Part shown: positions 1 to 64,000 of the stretch, piece after piece
How positions within the stretch are numbered: the stretch's first letter is position 1
How the letters are laid out: each line of letters opens with the position of its first letter
DNA from: Leclercia adecarboxylata
GTDB taxonomy: Bacteria; Pseudomonadota; Gammaproteobacteria; Enterobacterales; Enterobacteriaceae
Assembly (NCBI RefSeq): GCF_006171285.1
Contig: NZ_CP040888.1
Span: forward strand, 1-64,000
Reading direction: 5' to 3'
Length of the DNA stretch: 64,000 nt
Translations under genes and position numbers: made by a program
Notes under the pieces: model-generated
Seen by the model: only the letters and a program-made list of their open reading frames with translations
What the model was told of the DNA's origin: nothing
Database searches by the model: none

Positions 1-299
1 AACTGGCGTGTGACTGCGCCAGGGTTATGAAGGCCGACGGGCTGGTGAATGTTCAGACGCGAAACGATGTGAATGGCAACCCGGTGCTGCTTGAAACCAA
101 CATGCGTCCGTCAGGGGGGGTGGGTTATACCCTTCACAGCGGGGTGAACCTTCCTGGGTTATTTGCTGCCTTTAAGCTCGGTCTGATGTCTGAAGATATG
201 GTGCGCCAGAGCGCTAAAAACACCTTTTCTCCGGTTGCGGTGAGATCCATTACGGATGTAATTGCATACCCGGAATCACTCTCTAACCTTCTGAATTAA
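1..299 (+). CDS. ATP-grasp ligase of the ter biosynthetic operon, C-terminal fragment
   Basis: The gene enters the window from the left; frame 3 is open from the first bases, so only about the last 99 residues are present. The motif ETNMRPSGGVGYT matches the metal- and ATP-binding E-x-N-x-R-x-S-G-G signature near the end of ATP-grasp carboxylate-amine ligases. In ter clusters an ATP-grasp protein is a regular member of the proposed nucleoside-like metabolite pathway, together with two phosphoribosyltransferases, a HAD phosphatase and a CitE-like lyase, and exactly these follow. The next gene starts 9 bp downstream, so they are probably cotranscribed. The substrate is unknown. The family call is fairly safe; the pathway role is inferred from context. 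Confidence 0.75.
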   Translation, partial: LACDCARVMKADGLVNVQTRNDVNGNPVLLETNMRPSGGVGYTLHSGVNLPGLFAAFKLGLMSEDMVRQSAKNTFSPVAVRSITDVIAYPESLSNLLN

Positions 300-308
300 G
301 GCGTATTT

Positions 309-1451
309 ATGTCTGATATCCTCGAAGATATGATTTATCGCCGTACCCTCTCATGCGGTACGATTCAGGTAACCCGCGACCAGGGTGAAGTTTCGCTCGA
401 TGACCTGTTTGACATCGCTGAAAGACGTAACCCGAAACGCGCCTTTCTGTTTGTCAGCAAAGTACTCGGCAGGCACATTCCCGTGCCACCCTCAGTCATG
501 CGGCAGGCCTACAGACAGCTTGCCAGCCAGTTCCCCTCGACACTGACAGGACCCGTACTGTTTATCGGTATGGCTGAAACCGCCGTTGGGCTTGGGGCCG
601 GTGTATTTGATGAAGTGCGCCACCAGCATCCTGAATCTGTCTATCTGACCTCTACCCGTCACCCGGTTGATGGCACGTTGCTTTGCGAGTTCAAGGAAGA
701 ACACAGCCACGCCACCGATCATCTGATCTATCTGCCAGATGATGAAGAGAAAAGACGTCGTGTTACCAACGCACGAACGCTGGTTTTGATTGATGACGAG
801 GCAACCACCGGTAATACCTTTATTAACCTGCTTTCAGCCCTGCGTAATACCGGCAAGCTTCAACATATTGAACAGGTTATAGCCGTTACGCTTACCGACT
901 GGAGTGGCAAAGCCTTGTCCGAGCGCAGCACCTTACCAGTCACTTCGGTTTCTCTTGTAAGCGGTAAGTGGGGATGGACCCCATTACCTGATGCACCTGT
1001 CCCGGACATGCCGAAAGTCAACGTAACTTCACGAGGAGAATGGGACATCCAGGGAAAACAGTCCTGGGGCCGACTGGGGATGCTCGCACCTGCGGCCGAT
1101 CTCGGCCATGAGGTCTCCGTCCACAAGGGGGAACGTATTCTGGTTCTCGGGACCGGGGAATTCGTCTGGGAGCCGTTCCTGCTTGCTGAACGGCTCGAAG
1201 CTGCCGGAGCACAGGCATTTTATGGATCGACCACCCGCTCCCCTATCGCCGTTGGTTATGCCATTGAGTCCGCCATTTCCTTTACGGATAACTACGGGCT
1301 GGGCATCCCCAATTTTGTCTATAACGTCGCCCACCAGCAGTTTGACCGCATTCTTGTGTGTACTGAGACACCCGCAGAAAGTATTGACACGCAGCTTCTT
1401 AAGGCGCTGGCTGAGGTTGCGGCCGTCGTGGAGATTGTTACCTATGAATAA
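309..1451 (+). CDS. phosphoribosyltransferase with C-terminal TRSP domain (ter operon)
   Basis: This 380-residue protein has a type I PRTase PRPP-binding loop, LVLIDDEATTGNTF, at about residues 158-171. The C-terminal part contains GSTTRSPIAVGYA at about 306-318, the signature that gives the TRSP domain its name. PRTase plus TRSP fusions are typical of ter-linked operons, where they are proposed to join a base-like compound to phosphoribose. It overlaps the following HAD gene by 8 bp (ATG at 1444 inside the end of this gene), which suggests translational coupling. The real substrate is not known. Domain identification is strong; the chemistry is inferred from the family and neighbours. Confidence 0.85.
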   Translation: MSDILEDMIYRRTLSCGTIQVTRDQGEVSLDDLFDIAERRNPKRAFLFVSKVLGRHIPVPPSVMRQAYRQLASQFPSTLTGPVLFIGMAETAVGLGAGVFDEVRHQHPESVYLTSTRHPVDGTLLCEFKEEHSHATDHLIYLPDDEEKRRRVTNARTLVLIDDEATTGNTFINLLSALRNTGKLQHIEQVIAVTLTDWSGKALSERSTLPVTSVSLVSGKWGWTPLPDAPVPDMPKVNVTSRGEWDIQGKQSWGRLGMLAPAADLGHEVSVHKGERILVLGTGEFVWEPFLLAERLEAAGAQAFYGSTTRSPIAVGYAIESAISFTDNYGLGIPNFVYNVAHQQFDRILVCTETPAESIDTQLLKALAEVAAVVEIVTYE

Positions 1452-2217
1452 ACCCGTTGTTCTGAGCGACCTTGACGACACGCTCTTTCAGACCCGTCGT
1501 AAAATGGTGGACGAGCTGGCCCTGGAGCCATTCCGTACCGGTGCCGTTGATCGCACCCTGAATCCACGAAGCTTTATGACGGAAGAACAGTCCATGTTGG
1601 TGGACTGGCTCCTGGAGCAGGCTGAACTCATACCCGTTACCGCACGGGGAACTGAAGAAATCAGCCGCGTACGGATCCCTTTCCACTCCTGGGCAATCAC
1701 CACTCACGGGGCCGTCATTCTCACGCCAGAAGGCAAACCCGACGAGGAGTGGAAGGCCCATATGCTCGGCCAGCTGGCTCCCTATCAGGAAAAGCTGACA
1801 TCGATGCAGCGTCTGATCACTGAAATGATGGACGCAAAAGGGATCAATGCCTGGGCAAGGCTGAACTTCGAATACGGTGAAACGGCGGTTTATATGGTGA
1901 TGAAGCACCGCGACAGCACCCGCCTTGACGAGCTCAATGCCATTGCAGATGAGATAGAAACGGTGTTTCCGACCGAGGGCTTCTACATCCACCGCAACAG
2001 TAATAACGTGGCCTGGCTTCCCACCGCGGTTGAGAAAGGGCTGGCAGTCAGATGGCTTCTTGAAAAACTTCGGGCTGAACGCGGAGTCTTCCCCGTAATT
2101 GGTCTGGGCGACAGCCTGAGCGATCATCGTTTTATGAAACTGTGCAGCTGGTTTGGCATCCCGCGTCAGAGTCAGTTTGCAGATGCCATTTCACAGCGAA
2201 TTTTTGGAGAAAATTAA
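1444..2217 (+). CDS. HAD-superfamily phosphatase (ter operon)
   Basis: I chose ATG 1444 because the protein then begins MNKPVVLSDLDDTLF, placing the HAD nucleophile motif D-x-D-x-T (D9, D11, T13) at the normal position; the reading frame is open further upstream but that part overlaps the PRTase. The product is 257 residues. A second HAD motif, GLGDSLSDHRF, near the C terminus provides the late acidic residues that bind magnesium. The size and layout suit a small-molecule phosphatase of the sucrose-phosphatase/Cof type. The stop lies one base before the start of the next PRTase gene, so the operon is tightly packed. It probably removes a phosphate from an intermediate of the ter metabolite pathway. 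Confidence 0.85.
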   Translation: MNKPVVLSDLDDTLFQTRRKMVDELALEPFRTGAVDRTLNPRSFMTEEQSMLVDWLLEQAELIPVTARGTEEISRVRIPFHSWAITTHGAVILTPEGKPDEEWKAHMLGQLAPYQEKLTSMQRLITEMMDAKGINAWARLNFEYGETAVYMVMKHRDSTRLDELNAIADEIETVFPTEGFYIHRNSNNVAWLPTAVEKGLAVRWLLEKLRAERGVFPVIGLGDSLSDHRFMKLCSWFGIPRQSQFADAISQRIFGEN

Positions 2218-2218
2218 A

Positions 2219-3298
2219 ATGCAGCCACATGACACATTTACCGGCTCATACCAGCCCGGTGACGTGGAATTTCTGCTAAAGCCGGTAGTCATTGAGATGA
2301 CGCCGGTTGAGCAAAAAGAAGAGCTGATTCAGTCAGGGAAGAAACATTATTCGGACATGCTCAGTCAGGAGCCAGCGCCAACACAATGGCATCTTGATTT
2401 GTTTCACCGGGCGCTGGATCGGGGCGCAGAGAGACTTGCAAAAGAAGTCACACAGCTCGCTATTGCTCTGGCCGAACGCTTCGGTGATGAGCCCATTGTA
2501 CTGGCCAGTCTCGTCAGAGCTGGCGTGCCGCTCGGCGTTATGCTGCACCAGGCCCTGCGTGACATGGGGAAAACCTCATGGCATTACGGTATCAGCATTA
2601 TCCGGGATCGTGGAATTGACGGTGCAGCCCTCGACGTCATTGAAGAGCGCCATGGTACCAGCGGTATTGTCTTTGTTGACGGATGGACAGGTAAAGGCGC
2701 AATTACCGGAGAGCTTGTACGCGCACTGAAAGATCGCCCGGGCTATCCTGAGCAGCCGCGACTGGTTGTCCTGGCCGATCCCTGTGGCTGCTCCTGGCTT
2801 GCAGCCAGTGATGATGACTGGCTCATTCCTTTTGGCATCATGGGTGCGCCGGTATCAGGCCTGATCTCCCGGTCAGTATGGTCCTCTGAAGGATTACATG
2901 GGTGCATGGTTTGCGAGCATCTCAGTGAATTCGAATGCAGCCGGATGCTTGTCGATACCGTCGCCCATTTCCGTAAGAAGTTAACCCCGTCATCCCTCGC
3001 TACCCTGAGCTGGAATATGGAGTCAGCCCGGGTCTTATGGCAGACAAGTCGCGACGTTATCGCGTTCCTGGCCGATGAATTTAAAGTGGACAGCGTCAAT
3101 CGTATTAAACCCGGTATTGCTGAAGCAACCCGGGCTGTATTACGTCGGGTACCGGACCATGTATTTGTGCGTTCTATTGACGACCCGGACGTTGCCTTGC
3201 TTGTAGGGCTTGCTCGTGAAAAGGGAATAGTTGTTACAGAAATGGGGGGAACCCTCGGCCAGTATCGGGCTGTAACCATTATCAAGAAGGTACTCTGA
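2219..3298 (+). CDS. StiP-family phosphoribosyltransferase-like protein (ter operon)
   Basis: Translation from ATG 2219 gives 359 residues beginning MQPHDTFTGSYQPGDVEFLLKP; the frame is open 22 codons further but that part lies inside the HAD gene. The segment GIVFVDGWTGKGAITGEL near residue 150 looks like a PRPP loop. The protein matches the family described both as a ter-linked PRTase and as 'cysteine protease StiP'; the PRTase fold fits the operon better. A second PRTase beside the TRSP-containing one is the usual ter arrangement. The stop overlaps the next start (TGATG), so translation is likely coupled. Family is confident; reaction is not known. Confidence 0.8.
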   Translation: MQPHDTFTGSYQPGDVEFLLKPVVIEMTPVEQKEELIQSGKKHYSDMLSQEPAPTQWHLDLFHRALDRGAERLAKEVTQLAIALAERFGDEPIVLASLVRAGVPLGVMLHQALRDMGKTSWHYGISIIRDRGIDGAALDVIEERHGTSGIVFVDGWTGKGAITGELVRALKDRPGYPEQPRLVVLADPCGCSWLAASDDDWLIPFGIMGAPVSGLISRSVWSSEGLHGCMVCEHLSEFECSRMLVDTVAHFRKKLTPSSLATLSWNMESARVLWQTSRDVIAFLADEFKVDSVNRIKPGIAEATRAVLRRVPDHVFVRSIDDPDVALLVGLAREKGIVVTEMGGTLGQYRAVTIIKKVL

Positions 3299-4254
3299 TG
3301 AAAAATCGTCTTTCTCCCTGGAATCTGGGAGCCACGCTATACATGCCTGCAACACGGGAAGATATTGCTGATGCCGTCCTGCACGGGAAAATCCCGGGTT
3401 TGCGCTCTCTGGTGATTTGCCTGGAGGATGCTGTCAGTGAAGCAGACATCCCCATCGCCCTCAAAAATCTGGAGCACCTGCTGCACGAGCTCAGTAACAG
3501 CATGCGTAGCCTGGGTAAAAATGACTGGCCTCTGGTGTTCATTCGCCCTCGGCATGCCGAAATGGGCAGATGGTTAAAAGCGCATTATGATCTTTCCGCT
3601 GTCGATGGGTTTGTGTTGCCGAAATTTACCCTCAGTTCGTTAGCTGAATGGTGGGATATCATGGGCGGGACTCACCTGTGCATGATGCCAACGCTGGAAA
3701 CAGAAGACGTCTTTGACGTGGTTCAGATGCGCGAGCTGGCCACTCGCCTGGTGGAACATCCCTGCCACGACCGCATTATTGCGCTTCGAATCGGCGGCAA
3801 CGATCTTATGAACGTTGTGTCGCTTCGCCGCCCCCGGGACCTGACGCTGTATGACAGCCCGATGGGCTACGTCATCAAAATGCTCGTTTCAGTCTTCGGC
3901 CCGCGTGATTTTGCCCTGACCGCGCCCGTATGTGAGCATATTGACGATCATGCCGTTATGGCCAGAGAGCTGGCTCTTGATATGGCACATGGGCTTGTTG
4001 GGAAAACGGCCATTCACCCGGGTCAGATAGAGGTCATTCAAAACGCGCTGATGGTCACTCAGGGTGAGTATTCTGACGCTCTGCGGATCCTGAACTCTAC
4101 CCAGGCCGTGTTTAAGTCGCAGGGAGCAATGTGTGAACCCGCCACACATCGCCGCTGGGCGGCTGGCATTCTGGACAGAGCTCGTTTTTATGGGTTACAG
4201 AACGAGCAAAGCGCTGATGGAATCAGATTACTTACCGTGACCCAGCATCATTAA
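3298..4254 (+). CDS. HpcH/HpaI aldolase / CitE-like lyase (ter operon)
   Basis: A 318-residue protein of the citrate lyase beta-subunit/HpcH aldolase TIM-barrel family. Visible signatures are LVICLEDAVSE near residue 40 (acidic metal ligands), FVLPKFT, LRIGGNDLMNVV and, near the C terminus, GLVGKTAIHPGQIEVI, which matches the conserved G-K-x-x-I-H-P-x-Q block. It starts at the TGATG overlap with the StiP-like gene. In ter operons a CitE-like enzyme is thought to supply or cleave a C-C bond in the pathway together with the ATP-grasp, PRTase and HAD enzymes found just upstream. The substrate is unknown. Confidence 0.85.
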   Translation: MKNRLSPWNLGATLYMPATREDIADAVLHGKIPGLRSLVICLEDAVSEADIPIALKNLEHLLHELSNSMRSLGKNDWPLVFIRPRHAEMGRWLKAHYDLSAVDGFVLPKFTLSSLAEWWDIMGGTHLCMMPTLETEDVFDVVQMRELATRLVEHPCHDRIIALRIGGNDLMNVVSLRRPRDLTLYDSPMGYVIKMLVSVFGPRDFALTAPVCEHIDDHAVMARELALDMAHGLVGKTAIHPGQIEVIQNALMVTQGEYSDALRILNSTQAVFKSQGAMCEPATHRRWAAGILDRARFYGLQNEQSADGIRLLTVTQHH

Positions 4255-4264
4255 GGAAATCATA

Positions 4265-5473
4265 ATGGGGTTCAGGTTCAGAAAGTCGATCAACATTATT
4301 CCTGGCGTTCGCCTCAACCTGAGTAACGGTGCACCGAGCCTGAGTGTCGGGCCGAGAGGTGCTTCCGTTTCTTTTGGTAGCCGGGGGACCTATGCCAATC
4401 TGGGCTTGCCCGGTACCGGGCTGAGTTACCGTACCCGGCTTGACCGGGCCGCGCGTTCCGGAGGTGGAAACCGGACGGCAACCGACCCGGGGCTCAGACA
4501 GGCGCTTGAGCAGGAAGCCGCTGAACTCATGTCAGCGGTAACCGCAATCCGTAATATTCACGAGCTGACGCCGGATCCAAAAACAGGCATCAGCTGGGCA
4601 GAGCTGGAAGCAGTATACCTGCATAACAGAACGTCGCCTTTTCAGGTTCCGGCACCGGTGCGTCCAGAAAAGCCAGACTACCTTGCATTGCCGGAAAAGC
4701 CTGCCGAGAGCGAAGGCATTAGTTTTCTGGGTAAATGGTTTGAATCGGAATCAGCTAAAGCTGAGCGCCACGCCGAAAATCTTCGCCGGTGGCAGCAGGA
4801 GCTGATTGATGTGGAGCGTGAGAATACCCTTCGACAGCACCGGTACCAGCAACAACGGACGGCCTGGGCCGAACAGTATGCAAACTGGAAGTTTGAAGCA
4901 GAAGAACATGAAAAACGGCTCGCCACGGCTCAGGCAGATGCCCGGCAGCAGTTCCGGACAGACGCCGCGTTTTTCGAATCATACCTGGCGGGTGTGCTGG
5001 CAGAAACTGAATGGCCGCGTGAAACGATTGTTGCATTTGAAGTAAAGCCGGAGCTATCAGCAGTCCTGCTGGACGTTGATTTAGCTGAGATTGAAGATTT
5101 CCCTGATAAGATTTACGGCGTTAATGCCCGGGGCACGGAGCTGACGGAAAAAGCCATGACGCAAAAAGCCGTACGCGAAAACTATGCCCGCCACGTCCAT
5201 GGCTGCTTGTTCCGCCTGGTCGGTATCGTTTTACATACGCTACCTTTCGACAACGTGATTGTGTCAGGCTTTACGCAACGGGTCAGTAAGCGGACCGGCT
5301 ATCTGGAGGATGAGTATATCCTGTCCTGCAAATGCACTCGCAGCCAGATGTCGTCAGTAAATTTTGCAGGCATAGAACACATTGATCCGGTTGAAGCGTT
5401 AGGCGATCACCCGGTTATTCGAAAGATGAGCAGTACCTTCATTTTTCAGCCTATTGAACCACTAACCCTTTAA
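4265..5473 (+). CDS. DUF4236 domain protein with coiled-coil middle
   Basis: A 402-residue protein. The first ~55 residues (MGFRFRKSINIIPGVRLNLS then a glycine/serine-rich beta region with GLPGTGLSY) are a clear DUF4236 domain, which usually occurs as a short N-terminal beta module. It is followed by a charged, alanine- and glutamine-rich helical region at about 75-235 that should form coiled coils, and a C-terminal globular part of about 160 residues. It starts 10 bp after the lyase gene and ends 17 bp before terW, so it belongs to the same transcription unit. Function is not known; linkage to ter suggests an accessory or sensing role. Confidence 0.75.
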   Translation: MGFRFRKSINIIPGVRLNLSNGAPSLSVGPRGASVSFGSRGTYANLGLPGTGLSYRTRLDRAARSGGGNRTATDPGLRQALEQEAAELMSAVTAIRNIHELTPDPKTGISWAELEAVYLHNRTSPFQVPAPVRPEKPDYLALPEKPAESEGISFLGKWFESESAKAERHAENLRRWQQELIDVERENTLRQHRYQQQRTAWAEQYANWKFEAEEHEKRLATAQADARQQFRTDAAFFESYLAGVLAETEWPRETIVAFEVKPELSAVLLDVDLAEIEDFPDKIYGVNARGTELTEKAMTQKAVRENYARHVHGCLFRLVGIVLHTLPFDNVIVSGFTQRVSKRTGYLEDEYILSCKCTRSQMSSVNFAGIEHIDPVEALGDHPVIRKMSSTFIFQPIEPLTL

Positions 5474-5490
5474 GCAGGCTAAATCTTACG

Positions 5491-5958
5491 ATGCAATTAA
5501 ATACCAGACAGGCCCGGATTTTTAAGCTTGCCAACTTACTGGGCACCGGCAAGCCCGTTTCCGCTGCCGACATTATAACCAGTCTGGAATGCTCAGAGCC
5601 GACATTAACCCGGGCCCTCAAAGAGCTACGCGAGTCATATTCTGCGGAGATCAAATACAGCAAGGCAGGTCATTCCTACCATCTCGTTAATCCGGGCCAG
5701 CTGGATAAAAAGACCCTTCGCCGGATGAATGAAGCGCTCGCACAGAATGCTGAACTGAAAACCGGTGAGTCTACAGGGAAGGTCGTACTCGATAAGGATA
5801 AAAAAACAGCCGTGTCCTTATCGCTACGCATGCGGATCTTAAGAAAAATTGACCGTCTGGCTGCGCTGAGTGGCTCGACCCGAAGTGAAGCGGTAGAGAA
5901 GCTGGCTCTGCACTCCGTTGACGAACTGATAAAAGAATACAGCGCTAAAAAGTCCTGA
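5491..5958 (+). CDS. terW: tellurium resistance protein TerW
   Basis: The 155-residue product has the length and composition of TerW from IncHI2 and O157 ter loci. The N-terminal ~65 residues form a winged-helix DNA-binding domain (helix-turn-helix around VSAADIITSLECSEPTLTRA). Residues ~105-150 (AVSLSLRMRILRKIDRLAAL and on) resemble a ribbon-helix-helix-like second module. TerW has been reported as a DNA-binding regulator of the ter genes. It closes the biosynthetic operon and is followed directly by a strong terminator at 5972-5994. Identification is good; which promoter it binds cannot be read here. Confidence 0.85.
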   Translation: MQLNTRQARIFKLANLLGTGKPVSAADIITSLECSEPTLTRALKELRESYSAEIKYSKAGHSYHLVNPGQLDKKTLRRMNEALAQNAELKTGESTGKVVLDKDKKTAVSLSLRMRILRKIDRLAALSGSTRSEAVEKLALHSVDELIKEYSAKKS

Positions 5959-5971
5959 CGCTAAATCTCAG

Positions 5972-5994
5972 ACCGGGGTGAAAACCCCGGTTTT
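5972..5994 (+). terminator. Rho-independent terminator after terW
   Basis: ACCGGGG-TGAAAA-CCCCGGT hairpin followed by TTT, starting 14 bp after the terW stop. It separates the biosynthetic operon from the terY/terX operon. Confidence 0.85.
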
Positions 5995-6420
5995 GTCATA
6001 TTTTACCTCTGTATTGGCGTGACGTAGTTTTGATCTATTCTCCTCCCGCAATGCCAGCAGCGCCTTACTGACTACAAAACCTGGTGTCTTGACATCCTCT
6101 TGTGCTACACATCAATCTTTGGGCGTTTTACACTCCATTCATGCAGATCTGTGATGTATGATGAATTTCATACATAAGACAGTTTATTTGTCCGAGTTTT
6201 TTCAGAAATCTTATATTCCAGTCCGGTCTGAATTATTTTTCTGTTGATAAGAGGCCATTCACATGTCGGTAATTCTATGGTGGTTAACTTATTTCTTTAA
6301 TGCCGCTTCTGAGTATTTAATCTCCACCCGACAGATGTCGTGCCGTTTTATCAAATCAACAAACCCTGGCCTCTTCCTGAAACTACTCTCCTCTTCCGAT
6401 CTCTTAAGAAGGAATTACAT
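5995..6420 (+). promoter_or_regulatory. intergenic leader upstream of terY1
   Basis: This 426-bp stretch between terW and terY1 holds no convincing gene. It is AT-rich compared with its flanks and should contain the promoter of the terY1-terX-terY2-terY3 operon and probably TerW binding sites. A TTGACA hexamer is at 6089-6094, but the segment 17 bp downstream is a poor -10, so I do not assign a promoter with confidence. Several T-rich runs at 6180-6300 would suit H-NS type binding. Confidence 0.4.
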
Positions 6421-7059
6421 TTGAGACGCTTACCCGTATATCTGCTACTCGACACGTCCGGCTCTATGCACGGAGAGCCTATCGAAGCGGTTAAAAATGG
6501 CGTTCAGACGCTGCTTACCACGCTGAAACAGGATCCGTATGCACTCGAAACGGCTCACGTGTCAGTGATCACCTTTGATTCTTCAGCCCGACAGGCAGTC
6601 CCCCTGACAGACCTCCTGAGTTTCCAGATGCCAGCACTAACAGCCAGCGGCACCACGTCTCTTGGCGAAGCGCTTTCCCTCACGGCCAGCTCCATTGCCA
6701 AAGAAGTACAGAAAACGACGGCTGACACTAAAGGTGACTGGCGTCCCCTTGTATTCCTGATGACGGATGGAAGTCCGAATGATGACTGGCGTAAAGGCCT
6801 GAATGACTTTAAAGCGGCCAGAACCGGCGTTGTTGTGGCATGTGCAGCCGGGCATGATGCCGATACCAGCGTCCTCAAAGAAATCACTGAAATCGTGGTT
6901 CAGCTCGATACAGCTGACAGTTCGACGATTAAAGCTTTCTTTAAATGGGTCAGTGCGAGCATTTCGGTAGGCAGTCAGAAAGTGGAGTCCAGCAAAAAAG
7001 AAGTGATCGGTCTTGAAGACCTGCCACCGCCGCCGCCAGAAGTAAATGTGGTCTTATAA
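6421..7059 (+). CDS. terY1: TerY-type von Willebrand A domain protein (first copy)
   Basis: I place the start at the TTG codon at 6421: it follows AAGGAATTACAT, a good ribosome-binding site, and gives a 212-residue protein starting MRRLPVYLLLDTSGSMHG, in register with the starts of the two other terY genes. The MIDAS metal site is complete: DTSGS (residues 11-15), the threonine in SGTTSLGEAL and the aspartate in LMTDGSPNDDW. The C terminus has a run of prolines (DLPPPPPEVNVVL), shared with the second TerY. TerY proteins are intracellular VWA adaptors thought to assemble Ter complexes with TerD-family proteins, PP2C and kinase. terX follows after 22 bp. Confidence 0.88.
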   Translation: MRRLPVYLLLDTSGSMHGEPIEAVKNGVQTLLTTLKQDPYALETAHVSVITFDSSARQAVPLTDLLSFQMPALTASGTTSLGEALSLTASSIAKEVQKTTADTKGDWRPLVFLMTDGSPNDDWRKGLNDFKAARTGVVVACAAGHDADTSVLKEITEIVVQLDTADSSTIKAFFKWVSASISVGSQKVESSKKEVIGLEDLPPPPPEVNVVL

Positions 7060-7081
7060 TTTTATTGATTAAGGGGATATC

Positions 7082-7723
7082 ATGTCTGTCAGTCTGAGCA
7101 AAGGCCAGGGCGTAAGCCTGAAAAAAAATGAATACGATCTCTCGTCCGTTACTATCGGCCTCGGTTGGGATATTAATGAGGAAAAGAAAGGTTTTCTCGG
7201 CGGGATCTTTGGTAAAAAAGAAGAAGAATACGACCTTGATGTGATCGCTTTCCTGTGTAATTCAGCCGGAAAGGTGACCGATCTCGGCAATGTGGAAAAT
7301 GGTAAACCAACGCTTGTGAATGGCGATATCATCTTTTTCAACAGCCTTCGCCATAAGTCAGGCAATATCTGGCTGACGGGCGATAACCGAACCGGAGCCG
7401 GTGACGGTGACGATGAGCAAATTATTGTGCGCCTGAATTCCCTTGACGCTCAGTACGAGAAAATTGTGTTCATCGTTCAGATCTACAATGGTGAAAAGCT
7501 CCAGCAGCACTTTGGTAAAGTTCAGAATGCCTTCATCCGGGCAGTAGATGCCCGTAATATTGAAATGGCACGATTCGATCTTTCTGGCGGACCCGCCTTC
7601 GCCAGCCAGCGCTCCATGGTCTTTGCCGAGCTGATACGCGAGGCTACAGGCTGGAAACTCAGGGCAATTGGTGAGCCTTCAGAATCAGATTCGTTTGTCT
7701 CGCACCTGAGGAATTACATGTGA
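7082..7723 (+). CDS. terX: TerD-family protein TerX
   Basis: A 213-residue TerD-family protein starting MSVSLSKGQGVSLKK, with the conserved GLGWDINEE segment, acidic calcium-binding stretches (YDLDVIAFL; GDNRTGAGDGDDEQIIV) and the family block FIVQIYNGEKLQQHFGKVQN. TerD domains bind calcium and are thought to act at the membrane or as sensors in Ter stress complexes. It lies between two terY genes and its TGA overlaps the ATG of terY2, so the proteins are probably made in fixed ratio. It has a loop insertion (KKGFLGGIFGKKEEE) relative to short TerD/TerE proteins, in keeping with TerX. Confidence 0.88.
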   Translation: MSVSLSKGQGVSLKKNEYDLSSVTIGLGWDINEEKKGFLGGIFGKKEEEYDLDVIAFLCNSAGKVTDLGNVENGKPTLVNGDIIFFNSLRHKSGNIWLTGDNRTGAGDGDDEQIIVRLNSLDAQYEKIVFIVQIYNGEKLQQHFGKVQNAFIRAVDARNIEMARFDLSGGPAFASQRSMVFAELIREATGWKLRAIGEPSESDSFVSHLRNYM

Positions 7724-8361
7724 TGCGCCGCCTGCCTGTTTACCTTGTTATCGACACATCCGGCTCGATGCGCGGTGAGTCAATCCATTCCGTTAACGTT
7801 GGAATTCAGGCGATGCTTAGCGCTCTTCGCCAGGATCCCTACGCCCTCGAAAGCGTTCATATCTCCATTATCACCTATGACAATGAGGCGCGTGAGTTCA
7901 TTCCTCTCACGCCGCTGGAAGACTTCCAGTTTTCTGACATCGTTGTGCCAAGCGCAGGCGGGACGTTCACCGGTGCTGCCCTTGAATGTCTGATGCAGTG
8001 TGTTGAACGGGATGTACGTCGCTCAGATGGTGATACCAAAGGAGACTGGCGTCCTCTGGTATTCCTGATGACTGATGGAACCCCTTCTGATGCCCTGGCG
8101 TACGGTGAAGCGGTAAAAGCGATTCGCGGCCGGGGATTCGGATCCATCATTGCCTGCGCCGTTGGTCCTAAAGCAGGCCATGAGCACTTAAAACAGCTCA
8201 CCGATAAGGTTGTGTCTCTGGAGACGCTAGATTCAACCGCGTTTGCAGGTTTCTTTAAATGGGTATCGGCCAGCGTGTCTTCCGGCAGCACAAGCGCGGG
8301 GATTAATAACGGAACTGATACCCTTCCCCCTCCTCCACCAGAAATCCAGCTGGTGCTCTGA
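7723..8361 (+). CDS. terY2: TerY-type von Willebrand A domain protein (second copy)
   Basis: ATG 7723 overlaps the terX stop (TGATG) and yields MRRLPVYLVIDTSGSMRG, aligned with terY1; a GTG one codon earlier is possible. The 212-residue product has an intact MIDAS (DTSGS, GGTFTGAAL, LMTDGTPSD) and the same proline-rich tail (DTLPPPPPEIQLVL) as the first copy. The two are clearly recent paralogues, whereas the third TerY has a different C-terminal region. It is followed by a 13-bp-stem hairpin before terY3. Confidence 0.88.
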   Translation: MRRLPVYLVIDTSGSMRGESIHSVNVGIQAMLSALRQDPYALESVHISIITYDNEAREFIPLTPLEDFQFSDIVVPSAGGTFTGAALECLMQCVERDVRRSDGDTKGDWRPLVFLMTDGTPSDALAYGEAVKAIRGRGFGSIIACAVGPKAGHEHLKQLTDKVVSLETLDSTAFAGFFKWVSASVSSGSTSAGINNGTDTLPPPPPEIQLVL

Positions 8362-8365
8362 CAGA

Positions 8366-8399
8366 CAGAAAGGTGCTGTTTCCGGGCAGCACCTTTCTG
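8366..8399 (+). terminator. intergenic stem-loop between terY2 and terY3
   Basis: CAGAAAGGTGCTG - loop - CAGCACCTTTCTG is a perfect 13-bp stem just after the terY2 stop. There is no T tract behind it, so it may be an RNA processing or stability element or a weak attenuator rather than a full terminator; it would reduce coupling of terY3 and the phosphatase/kinase to the upstream genes. Confidence 0.6.
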
Positions 8400-8445
8400 T
8401 ACAGCAACGTTTTCTGCTGGCCGTACCAGCCGTACGAGGAAAATT

Positions 8446-9486
8446 ATGAGACGCCTTCCCGTGTTTTTTGTCCTGGACTGTTCAGAGTCCATGATTGGTG
8501 AAAACCTGAAAAAAATGACTGATGGTCTGCAAATGATCGTCGGAGATTTAAGAAAGGATCCACACGCACTTGAAACAGCCTGGGTCTCGGTAATCGCATT
8601 TGCCGGTGTAGCCCGTACGATTGTACCTCTTCACGAAATTGCCTCGTTCTACCCTCCCCGCCTTCCCGTTGGCGGCGGTACGAGCCTTGGAGCTGCATTG
8701 CGTGAGCTGACCGTGCAAATTGATACCCAGGTCAGAAAAACCACTCATGAGGCTAAAGGCGACTGGAAACCCGTCGTGTATCTCCTTACCGACGGACGTC
8801 CGACTGACGACACAACCGCAGAAGTGAAGCGCTGGAAGGATCACTACGCGAGTAAAGTGAATCTCATTGCCGTTGGCCTGGGGCCGTCAGCGGACCTGAA
8901 TATCCTGCGGCAACTGACAGAGAATGTCATGCTGTTCACCGAATCTCAGGAAGGGGACTTTACCCGCTTCATCAAATGGATCACGGCCTCGGTTACGGCG
9001 CACAGCCGCAGCGTCGGGGACGACAAACAACCTGAGCTCAGCCAGACTGAATACATAGTCCGGCTGGCCAAGGACGAGCCAGTAAAAGCGTACGACGAAA
9101 ACTGCGTTACGCTTACCGGCCGTTGCAGCAAGACCCGTCGTCCGTACCTGATGAAGTATGAACGGCCACCAGCAAGGGTTTCCGGGCTCGATTTCAGTCT
9201 GAACCTGAACAGCTTTAATATTGCCGGATGCTATCCCATCGATGAGGACTATTTTGCGTGGTCAGATGCCACCGCTACCGGTTTGCAGGTAAATACCAGC
9301 GAACTGCATGGCGTACCGGGTTGCCCCCACTGCGGTAATGCCAGTGCGTTTGCCCTGTGCTCATGCGGAAAGTTGCTGTGTATTGACGGCCCGGATGACG
9401 TGATCTGCCCGTGGTGTGAAACAGGCCTGTCATTCAGCAATGATGGCGGAAACACTAACTTCGACGTAAACAGAGGGAGAGGTTGA
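8446..9486 (+). CDS. terY3: TerY-type VWA protein with C-terminal zinc ribbon (third copy)
   Basis: A 346-residue protein. Residues 1-~200 form a VWA domain starting MRRLPVFFVLDCSESMIGEN; the MIDAS DxSxS is D-C-S-E-S, followed by GGTSLGAAL and LLTDGRPTDD. The C-terminal third carries a cysteine-rich zinc-ribbon-like module with four CxC/CxxC knuckles between CPHCGNASAF and ICPWCETG. This is the TerY of the TerY-phosphatase-kinase triad described for ter-related operons, and the phosphatase and kinase genes follow. Its TGA overlaps the ATG of the phosphatase (TGATG). A start with GAGGAAAATT just upstream is well supported. Confidence 0.88.
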   Translation: MRRLPVFFVLDCSESMIGENLKKMTDGLQMIVGDLRKDPHALETAWVSVIAFAGVARTIVPLHEIASFYPPRLPVGGGTSLGAALRELTVQIDTQVRKTTHEAKGDWKPVVYLLTDGRPTDDTTAEVKRWKDHYASKVNLIAVGLGPSADLNILRQLTENVMLFTESQEGDFTRFIKWITASVTAHSRSVGDDKQPELSQTEYIVRLAKDEPVKAYDENCVTLTGRCSKTRRPYLMKYERPPARVSGLDFSLNLNSFNIAGCYPIDEDYFAWSDATATGLQVNTSELHGVPGCPHCGNASAFALCSCGKLLCIDGPDDVICPWCETGLSFSNDGGNTNFDVNRGRG

Positions 9487-11123
9487 TGTCGCAAAATGCT
9501 TTACTTGAAGAGAAGATTATCCGCTTAGTTCTGTCTGAGCTGGGCCACCCTGTTGAAGGTGAGCGGCTTTTACTTCTATCGCAGGACCCATCCCTTACCG
9601 AAGAAATTATGCGGCTTAAAGAGCGGATTGAGAGCCTTGCACAGGGTTTATCTGCGCGGGTTAGCGAAGGTGATAACGACGCAGAGATTGCCGCCTCGTC
9701 AGCATCCAGTCTTTCCGATCAGCAACAAACGGTCGTAAGTGTTGCTGATAACCCGGGCATTGACGCTACCGATACATCAGCACTGCAACCCCTGCCAGAA
9801 AATGAGCCTCATCCTCCGTTCTGGAAGCTGATGCCTTATTACGAATTTGATAAACCAGCACAGAGGGAAGACGAAAACCTGTCTTCCCTGGTATTAAAAC
9901 CCGGGCAGATACCGACAGGCCAGCAGCGGGCCAGCTTAGCTGTGCCACCTGCCGTTCCCCCGAGAGCTAAAATAACGATCCCCAACGCCCGCGCAGGCGA
10001 ACGTTTCTCTTCGCCGGTTGCTATCGTTCTGGGTGAGGGCCAGCAGGCTACTGTCAGGGACGTTGTCTTTCCCCGGAACATTGGCCTGTCTTTTGACAAA
10101 GAACAGGAGTTGCTGACAGGTACTCCCACCGAAAGCGGCGATATAGAGCTTTCAGTAATCTGGTCATGCACGTCGCACGACGAATGTGAAACAAAACAGC
10201 TATTTATAATCAATCCCGATCCGAGAAGCCTGTGGAAGGTGGTAGAGCCACCAGCAGACGCTCCCTACCCTAAGTCCCATCTGGACGCTGCTGGCCTGGT
10301 CAGGGGTGATATACGTATTGCTGCCGCCAGTCGCCGGGGACGCTCTCATGAGCATGCCGGAAGCTTCAGAGATGACGACTTCTACATCAACCACTGCCAG
10401 GAAACAGGATGGTCTGTCATGCTGGTCGCAGACGGAGCCGGTAGTGCGGTAAATTCCCGGGAAGGCTCCCGGATTGCAGTCAAAACGGCTGGCGATTACC
10501 TTTTAAATCAGCTCAGTGGTGTGAAAGGCGTCCATTTAAAGCAGCACATCACGGCGTGGGAAGGGAGCGATCAGCAGGCAACAATAAACGCCATGCTTCA
10601 TCATTTTAAACAGGCAGCTACGCTCGCGGTCAACAGTATCCAGAACGAAGCCATTTGTGCAGAACAACCTGTGAAATCCTATTCAACAACCCTTCTGGCA
10701 ACTGTAGCGCTACGAACTGATAACGAGCTGTTTGCGACTGCATTCTGGCTTGGTGATGGTGCGATAGGTGCATACAGCCCTTCCGGTAAAGTCAGGATAC
10801 TGGGAAATCCCGATAGCGGAGAATACGCAGGACAAACCCGTTTCCTTGACCAGAGCATTATCGCAGACCCCTCGTTTAGCGGCCGCATCAGCGTGGGTAA
10901 ATGGAATGATGTATCTCACTTGATCCTCATGACAGACGGCGTCTCAGACCCTCTGTTTGAGACGGATAATGGGCTTCGCAGTGACGAAAAATGGACCCGT
11001 CTCGTTGATGAGCTCAACCCTGTCCTTACAGACGCCAGTATTGCGCCTGAGAGGTTAGGCGACTGGCTTAACTTTTTCTCCACAGGGAACCATGATGACC
11101 GCACTATTGCGGTGTTGTGGTAA
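9486..11123 (+). CDS. PP2C-type protein phosphatase of the TerY-P triad
   Basis: The ATG at 9486 overlaps the terY3 stop; the product is 545 residues. The C-terminal ~280 residues are a PP2C/SpoIIE-like phosphatase with WSVMLVADGAGSAVNSREGS (metal-binding DGAGS), FWLGDGAIGAY, LILMTDGVSDPLF and a terminal GNHDDRTIAVLW; the catalytic aspartates are all present. A segment at about 170-240 (from IPNARAGERF, with GLSFDKEQELLTGTP) resembles a bacterial Ig-like domain. The first ~150 residues are low-complexity and probably flexible. The phosphatase is expected to oppose the kinase encoded next, with the TerY protein as a scaffold. Confidence 0.85.
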   Translation: MSQNALLEEKIIRLVLSELGHPVEGERLLLLSQDPSLTEEIMRLKERIESLAQGLSARVSEGDNDAEIAASSASSLSDQQQTVVSVADNPGIDATDTSALQPLPENEPHPPFWKLMPYYEFDKPAQREDENLSSLVLKPGQIPTGQQRASLAVPPAVPPRAKITIPNARAGERFSSPVAIVLGEGQQATVRDVVFPRNIGLSFDKEQELLTGTPTESGDIELSVIWSCTSHDECETKQLFIINPDPRSLWKVVEPPADAPYPKSHLDAAGLVRGDIRIAAASRRGRSHEHAGSFRDDDFYINHCQETGWSVMLVADGAGSAVNSREGSRIAVKTAGDYLLNQLSGVKGVHLKQHITAWEGSDQQATINAMLHHFKQAATLAVNSIQNEAICAEQPVKSYSTTLLATVALRTDNELFATAFWLGDGAIGAYSPSGKVRILGNPDSGEYAGQTRFLDQSIIADPSFSGRISVGKWNDVSHLILMTDGVSDPLFETDNGLRSDEKWTRLVDELNPVLTDASIAPERLGDWLNFFSTGNHDDRTIAVLW

Positions 11124-11148
11124 GGGATACGCTTTTTCGGTGATCAAT

Positions 11149-12171
11149 ATGGCAAATATCGTTACGTGCAAAACAAAGGACGGCGAAACAGTCCAGTATG
11201 TTGACGAGGTAATTGGTTCGGGCTCGATGAAGGATGTTTACTTTTCGCCTGATAAATCATACGTCGTCGCTTTTTATCATAAACCGCAGAACGAGCAGGC
11301 CCGGGATCGGATTGATATGATCACCGGACGCTACAGGCAAAACATTTTTGGCCAGTCCGGAGGTGAATACTGGAAGGACCTGTTTTGCTGGCCGACCCAT
11401 GTTGTTGAGCATGGGCATAAAATCGGCATCGTGGTTCCAACCTACAAAAGCTACTTTTTCTTTAAATACGGCTCTAAAAACGATGATTTTCTTGGCATAA
11501 AAGGTCGTGAAAAGGAAGGCAAATGGTTTGCCAGCGCCAGCAACCAGAACAAATTTCTCGACCCACGTGAACGAGGCAATACGCTTACCTATCTCAAGGT
11601 CTGTCTGCTGCTGACAAGAGCCGTCAGAAGGATGCATGCGGCAGGTCTCTGTCACAGCGATCTAAGCTATAAAAACGTGCTTATCGATCCAGAAATGGGA
11701 CATGCCTGCATCATTGACGTAGACGGCCTGGTTGTCCCTGGAAAGTATCCTCCCGACGTGGTGGGCACCCCGGATTTTATCGCTCCGGAAGTGGTGAAAA
11801 CCAGTCATCTTTCCAAAGAGGATCCGAACCGCGTATTGCCAAGCATTACTACTGACCGTCATGCGCTGTCGGTGCTTATCTACATGTATCTGTTCTTCCG
11901 TCATCCGCTACGTGGCGGAAAAATACATGACATGTCGGATGAAGTACGTGATGAGACCTTATCTATGGGTGAGAAGGCACTCTTCATTGAACATCCGACA
12001 GACAAAAGCAATGCAGTCAAAGTCAGTCAGCTATCGTCCTTTTCACTGCCCTGGGCTGACCCGGAGAAAATTCCTTACACCATCATGGGCCCTTATCTGA
12101 CACCTTTGTTTGAGCGCGCCTTTATAGATGGCTTACACGATGCCACTAAACGCCCGACCGCCGATGAGTAG
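11149..12171 (+). CDS. protein kinase of the TerY-P triad, truncated by an amber codon
   Basis: I start at ATG 11149 (MANIVTCKTKDGETVQYVDE); a GTG at 11140 is closer to the AAGGGA ribosome site and may be used. The product is 340 residues. Kinase features: glycine loop GSGSMKDVYF, catalytic CHSDLSYKNVLID (H-x-D...N), IIDVDG in place of DFG, and GTPDFIAPEV (APE motif). The frame ends at TAG 12169-12171 in ...KRPTADE-stop. The usual end of this subdomain is RPTAxEW, and the same frame stays open for 158 more codons, so the TAG looks like a mutated TGG tryptophan codon. The kinase domain is nearly complete but the zinc-ribbon tail is lost unless the stop is read through. Confidence 0.8.
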   Translation: MANIVTCKTKDGETVQYVDEVIGSGSMKDVYFSPDKSYVVAFYHKPQNEQARDRIDMITGRYRQNIFGQSGGEYWKDLFCWPTHVVEHGHKIGIVVPTYKSYFFFKYGSKNDDFLGIKGREKEGKWFASASNQNKFLDPRERGNTLTYLKVCLLLTRAVRRMHAAGLCHSDLSYKNVLIDPEMGHACIIDVDGLVVPGKYPPDVVGTPDFIAPEVVKTSHLSKEDPNRVLPSITTDRHALSVLIYMYLFFRHPLRGGKIHDMSDEVRDETLSMGEKALFIEHPTDKSNAVKVSQLSSFSLPWADPEKIPYTIMGPYLTPLFERAFIDGLHDATKRPTADE

Positions 12172-12648
12172 GAAAGCGCCCTGGTTAAAACAGTCGATCT
12201 GATACAGCCCTGCCAGAACAAGGCGTGTGAACAGAAATGGTACGTTTTCTCGGGTAAGACAAAGCCGGTTTGTCCCTACTGCGGTACGCCATACAAGGGT
12301 AAATTACCGGTTCTAAATTTATATTCTTCCCGAAAGGAAGGCAGTTATCGTCCTGACGACCACCGGTTGATGGTGTGGAGCGGGCAGTCAATCTATGCGT
12401 GGCATGTGAATCGCCTCATTGCACCAAATGAGCGTACAACCGATTTGCAAAGGAAACGAGTTGGGTATTTTGTTTTCCATAACGATCAGTGGTGGTTAGT
12501 AAATGAAGGCATAAATGGGCTTATGTCATTACCGGATAAACGACAGATTGCCATTGGGGAAAAAATTGAACTGACGAATAACGCTCAGTTTGTTCTGTCA
12601 AAGGAGGAAGGCGGCAGGCTGGTCGTCGTTCAGTTAGTAGAAAACTAA
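12172..12648 (+). pseudogene. detached C-terminal zinc-ribbon and beta domain of the ter kinase
   Basis: This stretch continues in the same frame as the kinase directly after its TAG stop and is open for 158 codons to TAA at 12648. It encodes ESALVKTVDLIQPCQNKACE, then a second cysteine pair (CPYCG) making a four-cysteine zinc ribbon, followed by a beta-rich ~110-residue region that could be an FHA-like or similar phosphopeptide module (LMVWSGQSIYAWHVNRLIAP, VGYFVFHNDQWWLVNEG). There is no start codon with a ribosome site at its beginning; an internal ATG at 12370 could start only part of it. With the amber codon read as Trp, the whole kinase would be 499 residues. Confidence 0.75.
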
Positions 12649-12813
12649 CGGACGCCCATAACGACTAAAACGTTCTGGCAGCATACTGAACCTGTTTAAT
12701 GAATCACTATATTAAGCTGTGTCAAATTTAAGCTGCCAGAAAAACTGACTGTCTGTGCCGGATATGCGGTACACCTCCTGCGGCAAGGGTTTAATGCGCA
12801 AAGCCCAATTTAT

Positions 12814-13896
12814 TTATAAGAGTGAATAGTTTTGTGGCTCTACCCTGCCGCTCTCCTTTCCTGTGTCATGGTTTTTAACATCTGAAATACTGACATTGTT
12901 AAGCCGGTGATTGTATAAGGCGATGCGGACAATCTCATGAAGATATTCAAGTTCGTTTTGTGTCAAGGACTGGCCTTCCTGGGTTTTTGAAATCATTTCC
13001 TGCCAGCAGATCAGTCTTTCGTAACTGACATGTTCGCTGTTTTCCAGGCAGTGCAACCTGAAATAGCGAAGGAACAAAGGAAATTCATCGGTCTGAGCGA
13101 TGTCATAAGCCCGAACCGTTAACCGACACAGACATACAATCGTATCCTGCTGTAACCTGACTAACGCGTTATGACTGCCCGGAAGGATATCAGGCAATTT
13201 CATCTTACAGTCAGCAAGGCGCTGAAGAAGAGGCCCTTCCTCTGAAGGCTCCCGTCCCCGATACTCCTGAAGAGGTTCAGATTCAAGTTCATGCATTAAT
13301 GGATGATATAGCCATTCCCGGGAACTGGTCTCATCAATGATCAGGCTTTCAATGCACTCACTGTATGTTGTTTTACGTCGCCCGAGCTGCACCTGACTGA
13401 TTTCATATTCAATATCTGGAAGATCGATACGCAATGCGGCAACTCTTTCGGAAGGATGAAGGTGGTCAAAGGTTAACTTCGCAGAAATGCTACGATCCCT
13501 GTCCAGAAAGACGGCCACACATAAATCATTAACCTTTACGAACAGATCAGCTGTGCCTCCGAACATACTGCCGCTTCCAATAACCTCATTCAGTGAAACC
13601 GGCCCACCATCGTCGCCAGCGAGAAGATTTGGGAAACCAAGAACCTGGTGCTCGTTGATGACTTCAATAATTTTTCCCCGGATGGCTTCCATCAGACCAT
13701 CACAGTCACCGGCTACAGCAGTACTGTGTGAGAAATGCCAAAGCTTGACCTCCCCCTGCTTTGCTAACAGATCAGTTTTGCAAGCGGGGCAGATGCAGTT
13801 ACAGTCGATACCCCGGCTGACCTCTGTAATATCTAAAAAGAGTCCTGATTCTCTCTGGAGTCCAAATGGAATACCAAATGTGTAACTCTTACGCAT
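12814..13896 (-). CDS. CoiA-like zinc/nuclease-family protein
   Basis: ATG 13896 is preferred over a TTG ten codons upstream because GGGGTG lies five bases before it. The 360-residue product has an N-terminal CPACKTDLLAKQGEVKLWHF followed by SH, resembling the zinc-binding N terminus of competence protein CoiA, and then a region with potential restriction-like nuclease fold (acidic and basic residues around FVKVNDLCVAVFLDRD and ALRIDLPDIEYEISQVQLGR). DNA-processing proteins are recurrent companions of ter systems. It converges on the kinase remnant. CoiA-like relation is reasonable for the first 60 residues, weaker for the rest. Confidence 0.6.
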   Translation of the reverse strand: MRKSYTFGIPFGLQRESGLFLDITEVSRGIDCNCICPACKTDLLAKQGEVKLWHFSHSTAVAGDCDGLMEAIRGKIIEVINEHQVLGFPNLLAGDDGGPVSLNEVIGSGSMFGGTADLFVKVNDLCVAVFLDRDRSISAKLTFDHLHPSERVAALRIDLPDIEYEISQVQLGRRKTTYSECIESLIIDETSSREWLYHPLMHELESEPLQEYRGREPSEEGPLLQRLADCKMKLPDILPGSHNALVRLQQDTIVCLCRLTVRAYDIAQTDEFPLFLRYFRLHCLENSEHVSYERLICWQEMISKTQEGQSLTQNELEYLHEIVRIALYNHRLNNVSISDVKNHDTGKESGRVEPQNYSLL

Positions 13897-14256
13897 GGCT
13901 GCACCCCGTTTTTGATAATTATTCAAACTATATCCGAAATAACGGAGGAGGATTTCTGTAAAACGAATTAAAAGAAATGATTTTTTAGTTTTCCAGATTA
14001 ATGTTTGACAAGAATCAAATGAGAGCCTTACAAATATGGAGAGAGAAGTTTAGGTAAAGTAACTTTTATCACAACTTCTAAAATTAAGGAGAATATCGGA
14101 TGTATTTAGCAGTGGGCTTGGCTTATGATTAAAGTCTTTCTCCGAACTTAATAAGAAAGTTAAAAAGACAGGCTATTACAGTGCCTTTAGCCCCGAAAGG
14201 GGCATAAACTATTTTCAAATCCAGACACAGTCTTTTTGTTGTGCCAATATCAATAA
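13897..14256. other. intergenic region between the CoiA-like gene and hha
   Basis: An AT-rich 360-bp stretch with no gene that I can support. It contains one copy of the dispersed palindrome AAAGTNACTTT at 14056-14066 and a GCCCCGAAAGGGGC hairpin at 14190-14203 that, read on the minus strand, could end the hha transcript. The promoter of the CoiA-like gene should lie in its left part. Confidence 0.5.
14190..14203 (-). terminator. possible terminator after hha
   Basis: GCCCC-TTTC-GGGGC stem-loop on the minus strand about 53 bp after the hha stop. There is no clear T run, so this is tentative. Confidence 0.4.
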
Positions 14257-14469
14257 TTACTCGCGAACAAAGGTCCACACACTCGCAGGAACTTTGTCAT
14301 ATAACTTTTTCATTGTCAGTTCAGCTTTACGATGATCATAAGCACCAGAAATTTCAAGAGAGGCGACACCCGAGTTTTTTTCACATAACCTTTCAAATAC
14401 TTTTTCGAGCGTTTCGAACGAACTACACTTACGGAATTTCATTAAATAAGACTGCTTTGTGTCAGACAT
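14257..14469 (-). CDS. hha: Hha/YmoA-family nucleoid-associated modulator
   Basis: ATG 14469 with AAGGTTG seven bases upstream gives 70 residues: MSDTKQSYLMKFRKCSSFET and, at the end, KAELTMKKLYDKVPASVWTF. This matches chromosomal Hha almost block by block ([29 protein letters not shown]). Hha proteins bind H-NS and help it silence horizontally acquired DNA; IncHI plasmids such as R27 carry their own Hha and H-NS, which limit fitness cost and control thermosensitive transfer. The linker between the two halves (EKVFERLCEKNSGVASLEIS) has diverged. The gene stands alone, minus strand. Confidence 0.9.
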   Translation of the reverse strand: MSDTKQSYLMKFRKCSSFETLEKVFERLCEKNSGVASLEISGAYDHRKAELTMKKLYDKVPASVWTFVRE

Positions 14470-14638
14470 AATCAACCTTCTTTAGACAGGCCTCAACTGG
14501 CCAGGGATAATCTTAATATCATTTTTCACTTAAGCCTAACGATTTCACAACCTTTTTCGTTGTTTCCACCCTGTTCATAACCAGGTACATGAGTGCTAAA
14601 ATGACTGTAAATAAAACCAGTGTATCCCGGTGAGCAGG

Positions 14639-15814
14639 ATGAAGAATCAATCAGTGATCAGACAGTTTTCGGAAAGCGAATTGCATCAGCAGCTGGAAAC
14701 GTTCGGCAACCATGATAAACAGCTTTCACGCTTGATCCGTTACTTTTCCCATCTGAGATACAACACAGCTAAAACCTATCTGCACTGGCTACGAGTATGG
14801 AACGAATGGTATCAGGCGAATGCCCGGTTGCATACAGACTGGCCAGTAAGTTCGCTCCCCGTGTCTGAGGAAGCTCTGCTGGCGTTTATGGGGCATCTTG
14901 AAGGCAAATTGTCACGAAGCAGCATAAACAGCTGTCTTCAGGCCTTAAACAGTATCCATAAAAAAGGGCTTAACCTGCCCGGGATTATTACGTCTGAAGC
15001 ATGGTACATGCTGGAAGCCTTAAAACAATCGGAAGCCCGGAAGCGAAAGACGACTAAACAGGCAACTCCCTTTCTTATTGGCGATCTCAAGGCTCTGATA
15101 AAGTTACGCAGTACTACAAACTCAGTTCGTAAGCTTCGTGACCTGTGCCTGATCTGGACAGGCTTTGAAACACTGCTCCGTTCATCCGAAATTCGCCGTA
15201 TACGTCTGAAAGATCTGTCTCTGGATAGTATGACCGGTGAATTTAACCTGACGGTATACCGTACAAAAACGAACATCAGTACACTTCTTACCTACCGGCT
15301 GACACGTCAGTTAACTAACTGCCTCTTGAGATTGATGAACCTTGTGAAAATGGATCAGCACAGTCATCCGGATGAATACCTTTTCCAGGCCGTAAATTTC
15401 CATGATACAGGCTATATGCCACCCGGCTGGAAGCTTCGGAGTAAAGGGAATGAGCTATCTGAGCTTCTTAAACGGCATAACCTGCCCTACCGTGCTAAAC
15501 AAAGTCTTCTGAACGATGAAGATGAGGAAGACACTGTGGACGATGCCGGTATGCTCAGCAAAAATTCCCTTTTACGGGCATTTAAAGAAATGTGGAATGA
15601 GCTTTATCCAAATGAGACTAAAACCCGTTACTGGACAGGGCACAGCGTTCGTGTAGGCGGTGCGATACAGCTGGATATTGAAGGTTACTCGCTACCACAG
15701 ATTATGGAAATGGGGAACTGGTCGAATGAAGAAATGGTTATGCGCTACATTCGCAATATTGAAGCTGGTAAAAAAGCCATGATCAAGCTTATGCGAAATG
15801 CCTTTGATGAATAG
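14639..15814 (+). CDS. tyrosine recombinase (integrase-like)
   Basis: ATG 14639 is preceded by GGTGA with five bases spacing; GTG 14630 is an alternative. The 391-residue product has an N-terminal SAM-like core-binding domain (HLRYNTAKTYLHWLRVWNEW) and a C-terminal catalytic domain with the family residues: Arg in FETLLRSSEIRRIRL, H-x-x-R in TGHSVRVGGAIQ and the nucleophile Tyr in MVMRYIRNIE, with GNWSN at the usual place. A second Arg/Lys lies in the YRTKTNIST hairpin. It might resolve plasmid multimers or be a remnant of an integrated element; I see no attachment site next to it. Confidence 0.85.
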   Translation: MKNQSVIRQFSESELHQQLETFGNHDKQLSRLIRYFSHLRYNTAKTYLHWLRVWNEWYQANARLHTDWPVSSLPVSEEALLAFMGHLEGKLSRSSINSCLQALNSIHKKGLNLPGIITSEAWYMLEALKQSEARKRKTTKQATPFLIGDLKALIKLRSTTNSVRKLRDLCLIWTGFETLLRSSEIRRIRLKDLSLDSMTGEFNLTVYRTKTNISTLLTYRLTRQLTNCLLRLMNLVKMDQHSHPDEYLFQAVNFHDTGYMPPGWKLRSKGNELSELLKRHNLPYRAKQSLLNDEDEEDTVDDAGMLSKNSLLRAFKEMWNELYPNETKTRYWTGHSVRVGGAIQLDIEGYSLPQIMEMGNWSNEEMVMRYIRNIEAGKKAMIKLMRNAFDE

Positions 15815-15829
15815 CGCCCTCACGGGCGC
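15814..15829. terminator. bidirectional stem-loop after the recombinase
   Basis: GCGCCC-TCAC-GGGCGC directly at the recombinase stop, in the narrow gap between converging genes; an A/T-rich tail follows on the plus strand (TAACTTTATTTTTT). Confidence 0.65.
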
Positions 15830-15835
15830 ATAACT

Positions 15836-16180
15836 TTATTTTTTCTTGAACGGGTTAAGTCTGGTGAGATTAGAGAGTGCCCCTCCCGGAGGCAAAATTC
15901 CCGTCCTTTTATATTTGTACACGCCATTTAATTTCATTGTCTGGATTCCAAGATTAATAAGCGTGACAAGTTTAAGGGTATACAGGAGTGTAAATTGGGG
16001 AGCAACCTGAATAAAAACTAATAACAAGCCTGCACACATTACACGTAGCCATGCCGCGTACTCCATGCTCAGCGGACGCTTGAAATAGAATCTTTCGAGC
16101 AAATCAACTGTCTTATTACTGATCCACGCCGCCGCCACTGAGAGTAACAACACGATGCACACCATAATGCCCAGTTCCAT
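15836..16180 (-). CDS. small two-helix membrane protein
   Basis: ATG 16180 is chosen because GAAGGGAG lies six bases upstream; a GTG two codons earlier would overlap that site. The 114-residue product has an N-terminal transmembrane helix (MVCIVLLLSVAAAWI), a second hydrophobic segment around MCAGLLLVFIQVAPQFTLLY and a basic C terminus (LNPFKKK). It overlaps the upstream gene by 65 bp in another frame. I do not recognise the family. Its neighbours are other unknown minus-strand backbone genes. Confidence 0.65.
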   Translation of the reverse strand: MELGIMVCIVLLLSVAAAWISNKTVDLLERFYFKRPLSMEYAAWLRVMCAGLLLVFIQVAPQFTLLYTLKLVTLINLGIQTMKLNGVYKYKRTGILPPGGALSNLTRLNPFKKK

Positions 16181-17021
16181 TTTCACTCCCTTCTCTTTTA
16201 GTCTGTTTAAGTTGAGGCTTAGCCACAGTAGTTTTGTTTTTTGCTTTTTTCTTAGGTTTGGTATGGTGAAACAGAAAACAATCCACCATTACCCAACCAT
16301 TTTTATATCGAGCCACCAGCATCTTCTGGCTGGGGTAATGAGCATGAAACAGCATTTTCACGTCCATGGTGCCCATCAACGACTGTTTGCGCTTTAGCTC
16401 ATCCTCAGCCATCTGAAATTCTTGTAAGAATTCTGAAGACAGACGCTGACGCAGAATTCTTATGGCACTGGAGTTTTCATCATTCTTTGCCAGGTGCCCG
16501 AAGCGTACAAGTGCCTTGTGGGTTATCTGGATGGGTCCCAGATGAGAGCTGAGCTGTTCGTACTGCCAGAAGTAGGTCAAATCCACCTTAACCCAGCTGA
16601 TGCTGTCCAGCAGAGCCTCGTTCATGATGGTTCCGGACATAGGTACCATTGTCAGCCTGGCCAGACGCATATGTATGTAGTCCGTAAGCAACCTCAGCGA
16701 CTCAGGAACGTTTTTATTGAGTAGGAGATGCTGAAGCACCGGGGTTGCGGTCTGCCAACACAGATTGCGCCCGTCAGGCAGGAAAGCAAACTTTTGATCG
16801 TCAGGCGCAGAGTTCGAAGCGTTTTCCTTACGAAGCAAAAAATAATGGCCGCACAGCAGCTCTGCTCTTACCTGGTCCTCGTCAGGGTCATGTCGGGCTT
16901 TACTTAGATCAACGGTTAGCACAACGCGGTTAATCGCATCAGCGTGATATTTTTTTACCCAGACGCAGACACGATAGAGACGCTCATCGATTTTCTGGCT
17001 GGCTGTGGAAATCCATTGCAT
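16116..17021 (-). CDS. uncharacterised 301-residue protein
   Basis: Starts MQWISTASQKIDERLYRVCV with AAGGAACAACA upstream. It is mostly globular, with a long helical middle (FGHLAKNDENSSAIRILRQR, FQMAEDELKRKQSL) and a lysine-rich tail after residue 255 (KPKKKAKNKTT) that reads through the start of the following gene. There is no signal peptide or membrane helix. The gene lies 9 bp after the preceding minus-strand gene, so the pair is probably one operon. I do not recognise it. Confidence 0.65.
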   Translation of the reverse strand: MQWISTASQKIDERLYRVCVWVKKYHADAINRVVLTVDLSKARHDPDEDQVRAELLCGHYFLLRKENASNSAPDDQKFAFLPDGRNLCWQTATPVLQHLLLNKNVPESLRLLTDYIHMRLARLTMVPMSGTIMNEALLDSISWVKVDLTYFWQYEQLSSHLGPIQITHKALVRFGHLAKNDENSSAIRILRQRLSSEFLQEFQMAEDELKRKQSLMGTMDVKMLFHAHYPSQKMLVARYKNGWVMVDCFLFHHTKPKKKAKNKTTVAKPQLKQTKREGSENGTGHYGVHRVVTLSGGGVDQ

Positions 17022-17030
17022 TGTTGTTCC

Positions 17031-18011
17031 TTAATTTTCGGGGCTGACAATGAAAATGCCCAGCTCAGCCCCCGGCACGAGTTCTGTATATTTCAGGCTC
17101 AGCTTCCGTTGGTTGGACGGACCCTGGCTGTTTTCAGGAGCCCAGTCAGAGAGCGTTTTTAATTGAGGTATGTTGCCTGCTGCGAAAATGGGCAAGGATG
17201 CTTTTACTACTGAATAATCAGTCTCAGCATATTTATTCCCGTTTCGTTCCTGCCCTTCAGGCCTAAATGCAAAAATGTGAGCAATCGGAACAGGGAAAGA
17301 GTTAGTTCGACAAAGGCGATAAGATTCGCCCTGCTTCAGTGGGTGAAATTCAAGACGGTGTAAAGCCTTATCGATATTAGACACGACATTCAAATTGGTA
17401 GTTGCTACATTTTTTACTTCTGAGGCTCTCCTGCGCTCCAACAAACTCACAAGTTGCTCTGCTGTTTTAACTTCCTGGTTTCGGTTTAGCCGCCATGAAA
17501 AAGTAACTTTTTTAAGCTGGGACTTGATGAAAAGGATATTTCTTGTTGAGTGCATAGCGACAAGGCCCGGGAGCTTCTTGTGCACTTTATCAAAACGGAC
17601 ATTCTTTTTATTATCGATACGCCTCATTGCCGCAGCAAAATCATTTTTTGCTTCGTTTATAGAAGTGATCAAGCTTTCGAGAAGATCTGCTCTTTCGGGG
17701 ACAATGATTAGACCCGGGTATTTAGTGGTTACTTTGGTGGAATCATGACTTAATGACTCTATGTCATCCACACAGATGTCAGTAAGTGCCTGAATAATTT
17801 CCTCAACCGAAGCATCGTCTTTAATACTAACCCTGATGGGTTTAACCTGCTTCAAGCGCTCTTCTGTTCTAGATACGGTGGAGACAGTCATCAGGTTTGC
17901 CATCATCGGGGGGGTGTTCGAAAGAAAACACTTGAGCGAGTCGATGCGTTCCAGAATCTGGTCACGAAAATAGGGCAAATCGTCATAACTCATACGTTTC
18001 TCCAGGCTCAT
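17031..18011 (-). CDS. uncharacterised 326-residue protein
   Basis: ATG 18011 with GGAAATAAC upstream gives MSLEKRMSYDDLPYFRDQIL. The first ~150 residues are rich in acidic and hydrophobic helices (SVEEIIQALTDICVDDIESL), and the rest is beta-rich with basic stretches. No catalytic motif is visible. It carries a copy of the dispersed palindrome at 17500-17510. It is followed 9 bp later by the 301-residue protein gene; the two probably act together, but nothing in the sequence indicates how. Confidence 0.65.
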   Translation of the reverse strand: MSLEKRMSYDDLPYFRDQILERIDSLKCFLSNTPPMMANLMTVSTVSRTEERLKQVKPIRVSIKDDASVEEIIQALTDICVDDIESLSHDSTKVTTKYPGLIIVPERADLLESLITSINEAKNDFAAAMRRIDNKKNVRFDKVHKKLPGLVAMHSTRNILFIKSQLKKVTFSWRLNRNQEVKTAEQLVSLLERRRASEVKNVATTNLNVVSNIDKALHRLEFHPLKQGESYRLCRTNSFPVPIAHIFAFRPEGQERNGNKYAETDYSVVKASLPIFAAGNIPQLKTLSDWAPENSQGPSNQRKLSLKYTELVPGAELGIFIVSPEN

Positions 18012-18083
18012 GTTATTTCCAATCAATTTTGCTGCCCAGGCTGACCTTGCAGAACATAAATGTCATGTAAACCTCTAAAGAAG

Positions 18084-18530
18084 TCATTTTGAAACAGCTT
18101 TCACAGCATGCGATTTATGTTCGATAGGGCTCATGAACAAAGGATGATAATGGAGACGCCATGGATAGTGGATAGTCTTACCCACCTGGGTGATCCGATT
18201 GAGGCGAAAACGACCATTTATACAGTCAACTGACCAAAGCCCGGGAGAAACTAACCTCTTCCAGCGGTAAAAAGAGAAACCTGCAACACAGAGGTCATGC
18301 TCCAGGAAATGTTGAGTTTCGACGACGCGAACTTTTATCAAAAACCCCAGCATTGGCGAAAACCAGATCAACAACCATGTTGGCGGCAGGATGACTTTGT
18401 TCAGGAGATGATCTGTCATAAGCAAGGCAGATAACATCAGAAAACTGATAGTCAACCACAGGGCCATCCAACCGGCCCATACGCGGCTCTGACAGGGTTT
18501 CCATTCGAGAAGAAAAAGTTTTTTATGCAT
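18084..18530 (-). CDS. small inner-membrane protein
   Basis: The 148-residue product begins MHKKLFLLEWKPCQSRVWAG and has two strongly hydrophobic segments, ALWLTISFLMLSALLM and PPTWLLIWFSPMLGFLI, followed by a basic soluble tail of ~80 residues. This resembles the YcxB/ToxIN-like or PH-like small proteins with an N-terminal membrane hairpin, but no family can be named with confidence. GGGGCAGA precedes the start. It lies in a series of minus-strand genes with gaps of 16-75 bp. Confidence 0.6.
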   Translation of the reverse strand: MHKKLFLLEWKPCQSRVWAGWMALWLTISFLMLSALLMTDHLLNKVILPPTWLLIWFSPMLGFLIKVRVVETQHFLEHDLCVAGFSFYRWKRLVSPGLWSVDCINGRFRLNRITQVGKTIHYPWRLHYHPLFMSPIEHKSHAVKAVSK

Positions 18531-18546
18531 TCTGCCCCGCCTAATT

Positions 18547-19083
18547 TTAATGTATTGCCGAAGTATGCTGCATCATGATGGTGGTGCGGGGAAAGATTTC
18601 AAACTTCCACAATTCTGAAGCCGTGTTCCAACCATGAAAGATCCCGTCTCCACAGCGAGTGTTAAAAGCAAGAATTTCATCCCTGACCTGGTAAGCGAGC
18701 ACTTCTGGCATATCAATAAACTCAGGTAAGGAAAGAAGAATTCCATTGATAACTTCTCCGGTTAACTTACTCATAACCTCTTCCTCAGACAGGGCAGCGT
18801 CCGGGAACAAACACAACGGAAGTGAAAAACAACATAGGTCAAGACCAATAGCAGCCCTTCCTGCGTCGTAGCCTTCTTCATTAACGACAAAACGAAAGAA
18901 TTTTTCTGTCTCACCCCGTAATGATGACGGTCCTTCAGACGGAACTTCAATACCACTGAAGACTTTATCGGTCCAGTTGGTAAAAGGACTGGTGAAAACC
19001 CAACAAATTAAGGATAACGCCAGCTCTTCCTTAAACATACGTTCAGTGCCGGTAGTTCTGGAAAGTTGCTTTTGAGTACTCAT
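18547..19083 (-). CDS. uncharacterised 178-residue protein
   Basis: Starts MSTQKQLSRTTGTERMFKEE with CAGGTAAAAC upstream. The product is acidic, has one hydrophobic stretch (AAIGLDLCCFSLPLCLFPDA) too polar at its edges for a sure membrane helix, and no recognisable motif. It is 16 bp upstream of the small membrane protein gene and could be its partner. Confidence 0.6.
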   Translation of the reverse strand: MSTQKQLSRTTGTERMFKEELALSLICWVFTSPFTNWTDKVFSGIEVPSEGPSSLRGETEKFFRFVVNEEGYDAGRAAIGLDLCCFSLPLCLFPDAALSEEEVMSKLTGEVINGILLSLPEFIDMPEVLAYQVRDEILAFNTRCGDGIFHGWNTASELWKFEIFPRTTIMMQHTSAIH

Positions 19084-19156
19084 GTTTTACCTGTTGCATG
19101 AAATTATTGATGTTATATAAACACAACCGGCATTTTATCTAATAGGTTTGAAAACA

Positions 19157-19414
19157 CTAAAAATCGCAAATGCTGGTACCTTTCTGTTTTAAGAGATTTT
19201 CAAGGTAAAGTGAGGCTAGATCAATTGGCTGGTTCTCTTCAAGACAGGCTCGCACAAGATCTTCAATAGAGACCGAATCAACCCCCCTTCCCTGTAAAAT
19301 TTCTTTAGCAGATGCCAGCGTTTTATGAACGCTTCGACTTAGTTGTAATCTGACTTGTGTGCGGGTATCAAAAAGACAATCTTCTGTGACACTTTGTGAA
19401 ACGGTTCTACTCAT
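19157..19414 (-). CDS. small protein, possible ribbon-helix-helix regulator
   Basis: The 85-residue product contains TRTQVRLQLSRSVHKTLAS, which looks like the beta strand plus first helix of a ribbon-helix-helix DNA-binding domain, followed by a helical tail (SIEDLVRACLEEN). It starts 7 bp after the end of the next upstream gene; the GGAG of that gene's last codons is its ribosome site. Regulator identity is tentative. Confidence 0.55.
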   Translation of the reverse strand: MSRTVSQSVTEDCLFDTRTQVRLQLSRSVHKTLASAKEILQGRGVDSVSIEDLVRACLEENQPIDLASLYLENLLKQKGTSICDF

Positions 19415-19421
19415 TGAAAAA

Positions 19422-20012
19422 TCACTCCATTTCTGGGATCGAATGAAAATTAACAGCTATAGATGTATCAGGTTTCCCATTTTCTACGATACTCAACCAC
19501 GTACGCGCTGAGATTTGTTGTTCACAGACGAGTATGTAACCTGTTCCCTGTTGATGATGTAGCTCAAGAGCTTTTAGGATAGGCTCTGAATGAGGTCCGA
19601 GAGCATCACGCGTGTGAATAAGCGTTTGCTCTGGCAATACGTTGCTAAGCATAGACAGCAGAACATTACGCTCATCCTCATTATCCGACAAAACAAGAAT
19701 TATACGAAAACCCGTTTTTATACGAAATCTGATTTCTGAAACTAACTTTCTTAATCTTAATTTATATATGACCAGGCGGAATCGAGTCATCAGTAAAGAG
19801 ACCACTGTGAAGATAACGATTACTGCGCCATATTTTGACCTGTAGAACCACCAGTTAAGGCCTCCAGCAACTATCAGGATTAACATTAAAATTAAACTCC
19901 CATAGAAAAAAAGTGCTGGGTAGCGAGTTGTCTTTCCTTCAATTAGTGCTGAGGCAAATATCAAAATGGATATTCCGTAAATTACCCAGTCAAAAATACT
20001 TTCTCCAATCAT
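19422..20012 (-). CDS. membrane-anchored uncharacterised protein
   Basis: A 196-residue protein with three or four N-terminal transmembrane helices (WVIYGISILIFASALI; ALFFYGSLILMLILIVAGGL; YGAVIVIFTVVSLLMT) and a soluble C-terminal domain of ~100 residues (FRIILVLSDNEDERNVLLSM...). The soluble part has alternating beta and alpha segments. The gene is probably cotranscribed with the 85-residue gene that follows. Unknown function. Confidence 0.6.
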   Translation of the reverse strand: MIGESIFDWVIYGISILIFASALIEGKTTRYPALFFYGSLILMLILIVAGGLNWWFYRSKYGAVIVIFTVVSLLMTRFRLVIYKLRLRKLVSEIRFRIKTGFRIILVLSDNEDERNVLLSMLSNVLPEQTLIHTRDALGPHSEPILKALELHHQQGTGYILVCEQQISARTWLSIVENGKPDTSIAVNFHSIPEME

Positions 20013-20056
20013 TCTTTAGTGAACATCCTTAAAAGTGGAAATGTAGGTTTATGGGT

Positions 20057-20332
20057 TTATGCATTTTCCTGATGGCCTTGACAACCAAGGATTTCACAGA
20101 AATTGTCACAGTGTGAAGCTGTAACAAAGCGCTCTCCACGTTCGAATCGCTCAACCAAATCCTTTCTTACTTCACTTCCAGGTTTCTGGAAGATGTACTC
20201 AAGCTGGAGATCCTCGGCCGTTGAAAGTAGTCGTTCTATGCTGAAATCAACATGGTAAAAGCAAAACTGATTATCAACCGGGGGAAAGTTGCTTTTGGTA
20301 CTGTTCTCGTTTTTGGATTTTAGTTCATTCAT
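20057..20332 (-). CDS. small uncharacterised protein, possible addiction/regulator component
   Basis: ATG 20332 is preceded by AAGGAG with five bases spacing; an upstream TTG in frame has no such site. The 91-residue acidic product (MNELKSKNENSTKSN...) has a central helix region (IERLLSTAEDLQLEYIFQ) and a C-terminal cluster of three cysteines and histidine (ASHCDNFCEILGCQGH), possibly metal-binding. Family not recognised. Confidence 0.55.
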   Translation of the reverse strand: MNELKSKNENSTKSNFPPVDNQFCFYHVDFSIERLLSTAEDLQLEYIFQKPGSEVRKDLVERFERGERFVTASHCDNFCEILGCQGHQENA

Positions 20333-20539
20333 GAGCTCTCCTTGGTTGAGAACAGTATACAAATCTCTTTAGGGATTTTTTTTCGTTAATAGCACTTTTT
20401 TGAGTTTAAAGAGTATGTTCATACCAGAGCATTAGAGGCTACGAAAAGGATAATGGAATTAGAAAGATAGATTTTAAGTGGTGATGTAAGGTGGGATAGG
20501 TAGAAGAGGAGTAGACGCTTGTAAGCGAGGCAAAAAAAA

Positions 20540-20556
20540 GGCACGGAAACCGTGCC
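20540..20556 (-). terminator. Rho-independent terminator of the 20.6-36.4 kb minus-strand array
   Basis: On the minus strand GGCACGG-TTT-CCGTGCC is followed by an eight-T run. It lies 39 bp after the stop of the last gene of the array and is one of the clearest intrinsic terminators in the window, marking the 3' end of that transcription unit. Confidence 0.85.
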
Positions 20557-20595
20557 ATAAGAGTATGTGAGAAAAAATCAAAATCAGGGAAAGAA

Positions 20596-21552
20596 TCAAG
20601 CAGCTTGTGAAACTGAATCTCCAACTGCAAGATTTAAATTTCTTAGGTTATCGAAAACTTCAGATACTAAGTCATTACGGTCGTGGATTTTAATCCGCCC
20701 ACCGGTTAACTCTGAAACATAAACGGTATGGCAGAGGTCAGTAACCACTTCGCCGTATTCATCAACGACTTCCAAAGATGCAATCATCGGAATATAAGAA
20801 GCCGCAGCATAGCTCTCATAAATACTTATTATGGAGTCATTGTTGCGTCGAGAAATTACCCTACCAGAAGGTAAAGCCTCATCTTCCATATAGCAATCAG
20901 ATAGGTCCTCACAGAAGTCATTTTCTTTAAGTGAAATATTAAGGGTCAATTCACTGTTGATAGAGCGTGAATAAGAATATTCACTCAGTTTATAGCAAGC
21001 CAAACTTATATCACTAAAAGTTTCATAAGCTTTATAGAGGCTCGATGTTATAGACTCAGATACAAATGTTATTAGTCCAATAAAATGAGTATCCCAGAAC
21101 TGTTGCAAAGCAAAACGGGCAATCATAACCTGACCATCAACCTGCATCAGTCTGTTATATTCATCCCGGTCATAACCTTTCGACTGAGAAACATCATTAG
21201 ACATGCTAAGAACTTCACTACAAACATCATCATATTCAAAACGGCTAGTTGCAAAGTGTTTTCCTGAAATCTCAAGGTACTGACCAGAGACTGCGTCAAA
21301 CACCTCAAGAAAGTAACAGAGTCGAGATTTTAAAGATTCTCTGTTTAAAGCTTCTATTTCATTCTCAGAGATACTATCGACATATAAATCAACAGCATTC
21401 TTGAGTTCAATAGCTTTGATATTACAGGTAAAAGAAAGCTCGTCACTTTGACAATGGCAAACACTTAATACTATATCCGCCTCATCAAAATCTATGCCAA
21501 GATAGCTCAGAACTGCTCGGACATAGTTTTTATCATCAGATGAATGTGTCAT
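20596..21552 (-). CDS. paralogue 1 of a five-member ~300-residue plasmid protein family
   Basis: ATG 21552 lies eight bases after GAGG; a GTG two codons earlier is too close to it. The product has 318 residues. It is clearly related to the next gene upstream: VDGQVMIARFALQQFWDTHF aligns with VDGKVLVAKFALKQFFHSDF, and its C-terminal GEVVTDLCHTVYVSELTG with GRVVCDSSHSTYVSLESN. Predicted mostly soluble alpha/beta, no signal peptide. The family also includes the genes at 21.7, 22.7, 23.7-25.9 and 25.9 kb. Function unknown; the gene is the last of the array and has the shared leader hairpin (21553-21612). Confidence 0.7.
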   Translation of the reverse strand: MTHSSDDKNYVRAVLSYLGIDFDEADIVLSVCHCQSDELSFTCNIKAIELKNAVDLYVDSISENEIEALNRESLKSRLCYFLEVFDAVSGQYLEISGKHFATSRFEYDDVCSEVLSMSNDVSQSKGYDRDEYNRLMQVDGQVMIARFALQQFWDTHFIGLITFVSESITSSLYKAYETFSDISLACYKLSEYSYSRSINSELTLNISLKENDFCEDLSDCYMEDEALPSGRVISRRNNDSIISIYESYAAASYIPMIASLEVVDEYGEVVTDLCHTVYVSELTGGRIKIHDRNDLVSEVFDNLRNLNLAVGDSVSQAA

Positions 21553-21612
21553 ATACACTACCTCAAATTTGAGAGGAAGTGCCCCAGAAGGGAAGCGACT
21601 TCCCCACTGGGT
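21553..21612 (-). promoter_or_regulatory. leader hairpin/pseudoknot with SD-pairing segment, copy 1
   Basis: In mRNA sense: stem CCCAG...CTGGG closing around GGGA/TTCC, loop AGUCGC, then GCACUUCCUCUCAAA. The loop pairs with GCACU of that segment (one bulge), while the same segment pairs with UUUGAGGUAGUG, which contains the GAGG ribosome site of the 21552 start. Confidence 0.6.
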
Positions 21613-21692
21613 TAGATAAAAGTTTGGTTAAGCTAAAAGAAGATGCCAGCGACAGATTTTACATTGTCATAGACAAGTGTCTTCAGCCAACC

Positions 21693-21703
21693 AAAGTTAC
21701 TTT
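21693..21703. repeat. dispersed palindrome AAAGTTACTTT in an intergenic inverted repeat
   Basis: Located between two array genes and centred in a longer inverted repeat (CTTCAG ... CCAAAGTTACTTTTTTGG ... CTGAAG), it is the most symmetric of the 16 copies listed under the dispersed-palindrome entry. Confidence 0.7.
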
Positions 21704-21723
21704 TTTGGACTGAAGCAAAAGGA

Positions 21724-22662
21724 TCATTGAGACGCGTTACGAAAATCGTCAAAAGCTTCAGTTATTAGTAATGTGCGATCAGTTACTCTGTATCGGTCAT
21801 TACTTTCGAGAGATACGTAAGTTGAATGCGAAGAATCACAGACAACACGCCCTCTTTTATTGATCAATCTTACTTCCATCATCACCGGCACATTGATAAT
21901 TGAAGCAACATCGGTATAGAGGGATATGAGGGCATCATTGTCACAATATAACGCCCCGTTCCCATCAAATGTATCGTTAAACTTAATATATATATCTGGC
22001 ATATTTGCCGGATAATCATCAGTATTGAAATCAATGCATAACTTTAAGTCATCATTAATACGGCGATTAATCTTATGCTGCCCAACACGTACAAAGCCAT
22101 GTTCAACAGCTTTGATAATCCTTAAAGTTTCATTAAGACAATCTGTAATTCTTTTCTCGACAAATGAGATAAAGTCACCAAAGTCGGAATGAAAAAACTG
22201 TTTAAGTGCAAATTTCGCAACTAACACTTTCCCATCCACCTTCATTTTATCGAGATAAAGATTTCTTATAGCATCAGTAGAAGAATTAGCTTTAGATAAC
22301 TCTTCACAGTCATTAATAATCATTGAAACAATATCAATAACTTTAACTGGGCTTAAAGTATTACTATATCCGCGAATATCAAACGTAAAAAATCCGAAAT
22401 TCTTAAATACTCCAAGAAAATAAATTATTTTTTGTTTCAAAAGAATAGAATCGGAGTAAGATGCGTTGTGCTTTATTAGTTCAGATATGTAGAGATCCAA
22501 CATACAATTTAAATTATCGATATCTACATCGTAATCAAAGGTTACTTTGTCGAACGAAGTATCAGATAATTGAACGGTTATATCGTCAGCGGGAACATTA
22601 AGGCCTAAATTTTGATAAAGAAAGGCACTAACAAATTCCACGTGGTCAGATTCTTTAAACAT
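21724..22662 (-). CDS. paralogue 2 of the ~300-residue plasmid protein family
   Basis: The 312-residue product starts MFKESDHVEFVSAFLYQNLG, eight bases after GAGG. It shares the family layout: a short N-terminal helix, a beta segment with aspartates (KVTFDYDVDIDNLNCMLDLY), a central helix-rich block (VDGKVLVAKFALKQFFHSDF and FISFVEKRITDCLNE) and a C-terminal beta region. It is most similar to paralogue 1. Followed by a 171-bp gap that holds the leader of paralogue 1 and a copy of the dispersed palindrome. Function unknown. Confidence 0.7.
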   Translation of the reverse strand: MFKESDHVEFVSAFLYQNLGLNVPADDITVQLSDTSFDKVTFDYDVDIDNLNCMLDLYISELIKHNASYSDSILLKQKIIYFLGVFKNFGFFTFDIRGYSNTLSPVKVIDIVSMIINDCEELSKANSSTDAIRNLYLDKMKVDGKVLVAKFALKQFFHSDFGDFISFVEKRITDCLNETLRIIKAVEHGFVRVGQHKINRRINDDLKLCIDFNTDDYPANMPDIYIKFNDTFDGNGALYCDNDALISLYTDVASIINVPVMMEVRLINKRGRVVCDSSHSTYVSLESNDRYRVTDRTLLITEAFDDFRNASQ

Positions 22663-22723
22663 TTACACTACCTCATGACTAAAAAGGAAGTGCTTCCCAC
22701 CGGGAAGCAAGTTCCCGGATGGG
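22663..22723 (-). promoter_or_regulatory. leader hairpin with SD-pairing segment, copy 2
   Basis: mRNA sense: CCCA-CCGGGAA / CUUGC loop / UUCCCGG-UGGG, then AAGCACUUCC. The CACUUCC part can pair with GGUAGUG covering the ribosome site of the 22662 start; AAGCA can instead pair with UGCUU of the hairpin. Confidence 0.6.
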
Positions 22724-22728
22724 TTAGA

Positions 22729-23649
22729 TTAATTATAAAAGAGTTCTTCAGAAGGTACATGCATTTCTGGTTTGAACTGTTTTAAGGAGTTGTTTATAGC
22801 TTTTCGATATAACCCTGAAGAGTGTGGCTTAAACATTTGATATTCCGTAACGAGCAGAGGAGACGTAAAGCATCCTAAGTTCACTAGTGAAATATTTGAT
22901 GTTTCTTCACAAACATCTAATTCAGCGTATATCCGCCTCTTCATTACCCTGCCTGCTAAATAGCGACGAACATGATTTATAAACTTGTCCGCATCTGATA
23001 TAGAATTAACTATATAATCAGATGTGACTATCTGATTAGATACAGTTTCAGGTATAGCTTCGGCTATTATTTTTACGTTCATTTCATAATCAACACTATG
23101 GAAGCAAGCAAGAATTTGTGGCTTCGCGCTTTCTAAAATCTTTTCAAGAACAGAAAAAATCAGAGAGAACTCGTTTAAAATTCGCTTTTGTATAAGTCCA
23201 TGTAGATGTTTTATGAAAGGAGAACCGTGTTCAACAAGGCCTAGTATAAGATCCTTAGAGGCCAAATCTGAGCGGTAATAAACGTATTCTAGATTATCCC
23301 GGTTAAATCCTTTGATAAGCAAATCAGGCTGCTCTGAGACCAGTCGTAAATGAGTTGAAGCTATAGAAACTTCAAAACGAAAGTTCGCGAGATTTACAGG
23401 GCCTGCTTTTAATGTAGCCGCTTCGGAAAAATAAATGAAAAGAGGATGCAAATCATCGTTACCACAGTAAAGATGGTCTGCGCCCTTAAGATATTTCACC
23501 AAATGAGGTAGAAAAGATATTACTGGAATATCAGCCACAAATCGAATATGCCGAAATGGTTTTGAATCCAAATATATATTTTCCACTACAGCGCCAACAA
23601 AACCCATTTTAACAAGAATAGATTCAACTAACTTTTGTATCGCATTCAT
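22729..23649 (-). CDS. paralogue 3 of the ~300-residue plasmid protein family
   Basis: A 306-residue protein beginning MNAIQKLVESILVKMGFVGA, with AAGAGGG before the ATG. It has the same order of segments as its neighbours: N-terminal helix ending in a glycine, a VENIYLDSKPFRHIRFVADI beta segment, a long helical centre (HLHGLIQKRILNEFSLIFSV) and a basic C terminus. Similarity to paralogues 4 and 5 is closer than to 1 and 2 (K-LV-AIL opening; RIREFV/HVRRYLAGR region). No enzyme motif seen. Confidence 0.65.
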   Translation of the reverse strand: MNAIQKLVESILVKMGFVGAVVENIYLDSKPFRHIRFVADIPVISFLPHLVKYLKGADHLYCGNDDLHPLFIYFSEAATLKAGPVNLANFRFEVSIASTHLRLVSEQPDLLIKGFNRDNLEYVYYRSDLASKDLILGLVEHGSPFIKHLHGLIQKRILNEFSLIFSVLEKILESAKPQILACFHSVDYEMNVKIIAEAIPETVSNQIVTSDYIVNSISDADKFINHVRRYLAGRVMKRRIYAELDVCEETSNISLVNLGCFTSPLLVTEYQMFKPHSSGLYRKAINNSLKQFKPEMHVPSEELFYN

Positions 23650-23704
23650 TTAAATACCCTCTTAATAGAGGGATTTCTCCCAAAGGGAGAAATCCCTATG
23701 GGAG
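23650..23704 (-). promoter_or_regulatory. leader hairpin/pseudoknot with SD-sequestering stem, copy 3
   Basis: mRNA sense: CUCCCAUAGGG / loop AUUUCU / CCCUUUGGGAG, followed by AAAUCCCUCU-AUUA-AGAGGG. The AGAGGG is the ribosome site of the 23649 start and is base-paired with CCCUCU in the second stem; AUUU of the loop matches AAAU at the beginning of the same segment. Confidence 0.65.
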
Positions 23705-23717
23705 AAAATAATTTTAA

Positions 23718-24007
23718 TTAATAATTGTAGCGAAGCGCATGTTCTTTTTCACTAAGATGGTTTTCATATTCCGACTTACCAGAACTTAAACACTCTTTGA
23801 AAAAGACCTTTGAAAAATTCTTCAAGTCACTTCGGTTGTTAATTTCTTTGTCAGACATCAACTTAGCTGAGTGTGAGGTATCCACAGGCCCCAACCACCA
23901 TTCATATTTAATATAAACACAATTGGTTTTTGTATGTCCATTTAGAAATCGTTTTGCATTTCTAAGTATTTTTCTACAACCGTTAAGGTCTGAAAGTAAG
24001 ATATCTG
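23718..24007 (-). pseudogene. 3' part of IS-interrupted paralogue 4
   Basis: The 290 bp left of the IS encode the last ~96 residues of paralogue 4 (reading on from the pre-IS codon GAT: DILLSDLNGCRKILRNAKRF and on to ...KEHALRYNY-stop at 23718). The stretch lacks its own start. Joining it to 25205-25854 after removing the IS and one TCTG copy gives an uninterrupted 311-residue frame, the same size as the neighbouring paralogues. Confidence 0.85.
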
Positions 24008-24046
24008 GGTAATCCCCCCATTTTTAGCAGAGGTCAATAGTAGAAC

Positions 24047-24874
24047 TTAGGCTGTGCGCAGCTCATGTTGTCTTGGCGTATAACCACCCAGTGCCATATT
24101 CGGCCTTTCGTGATTATAAAACCACTGCCATTCTGTCGCGTAGCGTTGTAATTCATCCAGCGAACAAAATAAATACTGCCCCAGCCAGTCATAACGCACT
24201 GTCCGGTTATAGCGCTCAATATAAGCGTTTTGTTGCGGATTTCCCGGCTGAATAAAGTTGAGTTTTATTCCGTTATCCTCCGCCCAGTTTATTAATTCGT
24301 GGCTCGTGTATTCCGGGCCGTTGTCACATCTGATTGCGGCGGGTTTACCTCGCCATTCAATGATCTGCTCAAGTGTGCGTTTTACCCGACTGGACGGCAG
24401 CGAGAAGTCCACTTCTATTGCCAGGGCTTCCCGGTTGAAGTCATCAATAATGTTCAAAAGCCGAACTGAACGGCCATCTGAAAGCTGATCATGCATGAAG
24501 TCCATTGACCAGCATTCGTTGCTGTATTCCGGCACCGCAAGCGGCTCTGGCTTATCACGCTTCAGCCTCTTTTTAGGTTTGATCCGCATATTCAGTGATA
24601 ATTCGCAGTAAATTCGATAAACGCGTTTATGGTTCCAGCGAAAACCTTTCACATTACGCAGGTACAAAAAGCACAAACCAAAACCCCAGTTCCGCTGGCT
24701 GCCTGTAATGCGCAGTAGCCAGCCAGCAATACGCTGATTTTCTACAGAAAGACGTGGCAGATATCGATAGCACGTTTCACTGACAGAAAAAATCTGGCAG
24801 GCCAGGCGGATACTGATTTGCTGCGTGCTGACGGCGTGTCTGGCCATCTGTCGGCGTTGAGATGGCCTCACCAC
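24047..24874 (-). CDS. IS3-family transposase OrfB (copy A)
   Basis: 275-residue integrase-core protein, starting at a GTG and read in nature as an OrfAB fusion by -1 frameshift at the A6G site in the end of orfA. The DDE residues are visible: D in [16 protein letters not shown] in [12 protein letters not shown] and E in [15 protein letters not shown]. The N terminus carries the HTH_21-like region ([20 protein letters not shown]). Intact, unlike the copy at 37.5 kb. Confidence 0.92.
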
Positions 24875-25134
24875 TTTTTTGACATAGCTTCCTGAATAAC
24901 TTCAGCTTTAAGTCGCTCTTCGGCATACATTTTCTTAAGACGCCGATTTTCATCTTCCAGTTCTTTGAGACGCGCCATCAGAGAGGCATCCATCCCGCCA
25001 AACTTTGACCGCCATTTATAGAAGCTGGCGCTGCTGAAGCCATGTTCCCGGCACAGCTCAGGGACCGGTGTTCCGGCTTCAGCCTGTTTCAGAATGGTCA
25101 TGATTTGGCTGTCGGTGAAACGTGATTTTTTCAT
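24868..25134 (-). CDS. IS3-family OrfA (copy A)
   Basis: 88-residue HTH_8-type protein ([20 protein letters not shown]) with a C-terminal leucine-zipper-like segment ([20 protein letters not shown]). It ends ATGTCAAAAAAGTGGTGA, where the A6G run is the frameshift site into orfB. Confidence 0.92.
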
Positions 25135-25204
25135 AGAGATCTCCTCAGTTGAGATTACGAGAAAATTCTACTTATGAACACACTGCTTTTTCGGGAGGAT
25201 TACC

Positions 25205-25854
25205 TCTGGAGCAATGAGCTCTTCCAGAATATGACCAGGTAAGCCTTTCCTAAAAAGCTCAACATCGTAACTACAATACCAGTCACGATAATTAAAAGCT
25301 TTAATAAGTCTTTCAGGTGTATCCAAAGATATCTTATTCAGGATTTTTAATGCAAAGCATACAGCATCTTTTAACAACTCGTGCACCTCAACATTGATAA
25401 ATGAGAAAAACGAGCTTAATTCTTTCTCTAAGGAATTATACAACTTACCGTAAATATCCTGAGAAAAAAGATACTGCAATCTTTCTTTATTATAAGTGCA
25501 ATTCGAAATTGAATAGACTTCTCCTCTTTCGATTTTGCACCCTTCCCTTAAAACTATAGGAAACCTCAAATGGTTAACAATGAAAGAATGATTCTTTCTT
25601 TGCTTCAAAGCATCTAATTGAAATTTCGTAATTTCCTCCAGATTTGCATCTTCAAAACCTGGAAAGGGAATATCACAGAAACAAGAACTATATGCTTTTG
25701 CTGATTCATACATAAACTCCAGTGAAACATCAGCATCAAAAGACATACCAGAGAACATGCCCTGCCCATTGTCTAAAAATGTAATGTTTTTAACCTGTAT
25801 TTTTTTATGTTGAACAACCAAAAAGGCATTAATGATTTTTTCGATAATTTTCAT
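25205..25854 (-). pseudogene. 5' part of IS-interrupted paralogue 4 of the ~300-residue family
   Basis: ATG 25854 (MKIIEKIINAFLVVQHKKIQ) follows GAGAGGATCAC. The frame runs into the IS after ...GLPGHILEELIAP and would stop inside it. Without the IS the product is 311 residues with the family layout (N-terminal helix, VKNITFLDNGQGMFSGMSFD beta segment, helical middle). In this plasmid it can only make a ~235-residue truncated protein with an IS-encoded tail. Clean TCTG duplications show a simple insertion. Confidence 0.85.
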
Positions 25855-25914
25855 GTGATCCTCTCTCAATAAAAAAGGGATCACTCCCATATGGGGTGTG
25901 ATCCCCACATGGGT
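25855..25914 (-). promoter_or_regulatory. leader hairpin/pseudoknot with SD-pairing segment, copy 4
   Basis: mRNA sense: CCCAUGUGGG / loop GAUCACA / CCCCAUAUGGG, then AGUGAUCCC. GUGAUC is a perfect complement of the loop GAUCAC and equally of GGAUCAC, which includes the ribosome site directly before the 25854 ATG. One of the clearest copies. Confidence 0.7.
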
Positions 25915-25923
25915 ATAATTTAA

Positions 25924-26802
25924 TTAAAAATCTGTAAGACCTAAATCTTTATTTCTACCACAAACTGTAGAAGATATAAGACGTTTTACTCGCTTTCGAG
26001 CACTTCGGCCTGACGTATCTTTCAAGTACATCGGTAATGACAATGATGAGATTTGATTACTTCGCTTATGATGGCAGACTATATAGCCCTGCCTCCACCC
26101 CGAACGCACAAACTCACGGATGCGGTTAATATATGCCGAAGCTTGAGATTTTGTACTTATCGATTCAGAACACTTTAAGTTCTGTTCGATAGAGTAAAGC
26201 TCAGCCGCCATTAATTTCACCTCATACAGGTCATCCCCATAACTTATAGTTTTCAACAGCTCTTCCTTTTCCCGAATGAAAAATACTTGCTGCATTCCAA
26301 GGATCAGGTCATAGGCCTCTCGAAAGAGGTCGATAAGCTTATTACGAACATAAATCATAAACTCCTCAAAGTGCTGAAGCCAGAAATAAGCCGCATTACT
26401 TATTTGTGAATTGTGAGAACAAACAAGCCCTTTAGCAAGCTCGACCTCTTCCTCCCGAAAAGTAAAGTTACTTTTCTTAAACCGACTTTGTTCAAAAATG
26501 CTTTGATGCATTTCTATCCATACAGAAACAAAACCGAGGGATTCAAATTCTTCGTTTAACAAATGTAAACTTTCGAAGATTTTCTGAATTTCGATCCCGA
26601 TGTCATATGACAGTGGACATTCTTTTATAGAATAAACATAACCGGGTAGGAAGTGAGATAAATGCTCAGTTCGCAAATATAAACTGAATTTAAGTTCTGT
26701 CAGTGGTTGTTTCAAAGATAATTTAGATGATTCGCTTATATTTACTGGTTCAACACCATTTCTAATCAAAATAGCTTTTACCAGGTCCGTAGCTAACTTC
26801 AT
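25924..26802 (-). CDS. paralogue 5 of the ~300-residue plasmid protein family
   Basis: A 292-residue protein starting MKLATDLVKAILIRNGVEPV, with GGAGG before the ATG. The opening resembles paralogues 3 and 4 (helix ending in G, then a V-N-I beta segment), and the middle has the same helix-rich character (LQHFEEFMIYVRNKLIDLFR). The C terminus is strongly basic (SGRSARKRVKRLIS), hinting at nucleic-acid contact. It carries the dispersed palindrome at 26464-26474. Function unknown. Confidence 0.65.
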   Translation of the reverse strand: MKLATDLVKAILIRNGVEPVNISESSKLSLKQPLTELKFSLYLRTEHLSHFLPGYVYSIKECPLSYDIGIEIQKIFESLHLLNEEFESLGFVSVWIEMHQSIFEQSRFKKSNFTFREEEVELAKGLVCSHNSQISNAAYFWLQHFEEFMIYVRNKLIDLFREAYDLILGMQQVFFIREKEELLKTISYGDDLYEVKLMAAELYSIEQNLKCSESISTKSQASAYINRIREFVRSGWRQGYIVCHHKRSNQISSLSLPMYLKDTSGRSARKRVKRLISSTVCGRNKDLGLTDF

Positions 26803-26857
26803 ACAGCCTCCAGTCGTTATTGAGGCCTCCCTGATGCAGGTTGGCCATCAGGGAAAA
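26803..26857 (-). promoter_or_regulatory. leader hairpin with SD-pairing segment, copy 5
   Basis: mRNA sense: CCCUGAUG / loop GCCAACCUG / CAUCAGGG, then AGGCCUC. GCCUC pairs with GAGGC of the ribosome site before the 26802 start. Loop complementarity is short here (GCC with GGC), so this copy is weaker. Confidence 0.5.
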
Positions 26858-26880
26858 TATGTAAATCAATTAGCAACCAA

Positions 26881-27402
26881 TCAGACCGTTGCCATTACAT
26901 TGTCAATGTATCTGACAAGGGATGGGCGGTCGTCCTGTAAGGCAAAACGGCGAAGGTCATCAAGATTATACGCAGGAAGATAATCAGCGTAACCTCGAAT
27001 ACGAAGGTCCTCAACCACAACTTTTATATACTCAAATCGTCCAAGATTTCCTTTTAATGGGGGTTTTCCTGGACTAGACAGCATATCGTCTGCTTGCTCC
27101 CATGTGATTTCTTTAGCTTCACCACTATGTAGATCAAGATGGACATATATGAATGACTTATAATCTCCACGGCAACGAAGATAATATTTCGGATAGAAAT
27201 ATTTGTCACAACGCAACAAACACGTTCCTGAAGGACGAACTACGTACAACAGGTTTCTGTCATTTTCTAATATGCCATGTTTCAAAATCGTTATATCTAT
27301 CTCATTATCATGCAGCAAATAGCATGACGATGGTTCATTGACGATGCGCGATTTTATAACAGCAGCAAATTTATTAAAAACTTCGTTAGTTTGAAAATTC
27401 AT
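26881..27402 (-). CDS. uncharacterised 173-residue protein
   Basis: Starts MNFQTNEVFNKFAAVIKSRI. A beta-rich middle (LLYVVRPSGTCLLRCDKYFY) is followed by a helical C-terminal third (YLPAYNLDDLRRFALQDDRP). It is not obviously a member of the five-paralogue family. It has one of the clearest leader pseudoknots of the array (27403-27463). Confidence 0.65.
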   Translation of the reverse strand: MNFQTNEVFNKFAAVIKSRIVNEPSSCYLLHDNEIDITILKHGILENDRNLLYVVRPSGTCLLRCDKYFYPKYYLRCRGDYKSFIYVHLDLHSGEAKEITWEQADDMLSSPGKPPLKGNLGRFEYIKVVVEDLRIRGYADYLPAYNLDDLRRFALQDDRPSLVRYIDNVMATV

Positions 27403-27463
27403 TAAAATGCTCTCCGATGTAAAACGACGAGCATCACCATAACGGTAATACTCCCGTTATGGG
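27403..27463 (-). promoter_or_regulatory. leader hairpin/pseudoknot with SD-pairing segment, copy 6
   Basis: mRNA sense: CCAUAACGG / loop GAGUAUUA / CCGUUAUGG, then UGAUGCUC. All eight loop bases can pair with UGAUGCUC (G-U pairs included), and AUGCUC can instead pair with GAGCAU, which overlaps the GGAGAG ribosome site before the 27402 start. Confidence 0.7.
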
Positions 27464-27636
27464 TTTTAATAGTTTATGGAATAACCATGTCATACAACCG
27501 ACCATAGCCAGTAGTACCGCACATTTATTTAACTGAGCAAGCATCTCAGCCGTGAAAAGACCTTAAAGGCAGGTAATTATCACGAAGGAAAGCGGTTATC
27601 TTATCAATACAATTTAAAAAATAATATTGATAAGAT

Positions 27637-27664
27637 AACCCCCCCCGCAAAATGCGGGGGAGTT
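27637..27664 (-). terminator. stem-loop after the primase-like gene
   Basis: On the minus strand AACUCCCCCGC-AUUUU-GCGGGGGGGGUU forms a strong GC-rich stem 8 bp after the primase-like stop at 27672. There is no T run directly behind it, so it may be a partial terminator or stability element. Confidence 0.6.
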
Positions 27665-27671
27665 ATCGTTG

Positions 27672-28904
27672 TTACAGCTGATTAAGACATTCAGGAGCCC
27701 AGTGAATCGGGAATCCATCCTGCCCTGTTAACTGGAGAACATCGTTCCAGTCGATACCCTTTTTCCCATCAGGAATATCTTGTGCTGGTTCGAAGACTTC
27801 AATTGTCAGCTTTGATGCGGGATATCGTTTAGCCAAAAACTCAACCATGCGGCTTTGAAGTCGCTGAGCAGCTTCGATACCGGCACGAGTGCCTTGTGAG
27901 TTAGCAATATCCTTATCCGCCCAGATATAAAAGTTTATATATTTTACATCCGGCGGAGGCAGTAAAAAATCAGGAACAGTAACGTTTTCAAGGCACCATG
28001 CGGAGCTGGCTGCCCAGCATGGTGTTGAAGTCGCTTCTACAACAGAAAGCGCATTCTCGATCCCTTCAGCCACTCCCAGTGTCCAGGTCGAACTACCTGA
28101 ATCATAGTGAGGGTCAAACAACTGAATTGAGCCACCTGTCATATCGGCAGGAGGCTTCATCATCAGCTTTGGATTTTCTACAGGTGCCTTATCACCGTTT
28201 TTGTCTACGTATGTTCTATGGATAGTCAGAGGCCGACCTCGGGTGTCACGATAGATTGCAATCATTCCCGGATAGATAATCGATTTCTGCTTATCTTTAT
28301 CCCAATAGTAGATCCGGTTATTAAAGCCTAAATCCTTTGGTAAGTGACTCAGTAAGCGGGAGATCCCACGATTACGGAGGTACAAAGCAACAGGAGTATT
28401 AGGCTTTATTTCACCGGTATAGTGATACATCACATCAAGTTTTCGCATTCGCTTTGCCACTTCCTCTCGGTCAAGAGTTTCTGTGGCACGAACTGCTGAT
28501 TTATAGCGTCGTTCATTTTCAATGTCGGCGTCAGTTAACGGAGCATGCAGATCCATCCCGAAAAAATCTGAGAGAATCTTTTTGCAAGTCTGCGTTTTAC
28601 TTAATTCATAATATTTCGCCAGAACATCAATTCCGTCGCAAAACTCATTTACCGGAAAGTCATTATGGATCGCACATCCGGTATAAAGGTCTTTTTGCCG
28701 GAAACGAAACTTCGATTTCCCTGCGCCAGTAAACGGGCAAGGAACCTGGCTCGGGGCTTTTGCACAAGCGTCTTTGAAAGCAGGTATTCTTTCGAATATA
28801 TACTTCCAGCCAGACACTTCAGCAATTCGAGCATGAACGAGTTTAATAAAGTGTTCAGATACTTCCTGTGGTTTACGACGAAGAGCCGGGGATGCATAAG
28901 TCAT
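27672..28904 (-). CDS. primase-like protein with zinc motif and Toprim domain
   Basis: ATG 28904 has AAGAGAGA upstream; the open frame reaches 24 codons further but without a ribosome site. The 410-residue product has a CHC2-like zinc segment near residue 52-78 (CPFTGAGKSKFRFRQ...CAIH), then a Toprim fold with GVAEGIENALSVVEA and INFYIWADKDIANSQGTRAG (conserved E and D-x-D-like acidic residues). This arrangement is that of DUF7146/P4-type plasmid primases, which make primers on incoming or replicating plasmid DNA. It sits in the array with an OB-fold and an AAA+/VWA pair. Confidence 0.8.
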   Translation of the reverse strand: MTYASPALRRKPQEVSEHFIKLVHARIAEVSGWKYIFERIPAFKDACAKAPSQVPCPFTGAGKSKFRFRQKDLYTGCAIHNDFPVNEFCDGIDVLAKYYELSKTQTCKKILSDFFGMDLHAPLTDADIENERRYKSAVRATETLDREEVAKRMRKLDVMYHYTGEIKPNTPVALYLRNRGISRLLSHLPKDLGFNNRIYYWDKDKQKSIIYPGMIAIYRDTRGRPLTIHRTYVDKNGDKAPVENPKLMMKPPADMTGGSIQLFDPHYDSGSSTWTLGVAEGIENALSVVEATSTPCWAASSAWCLENVTVPDFLLPPPDVKYINFYIWADKDIANSQGTRAGIEAAQRLQSRMVEFLAKRYPASKLTIEVFEPAQDIPDGKKGIDWNDVLQLTGQDGFPIHWAPECLNQL

Positions 28905-28990
28905 GATGATCTCTCTTATCTGGCATTGTGAGTTTCTCAATGCCTTCTGCGGTGCAGAAGACAGGGAGAAACCCACAACGCAGAATTTAA
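28905..28990 (-). promoter_or_regulatory. leader with nested stem-loops upstream of the primase-like gene
   Basis: On the minus strand GUUUCUC ... GAGAAAC encloses CUUCUGC/GCAGAAG, and GGCAUUG/CAAUGCC follows just before the ribosome site. It differs from the CCC..GGG leaders of the other array genes but also offers overlapping, mutually exclusive stems. Confidence 0.45.
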
Positions 28991-28994
28991 GAAA

Positions 28995-29012
28995 GAGGGC
29001 CCGGGGGCCCTC
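28995..29012 (-). terminator. Rho-independent terminator after the 73-residue gene
   Basis: GAGGGCC-CCCG-GGCCCTC followed by TTTCTT on the minus strand, 5 bp after the stop at 29018. It suggests the primase-like gene is partly uncoupled from the upstream genes. Confidence 0.75.
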
Positions 29013-29017
29013 AACAT

Positions 29018-29239
29018 TTATGCTTCAGTCGTGAAGCCATTATTCTCAAGACGCTGTATGTAGTTATCTACAAGTAACGCAGCCTGCTGGCTATTACCCT
29101 CCGCTATAGTGACTTCGCGGAAGATTCTTTCCTGAGGGCTATCATTGCTTATAACTTCACCAACACGTCCGAAAATACGGACTTTATGCATCGCACCGAC
29201 TTTTTCATGTTCTACACGGTAAGTTTTTATCTGAGTCAT
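29018..29239 (-). CDS. small uncharacterised protein (73 residues)
   Basis: MTQIKTYRVEHEKVGAMHKV at the start; a mixed beta/alpha small protein, ending in a helix (QQAALLVDNYIQRLENNGFT). Preceded by GGAG with six-base spacing and by the most convincing leader pseudoknot of the array. No family recognised. Confidence 0.65.
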   Translation of the reverse strand: MTQIKTYRVEHEKVGAMHKVRIFGRVGEVISNDSPQERIFREVTIAEGNSQQAALLVDNYIQRLENNGFTTEA

Positions 29240-29303
29240 ATTTTGCTCCTTATTCCTTCATGGAGCAAAAAGACCCACCGGGGCCTTTTTGCCCCGATTG
29301 GGT
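29240..29303 (-). promoter_or_regulatory. leader hairpin/pseudoknot with SD-sequestering stem, copy 7
   Basis: mRNA sense: ACCCA-A-UCGGGGC / loop AAAAAG / GCCCCGGUGGGU, then CUUUUUGCUCC. CUUUUU is the exact complement of the loop, and UUUUGCUCC is the exact complement of GGAGCAAAA, which is the ribosome site before the 29239 ATG. The two pairings share bases and cannot both form fully. Confidence 0.75.
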
Positions 29304-29311
29304 AGAGTTTA

Positions 29312-31318
29312 TTAAGAAAGTATTTGATGAACTAGCTTACTGACTTCAATAGACAATAAAGAAGTATCATCAACTGTTACGAAAGTGTCCGTTTCAAAAC
29401 CAATTATTTCATCAGTCTTAATACCAACACCAACGATTTCTATTCCATTACATTTAGCCTTTTCCATAACTTCGACGATAGTAAATTCCGATTTATTCGG
29501 ATAACCATCAGTTATAAGAAAAATTATTTTCCTATCGAATTGGCTGTCAAGTAACAGATCAACAGCTGCCATTAAAGCAGATCCCGTAGGGGTATAATAA
29601 CCCTTACATCCAAGAGTGAATTTCGATAGAGATTCCTCAACGCTTTGATCAAACGTTTTGATAATCTCAAATTCACTTTCCTTGAAGGGAAAAACTATAT
29701 TGGAGACATGCATTTTTGACAAACTTTCAGCGGCCATCGATAAAGCAAGATCTGACTTAATGGCATGAATATATCTTTCATCATTAGCCATTGACGCTGA
29801 AATATCACGAACTAATACGAGGCCAACATGCCCTCTATTTTTAGATTCGCTTTGAGCTCTGAAGACATCACGAACTCCCATTTGTGACAGAATTAATCGA
29901 TTTCCATCGAAGGTAATTCCACGCTCATGAGTTTTGTTTCGGCCACGCATTTTAACCTGCTGTAAAACAGACAAGTCGCTACCGATTGAATGACTCAGAG
30001 ACAAAGCCTCATTGTAAACATTCAAATCGATAAGGAGATCAGGGATATCCCATTCAGAAGCACCGAATTCGGCTTTCACGTCATCGGATACTTTTGATGC
30101 AATACCTTCAATCTCTTTAGCCAAAGCATCGTGATAATCTTCGCTATCCTCATCACTGCTAAGAAAGGCATCCAACAAATCTGCCAGTATCTCCCATTGA
30201 GCCGATGAAAAGTTACTTTCATCTTCAACGTTAGTCGAACTGGCTTCATCTGATTCACTCTCGGAAGGGTTAATCGCATCAGTATCGTCTTCAATAATGT
30301 TATCACCCGTGGGATTGCCACCGGTGGGTTCATTATTTCCCTCGTTATCTTCAGCAAGTTCTGAAGGCTCAGAACATCCCTCTTGAGCAAGATCAGCGTT
30401 ATCGGAAGTATCTGCCTGACCTTCACTATCGTCCTCAGAATCATCCTCACGACTATCAGTCGACGTAAGCGATTTATCTTCTGATTCGGTATCGGTATCG
30501 GTCTCGGATTCATCATATGCCTCCTGCTCCTCCTGCTCTGTCTGCTGCTGTTGTTCCTTTGCCTCATCCCGCAGTCTCTCTAAAAGAGCCAGGGTCTTAC
30601 GAGCAAGGGATTCACAGCCCTGAGTATTTTCACAACCAAGAGCATCATGAAAAATTTCCTCAACATCAGAAATTACTGGAGAAAGTATCTTTTGGGCATA
30701 GTCAAAAAACGGATCGAGGGTTTCTTTGTGACCTACCTGCTGAAGGACTTTTACTCGCAATGAGTTAAGCAGATACCACTCAATAAATAGGACAGGATTT
30801 TCCGGACGAGAAGATATATCAGGAGTCATCCTTCCGGCTTTAACCATCAGTGCGTAAGTGGCTGCAAGCCGCCGCTTTGCATCCGGATAATCGTTACCAA
30901 CCTTCTCTTCCATCTGTACATCATCGAACAGATTTATAAGCCCGGTAAGACGTTTTGCCCTGCTATAAGCTTTACGTTTCTCAGCGAGGCTCTCAAACTC
31001 TGCATTCATTCCGTCATCGAAGCGTGTAAACCCTTCAGATGACATGAGAACACTATTAAAGGCGTCACTGTAAACCTCACTGACGGTATAGCGACCATGA
31101 CCAGCTTCATGACAGGTAAAACCTTCAATCAGACTGACAAAGTCATCATCGCTATAATCGCCGTTTGGTAAAACACAAACTTTATTGACAGGATCAAAAT
31201 ACGGTCCTTTGGTATTGTCGTCTATTACAACTCTTACATCGCCTAAGCCGCTAATGACTTTTGCTATATTCTGTAAACGCTTAATATGGCGCGGCGATGA
31301 TTTAAGATCTAATTTCAT
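29312..31318 (-). CDS. CobT-like von Willebrand A protein, partner of the MoxR-type ATPase
   Basis: A 668-residue protein. N-terminal ~230 residues include FTCHEAGHGRYTVSE, an HExxH-like metal motif. Residues ~255-380 are extremely acidic and serine-rich (low complexity). The C-terminal ~200 residues are a VWA domain with MIDAS DISAS, the threonine in YYTPTGSAL and LITDGYPNKSE. This order (metal-binding N domain, acidic linker, C-terminal VWA) is that of CobT-like proteins, which work with CobS/MoxR AAA+ ATPases as metal-insertion or remodelling chaperones; such an ATPase is encoded at 32892-33950. It carries the palindrome copy at 30209-30219. Confidence 0.82.
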   Translation of the reverse strand: MKLDLKSSPRHIKRLQNIAKVISGLGDVRVVIDDNTKGPYFDPVNKVCVLPNGDYSDDDFVSLIEGFTCHEAGHGRYTVSEVYSDAFNSVLMSSEGFTRFDDGMNAEFESLAEKRKAYSRAKRLTGLINLFDDVQMEEKVGNDYPDAKRRLAATYALMVKAGRMTPDISSRPENPVLFIEWYLLNSLRVKVLQQVGHKETLDPFFDYAQKILSPVISDVEEIFHDALGCENTQGCESLARKTLALLERLRDEAKEQQQQTEQEEQEAYDESETDTDTESEDKSLTSTDSREDDSEDDSEGQADTSDNADLAQEGCSEPSELAEDNEGNNEPTGGNPTGDNIIEDDTDAINPSESESDEASSTNVEDESNFSSAQWEILADLLDAFLSSDEDSEDYHDALAKEIEGIASKVSDDVKAEFGASEWDIPDLLIDLNVYNEALSLSHSIGSDLSVLQQVKMRGRNKTHERGITFDGNRLILSQMGVRDVFRAQSESKNRGHVGLVLVRDISASMANDERYIHAIKSDLALSMAAESLSKMHVSNIVFPFKESEFEIIKTFDQSVEESLSKFTLGCKGYYTPTGSALMAAVDLLLDSQFDRKIIFLITDGYPNKSEFTIVEVMEKAKCNGIEIVGVGIKTDEIIGFETDTFVTVDDTSLLSIEVSKLVHQILS

Positions 31319-31376
31319 AGAATACCTCTTTATAAAAAAGGGGTACTCACCCAGATGGTGAAGTACCCATCTGGGG
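31319..31376 (-). promoter_or_regulatory. leader hairpin/pseudoknot with SD-pairing segment, copy 8
   Basis: mRNA sense: CCCAGAUGG / loop GUACUUCA / CCAUCUGGG, then UGAGUACCCCUUU. GUACU of the loop pairs with AGUAC; ACC-CUUU can instead pair with AAAG-GGU around the AGAGG ribosome site of the 31318 start. Confidence 0.65.
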
Positions 31377-31395
31377 TTTTTAATAAAGCAAACAG

Positions 31396-32523
31396 TTACC
31401 AGCCTTTGAGCTCGATATCAAAACCATTTTCAGCATTGTCTTCCTGTTGCGAAACTGATTTCTCAGGTTCAGCTACAGAATCAGTGTTTGAAAACGTGCT
31501 GTTTTTTATATCGTTCTCTACGACAGGTTCAACCTGAAACACATTTGTTGAATCTAAAATAGCTTCAATACCTGTGTTCTGTAGCGCGTTCGGTTCTGTT
31601 TGTGAGCTTTGATTAAATGATCTGGTAATAGATTCCAACCAGTCAGTAACCTTTTGCTCTCCTGAAATAATACGCTTTAACATTGAAGCATCACTCATGA
31701 AATAAAACCACTGCTGTAACACCGCAACGTCGCGAGGTTCAGAAATGGCACCTTTAGGTAAATTATTCATTATGTGTTTTATAGCTTCTGCAAGTACTGC
31801 CGCCTCTTTATGTATAAACATGAAGCTAATGATCTTATTTTGCATTTGCTTCAGTCGGTCAATAGTACTTGAGCGCAAATTATTATTTTTACTAATTTTT
31901 TCATAAACCCTCATTGCTTCTTCTGCCAGATCTGTTATCAATTGTTCCTGATAGTAGTCCTGGGTTTCATCACCTTCAACGCTAATAGGCGTAAAAGGAA
32001 TAAAGTGAGCAATATTAAATCTAAAGGATTTTATGAAATCATCTTTAGTTAATTTCAACTGATCAATCAAAGAAGACATTCTTGGGCTTCTATTTTTTTC
32101 AGCCTCAATATGCATCTCATAATTGTCTACAACGTTTTGAATACCTGCCTGAAACTCTCGTTCAATCTCTTGGGCCCCTTCCAGAAACTCTTCCATACTG
32201 GAAACTGGTAAAATCCACATATTGCTATAGCGGATGCACAAGCGTGAGCAAAGGGTTGATATTCTGCTGGTAATCGTACTTTTGAAGCTAAGGGCTTTTA
32301 TGTCAATCCAACGTACTTCGCTTTTAGATACGCTTTTTTGATCCGTAATATCATCTCCATCATAAGACAAATCGATTTTATCGGTTCGACGCGATCCTTG
32401 ACAGCCACTTATTTCAATTTTTGTTATAACTGCACCTTCCAGTAAATCTGGATATGATTTTGCAAAATTCTCAGAGATTTGTTTTGCAGATACTTTGTTA
32501 AGCATTGAAGTATTTAAAGTCAT
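31396..32523 (-). CDS. uncharacterised 375-residue protein of the AAA+/VWA block
   Basis: ATG 32523 has GGAG six bases upstream; the frame is also open from a TTG four codons earlier. The product (MTLNTSMLNKVSAKQISENF) is mainly helical in the middle (EEAMRVYEKISKNNNLRSST) and ends in a charged, probably disordered tail of ~80 residues. No domain recognised. Its position between the MoxR-type ATPase and the CobT-like VWA gene suggests a third component of the same complex. Confidence 0.65.
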   Translation of the reverse strand: MTLNTSMLNKVSAKQISENFAKSYPDLLEGAVITKIEISGCQGSRRTDKIDLSYDGDDITDQKSVSKSEVRWIDIKALSFKSTITSRISTLCSRLCIRYSNMWILPVSSMEEFLEGAQEIEREFQAGIQNVVDNYEMHIEAEKNRSPRMSSLIDQLKLTKDDFIKSFRFNIAHFIPFTPISVEGDETQDYYQEQLITDLAEEAMRVYEKISKNNNLRSSTIDRLKQMQNKIISFMFIHKEAAVLAEAIKHIMNNLPKGAISEPRDVAVLQQWFYFMSDASMLKRIISGEQKVTDWLESITRSFNQSSQTEPNALQNTGIEAILDSTNVFQVEPVVENDIKNSTFSNTDSVAEPEKSVSQQEDNAENGFDIELKGW

Positions 32524-32581
32524 GGGTTTCTCCAAAAAAAAGGGGAAACCCTCCCCAACGGGAAAGATTTCCCGATAGGGT
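32524..32581 (-). promoter_or_regulatory. leader hairpin/pseudoknot with SD-pairing segment, copy 9
   Basis: mRNA sense: CCCUAUCGGG / loop AAAUCUUU / CCCGUUGGGG, then AGGGUUUCCCC. AGGGUUU pairs with AAAUCUU of the loop (with G-U pairs); GGGUUU-CC pairs equally with GGAG-AAACCC just before the 32523 ATG. Confidence 0.68.
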
Positions 32582-32586
32582 TGATA

Positions 32587-32907
32587 TTAAAGCTTCTCTG
32601 GTGCAATTAAAAGAATACCGGGAAACTCAGCGGCAACATCATCATTGCCCATTGCTCCCTGATACATATAACCTTTTAATTCCATTTCTTTAATTAGACC
32701 TTCCATATTTATTTTACCATCATGATAAAACAATAAAGAATAGTCGTTATTCAGTTGCATAAGTCCAGTAAAATTAGTTCCGTTTTTTGCTATAGCAATG
32801 GTAGCAGCACCATCCGTACTTAAAAACGCACTAAATTCAAGATGGGATAACTCTGAGATACAAATATCAGAGGTTTCATAACAAATCCCATCTAACTCGA
32901 CTTTTTT
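32587..32907 (-). CDS. -1 frame continuation of the MoxR/CobS-type ATPase
   Basis: After the ATPase codons ...FTA-KK at an A6G run (32901-32907), the -1 frame is open for ~106 codons to TAA 32587 (VELDGICYETSDICISELSH ... GILLIAPEKL). It has no ATG, GTG or TTG before codon ~49, so it is unlikely to be a separate gene. Either ribosomes shift -1 on A-AAA-AAG to make a ~457-residue ATPase, or one A is missing from the run in this sequence. The peptide looks like real coding sequence (typical codon use, no stops) and would form an alpha/beta C-terminal domain. Confidence 0.55.
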   Translation of the reverse strand, partial: KKVELDGICYETSDICISELSHLEFSAFLSTDGAATIAIAKNGTNFTGLMQLNNDYSLLFYHDGKINMEGLIKEMELKGYMYQGAMGNDDVAAEFPGILLIAPEKL

Positions 32908-33950
32908 GCTGTGAAATACTCCAGCGATTTATCCTTGTCTTCGCCAAGAGAAAGATCTATAGCTTGAAGAACAAGATCGACCACATGTAAAGGTAAAGCA
33001 GAAGCAAAAGCTATTTTGAAAGTGTCAAGAAGACTAAAGGTTTTTAACGTCATCGACGTGCCAACCCAAGCTACTAATTGACGAATATCCATCACACTGT
33101 CTTCTGTACCAGAGTCATTTACTGCAATCGCTACTCTTACGAACTTCTCAATGACCTGAAAAGGCAAAGAGCTATATCGTTTAGTAAGCACATTGGTTAA
33201 AGCAACTTTGTCGGGCTTCTCCATTTCAACTATCAAGAACCGCTTTATAAAAGCTGCATCTTGACGTTGAGAAGAAACGAACCGGCGAGCGCCTCCACTC
33301 ATGTTTGTGTTTGCAGTACCAATAAATCGCGTGTAGCCATTAGCAGTTATAACCTCACCACCATTAGCACTGAGTGACCAGGGCTTACGTTCAATGGGCA
33401 TGTGAAGTTTTGCTGCCGTATCAGGATCGATTTTGTCCACTTCATCCAGAAGAATGAGGTGACCATTACGAAATCCCGTTACCAAATCGCTGTGTACAAA
33501 ACCTGTATTACCACCATTAAGACTGCGCTCACCTTCAAGCTCATCAACTCGAATATTGCTGTTGATCTGCTTAATTGTCAGCGGCCAATTCATCATGTGG
33601 CTAATGTACATTACCATTTCAGTCTTGCCAGAACCGGACTCACCTTTAAGACACACACTTAAATCTATATCCGGACTGATAAGCAGTTTAACCACTTGTT
33701 CAAGTATTCGGGGATTTGGTATGTAGTCTTTGTTCAGCGGAGCTCGATACGAGGTTTTAGTTTTGAAAACAGGCACAGCCATCTTTGGATCCATTTCTGG
33801 AATACCAAAAAGGTCCTTTGCTAGAACTAAAAGATACTCACCTTTATCCACATAATGTTTTAACTTTATAACATCCGGGGAAAGAAGAGCTTCTAATTTT
33901 TCATAAGCATCAGAAGATGTTTCATTTAACTTCATAGCGGCATTAGACAT
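32892..33950 (-). CDS. MoxR/CobS-type AAA+ ATPase
   Basis: A 352-residue protein starting MSNAAMKLNETSSDAYEKLE. Walker A GESGSGKTE and Walker B LILLDEVDK are intact, with a sensor-like FIGTANTNMSGG and arginine-finger region RRFVSSQRQDAAFIKRF. The sequence order is that of the CobS/MoxR group, which act as hexameric remodelling engines with VWA partners; the CobT-like VWA gene lies two genes downstream. The start is supported by CGGAG seven bases upstream. The reading frame ends right after an A6G run; see the -1 frame continuation. Confidence 0.85.
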   Translation of the reverse strand: MSNAAMKLNETSSDAYEKLEALLSPDVIKLKHYVDKGEYLLVLAKDLFGIPEMDPKMAVPVFKTKTSYRAPLNKDYIPNPRILEQVVKLLISPDIDLSVCLKGESGSGKTEMVMYISHMMNWPLTIKQINSNIRVDELEGERSLNGGNTGFVHSDLVTGFRNGHLILLDEVDKIDPDTAAKLHMPIERKPWSLSANGGEVITANGYTRFIGTANTNMSGGARRFVSSQRQDAAFIKRFLIVEMEKPDKVALTNVLTKRYSSLPFQVIEKFVRVAIAVNDSGTEDSVMDIRQLVAWVGTSMTLKTFSLLDTFKIAFASALPLHVVDLVLQAIDLSLGEDKDKSLEYFTAKKSS

Positions 33951-34005
33951 TTTTAACTCCGGTAAAATGCAAACACCGCCCTCTGGCAGATGTTTGCCAG
34001 TGGCA
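33951..34005 (-). promoter_or_regulatory. leader hairpin/pseudoknot, copy 10
   Basis: mRNA sense: GCC-CUGGCA / loop AACAUC / UGCCAG-GGC, then GGUGUU. GGUGUU is the full complement of the loop (one G-U pair). Farther on, AUUUUA and UAAAAU can close a small stem that places the CGGAG ribosome site of the 33950 start in its loop. Confidence 0.62.
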
Positions 34006-34007
34006 TT

Positions 34008-34985
34008 TTATTTGAGATTCATTTGGCAAATAGTTGCCATCAGTTTCCTGATTTGAGGCACATTATAACCAAGATGATTTCCCACTATTTCAAAAGCTTC
34101 AGACATGATCCATTCAAAATGATTTTCGAATATTGGATTTATTTCTAACTTGCCAAAAGCGTTTCGTTTAGTTAACAGATCACATGAAACAAGCTCGTCA
34201 AACAACTCTAATGTGGATTTAAAAGCTTTTATGTAAACATCCATAATTTCCCTGTCAGTCCATTTAACAGCCAGTTTTTTTTCTGACATTAAATAATCCT
34301 GATCAAAGAAGATGTCCCAGCCCATATCGTCATTGCAATCATGCAAAATGATTTCATCATCATTCCTGCATTCAGCTAATTTCGTGTTTTCACTAATCGA
34401 ACGATGCGAATGATAATAGAGCCATGATTTTAATTCCGCTCTAAATTCACATGCATCAAGTCCATGAGATAAACAAGTGTATTCAAATGATTTTGACATA
34501 TACCACCGTGTTTCAGCTTCTAAAAGTGGATTCACTGTGATATTACCATTGTCATCTTTGAAGAATAACTTTCTCCTCAACACTAGTTCTTTAATGATTT
34601 CCAAAGACTCTTCCATAGCGGATAGAAAAACAACATACACATCCTCAGGGGTCCATTCTATTACCAGACCACCCAAATCTGGGTTATATTCTTCAACCGA
34701 ATATAGATAATCTGTTTCTGCTGCAAAATTAATTGTATGCAAAATCTGATTTTTAAGTAATTTGGATTTTTCATAAAGGTGATTTTCACGCCTTTCAGAA
34801 TCATAATTTATCTCAGAAATGTTACTTTCATCTGATTTAAAGTTTAATCCGGACGTGTATGCATCATTTAAATGCTCTTTGGGTGAATCAACTATTTGCG
34901 TTATTTCATCTTCATCTATATCGAATATAGAAAAAAAACTAAGTTGATTACTACTTATTGCAGTAGCCCTAAATTTTTGTTTCAT
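34008..34985 (-). CDS. uncharacterised 325-residue protein with internal duplication
   Basis: Starts MKQKFRATAISSNQLSFFSI. Two halves repeat the same pattern: residues ~110-195 (IEWTPEDVYVVFLSAMEESL, EIIKELVLRR, NPLLEAETRWYMSKSFEY) and ~235-315 (VKWTDREIMDVYIKAFKSTL, ELFDELVSCD, NPIFENHFEWIMSEAFEI). So the gene arose by duplication of an ~85-residue helical module. The segment between the repeats is acidic and probably flexible. Function unknown. Confidence 0.7.
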   Translation of the reverse strand: MKQKFRATAISSNQLSFFSIFDIDEDEITQIVDSPKEHLNDAYTSGLNFKSDESNISEINYDSERRENHLYEKSKLLKNQILHTINFAAETDYLYSVEEYNPDLGGLVIEWTPEDVYVVFLSAMEESLEIIKELVLRRKLFFKDDNGNITVNPLLEAETRWYMSKSFEYTCLSHGLDACEFRAELKSWLYYHSHRSISENTKLAECRNDDEIILHDCNDDMGWDIFFDQDYLMSEKKLAVKWTDREIMDVYIKAFKSTLELFDELVSCDLLTKRNAFGKLEINPIFENHFEWIMSEAFEIVGNHLGYNVPQIRKLMATICQMNLK

Positions 34986-35037
34986 GGGGACTCCAAAAGG
35001 AGAAATCCCATGAAGGGATTTCTCCCCTTTAGGGTGG
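34986..35037 (-). promoter_or_regulatory. leader hairpin/pseudoknot with SD-pairing segment, copy 11
   Basis: mRNA sense: CCCUAAAGGG / loop GAGAAAU / CCCUUCAUGGG, then AUUUCUCC. The loop and AUUUCUC are exact 7-base complements; CUCC of the same segment can pair with the GGAG ribosome site of the 34985 start. Confidence 0.7.
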
Positions 35038-35045
35038 GTTTAATG

Positions 35046-35423
35046 TCAGATCTGATTAAAGCTACTTTGTCCAAAACCTTTTAGAGGTTTAGGTATGTGA
35101 GCCAACTTACTTGTTGCTACCACTCTCATGTAGTCAAGAGGATGTTCTCTCCCTTCAATCATAATAGTATCGACAACAATATAACCGGAGACCATCAACT
35201 CATCACCCTGATTTATACCAGTGAAACAGGTTGAATACATTTCAGGCGACACCTTGATTTGAACTGAAAATTCTCTCTCAGTGATTTCACCATCAACTTC
35301 TGTCTTCATCCTATTTTTGAGCTTTATTAACAAACCTATACTCTGGTCAGTCATTTTTTTCTCCACAGCACTGATAACTATCCCGGACACTTTTACTTCA
35401 TTGATATATTCAAGATATGACAT
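35046..35423 (-). CDS. OB-fold, single-strand-binding-like protein
   Basis: A 125-residue protein starting MSYLEYINEVKVSGIVISAV. The pattern NEVKVSGIV, then FSVQIKVSPEM, then GDELMVSGYIVVDT matches the strand order of SSB-type OB folds (opening strand V-x-G, closing GD-x-L-x-V-x-G). The C terminus lacks the acidic SSB tail and ends GFGQSSFNQI. Association with a primase-like gene in the same array fits a role on plasmid DNA. Relation to SSB is inferred from the pattern. Confidence 0.62.
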   Translation of the reverse strand: MSYLEYINEVKVSGIVISAVEKKMTDQSIGLLIKLKNRMKTEVDGEITEREFSVQIKVSPEMYSTCFTGINQGDELMVSGYIVVDTIMIEGREHPLDYMRVVATSKLAHIPKPLKGFGQSSFNQI

Positions 35424-35479
35424 TTTCCGCTCCTCGATTTGTTCAAAGAGAAGCCCCGTTAGGGTTCCCCCTTAACAGG
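35424..35479 (-). promoter_or_regulatory. leader hairpin/pseudoknot with SD-pairing segment, copy 12
   Basis: mRNA sense: CC-GUUA-GG / loop GGGAA / CC-UAAC-GGGG, then GCUUCUC. UUCUC can pair with the loop GGGAA (one G-U pair), and GCUUCUC with GAGGAGC, the ribosome site of the 35423 start. Confidence 0.62.
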
Positions 35480-35480
35480 A

Positions 35481-36353
35481 TTAAATAAATTTATTAGTTA
35501 CATACATGAACGTGCAGACTACCAAACAGGCAATTCCGGCAATATGTAACCAATTTCTTGTTGGTTTAGTTGGTGCAATCGCTAAAGAGTTCTCCAACTT
35601 CTCTGTTACAAGACGTCGATTCTCTGCTTTAGCCGCATCATCTAAATATTGAGTTTCACGCTTAGCGAGAGTCTCAATTTTCGATTTTATTGCATGGTCC
35701 CATCCTTTAGTTTCAAAAACGCTTAACTCACTAAAGGTGTGCGTCATGAGATCTTCTGGGAAACCCAGTTTTTTCATTAACGGACGAATGGTATCATACA
35801 TTTTTTCTACATTTTCGTAGTGGGCCTTTACTGCGACATCAAAACGCTTACGTAAAGTTAATTTTTCACGTTTGCAAATGATGTCCGAAACCCAATTTAT
35901 TAACTGCTCATTTTTGAGTTCACTGGCTTTTTCAAGTGAGTAATCCAGATTATCCACGTCAAGAAATGAATTTAATCCGTATTTTTCAAACTCCTCAACA
36001 AGATATTTATCCAGTTCAGTTAAGCTTTTAAAAAGTGGTACATCTGGGGAAGCTTTAAGAAGCTTATAAGCTCCTTCGAAATCAATTTTCTTGACCACGA
36101 GCTCCACAACATCCACATGATAATATCTTGAATAAGCAGAAAGCTTTTCGGCCAACAAAGACACAGGCTTAAGAGACTTAAGTTCAATGATATTTGGGCC
36201 GTCCTCATTCAAAATAACAATCAGTTCATTATCACGTTCTGTATATTTCATCAGAACTTCTAAGAGCTGTTTGTTTAGCGCCTTATCCATCTCTGGAATA
36301 ATTTCACTAAAGGTTTGATGAAGGGCTTTACTGCGAGCTTTATTTTTAGACAT
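35481..36353 (-). CDS. tail-anchored uncharacterised protein
   Basis: A 290-residue mostly helical protein (MSKNKARSKALHQTFSEIIP) with a single C-terminal membrane segment, LHIAGIACLVVCTFMYVTN, only five residues from the end, so it should be tail-anchored in the inner membrane with its bulk in the cytoplasm. A coiled coil is likely before the anchor (KRETQYLDDAAKAENRRLVT). It is the first gene of the array and lacks the CCC..GGG leader that the others have; AGGTGA precedes its ATG. Confidence 0.65.
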   Translation of the reverse strand: MSKNKARSKALHQTFSEIIPEMDKALNKQLLEVLMKYTERDNELIVILNEDGPNIIELKSLKPVSLLAEKLSAYSRYYHVDVVELVVKKIDFEGAYKLLKASPDVPLFKSLTELDKYLVEEFEKYGLNSFLDVDNLDYSLEKASELKNEQLINWVSDIICKREKLTLRKRFDVAVKAHYENVEKMYDTIRPLMKKLGFPEDLMTHTFSELSVFETKGWDHAIKSKIETLAKRETQYLDDAAKAENRRLVTEKLENSLAIAPTKPTRNWLHIAGIACLVVCTFMYVTNKFI

Positions 36354-36747
36354 TTGGGGTCACCTATATATAGTAAGAAGGAAGAAACAAATTTTTGTTT
36401 CAACACGAAGGCAAAGCCTGTCATTCATCTCCCGTAAGCTATGAACCGCCTGATTTATACTATCTGGCATTAGAAGTACGCAACAAAAATAGCCCCAGGA
36501 GGAGCTAAATTAGTTACGGTTTGGTAAATTCAGATTGCCTTTTGCAGGCATGGGAAGTGCACCAGCGACAAAGGTGACATTTTGCCGGTGGTGTCTTACA
36601 GCTTGTTTAAGCTGGCCGCTTTTCACGGCTAAATCAACGCTTAACGCGAAAGTAACTTTAAGCAAAGTTACTCAAATTTGGGAGCTGATATTTAAGCTCA
36701 TTGTTTTTATACTATAGCTTTAAGCATAAGTAAATGCCCATATCGAA
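36354..36747. other. intergenic region between trhI and the unknown array
   Basis: This 394-bp stretch contains no gene that I can support. It should hold the promoter of the minus-strand array starting at 36353 and the end of the trhI transcript. It contains the dispersed palindrome AAAGTAACTTT at 36649-36659, followed after 4 bp by a half copy AAAGTTACT. Confidence 0.5.
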
Positions 36748-37151
36748 TTATTCTGTATAAAGTGGAGAAATTCGAATATTAGCTGCTTCTTTTATCTTTT
36801 CTTCACTGCATTCTCTTAAAAAGAAAGAAGGATCACCATACCACATTACAAAAAGTTGCTTTTCTGCACGCGTAAATCCAACATAAAGCAAACGTCTTTC
36901 TTCTTCTATTGCCTCCTCCCCAACTGATCTTTTACTTGGTATCTGATCCGCATTACAACTCATTATTATTACTTTATTCCACTCAAGACCCTTTGAACCA
37001 TGCAAGGTTGATAGGACTACTTTCTCTGGGCTGTATTCCTCGTCCTTCTTCCTAGGGCCTAATGACATTGCAGCAGCACGATTTATCATATTCATCCAAC
37101 CAGTCTTTTCTGCCCACTGTTTACAAGTGTCTAAAGCAATTTTTGTTAAGG
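36748..37151 (-). pseudogene. trhI: 3' part of IS-interrupted trhI (SF1 helicase)
   Basis: Encodes the last ~133 residues of the helicase with motif V (VVLSTLHGSKGLEWNKVIIM) and motif VI (EEERRLLYVGFTRAEKQL). It follows in frame from the 38347-39731 part when the IS and one AAGG copy are removed: ...NKGTATL-TKIALDTCKQW. In the present sequence the frame can start only from an IS-provided ATG, so a detached C-terminal fragment would lack the Walker A site. Confidence 0.85.
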
Positions 37152-37221
37152 GGTAATCCTCCCGAAAAAGCAGTGTGTTCATAAGTAGAATTTTCTCGTA
37201 ATCTCAACTGAGGAGATCTCT

Positions 37222-37488
37222 ATGAAAAAATCACGTTTCACCGACAGCCAAATCATGACCATTCTGAAACAGGCTGAAGCCGGAACACCGGTCCCTGAGC
37301 TGTGCCGGGAACATGGCTTCAGCAGCGCCAGCTTCTATAAATGGCGGTCAAAGTTTGGCGGGATGGATGCCTCTCTGATGGCGCGTCTCAAAGAACTGGA
37401 AGATGAAAATCGGCGTCTTAAGAAAATGTATGCCGAAGAGCGACTTAAAGCTGAAGTTATTCAGGAAGCTATGTCAAAAAAGTGGTGA
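37222..37488 (+). CDS. IS3-family OrfA (copy B)
   Basis: 88 residues, same sequence as OrfA of copy A, ending at the A6G frameshift site. See copy A for domains. Confidence 0.9.
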   Translation: MKKSRFTDSQIMTILKQAEAGTPVPELCREHGFSSASFYKWRSKFGGMDASLMARLKELEDENRRLKKMYAEERLKAEVIQEAMSKKW

Positions 37489-38307
37489 GGCCATCTCAAC
37501 GCCGACAGATGGCCAGACACGCCGTCAGCACGCAGCAAATCAGTATCCGCCTGGCCTGCCAGATTTTTCTGTCAGTGAAACGTGCTATCGATATCTGCCA
37601 CGTCTTTCTGTAGAAAATCAGCGTATTGCTGGCTGGCTACTGCGCATTACAGGCAGCCAGCGGAACTGGGGTTTTGGTTTGTGCTTTTTGTACCTGCGTA
37701 ATGTGAAAGGTTTTCGCTGGAACCATAAACGCGTTTATCGAATTTACTGCGAATTATCACTGAATATGCGGATCAAACCTAAAAGAGGCTGAAGCGTGAT
37801 AAGCCAGAGCCGCTTGCGGTGCCGGAATACAGCAACGAATGCTGGTCAATGGACTTCATGCATGATCAGCTTTCAGATGGCCGTTCAGTTCGGCTTTTGA
37901 ACATTATTGATGACTTCAACCGGGAAGCCCTGGCAATAGAAGTGGACTTCTCGCTGCCGTCCAGTCGGGTAAAACGCACACTTGAGCAGATCATTGAATG
38001 GCGAGGTAAACCCGCCGCAATCAGATGTGACAACGGCCCGGAATACACGAGCCACGAATTAATAAACTGGGCGGAGGATAACGGAATAAAACTCAACTTT
38101 ATTCAGCCGGGAAATCCGCAACAAAACGCTTATATTGAGCGCTATAACCGGACAGTGCGTTATGACTGGCTGGGGCAGTATTTATTTTGTTCGCTGGATG
38201 AATTACAACGCTACGCGACAGAATGGCAGTGGTTTTATAATCACGAAAGGCCGAATATGGCACTGGGTGGTTATACGCCAAGACAACATGAGCTGCGCAC
38301 AGCCTAA
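37482..38307 (+). pseudogene. IS3-family OrfB (copy B), two frameshifts
   Basis: Compared with the intact 275-residue OrfB of copy A, one T is missing from the run near 37565 and one A from the run near 37783, each shifting frame. The catalytic part is readable only from 37819 on. Either natural decay or homopolymer undercalls in the sequence data. Confidence 0.85.
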
Positions 38308-38346
38308 GTTCTACTATTGACCTCTGCTAAAAATGGGGGGATTACC

Positions 38347-39731
38347 AAGGTTGCTGTACCTTTATTACTCCTCATCTTGATTGACGACGATTCCATCCAT
38401 TTCGTAAGGTTGGCGAAACGTTTTGCTATCTCAACTTTATCAGAACTTTCCTGGGTAAAGCGCACGAAGTTTGAATGTAATGTTTTTGTTTCGAGAGAAC
38501 TGTCCTCCGGGATGGCAAGGTCGCCAAAAGTAACTTTTCTTCCTCTCATACTCAATGCCACTTCATCCAAAACTGATTCCTGTTCTCCAAACAATGCCAA
38601 TACTCTCTTCATTAAGCGAGGATCATTTGATTGTCGGAAAAAGGCCATAAGGCTTAACACATCGCTTGTTTCTTTTTCATCCCAGAATGATTTACCTCCG
38701 TAACGAATTACTGGCTGTTCGATCAAACTTTCTAGCTCATCCAAGTGAGCATTATTGCGGCTTAGAATTGCCCATCCATGTGGATCCTGATTTATAAGGC
38801 TTAAAATACCCTGTATCTGTTCCTCCATATCTACATATGAACGAAAAGTGACCTTTCCCCCTCCCTTTTTTGCCGAGCGTAACTCTTTGGCATAACGGTA
38901 AACATTCTTTCCTATCAGTGCTCCGGCCACCTCTAAAATTTCAGGTTCACACCTAAAGCATGTGTTTAAGTAAAATATGTTAGGTCTGAAGTGTTTTTCA
39001 AACTGTTGAAATATTTTGACTCCTCCTGAGGATCTGAAGGAGTAGATGGCCTGATCATCGTCTCCAACTATACTCGTATAGACTCCAGCTCTTGTATGCA
39101 ATGCTATCCATGAGAATTGTATAGAGTCAGTATCCTGAACTTCGTCTACTATCAAATGTGTCAAATCTAACGTGCGCATTTTTCCCGAATGCATTTGACC
39201 GACAACAAATTTTGAAAGAGCATTGAGGTCCGCCACATGGTCTTTCTGGCATAACGCCTGATAGGTATTAAACAAATGGATCTGTTGTCTGTTATGCCGA
39301 ACTGAAATCACATCCGTATCCATTTCTCTGCCGATAGCATCAATAACGAATTCAGCTTCAGCAAACTTCATCGTTACACCGGATTCTTTCAAAGCCCGGT
39401 GAATGACAGATCTCTGTGCTGGCCCTATCAACATCTTTCCCGGCCAGCGAATCATGTCCAGTTGCTTCTTAACGAGTCCGTGAAAAGTATCCACCAGCAC
39501 CCGGTCAAGATCCTTCTTGCTCAATCGCTTTTGTAACTTTGCTGCAAGTGCGTTTGTTGCAGCGCGAGTAAAGGTCACCATCCCGATTCTTGCATATGGA
39601 TACTTTTTGAGAATCGATATAACCGCTTCTATCATGGTGAACGATTTGCCTGATCCAGGCGCTGCTATCACCATATTGTTTGCGCTAGCATTCTCGATAA
39701 CAGGTCTTTGCTCTTCTGTTGGCTTACCCAT
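38347..39731 (-). pseudogene. trhI: 5' part of IS-interrupted trhI, UvrD/Rep-type helicase
   Basis: Encodes the first ~461 residues of an SF1A helicase, MGKPTEEQRPVIENASANNM. Walker A APGSGKSFTM, motif II VDEVQDTDSIQF, motif III GDDDQAIYSFRS and motif IV-type FRCEPEILEV are present. The full gene, with 36748-37151, would give 594 residues with all seven helicase motifs. In IncHI plasmids a UvrD-like helicase gene named trhI lies next to trhN, as here. The IS insertion cuts it before motifs V and VI, so ATP-driven unwinding should be lost. It carries a dispersed palindrome at 38527-38537. Confidence 0.82.
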
Positions 39732-39910
39732 TTCAACCTCATTACTTCGTTTTAATAATTATACATTTTTATAAAAGCGCTTTTCTTGTGTACTGCTGGT
39801 TCTACTGGAAATCACTTTTTTTCCTTTTTTATGCAATCAGGTTGTTTGTGAAACGCGTGACTATGGAATAATGGTTCCATCTCCAAAAGACATTACAAAA
39901 AGGGCTTTAA

Positions 39911-40783
39911 ATGAAACTTTTACGTTTAGTATCTCTGGTCTCTTCTGTCGTCATTGGTTTTTCCCTATCGGGTTGTGCCGGTGACACCGGCACTACGCCA
40001 GGCACCGCTCTGAATGCGTACAGTCACGGCCAGTACTGGCATGCTAATGCAAATGATTCTGTCGCCAAGAATGCCTATTCGTTTGCTGGTTTCGACGTTA
40101 ATTTTAAGGAGCAAGAGGTTACTCCTGGAGGGGATGCCGACAACTTTCTTTCTAAGTATCTCATCAATAGTTCGATGGGCTACGTAACAGGCGGTCTAAA
40201 AGGTTTTGGGATCATGAGCCTCAGCTCTTTGTACAGTTCTTCTGACGCCGAATACATCCAGGTCAATCAATACCTAGTGTTCGTCCCCAATCCAAAAAAA
40301 TTGCCTTACAATGATGAAAGTTTGGTACGTGAGGGAGCTAAGTATGTTTTTGAGCATACAAAAGCAACTCAGGCCTCATTTGGATACAACCCTGAAAAAC
40401 AGAAAGCAGCTCTGGCCACATGTAAAATTGATATGGCAGTCGTCAATAAATGGAGTACCTGTGATCTGCCCTCTAAGCCTGATGCTGATGTTTTCCCTAC
40501 AGATTCAATGTACAGCTTTCAGGCGATTCGCCCCGCAACAGGAACCGAAATTCCTGAGCTAAACCTTCCCGCTGGTGATTACGCTGTAATTCGTTATGTG
40601 TTCATCCCATTTAAAGGAAACGAAACAAGCGCTGATTTTTCGGGTATCATTTTCCGTTCTGATAGCCCAAATACAACAACTCCAGGGGGTGTTGCAGCCT
40701 CCATCAACGGAAAAGATTATTACCTCTTTACCGGTGAATACGGTAAAAAAGGCTTCCCAGAAAAAACATTGAAAGCCAAGTAA
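39911..40783 (+). CDS. predicted lipoprotein
   Basis: A 290-residue protein with a lipoprotein signal peptide MKLLRLVSLVSSVVIGFSLS followed by GCAGD, where Cys after LSG is the lipidation site; Gly-Asp after it does not give a clear inner-membrane retention signal. The rest is a soluble beta-rich domain of ~265 residues with no motif I recognise. It is the only plus-strand gene between trhI and trhN and shares a bidirectional terminator with trhN. It could be a surface or exclusion-type protein of the transfer system; this is inference from location. Confidence 0.7.
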   Translation: MKLLRLVSLVSSVVIGFSLSGCAGDTGTTPGTALNAYSHGQYWHANANDSVAKNAYSFAGFDVNFKEQEVTPGGDADNFLSKYLINSSMGYVTGGLKGFGIMSLSSLYSSSDAEYIQVNQYLVFVPNPKKLPYNDESLVREGAKYVFEHTKATQASFGYNPEKQKAALATCKIDMAVVNKWSTCDLPSKPDADVFPTDSMYSFQAIRPATGTEIPELNLPAGDYAVIRYVFIPFKGNETSADFSGIIFRSDSPNTTTPGGVAASINGKDYYLFTGEYGKKGFPEKTLKAK

Positions 40784-40791
40784 TTAAAAAA

Positions 40792-40807
40792 GGGGCCTAA
40801 CGGCCCC
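40792..40807. terminator. bidirectional terminator between the lipoprotein gene and trhN
   Basis: GGGGCC-TAAC-GGCCCC with A-rich and T-rich flanks on both sides; it serves the converging lipoprotein and trhN transcripts. Confidence 0.8.
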
Positions 40808-40811
40808 TTCT

Positions 40812-43800
40812 TCAATATTTCGGCAACTGCTTGCCCGTAACCGGATCCAGCGTAGTTGAACCTACCTCACATATGGCCGGTCGAGGTAAATAGCTACAAT
40901 CTACATTTTCCTCTTTTATAGCCTGAGCATTTTCTTGTCTGGCCTTTATCATATTTTCTTCACCGCCCATTGCTTCCTTGGTACGTTCTGATGGAAGTTG
41001 ATAGTTCTCATTCTGGAATGGTAAGTTTTCCACAATTGATTCTTCGGAGAATTTTGAATATTGATCAGGAACTTCTCCTACCTGAACTGCATCATTAATC
41101 CACTCCGTCAGATCAATTTTATCGAAATCCAGTTGCTGTATTTGCTTTATTGATAGCCCCACGCAATTAGAGGCGACAGGGTCTATTCCTAATTGCGGAT
41201 AAGCTTGTTGCATAATAACGCGTGACAACATGGAATTATAACAGCACATGTCTGTTGCTTTTTTAACGCATTTCTTTGTGAAACCAACATTCAGATATTT
41301 GACGCATCGTTCCGTATCTAATGTAAAACAGGATTTTTGATTCTTATGAATAGAAGCTTCCATCTCTTTCTGGTCGCATGCTACCAACATTTCTAAAAGC
41401 ATTTTAGTGACCTGATAGGCTGTATAAATCCAACCGATCACGTTTAATGCAAGCATAAAGTTTTGAACCGCAGCCGAGAAGACAACCTCTCCTCCGGTAG
41501 TAGCAACGTTCTTAAAGACAAAGTCACGAACTGTATCTGGTAGCAATTCGTAGGCTTTCTTCATTGCCATCTGCTTAAGCTGACCTATACCGAAGCTGGA
41601 CATTGTTTCCTGTGCCAACTGGCCAGCACCTCCTGCCCCTCCAGAAGTTGCGGAAGACCCAACTGCCCTGCTTAGATTACCAGCGACGTTTTCATATACG
41701 CTCGTTAAGGAGCTCGTGACGTTGTTCCACATTTGCCCTACTGTTTTACCAGCTGATGCAGTCCACTCTCCGACCGCATTAGACATAGAAGCCCATGTAC
41801 CTGTATCACCGCCGGTCCATTTTATTAGCTGAGCATTAACTCTGGTCCAGTTTGTGTTTCTGATCATAGATCCGGCAAGCATGATACCTTCAAGTGCTCC
41901 TGCGGTTCCCTGTGGTGCTTCGCAGCAGTCCGTCTTTGCCAGGCCATTTACAAAGCCTACTGAACGACCACACCATTCAGGTTTTCCTTCAAAGACGGAA
42001 CATGAATTGGCATCGTTAGGGTCTTCGCATTTGGCTTCGCCCTGCATGTACTGAACCATGTTTGAATAAGCCGCAACTTTTCCAAAATCGTTGTTCTCTT
42101 CCTTTGGCCCAGTTTCGCATGTTCCACCTGAACATGGGATCATGCCAACACAGGCATTTGTAGAAGATTCAACCTCCCGAACTACATCCTTCCCTCTGTC
42201 ACAGGTGTATTTCTGTTCATACATGTAGCAACTGTTAGTGCCCTCATCGAACCAACCCTCTGCACATGTTTGTTTATCGAGTACACATGCTGCATCATTT
42301 TTATAAGCACTACATGCATCAGGCATACTCTTTATTTCTTCATAGTTGTAACAGAGGTCCTTTCCATTAGCGTCTTTCATAATTTTTCCACTAGCGTCAT
42401 AAGAGCAAATTTTGTCTTTGGCCAATGGATCACAAAAGTAGCCTTCAAGGTTTGTCTTCCAGGTAAGAAATCCTTTATCACCTTCATACAGAGGCTTTGC
42501 CAATGAAAGCACGCTTTCCGGAAGCCGTTTTGTGCCAACATCCATATCTTTAAACCGATCGAAACGGCAGAATGTATTCGGAGCTTGTACAGCATCGTAA
42601 CAACCAGCTGGTTCCTGGACGTGCTTATCTTCGAGCTTCATATTTTCAAAAGTCAGCTCAACCTCAAAATACCCTTCACCCTTCCCACCAACCCATACTC
42701 TGGATGCCATTGTCACTTCTCGATCAGGCTCCTCATACACCGATTTTCTGACCTTATCAGTCACATCGTAAACCTTGTCGAGTTTCCACGATTTTTTTAA
42801 CTCCCAAGATCCCTTAGGAGCCGGATAGTCACTTTCTCGATATGCACCATCTATGTGAGCAAAAATCTGCGTGCCATCAAGTGTTACCCGCATGTGGTCA
42901 TCCCACTCCGCGTTAACAATCTTTGCTGAGGCCAATTTTGCATCCGGATGGAATTTTAATGTCAGTTCGTTATCATATACCCCGTCACTCCAGTAGTTGT
43001 CATCACGGCGACCAAACCATATACGCACACAATTATCGCCGCACATCGACATGTCTCCGTTTCCGCCTGAAATGTAAACAGGGACTGAAAAATCACGGGT
43101 TATCGTGCAGCTGCTGAAGTTATCTTGCTTAGGCGAGTTACAGTAGAACTCTTTGTAATCAGGATAGTGTGTGGTTACTGTTTTTTTAGAGGTCTCAACA
43201 TTACAGTTCTGAAGCCAGTTTCCAGTACCAGCAACAGCATTTGTTATCTCATTTCTCCCCGCAGTAAACATGGGATCGTTAGGCTTTATAGATGATGCCG
43301 GGTTGTCCTTGTTAGCATTTACGAGGGTGCGGTAGGCAACGCCATCATAACTTTGAGCATCAAATAACTGGCTTTTCCGATTCTTTATATCGTTTACAAA
43401 GCCATCCTCATCCCCATAACGATCTGCGGCATTGAACTTAATATCGCTGTGCTTTTGCTCTGAGCTGAAAATCTCTCCGGTATTTGTTTTGGTTCCAGGA
43501 GTAGTATTGGGATTACTGCTTATACCAATGTTGCCATTAGCATCCCGAGAGAGCAGCTTTGCCCCTTCCTTGGTATAGTTTGAATTGATTGTCCCTCCAG
43601 ACATACTCGGCAGTTGTACGGCGCTACCAATGGACTTTCCATCGGATGCGGCATTTTTCATGACACTTTCATTTGAGTTCCCTGCCCCATACTTTCCGAG
43701 ATTAAGATTAGCGGATTCGGCTTTACCCACGTATTTCTCGGTGATCTTCCCACTGACATTCTCGCCTGAATCCGCATTCTTGTACTTCTCAACAATGTCC

Positions 43801-44000
43801 TGAGCACTGGTTGTCGCATTGCGATTTGCGTTAGGATTAGCAAGATTAAAGTTACTTTCGAGCTGGTCAAATATAGCGTCTGCCGCATAAATACGAGGAG
43901 TCATTACCATATTTATGAGAGAGATATAAAAAGCCCAACTCATAGTATTGGCAATCATTGATGCAATAATAGTTGAAGCTATCGTTTTTCTAAGTTTCAT
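40812..44000 (-). CDS. trhN: TraN-family mating-pair stabilisation protein
   Basis: A 1062-residue exported protein. It has an N-terminal hydrophobic signal region (MKLRKTIASTIIASMIANTM ... PRIYAADA) and a cysteine-rich body with many C-x(n)-C pairs (for example SCTITRDFSV, GGNGDMSMCGDNCVR, MCCYNSM), typical of TraN outer-membrane adhesins that stabilise mating pairs. It is longer than F TraN (about 600) but H-type TrhN is known to be large. It lies downstream of trhU and is read in the same direction. In R27 trhN mutants lose mating stability. A palindrome copy is at 43848-43858. Confidence 0.85.
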   Translation of the reverse strand: MKLRKTIASTIIASMIANTMSWAFYISLINMVMTPRIYAADAIFDQLESNFNLANPNANRNATTSAQDIVEKYKNADSGENVSGKITEKYVGKAESANLNLGKYGAGNSNESVMKNAASDGKSIGSAVQLPSMSGGTINSNYTKEGAKLLSRDANGNIGISSNPNTTPGTKTNTGEIFSSEQKHSDIKFNAADRYGDEDGFVNDIKNRKSQLFDAQSYDGVAYRTLVNANKDNPASSIKPNDPMFTAGRNEITNAVAGTGNWLQNCNVETSKKTVTTHYPDYKEFYCNSPKQDNFSSCTITRDFSVPVYISGGNGDMSMCGDNCVRIWFGRRDDNYWSDGVYDNELTLKFHPDAKLASAKIVNAEWDDHMRVTLDGTQIFAHIDGAYRESDYPAPKGSWELKKSWKLDKVYDVTDKVRKSVYEEPDREVTMASRVWVGGKGEGYFEVELTFENMKLEDKHVQEPAGCYDAVQAPNTFCRFDRFKDMDVGTKRLPESVLSLAKPLYEGDKGFLTWKTNLEGYFCDPLAKDKICSYDASGKIMKDANGKDLCYNYEEIKSMPDACSAYKNDAACVLDKQTCAEGWFDEGTNSCYMYEQKYTCDRGKDVVREVESSTNACVGMIPCSGGTCETGPKEENNDFGKVAAYSNMVQYMQGEAKCEDPNDANSCSVFEGKPEWCGRSVGFVNGLAKTDCCEAPQGTAGALEGIMLAGSMIRNTNWTRVNAQLIKWTGGDTGTWASMSNAVGEWTASAGKTVGQMWNNVTSSLTSVYENVAGNLSRAVGSSATSGGAGGAGQLAQETMSSFGIGQLKQMAMKKAYELLPDTVRDFVFKNVATTGGEVVFSAAVQNFMLALNVIGWIYTAYQVTKMLLEMLVACDQKEMEASIHKNQKSCFTLDTERCVKYLNVGFTKKCVKKATDMCCYNSMLSRVIMQQAYPQLGIDPVASNCVGLSIKQIQQLDFDKIDLTEWINDAVQVGEVPDQYSKFSEESIVENLPFQNENYQLPSERTKEAMGGEENMIKARQENAQAIKEENVDCSYLPRPAICEVGSTTLDPVTGKQLPKY

Positions 44001-44018
44001 TATTTTTACCCTTAGAAA

Positions 44019-45080
44019 TCAAGCGCCTGGTATATATCTGACGCAACAGTCATTGTAACGCCACAACATATAGACATAATTATCATTGCCTATTTTTTTG
44101 CGCCCACCTTTAAGGGTTGACCAGTCATGTACCGAATCACCAAGACGATGACAGCAATCCGGCCCTTTCGCCTCAGGAGTTGGGAAAAGCATTGAAAGCC
44201 GATACTGGGAACGAGGTGTAAAGTATTCCCACGTTTTCTCACACATTGCGTCTGCTCCCATCGTTCGCATCAGCATTCCCTGGCGATGTAGTTTAGTCAG
44301 AAGACGCTGGGTTATCAGTGAACTCGTCCTTACAGCGTCATCATTTGCGTAAATGTGGCCGGTTAATGGATAAAGGTTGCCATCGCATCCGGCACAAAAG
44401 TATGCAGCGAGATTATCCTTTCCTGCTGTTACTGCTACACAGTCAGCAGCGCACACCATTGAGGCAATTGGGTTTGCAAAAACTACTGCCTCTGGATTCA
44501 GGACGAGTGTAAGCAGATCACTTTCCCACATAGGGTCCACTTCGCTTATATAGGTCAGGCTGGCATCTATATAGGGTTCAGCAGTGCACTCGCCAATAAT
44601 CAGTAATTTGAGCATTGTCATGATTGGGAACTCCCAAAGATGAACATCGTAAAATCCGGCTTCAGTTGCTGTCATTGGCTGATTTGTGTTGCTTTTACCA
44701 ATATCAAACTGCGATTTTTGAAGCATCGTGCCTTCAAGAAAGGGGCTGCACCAGGGGCTCTTTACAACTTCAACAATCTTCACCGGCTGAAAGAAGCTCA
44801 ATTGCCAACCTATTTCCGGTACGCCGTTCTGATCTGTGCAGTAGCAACCCGGACGTGAAGGAGCAGCGCCTTCTGGAGCTGCCCCTATGCCCATTATCCT
44901 CATGGGAAAAATGCAGCTCCAACAGATATTCTTAATCAAGCCCTGCCACACTCCAGCTGACTGACACATAGCCCCAGGGACTCCAGCATCTGCTGCCATA
45001 GCCATACCCGGTATAGAAAGCGAAAGCATAACTGCTACAATGAACTCTAAAAGTAACTTTTTGAATTTTTTCACCATCAT
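44019..45080 (-). CDS. trhU: TraU-family conjugation protein
   Basis: I use ATG 45080 (MMVKKFKKLLLEFIVAVMLS); the open frame extends 33 codons further but that part belongs to the 44-residue gene in another frame. The 353-residue product has a signal peptide ending AMAADAG and the cysteine-rich TraU body (CWSCIFPMRIMGIGAAPEGA, CTAEPYIDASLTYISEVDPM, CAADCVAVTAGKDNLAAYFC). TraU works in the periplasm in pilus extension and DNA transfer. It begins 3 bp after the preceding small gene's stop, so coupling is likely. It overlaps a palindrome copy at 45050-45060. Confidence 0.87.
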   Translation of the reverse strand: MMVKKFKKLLLEFIVAVMLSLSIPGMAMAADAGVPGAMCQSAGVWQGLIKNICWSCIFPMRIMGIGAAPEGAAPSRPGCYCTDQNGVPEIGWQLSFFQPVKIVEVVKSPWCSPFLEGTMLQKSQFDIGKSNTNQPMTATEAGFYDVHLWEFPIMTMLKLLIIGECTAEPYIDASLTYISEVDPMWESDLLTLVLNPEAVVFANPIASMVCAADCVAVTAGKDNLAAYFCAGCDGNLYPLTGHIYANDDAVRTSSLITQRLLTKLHRQGMLMRTMGADAMCEKTWEYFTPRSQYRLSMLFPTPEAKGPDCCHRLGDSVHDWSTLKGGRKKIGNDNYVYMLWRYNDCCVRYIPGA

Positions 45081-45082
45081 GC

Positions 45083-45217
45083 TCACTTGGATGTAATAAA
45101 TGTTGCAACACTTTCGATATAGTCGACGGCTTTGGTAAAATAACTTCTCATCTGGTCCGGATAATTTAGCGTCAGCCATGTTGCAAAGAGAGCGCCTATA
45201 ATAAATCCGAGTTTCAT
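45083..45217 (-). CDS. 44-residue single-pass membrane protein between trhW and trhU
   Basis: ATG 45217 follows GAGGAAAAATAAG (the trhW stop is inside this ribosome site) and the frame runs 44 codons to TGA 45083: MKLGFIIGALFATWLTLNYP then a soluble tail ending VATFITSK. One N-terminal membrane helix is predicted. The stop is 2 bp from the trhU start (TGAGCATGATG), suggesting coupling. Small membrane proteins such as TrbE or TraQ occur in F-like transfer regions, but I cannot match this one. Confidence 0.68.
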   Translation of the reverse strand: MKLGFIIGALFATWLTLNYPDQMRSYFTKAVDYIESVATFITSK

Positions 45218-45218
45218 C

Positions 45219-46730
45219 TTATTTTTCCTCTGAAAGATTTGGGGCTCCGATACCACGGACTTCTGCCTCGCTAAACAGGGTGATCCGGAATTTATCTTGG
45301 TCAGTAGTTATAAGCGCAGGTGTGTTTTTAATCTGAAAGCGTGAGATGATCTGTTCGTTAACTTTAAACACCTTACCGTTAAATTTTTCACGTAAATCAT
45401 TTAGGTGATCCCATCCATTATCTTTTTGGATACGGGTAAACATTGGCATTACTTTTCCACTACCCAGACGTTGTCGATACTGCTGCTCAGCCCATACCAG
45501 CTGGCCCGGATTGAGTGGATCGAAAATTATCATCGTCAGGTTTTGAGGAAATCTCGAAAGTGGATTAATCAACTCACCGGCGGAAGCTATTACACGGCCC
45601 TGCTTATCTTTTACGTCCTGAGTGACCCTCACTGTAGGGTCAATTAAAAATTCTTTGTGTTCCTGGGCAGGAGGGAGGTCGACCATCCATTGATTTTTCC
45701 ATGTGTCAGAAACGGCCCTTTTTTTTGCACCTTCCCAGTCATATTTTTGTGCACGTTCTTCCAGTTCTTTAATGATGCTCTTTTCTTCAACGGGATAAGT
45801 GGTACCAGCAACCGGGAAAATATCCTGATCGGGTTTTTTAGCAAGTTCTCGCTGAAAAAACTCAACGTTGAAGGAGCCTACCATTTTTGCAAAACGAGCT
45901 TGCTCCCTAGAAATAATTGTCGGTACTTGAGTTACTTGATACTGACTGAAGCTATCAGGATCAATTGTAATCAAAGGAGATTCAAATTTTCCTTTGACAA
46001 TCATTTGGTTTATTGCTGCCTGTGTCTCTGGTAGCCGAGTAGTTCCTTTCTTTAGACCATTGAAAACTACACGAGCTTTATGCTCTGAGGCCGTACGTAG
46101 AAGGTCTTCCAGTACATAATCCGGCAAGCTAAATGAAGCAAAGATCGTTATTCCATTTTCAGTTGATAGTGCTTCTTCACGTGTGCTATCCATTTTTCTT
46201 TCGAAGTCAGCAGCTGTGATGCCCGAGGAACCAAACAATTTTTCGATATTTTTAGATTGTCCTCGCATGACTTCCGGCTTATTTTCCGCAGCTTTCAGAG
46301 CCGCTTCATTAAGGCTGGCGTTTTCTTGAATTTCATCACGTCTTCTAATTATATCGTTGACAGCTTCAGAGTTATTACTTTGGGCCCTGATAGCCTGGGT
46401 ATGGTCTATAACTGCTTGAACACTATCCGCATTCATACCGGGGACGTAACCACGGTTTATTTGCTTGCTCAGGTCCTGGTTTTTTTGGAGTGCTTCAGCT
46501 TGCGCTATGTACTTCTGCACATCTGGTGATTTTAGCGTAGCATCAAGGCTAAGAGCCCCATCTGGCTGCTGTGCACCTTTAGCCTGTGCCCCAAGCCCTT
46601 TTGCTTGCTGAGCGATTAGGTCAGCATCATGTTGATACTCAGTGCTTGCATTTGTATTACTTAAAACTGCACATAACGCAAGTCCAGGAAGTATTGGTAA
46701 ATATTTTTTATTTACATTAAAAGATCGCAT
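45219..46730 (-). CDS. trhW: TrbC-TraW fusion protein of the type IV secretion system
   Basis: ATG 46730 overlaps the trhP stop; an upstream TTG is less likely. The 503-residue protein has a signal peptide (NKKYLPILPGLALCAVLSNT), a helical ~180-residue spacer, a TrbC(F-type) domain (ENGITIFASFSLPDYVLEDL ... QVTQVPTIISR) and a C-terminal TraW domain (YPVEEKSIIKELEERAQKYD ... FQIKNTPALITTDQDKFRIT). F encodes TrbC and TraW separately; the fused form is usual in H-type systems. Both halves are periplasmic pilus-assembly factors. Confidence 0.87.
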   Translation of the reverse strand: MRSFNVNKKYLPILPGLALCAVLSNTNASTEYQHDADLIAQQAKGLGAQAKGAQQPDGALSLDATLKSPDVQKYIAQAEALQKNQDLSKQINRGYVPGMNADSVQAVIDHTQAIRAQSNNSEAVNDIIRRRDEIQENASLNEAALKAAENKPEVMRGQSKNIEKLFGSSGITAADFERKMDSTREEALSTENGITIFASFSLPDYVLEDLLRTASEHKARVVFNGLKKGTTRLPETQAAINQMIVKGKFESPLITIDPDSFSQYQVTQVPTIISREQARFAKMVGSFNVEFFQRELAKKPDQDIFPVAGTTYPVEEKSIIKELEERAQKYDWEGAKKRAVSDTWKNQWMVDLPPAQEHKEFLIDPTVRVTQDVKDKQGRVIASAGELINPLSRFPQNLTMIIFDPLNPGQLVWAEQQYRQRLGSGKVMPMFTRIQKDNGWDHLNDLREKFNGKVFKVNEQIISRFQIKNTPALITTDQDKFRITLFSEAEVRGIGAPNLSEEK

Positions 46731-47229
46731 ATGTTTTCCCAATTACTGAATTCAGCTTTACTGTTCCCCAAAAACGGGAATCCCATGAGTGATCGGTTTG
46801 CCCAATTAGGAAAACTTCGCCTTCAGGAATTATCAATTCTTTTTCAATCAAAATGGACGGAATATTGTATTTCTTCGAAATACGACGTGCATTAGCTTCA
46901 AAAAATTTGTCCCCGTTATAAACCCCATCCATTGTTACTTTAAGTTTGTCACCGCCCACACCGGCAACAATTTTTATGACTCGTTCATTTTCTGGGATAA
47001 AACGTACCGATTTCGGCATGTTAAATGCTATGAGTTCACCAGTTTTAATACTTTTATCCGAATGATCAATCATATAAAAATCAGCAGGCAGGCACCCATT
47101 CAATAAACCGTATCCAAATGTATAACGGGTGAAAAAGACACACATAACGAGAATCAGCAATAAAATATTAAGGGGGACATACCAATCCAGTATAAGCAGC
47201 CCTCTCTTTTTAGGTATGTAGTCGCTCAT
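46717..47229 (-). CDS. trhP: TraF/S26-type signal peptidase with Cys at the nucleophile position
   Basis: A 170-residue protein with one N-terminal membrane helix (LNILLLILVMCVFFTRYTFG) and a periplasmic S26 fold. The box that normally reads S-x-P (catalytic serine) is GCLPADFYM, that is Cys instead of Ser; the lysine box is ENERVIKIVAGVGGDKL and the last box QTDHSWDSRFWG is intact. In R27 TrhP is the pilin-processing peptidase needed for H-pili. Upstream are a dispersed palindrome (47414) and the terminator of the giant protein gene. Whether the Cys is family-wide or a change here cannot be told. Confidence 0.8.
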   Translation of the reverse strand: MSDYIPKKRGLLILDWYVPLNILLLILVMCVFFTRYTFGYGLLNGCLPADFYMIDHSDKSIKTGELIAFNMPKSVRFIPENERVIKIVAGVGGDKLKVTMDGVYNGDKFFEANARRISKKYNIPSILIEKELIIPEGEVFLIGQTDHSWDSRFWGTVKLNSVIGKTYAIF

Positions 47230-47464
47230 ATTTTTCTCACTGGCACTGAAGAATATTTTTACTAGGCAGATGCACCTCTATCCAAGTAACTATTATCCAT
47301 GTTTTTCAACGCTCGGAAGTCTGCAAACTAACCTAATATTCACCTATAAGAATGTTAATTCCTCAGCATGTATACGCAGCTTTGTTAGCGGCCATGAAAG
47401 ATGCCTTTGGAGCAAAGTTACTTTCCGACATTAATTTTTCAAAGGTCCAATTATTGGGTATAAA

Positions 47465-47491
47465 AAAGCCGGGACATAATGTCCCGGCTTT
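47465..47491 (-). terminator. Rho-independent terminator of the giant Ig-like gene
   Basis: AAAGCCGGGACAT-T-ATGTCCCGGCTTT followed by a T run on the minus strand, 16 bp after the stop. Transfer genes trhP-W-U-N must therefore have their own promoter in 47230-47464. Confidence 0.88.
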
Positions 47492-47506
47492 ATATTTAAA
47501 AATTAA

Positions 47507-50500
47507 CTACTCACTGCTTGGTATTGATACAGTGTTTTCAGACTTACTTGCCTCTTCAGCCGGTCCGAAAACTGTCACGTGCTGTGTTGCAAAGTCTCCA
47601 CTATCATCATAAGCAATTACTTTTATGTCCTGCTTACCACGGTTAAGGTTTTTAGAAAGTGTAGCCGTACTACCGAAAACGTTCCTTAATTCGCCGTTGA
47701 TGAACCATTCATATCTAACCATTTTTCCATCAGTATCATCACATTTATTGGTAAAGCTCCAGCTTAGGTTGGTTTCCGTGTAGCTCAATGTACAATTAGG
47801 CACTGCGTTTTTAACGACATCAAACTCAACAGATGCTGAACCTCTCTGTCCAAGTTTACTAACAACATCAATTGTAATCTCGTATTTCTTTTCTTTTAAA
47901 CCCGAGATCAGTTGAGCCCAATAATTTTTGCCGCTGGGTATTACTTCACCGTTCACCTTGTATGTGACCGTATCTATCGAGTCCGCCGAATGAGATAGCT
48001 TGATGTTTGACCTTAAGGTTACATCGAGTGGAGCTCTCATATATTTGTTAGAGAACTTGGGTGTCATCTCAACGTTCATTGGCGTTTGTTCATCGACAAC
48101 AAAGGTATTTTCGATACGCTGTTCATTGTTTCGGTTATCTTTGAAAACAACCATCAATATATATTTGCCAGGATTTTCAATTGTAAATTCTTTGGTGTCA
48201 CCTTCATCTTTAGTGATTACCAGATTCTCTTTGTCGTAGATCCATTCACGGGAATAAGTAACACCAGGATAGTCTCCATCCTTAATACCGCTCAACGCAA
48301 CGCGTAGGGTGGTCGGTGCCATGTCGTATTTAAGTTTGGAGCTTATTTTCATCTCGGGAAATTTATAAACCCACGATTTGACAGAAACTCTACGGGTAGA
48401 AACCGTATTCTCCTTATTGTCCGCTAACCATGCACTGTATTCAAAAGCAGCATATCCCTGTTTATCCAACATTTGCTCAGTAAGGGTAACAGACAGTGAA
48501 GAGCCCTTAAATGTCTGGCCATCCGGTGTTTTCCATTCTTCAACTACGTTATTACCATTCTGGTACTTACTGTTAGGGTTCGTGAACTTACCTTCCAAAG
48601 TAACTTTTTGACCAACCTCTACCTTTGAAACCCCCGTTACCGAGACAGAAAGGCGCTTGGGTTTTGCGGCTGCCAACCGAGCAGACGTTTCCTTCCATGA
48701 AGACTCCTCTGCCAGTTCATCGGAATCAAGGTAACGCATCCGGGCATAAATCGTAGACGGTAGGGTATCAGCTGAAGCCACAGTGTAAGTTGTATCTCCC
48801 TGCACCCAGTTGACTTTATCCTCTGACCAGAGAACCTCAGCGGTGCCTGCTGGTATAGGTTCATCGTTATCAAGCAGGGTTACAGGTATATCTGAGCCCT
48901 GAAGAATGTCTGTAACATCTATACTGAGCTTAGGCTGCTTGTAGGTAACTACCGTTAAGGCATCTGTGTAGGAAATCTTGGATGTGAATTTATTAGTCAT
49001 TTTTGCCCTATAAAGCCACTTTCCTACTTCTGTCTTTTTGATACTTACACTTCTCTTTCCGGTCATGTCGGAAAGCATGGTCCAGGTTTGACCATTATCA
49101 GAGGACTGCTGCCATTCGGTGGGGGCGAGTGCATCAGAGTTAGCCGTACTGGCAGATTTGAAGCTTACCAGAGTACTAAGTGGGATCCTTCCGATAATAA
49201 GGCTTTTCGACAGGTTACCCTCCAGTTCCTCACCTTTATAGATTCGAATGCCTACAGCACTGGTCTCACGTTTCATTTCAAAATCAGAGAATGGCGATCT
49301 GACCTTAGCCACACCAACCAGACGCATATTACCCAGATCCATATTTTCAATTTTAATCTTGGTTTCGACAATGCCCGCATCATTGACCGGCAATGCTTCA
49401 GTCAGCGCAGTTCTTTCGTATGTAGTTTTATAACGGCCTGTTTCTGGATCTTTGCCGTATACACTTTTTTGAGAGTATATCGTGACGTCCCATTCTCCCA
49501 TTGTTTTACGGTCAAATGCACTTTTACGTGTGGAGTTGTTATAACGCCCCACTGTTACCTTTAAGGGCACTTCAAGAGATGTGGCTGTTTTTTTGTCATC
49601 CACTTCCATCGATGCTCGAATATTGAAATCAGGCACCGTATATACGTTGAGGGTGTCTGTAGTTCTTAATTCTGGATCCTTTGAGTATTCTACAGCTATG
49701 TCAAAGACGTTCTTTGTCCACAATGGTGCAGCAGCAACCTTGACCCTTTGTACAAAGGTCGTTGCATCGTTGTTTGAGGAACGATTTTTAAATGACGTTT
49801 TGACAGCCTCAGAGCCGTTTTGAGAGACGATCATCGTAACGTCAGCTGGTACCACCTTCGCTAATATTCGAGCGGCCTCCCCCCCGGTCGTATAAGCCAG
49901 AGCAGTGTTCGGATTGATGCCTGCTATGACTTTATTCTTTTTGTAAGAGATGATCGGGTTGTATGGTAATTGTGTGGTCAGAGTACGGCGATTCCTTGCG
50001 GAAACCGCTTTAGAGCCCTTCCCGTTAATCATATAGACTTGATAGTCGAGCAGATTCTCACCTGTTTTATTAAAGAATCCAGTTAGACCCGGGGTACGTC
50101 CTTTAAAATAGAACTCCAACCCATCAGGGACATTGTTCCACTGAGGGTAGCATGCTGTAACATCTGATTTTTCCCCATACCAGGCGAGGTAAGCATTCGC
50201 ATTTTCCTCTGTGGTAAACAGAGTGCATTTATCACCAGCTGTTTGACTAAGCAGGTCCGTATACTGACGTACGCGCGAGTAAAGAGTTACGTTTTTTTCC
50301 AGATTCTTAAGAGTGAATCCAGTAGGTTGATAAGTGAACACGGTACTGAAATTTACGTTTTTTCCATAAAGGTTTTCAGCCACCACAGTAATCTCGTGAT
50401 CCGAATTAACTGCTAAATCGTCTCCAACCGGCAGGTAGTAAATACCTTTATAATTTGTAGGTGTTAACGAAACTACTTTGTTGTCTATTGTTACTGATTT

Positions 50501-51811
50501 TATGTCAGCAACCCCAGCCTGCCCCTGGAAAGCTGCAACGATAATCTCGTTCAGGAAGTATACGGGTGCTCGTTTAGTTAATACCTGCCCATCTTTGAGA
50601 ACCATAAGCGTTGGGTTATCAGACAGCATCAGTTTGCTTTCAGGCTCAGTGTACGTAGAAGAGTTTTTGCTCGTATTTTCTACTGTAAAAGTCGCTGCGT
50701 AGGACCCGTTTATAAGATCCGTTAAGTCAAAGATATAGAGGTACTCATCACCGACTTTTTGAGGTCCACTTACCGGCTGTAAAGTTCTACGTAAAGGGGT
50801 TGCCCAGGACTGTTTGAAATCAATCTCAGTGCCATCATCTAAAGTCACTTTAGTCGTCGGCTTAAACACGCCATCCGGAGTCATAGTGAGCGACATAGCT
50901 GTTGGGAGCCACCATTCACCTTCTGTTTCTTGCTGGGGTACCTTAACGGCCACAGCAACGGTTTTGGCTCCGGTATAGATGTCCTGGCCACCTACTTTGA
51001 TTGTTTTAGCCTCATCGGTAAAATTCCAAAGTGTATGGTCTACTACAGGAGGCCGATAATCCCAGTTAACAACAAGCTTTTTGGATTCAGGAGGTGCGAA
51101 ATAATTATTCTTAGAGTTTGCTGTAATTGTGATATCACGTGAACCCAAAAGTTCATCTGTATCACTGGCCTTAATGCTTCCAACTTCAATGGTACAGGAA
51201 GTTCCGCCAATAGGTACTTCACAGGCGGAGCCTGAACCTATTGAGATGTATTGAATATAATTGCGGGGTTCAACAGAAACAGCGATATCTTTGATCGCTT
51301 CATCCTTTAAATACGATTTGAAAGAAAAGCCGTCATAGACTAATCCGTTCAGGGATGATTTAAGACCGGTGATAGTTGGTTTTACCGGTGCCACACTTTT
51401 GATTGAATATTCACCTTTTACTATTTCAACTTTTTTCCGTTCAGAACCAGAGAAGTAAGAAATCTTGTAAGGTAGTTTTAAATCACCGGTGGTGTTGGGA
51501 ACGCCTGAAAGAGTGAAGCCGTTAGAAGTTAATCCCAAGGTATTGGGTAACCACTCAAAAAAACAAACGAGGTTATCAACAGAGGAAGTCGCTCGATCAT
51601 CAACCGTTACATTACAGGCTGTGCCTGCACCTGAGGCAGTGATAGTGTTAGAATTAACGTATGCAACAAAGTCGCCCGGCCCCGGGTCAAAGGATACGGC
51701 TGGCAAATCAGCCTGTAGCTTTCCTGAAATCATAATCGCTTCAGCATAGACCGCTTTAATCGGAGCAATTAAAGAAAACAACAGGGCTAAACCTAAACCT
51801 GATTTTCTCAT
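47507..51811 (-). CDS. giant exported Ig-like (Big) domain protein, RSP-like
   Basis: A 1434-residue protein with a signal peptide (KSGLGLALLFSLIAPIKAVY-A). The body is a string of beta-sandwich Ig/PKD-like repeats of ~90-100 residues; typical segments are VSVTGVSKVEVGQKVTLEGK and SYTETNLSWSFTNKCDDTDG near the end. Few cysteines, no anchor motif. Size (~157 kDa) and place beside the Tra2 genes match the large Ig-like proteins (RSP) of IncHI plasmids, which are secreted and bind flagella or promote conjugation. Two palindrome copies lie inside (48597, 50841). Domain type is clear; RSP equivalence is from memory and size. Confidence 0.78.
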   Translation of the reverse strand: MRKSGLGLALLFSLIAPIKAVYAEAIMISGKLQADLPAVSFDPGPGDFVAYVNSNTITASGAGTACNVTVDDRATSSVDNLVCFFEWLPNTLGLTSNGFTLSGVPNTTGDLKLPYKISYFSGSERKKVEIVKGEYSIKSVAPVKPTITGLKSSLNGLVYDGFSFKSYLKDEAIKDIAVSVEPRNYIQYISIGSGSACEVPIGGTSCTIEVGSIKASDTDELLGSRDITITANSKNNYFAPPESKKLVVNWDYRPPVVDHTLWNFTDEAKTIKVGGQDIYTGAKTVAVAVKVPQQETEGEWWLPTAMSLTMTPDGVFKPTTKVTLDDGTEIDFKQSWATPLRRTLQPVSGPQKVGDEYLYIFDLTDLINGSYAATFTVENTSKNSSTYTEPESKLMLSDNPTLMVLKDGQVLTKRAPVYFLNEIIVAAFQGQAGVADIKSVTIDNKVVSLTPTNYKGIYYLPVGDDLAVNSDHEITVVAENLYGKNVNFSTVFTYQPTGFTLKNLEKNVTLYSRVRQYTDLLSQTAGDKCTLFTTEENANAYLAWYGEKSDVTACYPQWNNVPDGLEFYFKGRTPGLTGFFNKTGENLLDYQVYMINGKGSKAVSARNRRTLTTQLPYNPIISYKKNKVIAGINPNTALAYTTGGEAARILAKVVPADVTMIVSQNGSEAVKTSFKNRSSNNDATTFVQRVKVAAAPLWTKNVFDIAVEYSKDPELRTTDTLNVYTVPDFNIRASMEVDDKKTATSLEVPLKVTVGRYNNSTRKSAFDRKTMGEWDVTIYSQKSVYGKDPETGRYKTTYERTALTEALPVNDAGIVETKIKIENMDLGNMRLVGVAKVRSPFSDFEMKRETSAVGIRIYKGEELEGNLSKSLIIGRIPLSTLVSFKSASTANSDALAPTEWQQSSDNGQTWTMLSDMTGKRSVSIKKTEVGKWLYRAKMTNKFTSKISYTDALTVVTYKQPKLSIDVTDILQGSDIPVTLLDNDEPIPAGTAEVLWSEDKVNWVQGDTTYTVASADTLPSTIYARMRYLDSDELAEESSWKETSARLAAAKPKRLSVSVTGVSKVEVGQKVTLEGKFTNPNSKYQNGNNVVEEWKTPDGQTFKGSSLSVTLTEQMLDKQGYAAFEYSAWLADNKENTVSTRRVSVKSWVYKFPEMKISSKLKYDMAPTTLRVALSGIKDGDYPGVTYSREWIYDKENLVITKDEGDTKEFTIENPGKYILMVVFKDNRNNEQRIENTFVVDEQTPMNVEMTPKFSNKYMRAPLDVTLRSNIKLSHSADSIDTVTYKVNGEVIPSGKNYWAQLISGLKEKKYEITIDVVSKLGQRGSASVEFDVVKNAVPNCTLSYTETNLSWSFTNKCDDTDGKMVRYEWFINGELRNVFGSTATLSKNLNRGKQDIKVIAYDDSGDFATQHVTVFGPAEEASKSENTVSIPSSE

Positions 51812-51930
51812 GACGAATACCTGTTTTTCTGAGCAAAATTAAACTCACTTTACGATGAAAAACAGAAATATCCGTTCGTATAACATTTAAAAAAACCTGT
51901 ATTTTTCCGTATATTCCGTATGTTAATGCG

Positions 51931-52485
51931 CTATTTTGAATTCTTGGCTTCAGATAAGCGAAGCGCGGTAATTATAGACTCGGAGCTTACCCAGGGCGTT
52001 TTTTGAGCAAGATATCCAAGTATGTAGAGGCCAATTTTAACGCAATCCATTTGTGAGACGGGGACCATGTGCATGAAGGGTTTTAAGCCATCTTTATCGA
52101 CTGGAACTATCCCTGCGGATAACAACAAACCGCCCCTCTCGTTTGGGGTAACGCTTATATTTTTGTATACGACGTGGCCATGATGTGAGGTTTTCCTCTT
52201 ATCAATCTTTAAAGTATGCATGATTCTAAGAAATACAGATGCCATCTGCATAACTTCATTCGTCGACAATTTTAGAAGTACAGAACGGTTTGAGCCCCAG
52301 TCATAATCTTTTTTTGCGTTCCTTGGAGCGACGTGCAATGTAAGATAATAATTATCAATCTCATTTGAAAAAGGTGAAGGTTTTGATGAGCTAACATCTT
52401 CATTGTTCATCTCAATGACAAGGGCTGCATCCTGACCAAATGCTTTAACATTATGGTTTTTAAGAGCGAAGTCTGAAGTTGCCAT
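51931..52485 (-). CDS. uncharacterised protein downstream of the giant Ig-like gene's promoter region
   Basis: ATG 52485 gives 184 residues (MATSDFALKNHNVKAFGQDA); an ATG nine codons upstream overlaps the preceding gene. It is an alpha/beta soluble protein (YYLTLHVAPRNAKKDYDWGS; VMQMASVFLRIMHTLKIDKR) without recognisable motif. The three genes 53388, 52919 and 52485 overlap or nearly touch and form one operon. A palindrome copy (52490-52500) spans the overlap with the preceding gene's stop. Confidence 0.6.
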   Translation of the reverse strand: MATSDFALKNHNVKAFGQDAALVIEMNNEDVSSSKPSPFSNEIDNYYLTLHVAPRNAKKDYDWGSNRSVLLKLSTNEVMQMASVFLRIMHTLKIDKRKTSHHGHVVYKNISVTPNERGGLLLSAGIVPVDKDGLKPFMHMVPVSQMDCVKIGLYILGYLAQKTPWVSSESIITALRLSEAKNSK

Positions 52486-52493
52486 ATAAAAAG

Positions 52494-52919
52494 TCACTTT
52501 TGATAAAACCACATACCGCCTAATGATTCATCATCGGCAAGATGCTTGAAATTTGATAGTGTAAATCCTGTTTTGGTTTCAGAAATCACCAGGCTGTAAG
52601 ATGCCGTATGTACAAGGCGAGAATTGTTTAGATCAAGATCATCACAAAAACCAGGGCTTTTGACGGGGTCAGCCTTTTCAACAAAAGTTACTTTTGAAGC
52701 GATGCCGTTGATCACGATTTTCTCGTTATCAGCAATTTTAATGTTTAAAGAAGGCGAGCTTTTATCACATGGCAGGAAGAGTGATGTCTTTTTAAATGTG
52801 TTTCCAGTGAAGTCCAAAAGGTCAGGTTTAACCGGAACATTGTTTAGGATTTTATAAACTCCAGCAAATGCACATAACACAACAAAACCAGATAAAACAT
52901 ATCTAATCTTAGACTTCAT
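52494..52919 (-). CDS. small membrane-anchored protein
   Basis: The 141-residue product starts MKSKIRYVLSGFVVLCAFAG, an N-terminal signal anchor followed by a periplasmic beta-rich domain with two cysteines (LPCDKSSPSLN; GFCDDLDLNNS). It overlaps the upstream gene by 11 bp and the downstream gene by a few codons. Unknown family; a transfer-accessory role is possible from location. Confidence 0.6.
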   Translation of the reverse strand: MKSKIRYVLSGFVVLCAFAGVYKILNNVPVKPDLLDFTGNTFKKTSLFLPCDKSSPSLNIKIADNEKIVINGIASKVTFVEKADPVKSPGFCDDLDLNNSRLVHTASYSLVISETKTGFTLSNFKHLADDESLGGMWFYQK

Positions 52920-53388
52920 CCCCCAGTTCCTCTCCTAAAAGTTTTAACGCGCTTACGCACATAAGCCTCAACTGATACAGTAAGTTATCAGCGGTTATTC
53001 CACCAACGAAGGTAACTGTACGTCGTATTGATGCTCCGCCAGGCTCGCACTGGATATGGCCAATACCAGAATCACGGAGGAAGTCATTTTCTGCACTTAC
53101 AAGGTCTGACTCTACAGGTGGAATGATAACTTCAATGAGTATTGTATCAACTGGGGCCCACTCCCAATCGAACTTAAGAGAGGAAATTGGGGATATAGAA
53201 ACAAGAAGCTCATCAATATTAAAAATTACGGGTTTTATTCCCATAACCTCAGACTGAATGAAGTGGCTTTCTACCATAACTACCGGAAACTCTGAAATAG
53301 TCAGAACTCCGATTAACTGGTCTCGGCGTAAACCATGTATTAGTGAGTTGCGAGATAGCATTCGATCAGCCTTTATTATAATAATCAA
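52909..53388 (-). CDS. uncharacterised 159-residue protein, first of a three-gene operon
   Basis: MIIIIKADRMLSRNSLIHGL at the start, with an isoleucine-rich opening; MLSRNSLIHG (ATG 53361) may be the true start. The product is a beta-rich soluble protein with a helical C terminus (LLYQLRLMCVSALKLLGEEL). It is followed by an 11-bp overlap into the membrane-anchored gene. No family recognised. Confidence 0.55.
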   Translation of the reverse strand: MIIIIKADRMLSRNSLIHGLRRDQLIGVLTISEFPVVMVESHFIQSEVMGIKPVIFNIDELLVSISPISSLKFDWEWAPVDTILIEVIIPPVESDLVSAENDFLRDSGIGHIQCEPGGASIRRTVTFVGGITADNLLYQLRLMCVSALKLLGEELGDEV

Positions 53389-53763
53389 TCATTTGGGACA
53401 AGGACAAAAGGGATTACAGAAACGAAGATTCTACATGAACATCGTTGTCAGTGACCTTAGGTCCATCGGGTATAAGGGTATCAAAAAATCCTTACATAAC
53501 CATTAAACCACAAAGACTTTTTACGTAAAATAATAATTAAGTACCAGATTTATTAAGATAATTCTTAGGTTTTTTACAAATTTAGGAAAAATCCGCACTT
53601 CCTGTAACAGCATCCAAATTAACCTAAAATACCGTTTCATTAACAGTAATTTTACAGATTCAGCTGAAGCCTGAGTTTATTATAACAAAAAAAAGGCCAG
53701 CAAGTATGCTGGCTTTCCTGGTAAGACAAGTTGAACTCAGAAGTCGATTGTACTGTCTCTCAC
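53389..53763. other. intergenic region between parR remnant and the three-gene operon
   Basis: AT-rich, no gene supported. It contains the parMR terminator (53692-53716) and should hold the promoter of the minus-strand operon starting at 53388. Confidence 0.5.
53692..53716 (-). terminator. Rho-independent terminator of the parMR operon
   Basis: AAAGCCAGC-ATACTT-GCTGGCCTTT stem followed by eight T residues on the minus strand, 48 bp after the original parR stop. Confidence 0.82.
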
Positions 53764-53909
53764 CTATCTTGCCAAAGTCGCTAGTCGCTTGTTTGCCTTA
53801 GCTTTAGATTTTATGCTTATGGAGGCGGTTTGATTTTCATCCGATACTTTTTCTAGCACTGGCACCACAGAGGAAATGGACTTTTCTTTTGAAATTTTGG
53901 ATGCACCTG
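53764..53909 (-). pseudogene. parR: 3' part of IS-interrupted parR
   Basis: Left of the IS the frame continues SKISKEKSISSVVPVLEKVS to a basic end (KSKAKANKRLATLAR) and TAG at 53764. Joined to 54967-55468 after removal of the IS and one ATGCACCTG copy it gives one open frame of ~215 residues. This C-terminal part, lost here, is where ParR proteins of ParM systems contact the filament. Confidence 0.82.
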
Positions 53910-54966
53910 GGCTTTGTTGAATAAATCAGATTTCGGGTAAGTCTCCCCCGTAGCGGGTTGTGTTTTCAGGCAATACGCACGCTTTCAGGCATACCTGCTT
54001 TCGTCATTTTGTTCAGCGCTCGTACCAGGGCCATAGCCTCCGCAACCTGACCATCGTAGTCACGCAGCGTCAGTGAACCCCCGAACAGCTGTTTTACCCG
54101 GTACATCGCCGTTTCCGCTATCGAGCGACGGTTGTAATCTGTTGTCCATTTCCACCGCGCATTACTCCCGGTCATTCGCTGATTAGCCACTGCACGGTTA
54201 CGGTCTGCATATTCACCGGGCCAGTAACCCGCACCTTTTCGGGGAGGGATAAGCGCGCTGATTTTCTTACGCCGCAGTTCATCGTGACATAGCCGGGTAT
54301 CGTAAGCGCCATCGGCGGCGGCTGACCTGATTTTCCGGTGGGTTTGCCGGATTAACCCGGGGAAGGCCTCTGAGTCCGTAACATTGTTCAGCGACAGGTC
54401 AGCGCAGATGATTTCATGTGTTTTACTGTCAACGGCGAGATGCAGCTTACGCCAGATACGGCGGCGTTCCTGGCCATGCTTTTTGACTTTCCACTCGCCT
54501 TCACCGAAGACCTTCAGCCCGGTGGAATCAATTACCAGGTGTGCGATTTCACCCCGGGTGGACGTTTTGAAACTGACATTAACCGACTTTGCCCGCCTGC
54601 TGACACAGCTGTAATCCGGGCAGCGTAGCGGAACGTTCATCAGAGAAAAAATGGAATCAATAAAGCCCTGCGCAGCGCGCAGGGTCAGCCTGAATACGCG
54701 TTTAATGACCAGCACAGTCGTGATGGCAAGGTCAGAATAGCGCTGAGGTCTGCCTCGTGAAGAAGGTGTTGCTGACTCATACCAGGCCTGAATAGCTTCA
54801 TCATCCAGCCAGAAAGTTATGGAGCCACGGTTGATGAGGGCTTTATTGTAGGTGGGCCAGTTGGTGATTTTGAACTTTTGCTTTGCCACGGAACGGTCTG
54901 CGTTGTCGGGAAGATGCGTGATCTGATCCTTCAACTCAGCAAAAGTTCGATTTATTCAACAAAGCC
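53910..54966 (-). mobile_element. IS5-family element, IS903 group, inserted in parR
   Basis: 1057 bp, exactly the IS903 length, with terminal inverted repeats GGCTTTGTTGAATAAATC and a 9-bp target duplication ATGCACCTG at 53901-53909 and 54967-54975. It contains one transposase gene. Its base composition is richer in G+C than the host gene. The duplication is perfect, so insertion is recent or undisturbed. Confidence 0.95.
53966..54889 (-). CDS. IS903-type transposase
   Basis: The 307-residue DDE transposase is most likely read from the GTG at 54889 (reading AKQKFKITNWPTYNKALINR next), giving the standard IS903 length; an ATG 15 codons upstream is also in frame. Catalytic residues: D in LVIDSTGLKVFGEGE, D in AAADGAYDTRLC and E in RRSIAETAMYRVKQLF. 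Complete and presumably active. Confidence 0.92.
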   Translation of the reverse strand: MAKQKFKITNWPTYNKALINRGSITFWLDDEAIQAWYESATPSSRGRPQRYSDLAITTVLVIKRVFRLTLRAAQGFIDSIFSLMNVPLRCPDYSCVSRRAKSVNVSFKTSTRGEIAHLVIDSTGLKVFGEGEWKVKKHGQERRRIWRKLHLAVDSKTHEIICADLSLNNVTDSEAFPGLIRQTHRKIRSAAADGAYDTRLCHDELRRKKISALIPPRKGAGYWPGEYADRNRAVANQRMTGSNARWKWTTDYNRRSIAETAMYRVKQLFGGSLTLRDYDGQVAEAMALVRALNKMTKAGMPESVRIA

Positions 54967-55468
54967 ATGCACCTGAAGAAAGTGGGCTTTCAGATGGTAT
55001 AGAGGTATCGCTTCCCTCATTTTCAATCTTCACACCAAAGCAGGCATGTTCCTTTTGTACAAGGAAGGTTTCTTTTACAGAAACAGAATCCTGCTTTGAA
55101 TTATCTAATTGTAGAGGTGTTAAATACTCCTTAAACTTTTGATCTAAGACATTCTCTAGCAATACATTAATAGGAGGCTTAGGTTCAGTATCTATAGTAT
55201 TTCCATCATTCAGAAACCTATTAAGATCTGCAAGTGTTAATCTTTCGTTTAAACCATTTATAAAATTTGCCAAGTCAGGAAATAAATTATTTAATACCAA
55301 CCCGGTACTAATAGCCGACCTAATTAAATCCAGTTGGTCACCCCTATGACAAAGTTCTGTTTTTTTCAAGAAACTATAAACATAGGGTGCTTTTCTTTCG
55401 GATATCCAGAAAGACCGGATCTGAATCCGGTCGTTATCTGCCTTATTTGAGATAGGGTATTTAGCCAT
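54967..55468 (-). pseudogene. parR: 5' part of IS-interrupted parR (StbB-like)
   Basis: ATG 55468 (MAKYPISNKADNDRIQIRSF). The first ~65 residues, with RIQIRSFWISERKAPYVYSF and LIRSAISTGLVLNN, resemble the ribbon-helix-helix DNA-binding domain of ParR/StbB adaptors. The middle is helical and the frame now ends in the IS (GAWLC-stop). ParR binds the centromere and caps ParM filaments; the C-terminal, filament-binding part is separated by the IS. It follows parM by 11 bp. The truncated protein might still bind DNA and repress the promoter. Confidence 0.82.
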
Positions 55469-55479
55469 GTTCTAGCTCA

Positions 55480-56517
55480 TTATTCTGAATAAATAGTATC
55501 AGCAATTGCCAAAGATAATGCGAACTGCGGATTGTCTACCATGATAACTTTAGCCGTTTCAAAATGTTTACGAATAGCTGTTTCGATGAGATATGAACCT
55601 CCCCCAACAAGGAAAACATTATGAGGCCTCTCTTCGACTTGTGTAACCGCTCTGATTACTTTACTTTGCAACTTCTGTACCGCAGAGTTTACCGCATCAA
55701 AAACACCGTCACGCTTGTCCTCTGCAACCTTCAAAGCTGATTTATCATGACGATTATCAACAAGATGATGAATGTAAGCATTACTCGTATTCAGTTTCTC
55801 AGATTCAAGATACCTGCTGATCTCATCGTAAACAATAGAACAACCAATACGGTCAAAACCTTTTACTTTCGAAATCTGTTCTAATTGCCCAGTAATACTT
55901 GCAACATCAAGAGTAGTACCACCAAGATCAATTACCAAACTTGATTCAAATGAAGCAATATCCTCAATTTCATCTGCCCGGGTCACAGCTGGTAAAGATT
56001 CAGGGAAAACAGTCACAGACAAAACGTTAAAAGAATAGCGTTTACCGTCAAGATAACGCTCTACTGGTTTCATCAGATTATCTTTTTTTCTCTGAATATT
56101 TTCAATATTCGTTTCCCCTAAAGCAGTATAGAACTGGCTAAGTGGTAAAGTAACAAAGAGGTGAACATCCTGAGGAACTAAACCAGAAGCATGAAGTGCA
56201 TGGTGAACATTTAACCGGCTAATTTCATCGTATTGGTGAGATACATCAGTCGATTCCAGTGAGTTACTAGATTCGCTGTGATGCGAAAACCTTTCCAGCC
56301 CATCAATAAGATAGTTAAAAGGATTGAGACCCTCATGGCGAACACGGAAATCTGGAACAAAACTATTTTGTGTAAGCAAGGGAACTAATTCGTTTCTTTC
56401 ATTAAGACAAACCAGTTTTGCAGCTTTACTTCCATCATCGACAACGATTTTTAAAGCTTCAGTGATATCCTGCACTGATGGTGAAACAGGACTTTCAGAT
56501 TTTAATAGTTCAGCCAT
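55480..56517 (-). CDS. parM: actin-like partition ATPase ParM
   Basis: A 345-residue actin-fold protein. Phosphate-1-like and phosphate-2 motifs: KIVVDDGSKAAKLVCLNERN and SSLVIDLGGTTLDVASITGQ; adenosine motif: VFLVGGGSYLIETAIRKHFE. This is the ParM/StbA family, which forms dynamic filaments that push plasmid copies apart. In R27 this is the Par2 module in the Tra2 region. The start has AAGAGAG upstream. Intact, but its partner ParR is broken by the IS903-type element, so segregation by this system is doubtful. Confidence 0.87.
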   Translation of the reverse strand: MAELLKSESPVSPSVQDITEALKIVVDDGSKAAKLVCLNERNELVPLLTQNSFVPDFRVRHEGLNPFNYLIDGLERFSHHSESSNSLESTDVSHQYDEISRLNVHHALHASGLVPQDVHLFVTLPLSQFYTALGETNIENIQRKKDNLMKPVERYLDGKRYSFNVLSVTVFPESLPAVTRADEIEDIASFESSLVIDLGGTTLDVASITGQLEQISKVKGFDRIGCSIVYDEISRYLESEKLNTSNAYIHHLVDNRHDKSALKVAEDKRDGVFDAVNSAVQKLQSKVIRAVTQVEERPHNVFLVGGGSYLIETAIRKHFETAKVIMVDNPQFALSLAIADTIYSE

Positions 56518-56640
56518 AAAAACTCTCTTTTATTAATAGGACCATATTAGATATTAACTTTATACATTAATGGTGACCTATTATCAACATTAACACTATT
56601 AAAAAAATACGTAAGTCTATGTTATTTCAGCATCCTTCCA
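56518..56640. promoter_or_regulatory. putative parMR promoter/centromere
   Basis: Upstream of parM, the ATTAA core recurs at about 56532, 56553, 56567, 56589 and 56598 in an AT-rich stretch (TATTAATAG, TATTAAC, CATTAATG, CATTAAC, TATTAAA), with spacings of 9-22 bp. Par2-type centromeres lie at this place and consist of short direct repeats bound by ParR. Repeats are short and not very regular. Confidence 0.4.
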
Positions 56641-56714
56641 TTTTAAATACCTTACCGTTAAATTTCCTGTATTCATGTATTAACCATGTTTATAAAGGAG
56701 CCAATTATAATCAG

Positions 56715-56725
56715 AAAGTTACTTT
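56715..56725. repeat. dispersed palindrome AAAGTTACTTT upstream of 56881 gene
   Basis: Intergenic copy between divergent parM and the phosphatase-like gene; one of 16 exact copies described under the dispersed-palindrome entry. Confidence 0.7.
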
Positions 56726-56880
56726 GCATCCTAAGTATGAACTGTTTGAGAGCCAGGACTGGGGCCTTTACCTGTAAGTAACAAAGGTCCTTAGGCTTAG
56801 AATCCAAAATGACGCCTTTTTGTAAAAAAATCATAGTTCGAAATACCGTATCATCGATGTAAACATACGTAGAGGAATTT

Positions 56881-57828
56881 ATGGCAGCTGAGCACGTCCA
56901 AACTATAGACCTTACAAACTTCTCCGGAAGGATTTTCTTTCTGGCAGATCCTCATGGACATTACTCTGCGCTGTGCAACTTGATCCAATCAGTTACAAAG
57001 CCAGAAGAAGAGATAGTAATTTTCTCTACTGGAAATTTGTTTGACTATGGGCCGGAACCCATAGAATTGATGAAGGCGATAAACAGTGGCTTTTTCGATG
57101 GACGTTTTGTGAGGCATTTCTCAGCTGCCGGAGCCGGAGAAGAAATGTTAAAAAAATTGTTACCATTAAACAAAGACCGGAGAACATTTTACCCCAGCAC
57201 ATACCTCAATGAGAGATGGTGTGTAATGGGCGGAAAGTGGCATAAAGCTGTGAATCGTTACTATTTAGAGGAAGAGGTAAAAAAACTTCTTAATACCCAG
57301 CTTGGTACGATGATGCAGATTTTACTAAAAGGCGATATAAAAATTGGGGTTTGCCCTTCTGATTACGCCCCTATCCACACATCATTCACTGATACTTATA
57401 ATGCGCTTCAAGCATTCAACTATGCCAATGTGAATATTTTTCAGAGCCAGTTTCTATTCGGTATGGACCATGCCGTAATACCAATGATGATAAATGACGT
57501 CAACCTTATGGTCCTAGGTAGGAATCCTGTAAACAGCATTCGAAAAGCCCATGGTCGTACTCAAAACAATCTTCCAGTACTGATCGGTAATTGTTTGCAT
57601 ATAAATACTGGATCACTCTATATGTCAAAATTAGAAGACCAGGTAATAGTTGCTCCGGGTATACCGCAAACTGACTCACCAGCACTTACATTAGTAGAAA
57701 TAATCATGAAGAACAATCCAGTTTTATTGTGTCATCAGCTAATACAAACAACAAACAAGTTTTATTCACTTAAAACCTATCCTTTAGAACTCGATTCGAT
57801 TGAAAACAACATTGAGGTAACAAGATGA
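56881..57828 (+). CDS. degenerate PPP-type (calcineurin-like) phosphoesterase
   Basis: A 315-residue protein. Residues 15-55 carry FFLADPHGHYSALCNLI and IFSTGNLFDYGPEPIELM, which match motif I (G-D-x-H-G) and motif II (G-D-x-x-D-R-G-P) of PPP phosphatases, but with GN for GD and DYG for DRG. The place of the G-N-H-E motif reads AAGAGEEMLKK, so the metal site is incomplete. It may be an inactive, binding-only phosphatase fold. It heads a plus-strand operon of four genes (ATGA overlap with the next) located between the two partition modules, as htd-type genes do in H plasmids; that link is a guess. Confidence 0.68.
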   Translation: MAAEHVQTIDLTNFSGRIFFLADPHGHYSALCNLIQSVTKPEEEIVIFSTGNLFDYGPEPIELMKAINSGFFDGRFVRHFSAAGAGEEMLKKLLPLNKDRRTFYPSTYLNERWCVMGGKWHKAVNRYYLEEEVKKLLNTQLGTMMQILLKGDIKIGVCPSDYAPIHTSFTDTYNALQAFNYANVNIFQSQFLFGMDHAVIPMMINDVNLMVLGRNPVNSIRKAHGRTQNNLPVLIGNCLHINTGSLYMSKLEDQVIVAPGIPQTDSPALTLVEIIMKNNPVLLCHQLIQTTNKFYSLKTYPLELDSIENNIEVTR

Positions 57829-58661
57829 AGATAAATTGGAAGATTATCTCAATTTCAACATTACTTTTGCATCTTCACGCAGCAGCTGCACCACATCAAG
57901 AGAAAGAGCATAGAAAAGATGCTTTTTCTTCTGCCGCACAGAAAAGTGATTCACTTATATCTGCTAAAGCGGAGCTTATAAACGGAAGGTGGTTTATAAA
58001 TGGTAAATATAGGCCTGTTCTAAAGACCAGCATGACCAAAACCAATTTCTTAGAAATCATGAATGTTTCAAATAAAGAATCACTTTTTATTGTGATACCA
58101 AAACTTGAGTATAATATCATTGCCAAAAATAAAATCTTACTAAATGAAAAAATTGCATTAAGCGAAGGCACATCCGGAAAAAGCATTGTTTGGGTCGAGC
58201 CAAAATCAAGTCTAACTATATCGTTTATAAATGACCTTGCTAATACGCCCCTTCAGGCTATCGTTTCGATCACAAGAAACAACAAAGATATAATTGCCAT
58301 CTTTGGACCGGATCAGGGTAAAGGGTTTACTCTTCCCGGAAATACGTCTAATGATCAAGTGTCCGTTCCTGACTATTCTGACCTAAATATAAAAAAACTT
58401 AACATACCTCAAAGTGTTGGTAATCCAGTAACCATCAATCCTAAAGAGAAGAATTACCTCTTAGTTGGACAAGGAAAATATGAAATCTTATCTCTTCCTA
58501 AATATCAACATTTAGTATTTTCTGAACCCGTTTATATTGAGAAAAGAAAAAATATCCTCGGTGGTTATGGTTATTGGACGAAAGAAACAATTCTCTACCC
58601 CGGTGAATCATTATCTTTTATAACGAGCGCCAAAAACAATCTAAGGAAGCGGGATGATTAA
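57825..58661 (+). CDS. exported beta-rich protein
   Basis: A 278-residue protein starting MKINWKIISISTLLLHLHAA with cleavage likely after AAAA. The mature part is beta-rich, with features of a chaperone-like Ig fold (FLEIMNVSNKESLFIVIPKL; SSLTISFINDLANTPLQAIV). The start overlaps the preceding gene (ATGA) and the end overlaps the lipoprotein gene by 8 bp. Probably periplasmic; unknown role. Confidence 0.62.
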   Translation: MKINWKIISISTLLLHLHAAAAPHQEKEHRKDAFSSAAQKSDSLISAKAELINGRWFINGKYRPVLKTSMTKTNFLEIMNVSNKESLFIVIPKLEYNIIAKNKILLNEKIALSEGTSGKSIVWVEPKSSLTISFINDLANTPLQAIVSITRNNKDIIAIFGPDQGKGFTLPGNTSNDQVSVPDYSDLNIKKLNIPQSVGNPVTINPKEKNYLLVGQGKYEILSLPKYQHLVFSEPVYIEKRKNILGGYGYWTKETILYPGESLSFITSAKNNLRKRDD

Positions 58662-59175
58662 AGTTATCACACTTTTATTGTTTGCATTACTGACTGGTTG
58701 TCAGTCAGTAGAAAGTAAAATCGAAGAACTCCCGACAGTTGGTTTTGACCCTATTCTATACAATAAAAGTGAGGCCTTTACTGACGGAAAAGTTACTTTA
58801 CGTGTCGAAAGTTCAGGAACTGATGTTTGGCTTGTCGCCAAGAATGGAACCAGAAGTTTTATTGAGCTTTCAGGCCTAACGCTAGGTGGTAGTCGTTGTG
58901 CTTACAATGCCCGTAGTAAGCAACTTTTGCCCCCAGGCAGCGTAAGCACATTCGTAGTTCCTACGGTTGGAATGCTTGGACTTTGCTTCAACAATGAAGA
59001 TCAACTTATGTTTATTAACCGTGCTTTTAGCAGAATCTCTCCCAAAGCAAAAGGAAAAGATTCGCTTTCGCTTTTATTTTCTGTTAGTTACGATTTTCCC
59101 GGAAAAGCGGACCTAATTACTAACCACGATTTTCAAGAGTTATATCTTTTATTTTTGAATGAGGATAATCTATGA
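58654..59175 (+). CDS. small lipoprotein
   Basis: A 173-residue lipoprotein: signal MIKVITLLLFALLTG then Cys-16 (LTGC lipobox). The mature domain is beta-rich with two cysteines (GSRCAYNARSK; GLCFNNEDQ) that could form a disulfide. A palindrome copy lies inside at 58789-58799. It is translationally coupled to both neighbours (8-bp and 4-bp overlaps). Function unknown. Confidence 0.65.
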   Translation: MIKVITLLLFALLTGCQSVESKIEELPTVGFDPILYNKSEAFTDGKVTLRVESSGTDVWLVAKNGTRSFIELSGLTLGGSRCAYNARSKQLLPPGSVSTFVVPTVGMLGLCFNNEDQLMFINRAFSRISPKAKGKDSLSLLFSVSYDFPGKADLITNHDFQELYLLFLNEDNL

Positions 59176-59561
59176 AACAAACATTAATTGTTATTTTAAT
59201 ATGTTTTTGTCACACGGCTTTAGCATATCCATACCGTATCTATACTGTCCCGGAAGGGGCATTAGTAAAAAACATACTAACTAATGAATATCTAGGAAAA
59301 ACCCCTGTGGTTGTGGACGTGAGCAATACCGAAGCTGGTTCTACTTTTGGGATTTCATTATTTAGACATGAAAATGTTGCTATAAAGATTTTTACAGTAA
59401 TGCCTTCAGCAGAAAATAATTTTGCTGTTTCTGGACCTGACGTTGCAACTATGTCATTGCCGGGAAAAGCACCTTTAAACGTAGTAAATGATGGGAATGG
59501 CGCTTCTGTTCATATAGAACTAAGACCTTATATGTCTGAACCTGCGCACACCCCATATTAA
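59172..59561 (+). CDS. exported PEGA-like protein
   Basis: A 129-residue exported protein with signal peptide MKQTLIVILICFCHTALA. The mature N terminus (YRIYTVPEGALVKNILTNEY then LGKTPVVVDV) has the PEGA signature: P-x-G-A-x-V ... L-G-x-T-P. PEGA domains are small beta modules on surface or envelope proteins. Last gene of the four-gene operon. Confidence 0.65.
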   Translation: MKQTLIVILICFCHTALAYPYRIYTVPEGALVKNILTNEYLGKTPVVVDVSNTEAGSTFGISLFRHENVAIKIFTVMPSAENNFAVSGPDVATMSLPGKAPLNVVNDGNGASVHIELRPYMSEPAHTPY

Positions 59562-59622
59562 TATAACAAGAAATTAAAAATATAAATCATATGAACTGCA
59601 TCATAAAGATGCAGTTCAATAT

Positions 59623-60627
59623 TTATTCTGATACTTTTAATTTTTCTTTTATGAACTCCTCTAGTTCCTTAATAAAACCCGCATTTATCCTATTGAATTC
59701 AAAGCGAATTTTTCTACCAGTATTGTTTTTACTGATTCTTGCATACTTATCTTTGTTATCAAAAGTAATAAGATCACTTGTTTCCCATTTTGTGGAATAA
59801 GTTTTTTCACAAACACTTTCCACAGATTGTGTGATTTTTTCCATTACAACTTTTTGAGCAACCTGGAGATCTCCAATGTCTAAATCTTTTGTTTCCTCTT
59901 TAACATTATCTATTACTTCATCTAAAGGAAATAGATTTTTTTGCACATATTTCTGTAAACGAGACAAGCGACTATAATAGGAGTTCGGGATTCCTTCATA
60001 ATCCGGGAATAAAGAGATCAATGTTTCGTCAATACGGGCCGCCTGGATTCTTTTGGCTACCGATACATGACTAATCCCAAGATATGCTGCGAGTTCTTCA
60101 TTAGTAGAAAATCCTTTTTCTTCCATTTTTTTGATAAATTGAAACCCAACTTCTCTATATGAAAATTTTCGAGATGTTTGTGCTGCGGATATAATTGAAT
60201 TTATATCATCTTCGGTTAGTTCATCCGGAAGAACCCACAGGGGGAGATCCTTTTCTGCCTTTATACAGCAGAAACGTCTGCGACTTCCTTCTATTAATAA
60301 ATAAACCCCATCTCTTTTTACAGCGATCCCTTCGGTATCGACCCCTCTTTCTTCAATCTGCTTAAGAATATCTCTAACAGAATAATCTGTAAGGGCTTCT
60401 TGATTTCGTGGGTTCGCTGGATGGACTAAGGTCTCCTTCTCCACTCTCTGGGCTGGAACAATCACATGTTCCGCTTCAAGTCTCCGGCCCTTATGAAGAG
60501 TGAATAACTTTTTTATGCGAGGTGCTGTTTTCAAACCCGCAAGACCTGAACGGTGACCGACTTCTGTCCGCTTTGGTGCGTTTAAATATCGAGATTTATC
60601 ATTCCCGATATGTTGCTCATCGCTCAT
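59623..60627 (-). CDS. parB: ParB/SopB-type partition protein
   Basis: A 334-residue protein with a ParB N-terminal CTPase-type fold (RDGVYLLIEGSRRRFCCIKA) and a central helix-turn-helix (STNEELAAYLGISHVSVAKR). The C terminus would be the dimerisation domain. It starts 4 bp inside the parA stop (overlap), as in sopAB. In IncHI plasmids this pair is the Par1 module. It should bind parS; the repeats beyond 62 kb are candidate sites. Confidence 0.87.
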   Translation of the reverse strand: MSDEQHIGNDKSRYLNAPKRTEVGHRSGLAGLKTAPRIKKLFTLHKGRRLEAEHVIVPAQRVEKETLVHPANPRNQEALTDYSVRDILKQIEERGVDTEGIAVKRDGVYLLIEGSRRRFCCIKAEKDLPLWVLPDELTEDDINSIISAAQTSRKFSYREVGFQFIKKMEEKGFSTNEELAAYLGISHVSVAKRIQAARIDETLISLFPDYEGIPNSYYSRLSRLQKYVQKNLFPLDEVIDNVKEETKDLDIGDLQVAQKVVMEKITQSVESVCEKTYSTKWETSDLITFDNKDKYARISKNNTGRKIRFEFNRINAGFIKELEEFIKEKLKVSE

Positions 60628-61877
60628 GCGTTAACTCCTTGCTTAGCTGAAAAACTTTTTATTTCATTTATAAATTGCTGATATACCTGTAATACAGATT
60701 CTTCTGCGACATCAAGCTGCTTTGCGGAACAAAGTTCCTCTGATTTTTTGATATCAAGCACTGTACGCCCTTTGGAAGCAGCTGCCTTAAATGCTTCAGA
60801 ATTTTTTATGTTAGCGGACATCAAAAGGTCCTGAACAGTTCTGATTAATTTATCCAAAACTATTCTTTCATATGGACTTTTGTCATCTACATTGACAGCA
60901 AGAACTTTGAACCATTTTAAATTGTCGCCCTTACTTGGTGATTGTTTAAACCTTTCACTTATTGTAAGCATGAAGTCTGTAGTAGAGGCGTAATCATATT
61001 CACGTGGTGACACTGCGACAAGAATCCCATCGGCCGCTTCGTCAGCAGCCCAGATCAAAGGTGAATCTTCAGGTGGAGTGTCTATAATAATCAAATCATA
61101 GTTCTGCTTCAGTACCGGTAAGATAACTTCCTTGAAACGTAGTAACAAAGACGTACGTTCTTCTCTAGAACATTGCCAGTATTTATCTTTAAAACGAGCA
61201 TCTGTCGGAAAAGCCGTTATTACGTCCAAGTTTGGCAGATGCGTTGAAAAAGGCATATTAGTGATGATTTCTTCTTCAGAGAATCCTGAATCTAAATATT
61301 TTTTATACTCAGAATTTTCTTCATAAATTCCAAGGATTGCATCAATTGCTGTAAGGAAGACATCATCTTCTGAGACACTTTGAATCATGCTGCTTCCAAT
61401 CGAACCTTGTGGGTCCCATTCGATCATTAATACACGTGCATTGAGTTGTAGATCTAAAGCAGCTGCTACTGCTAAAGCTACAGATGTAGTGCTTTTCCCT
61501 GTACCGCCTTTATGATTCTGAGTAACAATAGCTCTGCTAAAGTAATGATCGCGGTACTTGGGATAACCCAGGGCATCCATTATTTTTTGAACATCCCAGC
61601 GGGTGTAAAGATGATTTTTGTTTTGATAAATAGGTGCACCAACAAGTTCTTTTTCTTCTAAGTCCGAAAGTATTTTATTGAACGTTACTCGTGACTTCCC
61701 AAAAAAATCAGAGAGATTTTTTTTATTCAAACAGTGGTTATAGATCAGTCTATCAACACCATCAACACTATCATCAGAAACAGATACTCTTGATGAAGCC
61801 ATCAGAGATTCCTTTAGAGAAATCTGCTCGCTTTTCATGCGCTGACCAACGAGGGCGATCTTTTCAAGTAAATTCAT
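60624..61877 (-). CDS. parA: ParA/SopA-type partition ATPase
   Basis: A 417-residue type Ia ParA. N-terminal helix-turn-helix region (NHCLNKKNLSDFFGKSRVTF) for autoregulation, then the deviant Walker A NHKGGTGKSTTSVALAVAAA at about 119, Walker A' LMIEWDPQGSIGSS and Walker B LIIIDTPPEDSPLI. ATP-dependent DNA-surface gradients of ParA move ParB-parS complexes. A palindromic operator lies just upstream (61912-61943). Confidence 0.9.
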   Translation of the reverse strand: MNLLEKIALVGQRMKSEQISLKESLMASSRVSVSDDSVDGVDRLIYNHCLNKKNLSDFFGKSRVTFNKILSDLEEKELVGAPIYQNKNHLYTRWDVQKIMDALGYPKYRDHYFSRAIVTQNHKGGTGKSTTSVALAVAAALDLQLNARVLMIEWDPQGSIGSSMIQSVSEDDVFLTAIDAILGIYEENSEYKKYLDSGFSEEEIITNMPFSTHLPNLDVITAFPTDARFKDKYWQCSREERTSLLLRFKEVILPVLKQNYDLIIIDTPPEDSPLIWAADEAADGILVAVSPREYDYASTTDFMLTISERFKQSPSKGDNLKWFKVLAVNVDDKSPYERIVLDKLIRTVQDLLMSANIKNSEAFKAAASKGRTVLDIKKSEELCSAKQLDVAEESVLQVYQQFINEIKSFSAKQGVNA

Positions 61878-62267
61878 GGTTATGACCTTTTTGCACTGAA
61901 AACCGACTTTTACGCATATATGTAAACTTTACGTATAATGCGTCCATTTCCTTGTTATGCGTACAATTCTATCCTTAGTTTCAATCTTAAGCTAATGTTT
62001 GTTTACTTTTTTATGATTTTTTGTGAGCTTAACTTGCAGATGTGAGCTCAGACTCTCTAGTCCATACCTAATGCACAACCTGTTTAAACCACGATTCTTG
62101 TCTCCTTCTCTACGCTTTGAAGTTAAGAGCTCCATTAATGAATCTTCACGCCTACCCTATTTCTTGCTTAGACCCTAAAATCTATCTCACCGGTGTGCTG
62201 ATATACGTTTCCTAACTGTGAACCGTTGTCGTCAGTCCAGTCTAAAGATATGAGGTGTTAATCTCTT
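61878..62267. other. intergenic region upstream of parA
   Basis: No gene is supported here. It holds the parA operator and promoter and then about 300 bp of AT-rich DNA with no obvious structure before the 250-bp repeats begin. Confidence 0.5.
61912..61943 (-). promoter_or_regulatory. palindromic operator/promoter of parAB
   Basis: TACGCAT-ATATGTAAA ... TTTACGTATA-ATGCGT forms a long imperfect inverted repeat (arms of ~15 bp) 35 bp upstream of parA. Type Ia ParA proteins repress their own promoter at such palindromes. Confidence 0.55.
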
Positions 62268-64000
62268 GAGGAGGCACACTACGAATTATGGGAGCAGAGT
62301 TAGCAACCTCACCCCGAAATGAAACCCAACTTAAGGAGGCAACCCCAGTGTGGAGATTAAGGGGGTTAAATCTGCCAGCGGCTGACAGTGTCCCAGCTGC
62401 TGCTCAGTCACACCACGCCCTGATTTAATCCCCTGCCCGGTATTGTAATGACCGAAAAAAACCCGTGCACTGGTGTCGGCAGACCGGCATGCATGAATAT
62501 GACGTTAATCTGTATCAGCAGGCACTTTTCGCATAATGGGAGCAAGTGATAGCAACGCCGCCCAGAACGGAATGCCAACATCAGGACTGAACCCAAGTTT
62601 GGCGATTAAGGGGGTTAAATTTGCAAGCGGATGACAGTGCCCCCAGCTGCTGCTCAGTCACACCACGCTTGATTAAATCTCTCGCCAGGTCTTGTTTTGA
62701 CCGAAAATAGCCCAAGCACTGATGTCGGCAGACCGGCATATAGGAATATGACGTTAATCTGTATCAGCAGGTACATTTCGCATTATGTGAGCAAGTGATA
62801 GCAACCCAGCCCGGAACTGAAGGCCAGCATGAGGACAGAACCCCAGTTTGGCGATTAAGGGGGTTAAATCTCACAGCGGCTGACAGTGCCTTCAGATGCT
62901 GCTCAGGCATACTACTCTCCCTGATATAATCTCCCATATGTTCTTGAGATCGTCGGAAATCGCCCATGCACCGGTGTCGGCAGACCGGTATGCAGTAATG
63001 TGAATTTAATCTGCATCATCAAGCACATTTCGTATTATGGAAGTAAGTGTTAGTAAACCAAAGCCCGCCCAGAACGGAAGGTCAACATCAGAACAGAATC
63101 CCAGTTTGGCGATTAAGGGTGTTAAATCTGCAAGCTGCTGACAGTGCCCCAGTTGCTGCTCAGTCACACCACGCCCTGATAGAATCTCCTGCCCGGAAAT
63201 GTGATGACCGAAAAAAGCCCGTGCACTGGTGTCGGCAGACCGGCACGCAGGAATATGACGTTAATCTGTATCAGGAGGCACATTTCGCATTATGGGAGCA
63301 AGCGATAGCAACCCAAGCCCAGAACTGAAGGCCAGCATCAGGACAGAACCCCAGTATGGCGATTAAGGGGGTTAAATCCGCCAGTGGCAATAAGATCCCG
63401 AGCGGTGTTTAAGAAATATTTCCCGAAGGACAATCTTCCGCTCGTACGATGAATATAGTGTTCAACCCGGGAGAGGGATCACTTAACCTGCTTAGCCTAA
63501 ATCTTACGTCATTCTCTAAACGGAGTTTAAGCTTAATGGTCCTGAGAAAGTTAAAAGGACTACCCATAATGACGGTTTGAGATGGCGAATAAGGGTTTTT
63601 CTGCCAGCGGCTGACATTGCCCCAGCTTCTGCTCAGTCACACCACGCCTGATTAAATCTTCCGCCAGGTCTTGTTATGACCGAAAATTGTCCGTGCACTA
63701 GAGTCGTAAGACCTGCATACAGGAATGAGGCGTAAATCTTTATCAGGTGGCAAGGTTCGCATCATGGGAGCAAGGGTCTTGAACTGGAGGTTAACATCAT
63801 AAAATCCCAGATTGGCGATTAAGGGTGTTAAATCTGACAGCGACTGAAAGTGCCTTCAGATGCTGCTCAGGTATATTACACCCTGAAAAAATCAAGCATC
63901 TGTGCTTGCGAATATCGGAAAAGGCCATGCACCGGTGTCGGCAGACCGGCATGGGCAATGAGACGTTAATCTGTATCAGCTGGCGCATTTCGTATCATGG
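62268..64000. repeat. array of diverged ~250-bp tandem repeats with CCGGT-8-ACCGG palindrome
   Basis: The core GATTAAGGGGGTTAAATC begins at 62355, 62604, 62853, 63111, 63361, 63587 (diverged) and 63817, giving unit lengths of 249, 249, 258, 250, 226 and 230 bp, and continues beyond the window. Each unit also holds GTGTCGGCAGACCGG, an interrupted palindrome CCGGT-GTCGGCAG-ACCGG (exact at 62971-62988 and 63932-63949; one or two changes at 62470, 62719 and 63226). The unit at 63361 switches to unrelated sequence between about 63384 and 63580. No protein-coding content fits. Next to parAB, a centromere function is plausible. Confidence 0.75.

Follow-up and report, generated by a model that had tools for sequence, protein, structure and literature searches.

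Most genes of a minus-strand operon in the window analyzed here (64,000 nt of Leclercia adecarboxylata DNA, contig NZ_CP040888.1, a match to IncHI2 plasmids) are preceded by an RNA leader of one design, in which a single segment is complementary both to part of an upstream hairpin and to the Shine-Dalgarno (SD) region of the gene. With a probability of about 0.6, this leader would act as a three-helix translational attenuator, in which helices S1 and S3 together turn translation off and helix S2 turns it on; as modeled, the leaders probably hide the ribosome site unless the alternative pairing forms. The element suggests a built-in on/off control that was copied along the operon and is common to several plasmid families. 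Among the important carriers of drug-resistance genes are the IncHI and IncC plasmids, whose conserved non-transfer operon is, to our knowledge, poorly understood. A leader found this often (91 of 135 operon genes, roughly two thirds) could explain low output despite transcription, and a single RNA design that recurs naturally many times with different letters is useful for studies of translational switches.

Anatomy of the leader and its detection in the window

The segments follow in the order A-B-C-D-E-AUG. Arms A and C form the S1 hairpin, and segment B includes the S1 loop and the inner part of the 5' arm; segment D, located 3' of S1, is complementary to B (helix S2), and the SD region, E, is complementary to the same D (helix S3). 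The operon and its leaders are given below, each leader with its score and the number of dinucleotide shuffles, out of 300 and with the SD zone kept, that reached it.

20596..36353, minus strand: operon region g1-g15, with AAA_5, DUF3150, VWA and DUF7146/Toprim proteins and proteins without Pfam match (ORFs, L001 annotation of the same region, Pfam)
35424..35479, minus strand: g2 leader (125 aa); S1 35455-35479, B 35465-35477, D about 35440-35454, E 35429-35435; score 38.3, 0/300
34986..35029, minus strand: g3 leader (325 aa); S1 35013-35029, B 35019-35028, D 34996-35009, E 34987-34994; score 37.9, 2/300
33951..34000, minus strand: g4 leader (AAA_5 ATPase); S1 33983-34000, B 33989-33997, D 33969-33978, E 33960-33964; score 35.0, 0/300
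32524..32579, minus strand: g6 leader (DUF3150); S1 32554-32579, B 32564-32573, D 32542-32552, E 32524-32533; score 42, 0/300
31319..31375, minus strand: g7 leader (VWA protein); S1 31350-31375, B 31361-31372, D 31337-31348, E 31320-31331; score 40.7, 0/300
29240..29297, minus strand: g8 leader (73 aa); S1 29278-29297, B 29284-29295, D 29262-29273, E 29241-29249; score 42, 0/300
27403..27461, minus strand: g10 leader (173 aa), 269 nt from the upstream stop; S1 27438-27461, B 27445-27453, D 27425-27437, E 27406-27416; score 38.5, 0/300
26803..26854, minus strand: g11 leader (292 aa), with the shortest S2 of the set (4 bp); S1 26828-26854, B 26843-26846, D 26822-26827, E 26805-26810; score 34.7, 0/300
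25855..25912, minus strand: g12 leader, with an insertion sequence breaking the frame of the gene; S1 25887-25912, B 25898-25906, D 25872-25884, E 25855-25867; score 42, 0/300
23650..23704, minus strand: g13 leader (306 aa); S1 23677-23704, B 23690-23697, D 23667-23676, E 23657-23662; score 37.6, 0/300
22663..22723, minus strand: g14 leader (312 aa); S1 22696-22723, B 22712-22716, D 22684-22693, E 22665-22674; score 33.5, 1/300
21553..21611, minus strand: g15 leader (318 aa), 171 nt from the upstream stop; S1 21583-21611, B 21598-21605, D 21573-21582, E 21555-21564; score 41.0, 0/300

The Pfam scan skipped g5 and the interrupted g12, the latter being covered through its IncHI1A relative. The scorer demands S1, S2 and S3 jointly and includes helix trimming; it replaced a version without trimming that overlooked the true leaders of g8 and g11. 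Twelve of the 14 window genes tested at their start codons carry the element, with scores of 33.5-42, and for each of them only 0-2 of 300 shuffles are as high, which upholds the original prediction of a hairpin/loop/anti-SD leader at twelve genes; its four worked examples (29240, 25855, 27403 and 34986) are all present in the sequence where claimed. By the same scorer g1 (36353) and g9 (28904) have no element, and neither does the IncHI1A counterpart of g5, a gene left out of the 14-gene count. The scorer is sensitive to GC content, given that 123 of 1187 start-like sites in chromosomal stretches reach a score of 30 (30 of 749 in the remainder of the plasmid, by score alone); therefore, shuffles and controls from the same plasmid are the right yardstick, and a whole-replicon scan on score alone was rejected as uninformative in GC-rich DNA. 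Rfam gave 0 matches in the window at the gathering score.

A loose CCC-N-GGG-loop-CCC-N-GGG frame, which is not a requirement of the scorer, is present in 42 of 54 IncHI/Klebsiella leaders, in 66 of the 91 hits and in none of 66 controls, and a MAFFT alignment of the leaders leaves the inner stems offset against each other. The proposal that the letters differ from gene to gene while the pairing is kept was borne out, but with this shared frame the leaders are not unrelated.

Recurrence, conservation and private pairing

With other letters, the element is found in IncHI1, Klebsiella IncHI1B/IncU-type, IncC, Vibrio, Aeromonas and Comamonas plasmids, so the idea of a device confined to one operon of one plasmid family had to be abandoned. 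It precedes 91 of 135 operon genes from eight plasmid loci (the window, L003, L007, L060, L061, L063, L064 and L066) versus 1 of 66 other genes; one of the 91 hits, g9 of L007, is a different palindrome, which leaves 90. The controls are annotated genes elsewhere in L001, L003, L007, L060, L063, L064 and L066 (transfer, hypothetical and other), and include the genes just downstream of the element block in L001, L003 and L007, which might share its transcript. The operon borders were set by the analyst: the L007 count leaves out k0, which precedes g2 and lacks the element, and the share of this locus would drop if k0 and k11-k15 were taken as operon genes. The AAA gene of L066 (score 0) was not counted either, and, bet being unannotated in this locus, the upstream end for exo was approximated. 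Near-identical or partial loci were omitted (L002, L006, L008-L010, L015, L016, L018-L020 and L065), as was the Marinobacter locus L062, with 4 of 21 genes in a slightly narrower zone. Among annotated genes of the IncHI plasmids outside the element block, 1 of 50 reaches even a score of 25, and the full criterion finds 0 of 41 (L003 0/16, L007 0/15, L001 0/10).

The AAA gene was detected in 1 of 394 genomes of the order, the window's own, and among viral contigs probed with the AAA alignment 0 of 22 stretches encode a relative. A bet relative occurs in 5 of 369 genomes of the class, at five short loci; the element precedes 2 of 9 ORFs in L067 and none of 66 in the remaining four.

All 12 leaders keep both pairings in IncHI1A and IncHI1B (0-4 of 300 shuffles as high), and in the Klebsiella clade the leaders of g2, g3, g6, g7 and g8 do so, whereas that of g4 has lost the element. 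At the level of single base pairs the compensation between relatives is mixed. In the g12 leader, a triple change from C-G-C to U-A-U in B-D-E separates IncHI2 from IncHI1; from IncHI2 to IncHI1A, 18 of 101 S3 pairs are lost through a change on one side only, and among six changed D positions three break both partners, one breaks one and two keep both. For the IncC-type plasmids, pairing is kept in 67 of 117 cells with two-sided change versus 167 of 364 with one-sided change (S1, S2 and S3 pooled, both directions counted, no formal null). Loss of both pairings in homologous leaders, the outcome that would speak against the original prediction, was not seen for most of them; g4 in the Klebsiella clade and the mixed compensation are the exceptions.

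Segment B is a mimic of E, and each gene has a private code under a common logic. When partners were permuted between the window genes, the loop preferred its own D and D its own SD, with 0 of 20000 permutations equal, and the loop:SD control pairing in the same test was not significant. When S1 was chosen by hairpin energy alone for all 14 window genes, the real B:D and D:E pairings were matched by 4 and 0 of 10000 permutations, respectively. Across eight operon sets, with no selection on S2 or S3, between 0 and 163 permutations per 10000 matched B:D and between 0 and 52 matched D:E; in six control sets the same test gave 129-9048 and 657-9575.

Predicted switching, its trigger and rival readings

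In the resting RNA, pairing of A with C (S1) would lock B away, and D would pair with E (S3), so that translation is off; if A were occupied or S1 opened, B would pair with D (S2) and E would be free. We infer both the formation of these helices in the cell and the identity of whatever would open S1, and the predicted on-state comes from nearest-neighbour energies only. In full-length folds, S1 and S3 both exceed a probability of 0.5 in 71 of 91 leaders and S2 in 6; in IncHI2, the long S2 hairpin of g3 is predicted to win already at full length and g4 shows little S3. The mean cost of opening the SD is 9.2 kcal/mol (n=91) versus 5.5 in controls (n=66; Mann-Whitney p 9e-12), a comparison that is partly circular because the hits were selected for S3; for operon genes without the element the cost is 7.6 (n=44). 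The mean falls from 9.2 to 4.3 with A covered, at the best covering position, a choice that flatters the drop, and is 10.9 with A and B covered. In silico, the SD is masked at rest, and in 73 of 91 leaders, where a drop and a rise of at least 2 kcal/mol occur together, an exclusive alternative frees it, as in a translational attenuator. When the letters of B were shuffled, the drop shrank by 1 or more in 22 of 30 cases, the shuffled versions being tried at only two covering positions, which slightly favours the real sequence.

For closely spaced genes, a ribosome ending the upstream gene could open S1 in some leaders. Sixty of the 91 leaders lie within 100 nt of the upstream stop, and in these A begins a median of 13 nt past it. 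In a coverage scan of 41 close leaders (where one stop, that of window g12 ahead of g13, was placed 1 nt off), the mean predicted opening had its minimum (-2.6 kcal/mol) with about 16 nt past the stop covered, and the mean dips a second time at +39 owing to the covering of D. Within the range from +6 to +22, the cost drops by 2 or more at some position in 31 of these leaders and never in the other 10; with a fixed ribosome edge at +11 or +12, it does so in only 16. More than 100 nt separate the remaining 31 of the 91 leaders from the upstream stop, and only two of these 31 have a small ORF with an SD ending near A (11% at control positions); the upstream ribosome is thus not a general trigger, and these leaders would require another opener or a brief on-window during RNA synthesis. 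A small ORF upstream of g10 was rejected as leader ORF, given that it has no SD and its frame runs on in IncHI1B; g10 has no conserved upstream ORF.

The main alternative, less probable than the attenuator yet deserving attention, is a co-transcriptional timer, in which D meets B before E is made, S2 frees the SD briefly, and S1 and S3 then close it without any trigger. It would suit leaders without an upstream ORF, it has analogues in the metastable folds of MS2 and aapA3 (excerpts of PMC6733600), and S2 exceeds 0.5 in 63 of 91 leaders when the RNA is cut after D, with S1 and S3 prevailing at full length as given above; but only 6 of the 12 truncated window leaders, and 4 of 12 in IncHI1A, have S2 above 0.5, and equilibrium calculations are silent on rates. 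Leaders without an upstream ORF need some trigger, and a trans-acting protein or small RNA that reads the common CCC/GGG frame of S1 could switch all of them together; we consider this rather unlikely, since 25 of the 91 hits lack the frame and strong GC pairs alone could account for it. Tentatively, and with less than an even chance, the duplicated, self-contained attenuator may be the operating system of a conserved MOBH-type DNA-metabolism operon (IncHI, IncC and relatives), with dozens of private A-B-C-D-E codes answering to a single physical signal, either ribosome traffic or transcription age, and no trans regulator.

Other readings concern the fold itself. According to the original prediction, one segment pairs alternatively with the loop or with the SD, and the on-state is a pseudoknot. 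The alternative pairings were supported at 12 genes, but much of S2 sits in the S1 5' arm and not in the loop alone. In 79 of 91 leaders, 2-6 nt of this arm belong to S2, which makes the two helices largely incompatible. A stacked pseudoknot in which a shortened S1 stays closed and only the loop pairs with D is permitted in 86 of 91 leaders when trimming of S1 down to a minimum of 3 bp is allowed, and loop-only pairing with the own D is significant in several sets; untrimmed, S1 and S2 are compatible in only 20 of 91 (simple loop-length rules), and with S1 chosen by energy alone the preference of the loop for its own D does not reach significance in the window (641/10000) or in L007 (3212/10000). 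The nested model already yields both states, and we regard a pseudoknot as possible but unlikely. That the leaders are simple hairpins, with S1 as spacer or stabilizer, S3 as a weak SD hairpin and the loop-SD likeness as a purine-rich by-product, agrees with part of S2 being GGG against CCC, common to the SD and S1 anyway; it is very improbable, given that partner swaps at fixed composition still favour the own pairs and that shuffles seldom reach the real scores. We give equally little credit to intrinsic terminators, i.e. S2 followed by U, which would make the leaders transcription attenuators: the region has 26 terminator-like sites on both strands versus 13.0 expected, several of them in leaders, but at least five U in the 8 nt after D are found in only 18 of 91, and U and A are about equal in the linkers. 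RNA thermometers tied to the cold-dependent transfer of IncHI plasmids (that of R27 is favoured at 25 C, PMC7366339) are hardly credible, since opening the SD is predicted to cost more at 25 C than at 37 C, the wrong direction, in 55 of 55 listed S1/S2/S3 leaders, a set that includes one chance-level hit, k15 of L007.

Comparison with known systems

In the repZ/repA switch of IncI, IncB, IncL-M and IncK plasmids, a hairpin loop and a segment immediately 5' of the SD are complementary, and a competing stem masks the SD. The leaders described here share both features, the first more weakly when the loop alone is considered; in contrast, they have no general leader ORF, S2 invades S1, and the genes are many and unrelated to replication. 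A leader ORF of the repZ type is absent from 29 of the 31 long-gap leaders, and the other 60 leaders follow an annotated gene. Regarding antisense RNA, a consensus scan of the plus strand found 0 promoter-like sites inside the 12 leaders and some in the coding regions beyond. This pseudoknot switch is listed by title among the references of PMC10724649.

In the main scoring the element precedes bet in three of four loci, L060, L061 and L064, and the IncC bet leader fails the scorer in L063 and in L065. The bet attenuator of SXT/R391 reportedly goes back to Garriss et al. 2013. An excerpt of a review (PMC4542580) describes in SXT a strong translational attenuator upstream of bet that is also present in IncA/C plasmids. 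It shares with our element the gene neighbourhood in IncC-type plasmids and a leader that hinders translation of a well-transcribed gene; as far as this excerpt goes it is reported for one gene, whereas operon-wide repetition, the SD-mimic B and the IncHI members are features of the leaders studied here. The original claim of an undescribed device does not hold as stated: the attenuator of bet had already been reported, but no report among the matches listed has a leader of this type repeated gene after gene, which does not prove absence, and the portions seen of PMC3118119, PMC11493245, PMC4344509 and PMC3915882 contain nothing on these leaders. How the bet attenuator is relieved becomes a directly testable question.

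In rpmI-rplT and in MS2 coat-lysis coupling by RNA unfolding, the ribosome-binding site is masked unless the upstream gene is translated (PMC12548453, in part), as could occur here; in contrast, our leaders have an extra mimic segment as a defined alternative partner, and the 31 long-gap leaders lie far from the upstream stop. The delayed-folding leaders of MS2, hok and aapA3 also form successive exclusive helices in which an anti-SD changes its partner, according to the excerpts of PMC6733600; those are single genes, whereas here one design is repeated with private codes.

Operon and leader anatomy

The window region matches IncHI2 plasmids (e.g. plasmid locus L001) with 99-100% identity and lies on a contig of 327,617 bases; related operons are present in IncHI1A (L003), in Citrobacter IncHI1B (L002) and in Klebsiella plasmids of the IncHI1B/IncU type (L006-L008). 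The operon is located as follows:

36353 (g1) to 20596 (end of g15), minus strand: operon g1-g15

The Pfam names found in this operon are AAA_5, DUF3150, VWA and DUF7146/Toprim_3, and its remaining scanned proteins gave no Pfam match. The reading frame of g12 (about 24030-25170) is broken by an insertion sequence, presumably IS3-like judging from its frames, and is intact in related IncHI2 plasmids. Given that a strong terminator-like hairpin lies 3' of g9 (27662-27640) and that the sequence ahead of g10 (27403-27671) is conserved but contains no conserved ORF, g10-g15 may constitute a second transcript. Among the g10-g15 proteins, clear kinship was found only between g14 and g15 (27% identity), which argues that the leaders were not simply copied along with the genes.

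The leader follows the order A-B-C-D-E-AUG, where E is the SD region, and its segments form the helices S1 (A:C), S2 (B:D) and S3 (D:E). Our scorer demands the three helices together, with D common to S2 and S3. In the window, 12 of 14 genes score 33.5-42, values reached by 0-2 of 300 shuffles, and the repeated leader pattern described in the original prediction is confirmed; by the same scorer the element is absent from g1 and g9. Elsewhere in the IncHI plasmids, one of 50 annotated genes reached a score of 25.

The toprim gene g9 is preceded by a different, more conserved element (window 28905-28980; L008, of the Klebsiella clade, 16283-16357), which is a long inverted repeat enclosing an inner hairpin; its repeated TTCTGC could likewise change pairing partners. 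Between IncHI2 and the Klebsiella clade, 75 nt of this element are 84% identical, the proteins being 44% identical (L007).

When partners were swapped between genes, which holds composition fixed, the own loop:D pairing gave -6.3 kcal/mol vs -3.5 with others, and the own D:E pairing -12.7 vs -7.9 kcal/mol, with 0 of 20000 permutations as good in either case; the control pairing loop:E was not significant. In a stricter repeat in the window, S1 was picked by hairpin energy alone and genes lacking S2 or S3 were kept in; here B:D was matched by 4 and D:E by 0 of 10000 permutations, and loop-only:D was weaker (641/10000). The loose frame CCC-N-GGG-loop-CCC-N-GGG, which is no part of the scorer, is present in 42 of 54 IncHI/Klebsiella leaders (g4, g7, g10 and g11 of IncHI fall outside it), and in 66 of the 91 leaders that pass the scorer vs none of 66 control genes.

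Recurrence and covariation

IncHI1A and IncHI1B keep the design at the identical set of 12 genes. The Klebsiella relatives, whose proteins share 22-47% identity with those of the window (8 compared), keep it with many letters replaced at g2, g3, g6, g7, g8 and the gene following g9; the element was lost at g4. In plasmids with an AAA-DUF3150-VWA block, the same leader is found ahead of many genes of the bet-exo operon.

Operon genes preceded by the element
Window: 12/14
IncHI1A: 12/15
L007 (Klebsiella clade): 7/8
IncC pMyNCGM079: 16/26
Vibrio pVAS19: 17/25
Vibrio dhg plasmid: 12/17
Aeromonas pAsa4c: 11/22
Comamonas plasmid: 4/8
Shewanella pSX2_LC6: 10/21 (slightly narrower zone scored; outside the total)
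Marinobacter pMAQU02: 4/21 (slightly narrower zone scored; outside the total)

The total is 91 of 135 operon genes vs 1 of 66 other annotated genes of the same records, with operon limits chosen by us; the 91 include g9 of L007, which carries the separate long palindrome found before the toprim gene. The sole passing control is traU of the IncC plasmid (L063, 4532); it begins directly next to the transfer gene before it, so this match is probably due to chance. In a genome of the window's class (L067), two bet-locus ORFs at 2400 and 3717, minus strand, have the same leader.

Position-wise covariation is not clean. From IncHI2 to IncHI1A, 18 of 101 S3 pairs show a one-sided loss and 4 a two-sided change with pairing kept. 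Of the D positions, 6 changed, and just 2 of these still pair with B and E alike; one such case is a clean triple change in g12. Among IncC-type plasmids, pairing is kept in 67 of 117 cells with two-sided changes vs 167 of 364 with one-sided changes, counted in both directions and with no formal null. The case for selection rests on pairing that is gene-specific and built anew in every plasmid rather than on classical covariation.

Predicted switching and its possible trigger

S2 invades the 5' arm of S1 by 2-6 nt in 79 of 91 leaders, so the two helices compete. Nested folding of the full leader gave S1 and S3 both above 0.5 in 71/91 and S2 in 6/91; the SD is therefore predicted to be masked. 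The mean opening cost was 9.2 kcal/mol in the hits, 7.6 in 44 element-free operon genes and 5.5 in the 66 controls, a contrast that is partly circular because S3 was a selection criterion. When A is barred from pairing S2 can form and the cost falls to 4.3 kcal/mol; when A and B are barred it rises to 10.9. Both shifts exceed 2 kcal/mol in 73/91 leaders, and shuffling the letters of B alone weakens the effect (mean 7.3 real vs 3.9 shuffled, n=30). In these in silico energetics, which support the two-state logic originally proposed, the leader behaves as a three-helix attenuator: an occupant of A would turn the gene on, and an occupant of A plus B would turn it off. All function assigned to the leaders is likewise predicted.

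The pseudoknot of the original prediction is unproven: an H-type geometry is permitted in 86/91 leaders with S1 trimmed, but in only 20/91 with the helices as found. It may represent an intermediate or the on-state, although none of the results demands it. As for what opens S1, a terminating ribosome is a candidate, since in the 60/91 leaders with a gap of at most 100 nt A starts a median of 13 nt past the upstream stop (quartiles 7, 18). In 41 close leaders, mean opening was best with 15-17 nt after the stop covered. A fall of 2 kcal/mol or more occurred in 31 of them at some position from +6 to +22, but in only 16/41 at a fixed edge of +11 or +12, where a terminating ribosome has its leading edge. 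Moreover, 31/91 leaders have longer gaps, g10 and g15 of the window among them; a plausible small ORF ends near A in only 2 of these 31, more rarely than at control positions, and the candidate ahead of g10 is not conserved. From these data, coupling to the upstream ribosome may account for part of the genes, though not for every one. In a co-transcriptional model no trigger would be necessary: S2 would form while the RNA ends after D, and S1 with S3 once E is present. Leaders cut after D had S2 above 0.5 in 63/91, but in just 6/12 of those in the window; once E is included, S1 and S3 are the helices above 0.5.

Relation to known attenuators

No Rfam family matched the window. Translational coupling through RNA unfolding is treated in a review (PMC12548453), and PMC6733600 demonstrates a metastable exchange of anti-SD partners for aapA3 and cites one for MS2. 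For SXT, a review (PMC4542580) describes a strong translational attenuator ahead of bet, which IncA/C plasmids also have; the bet leaders of L060, L061 and L064 pass our scorer. The IncC bet leader fails it in L063 and L065, but in both the predicted fold contains an S1-like hairpin and hides the start codon as well. Among the matches listed in our literature search, none described such a leader repeated at one gene after another, each with its private code, in several plasmid families. The novelty originally claimed is narrowed by the bet precedent and enlarged by the spread over several plasmid families; the principle itself has known relatives.
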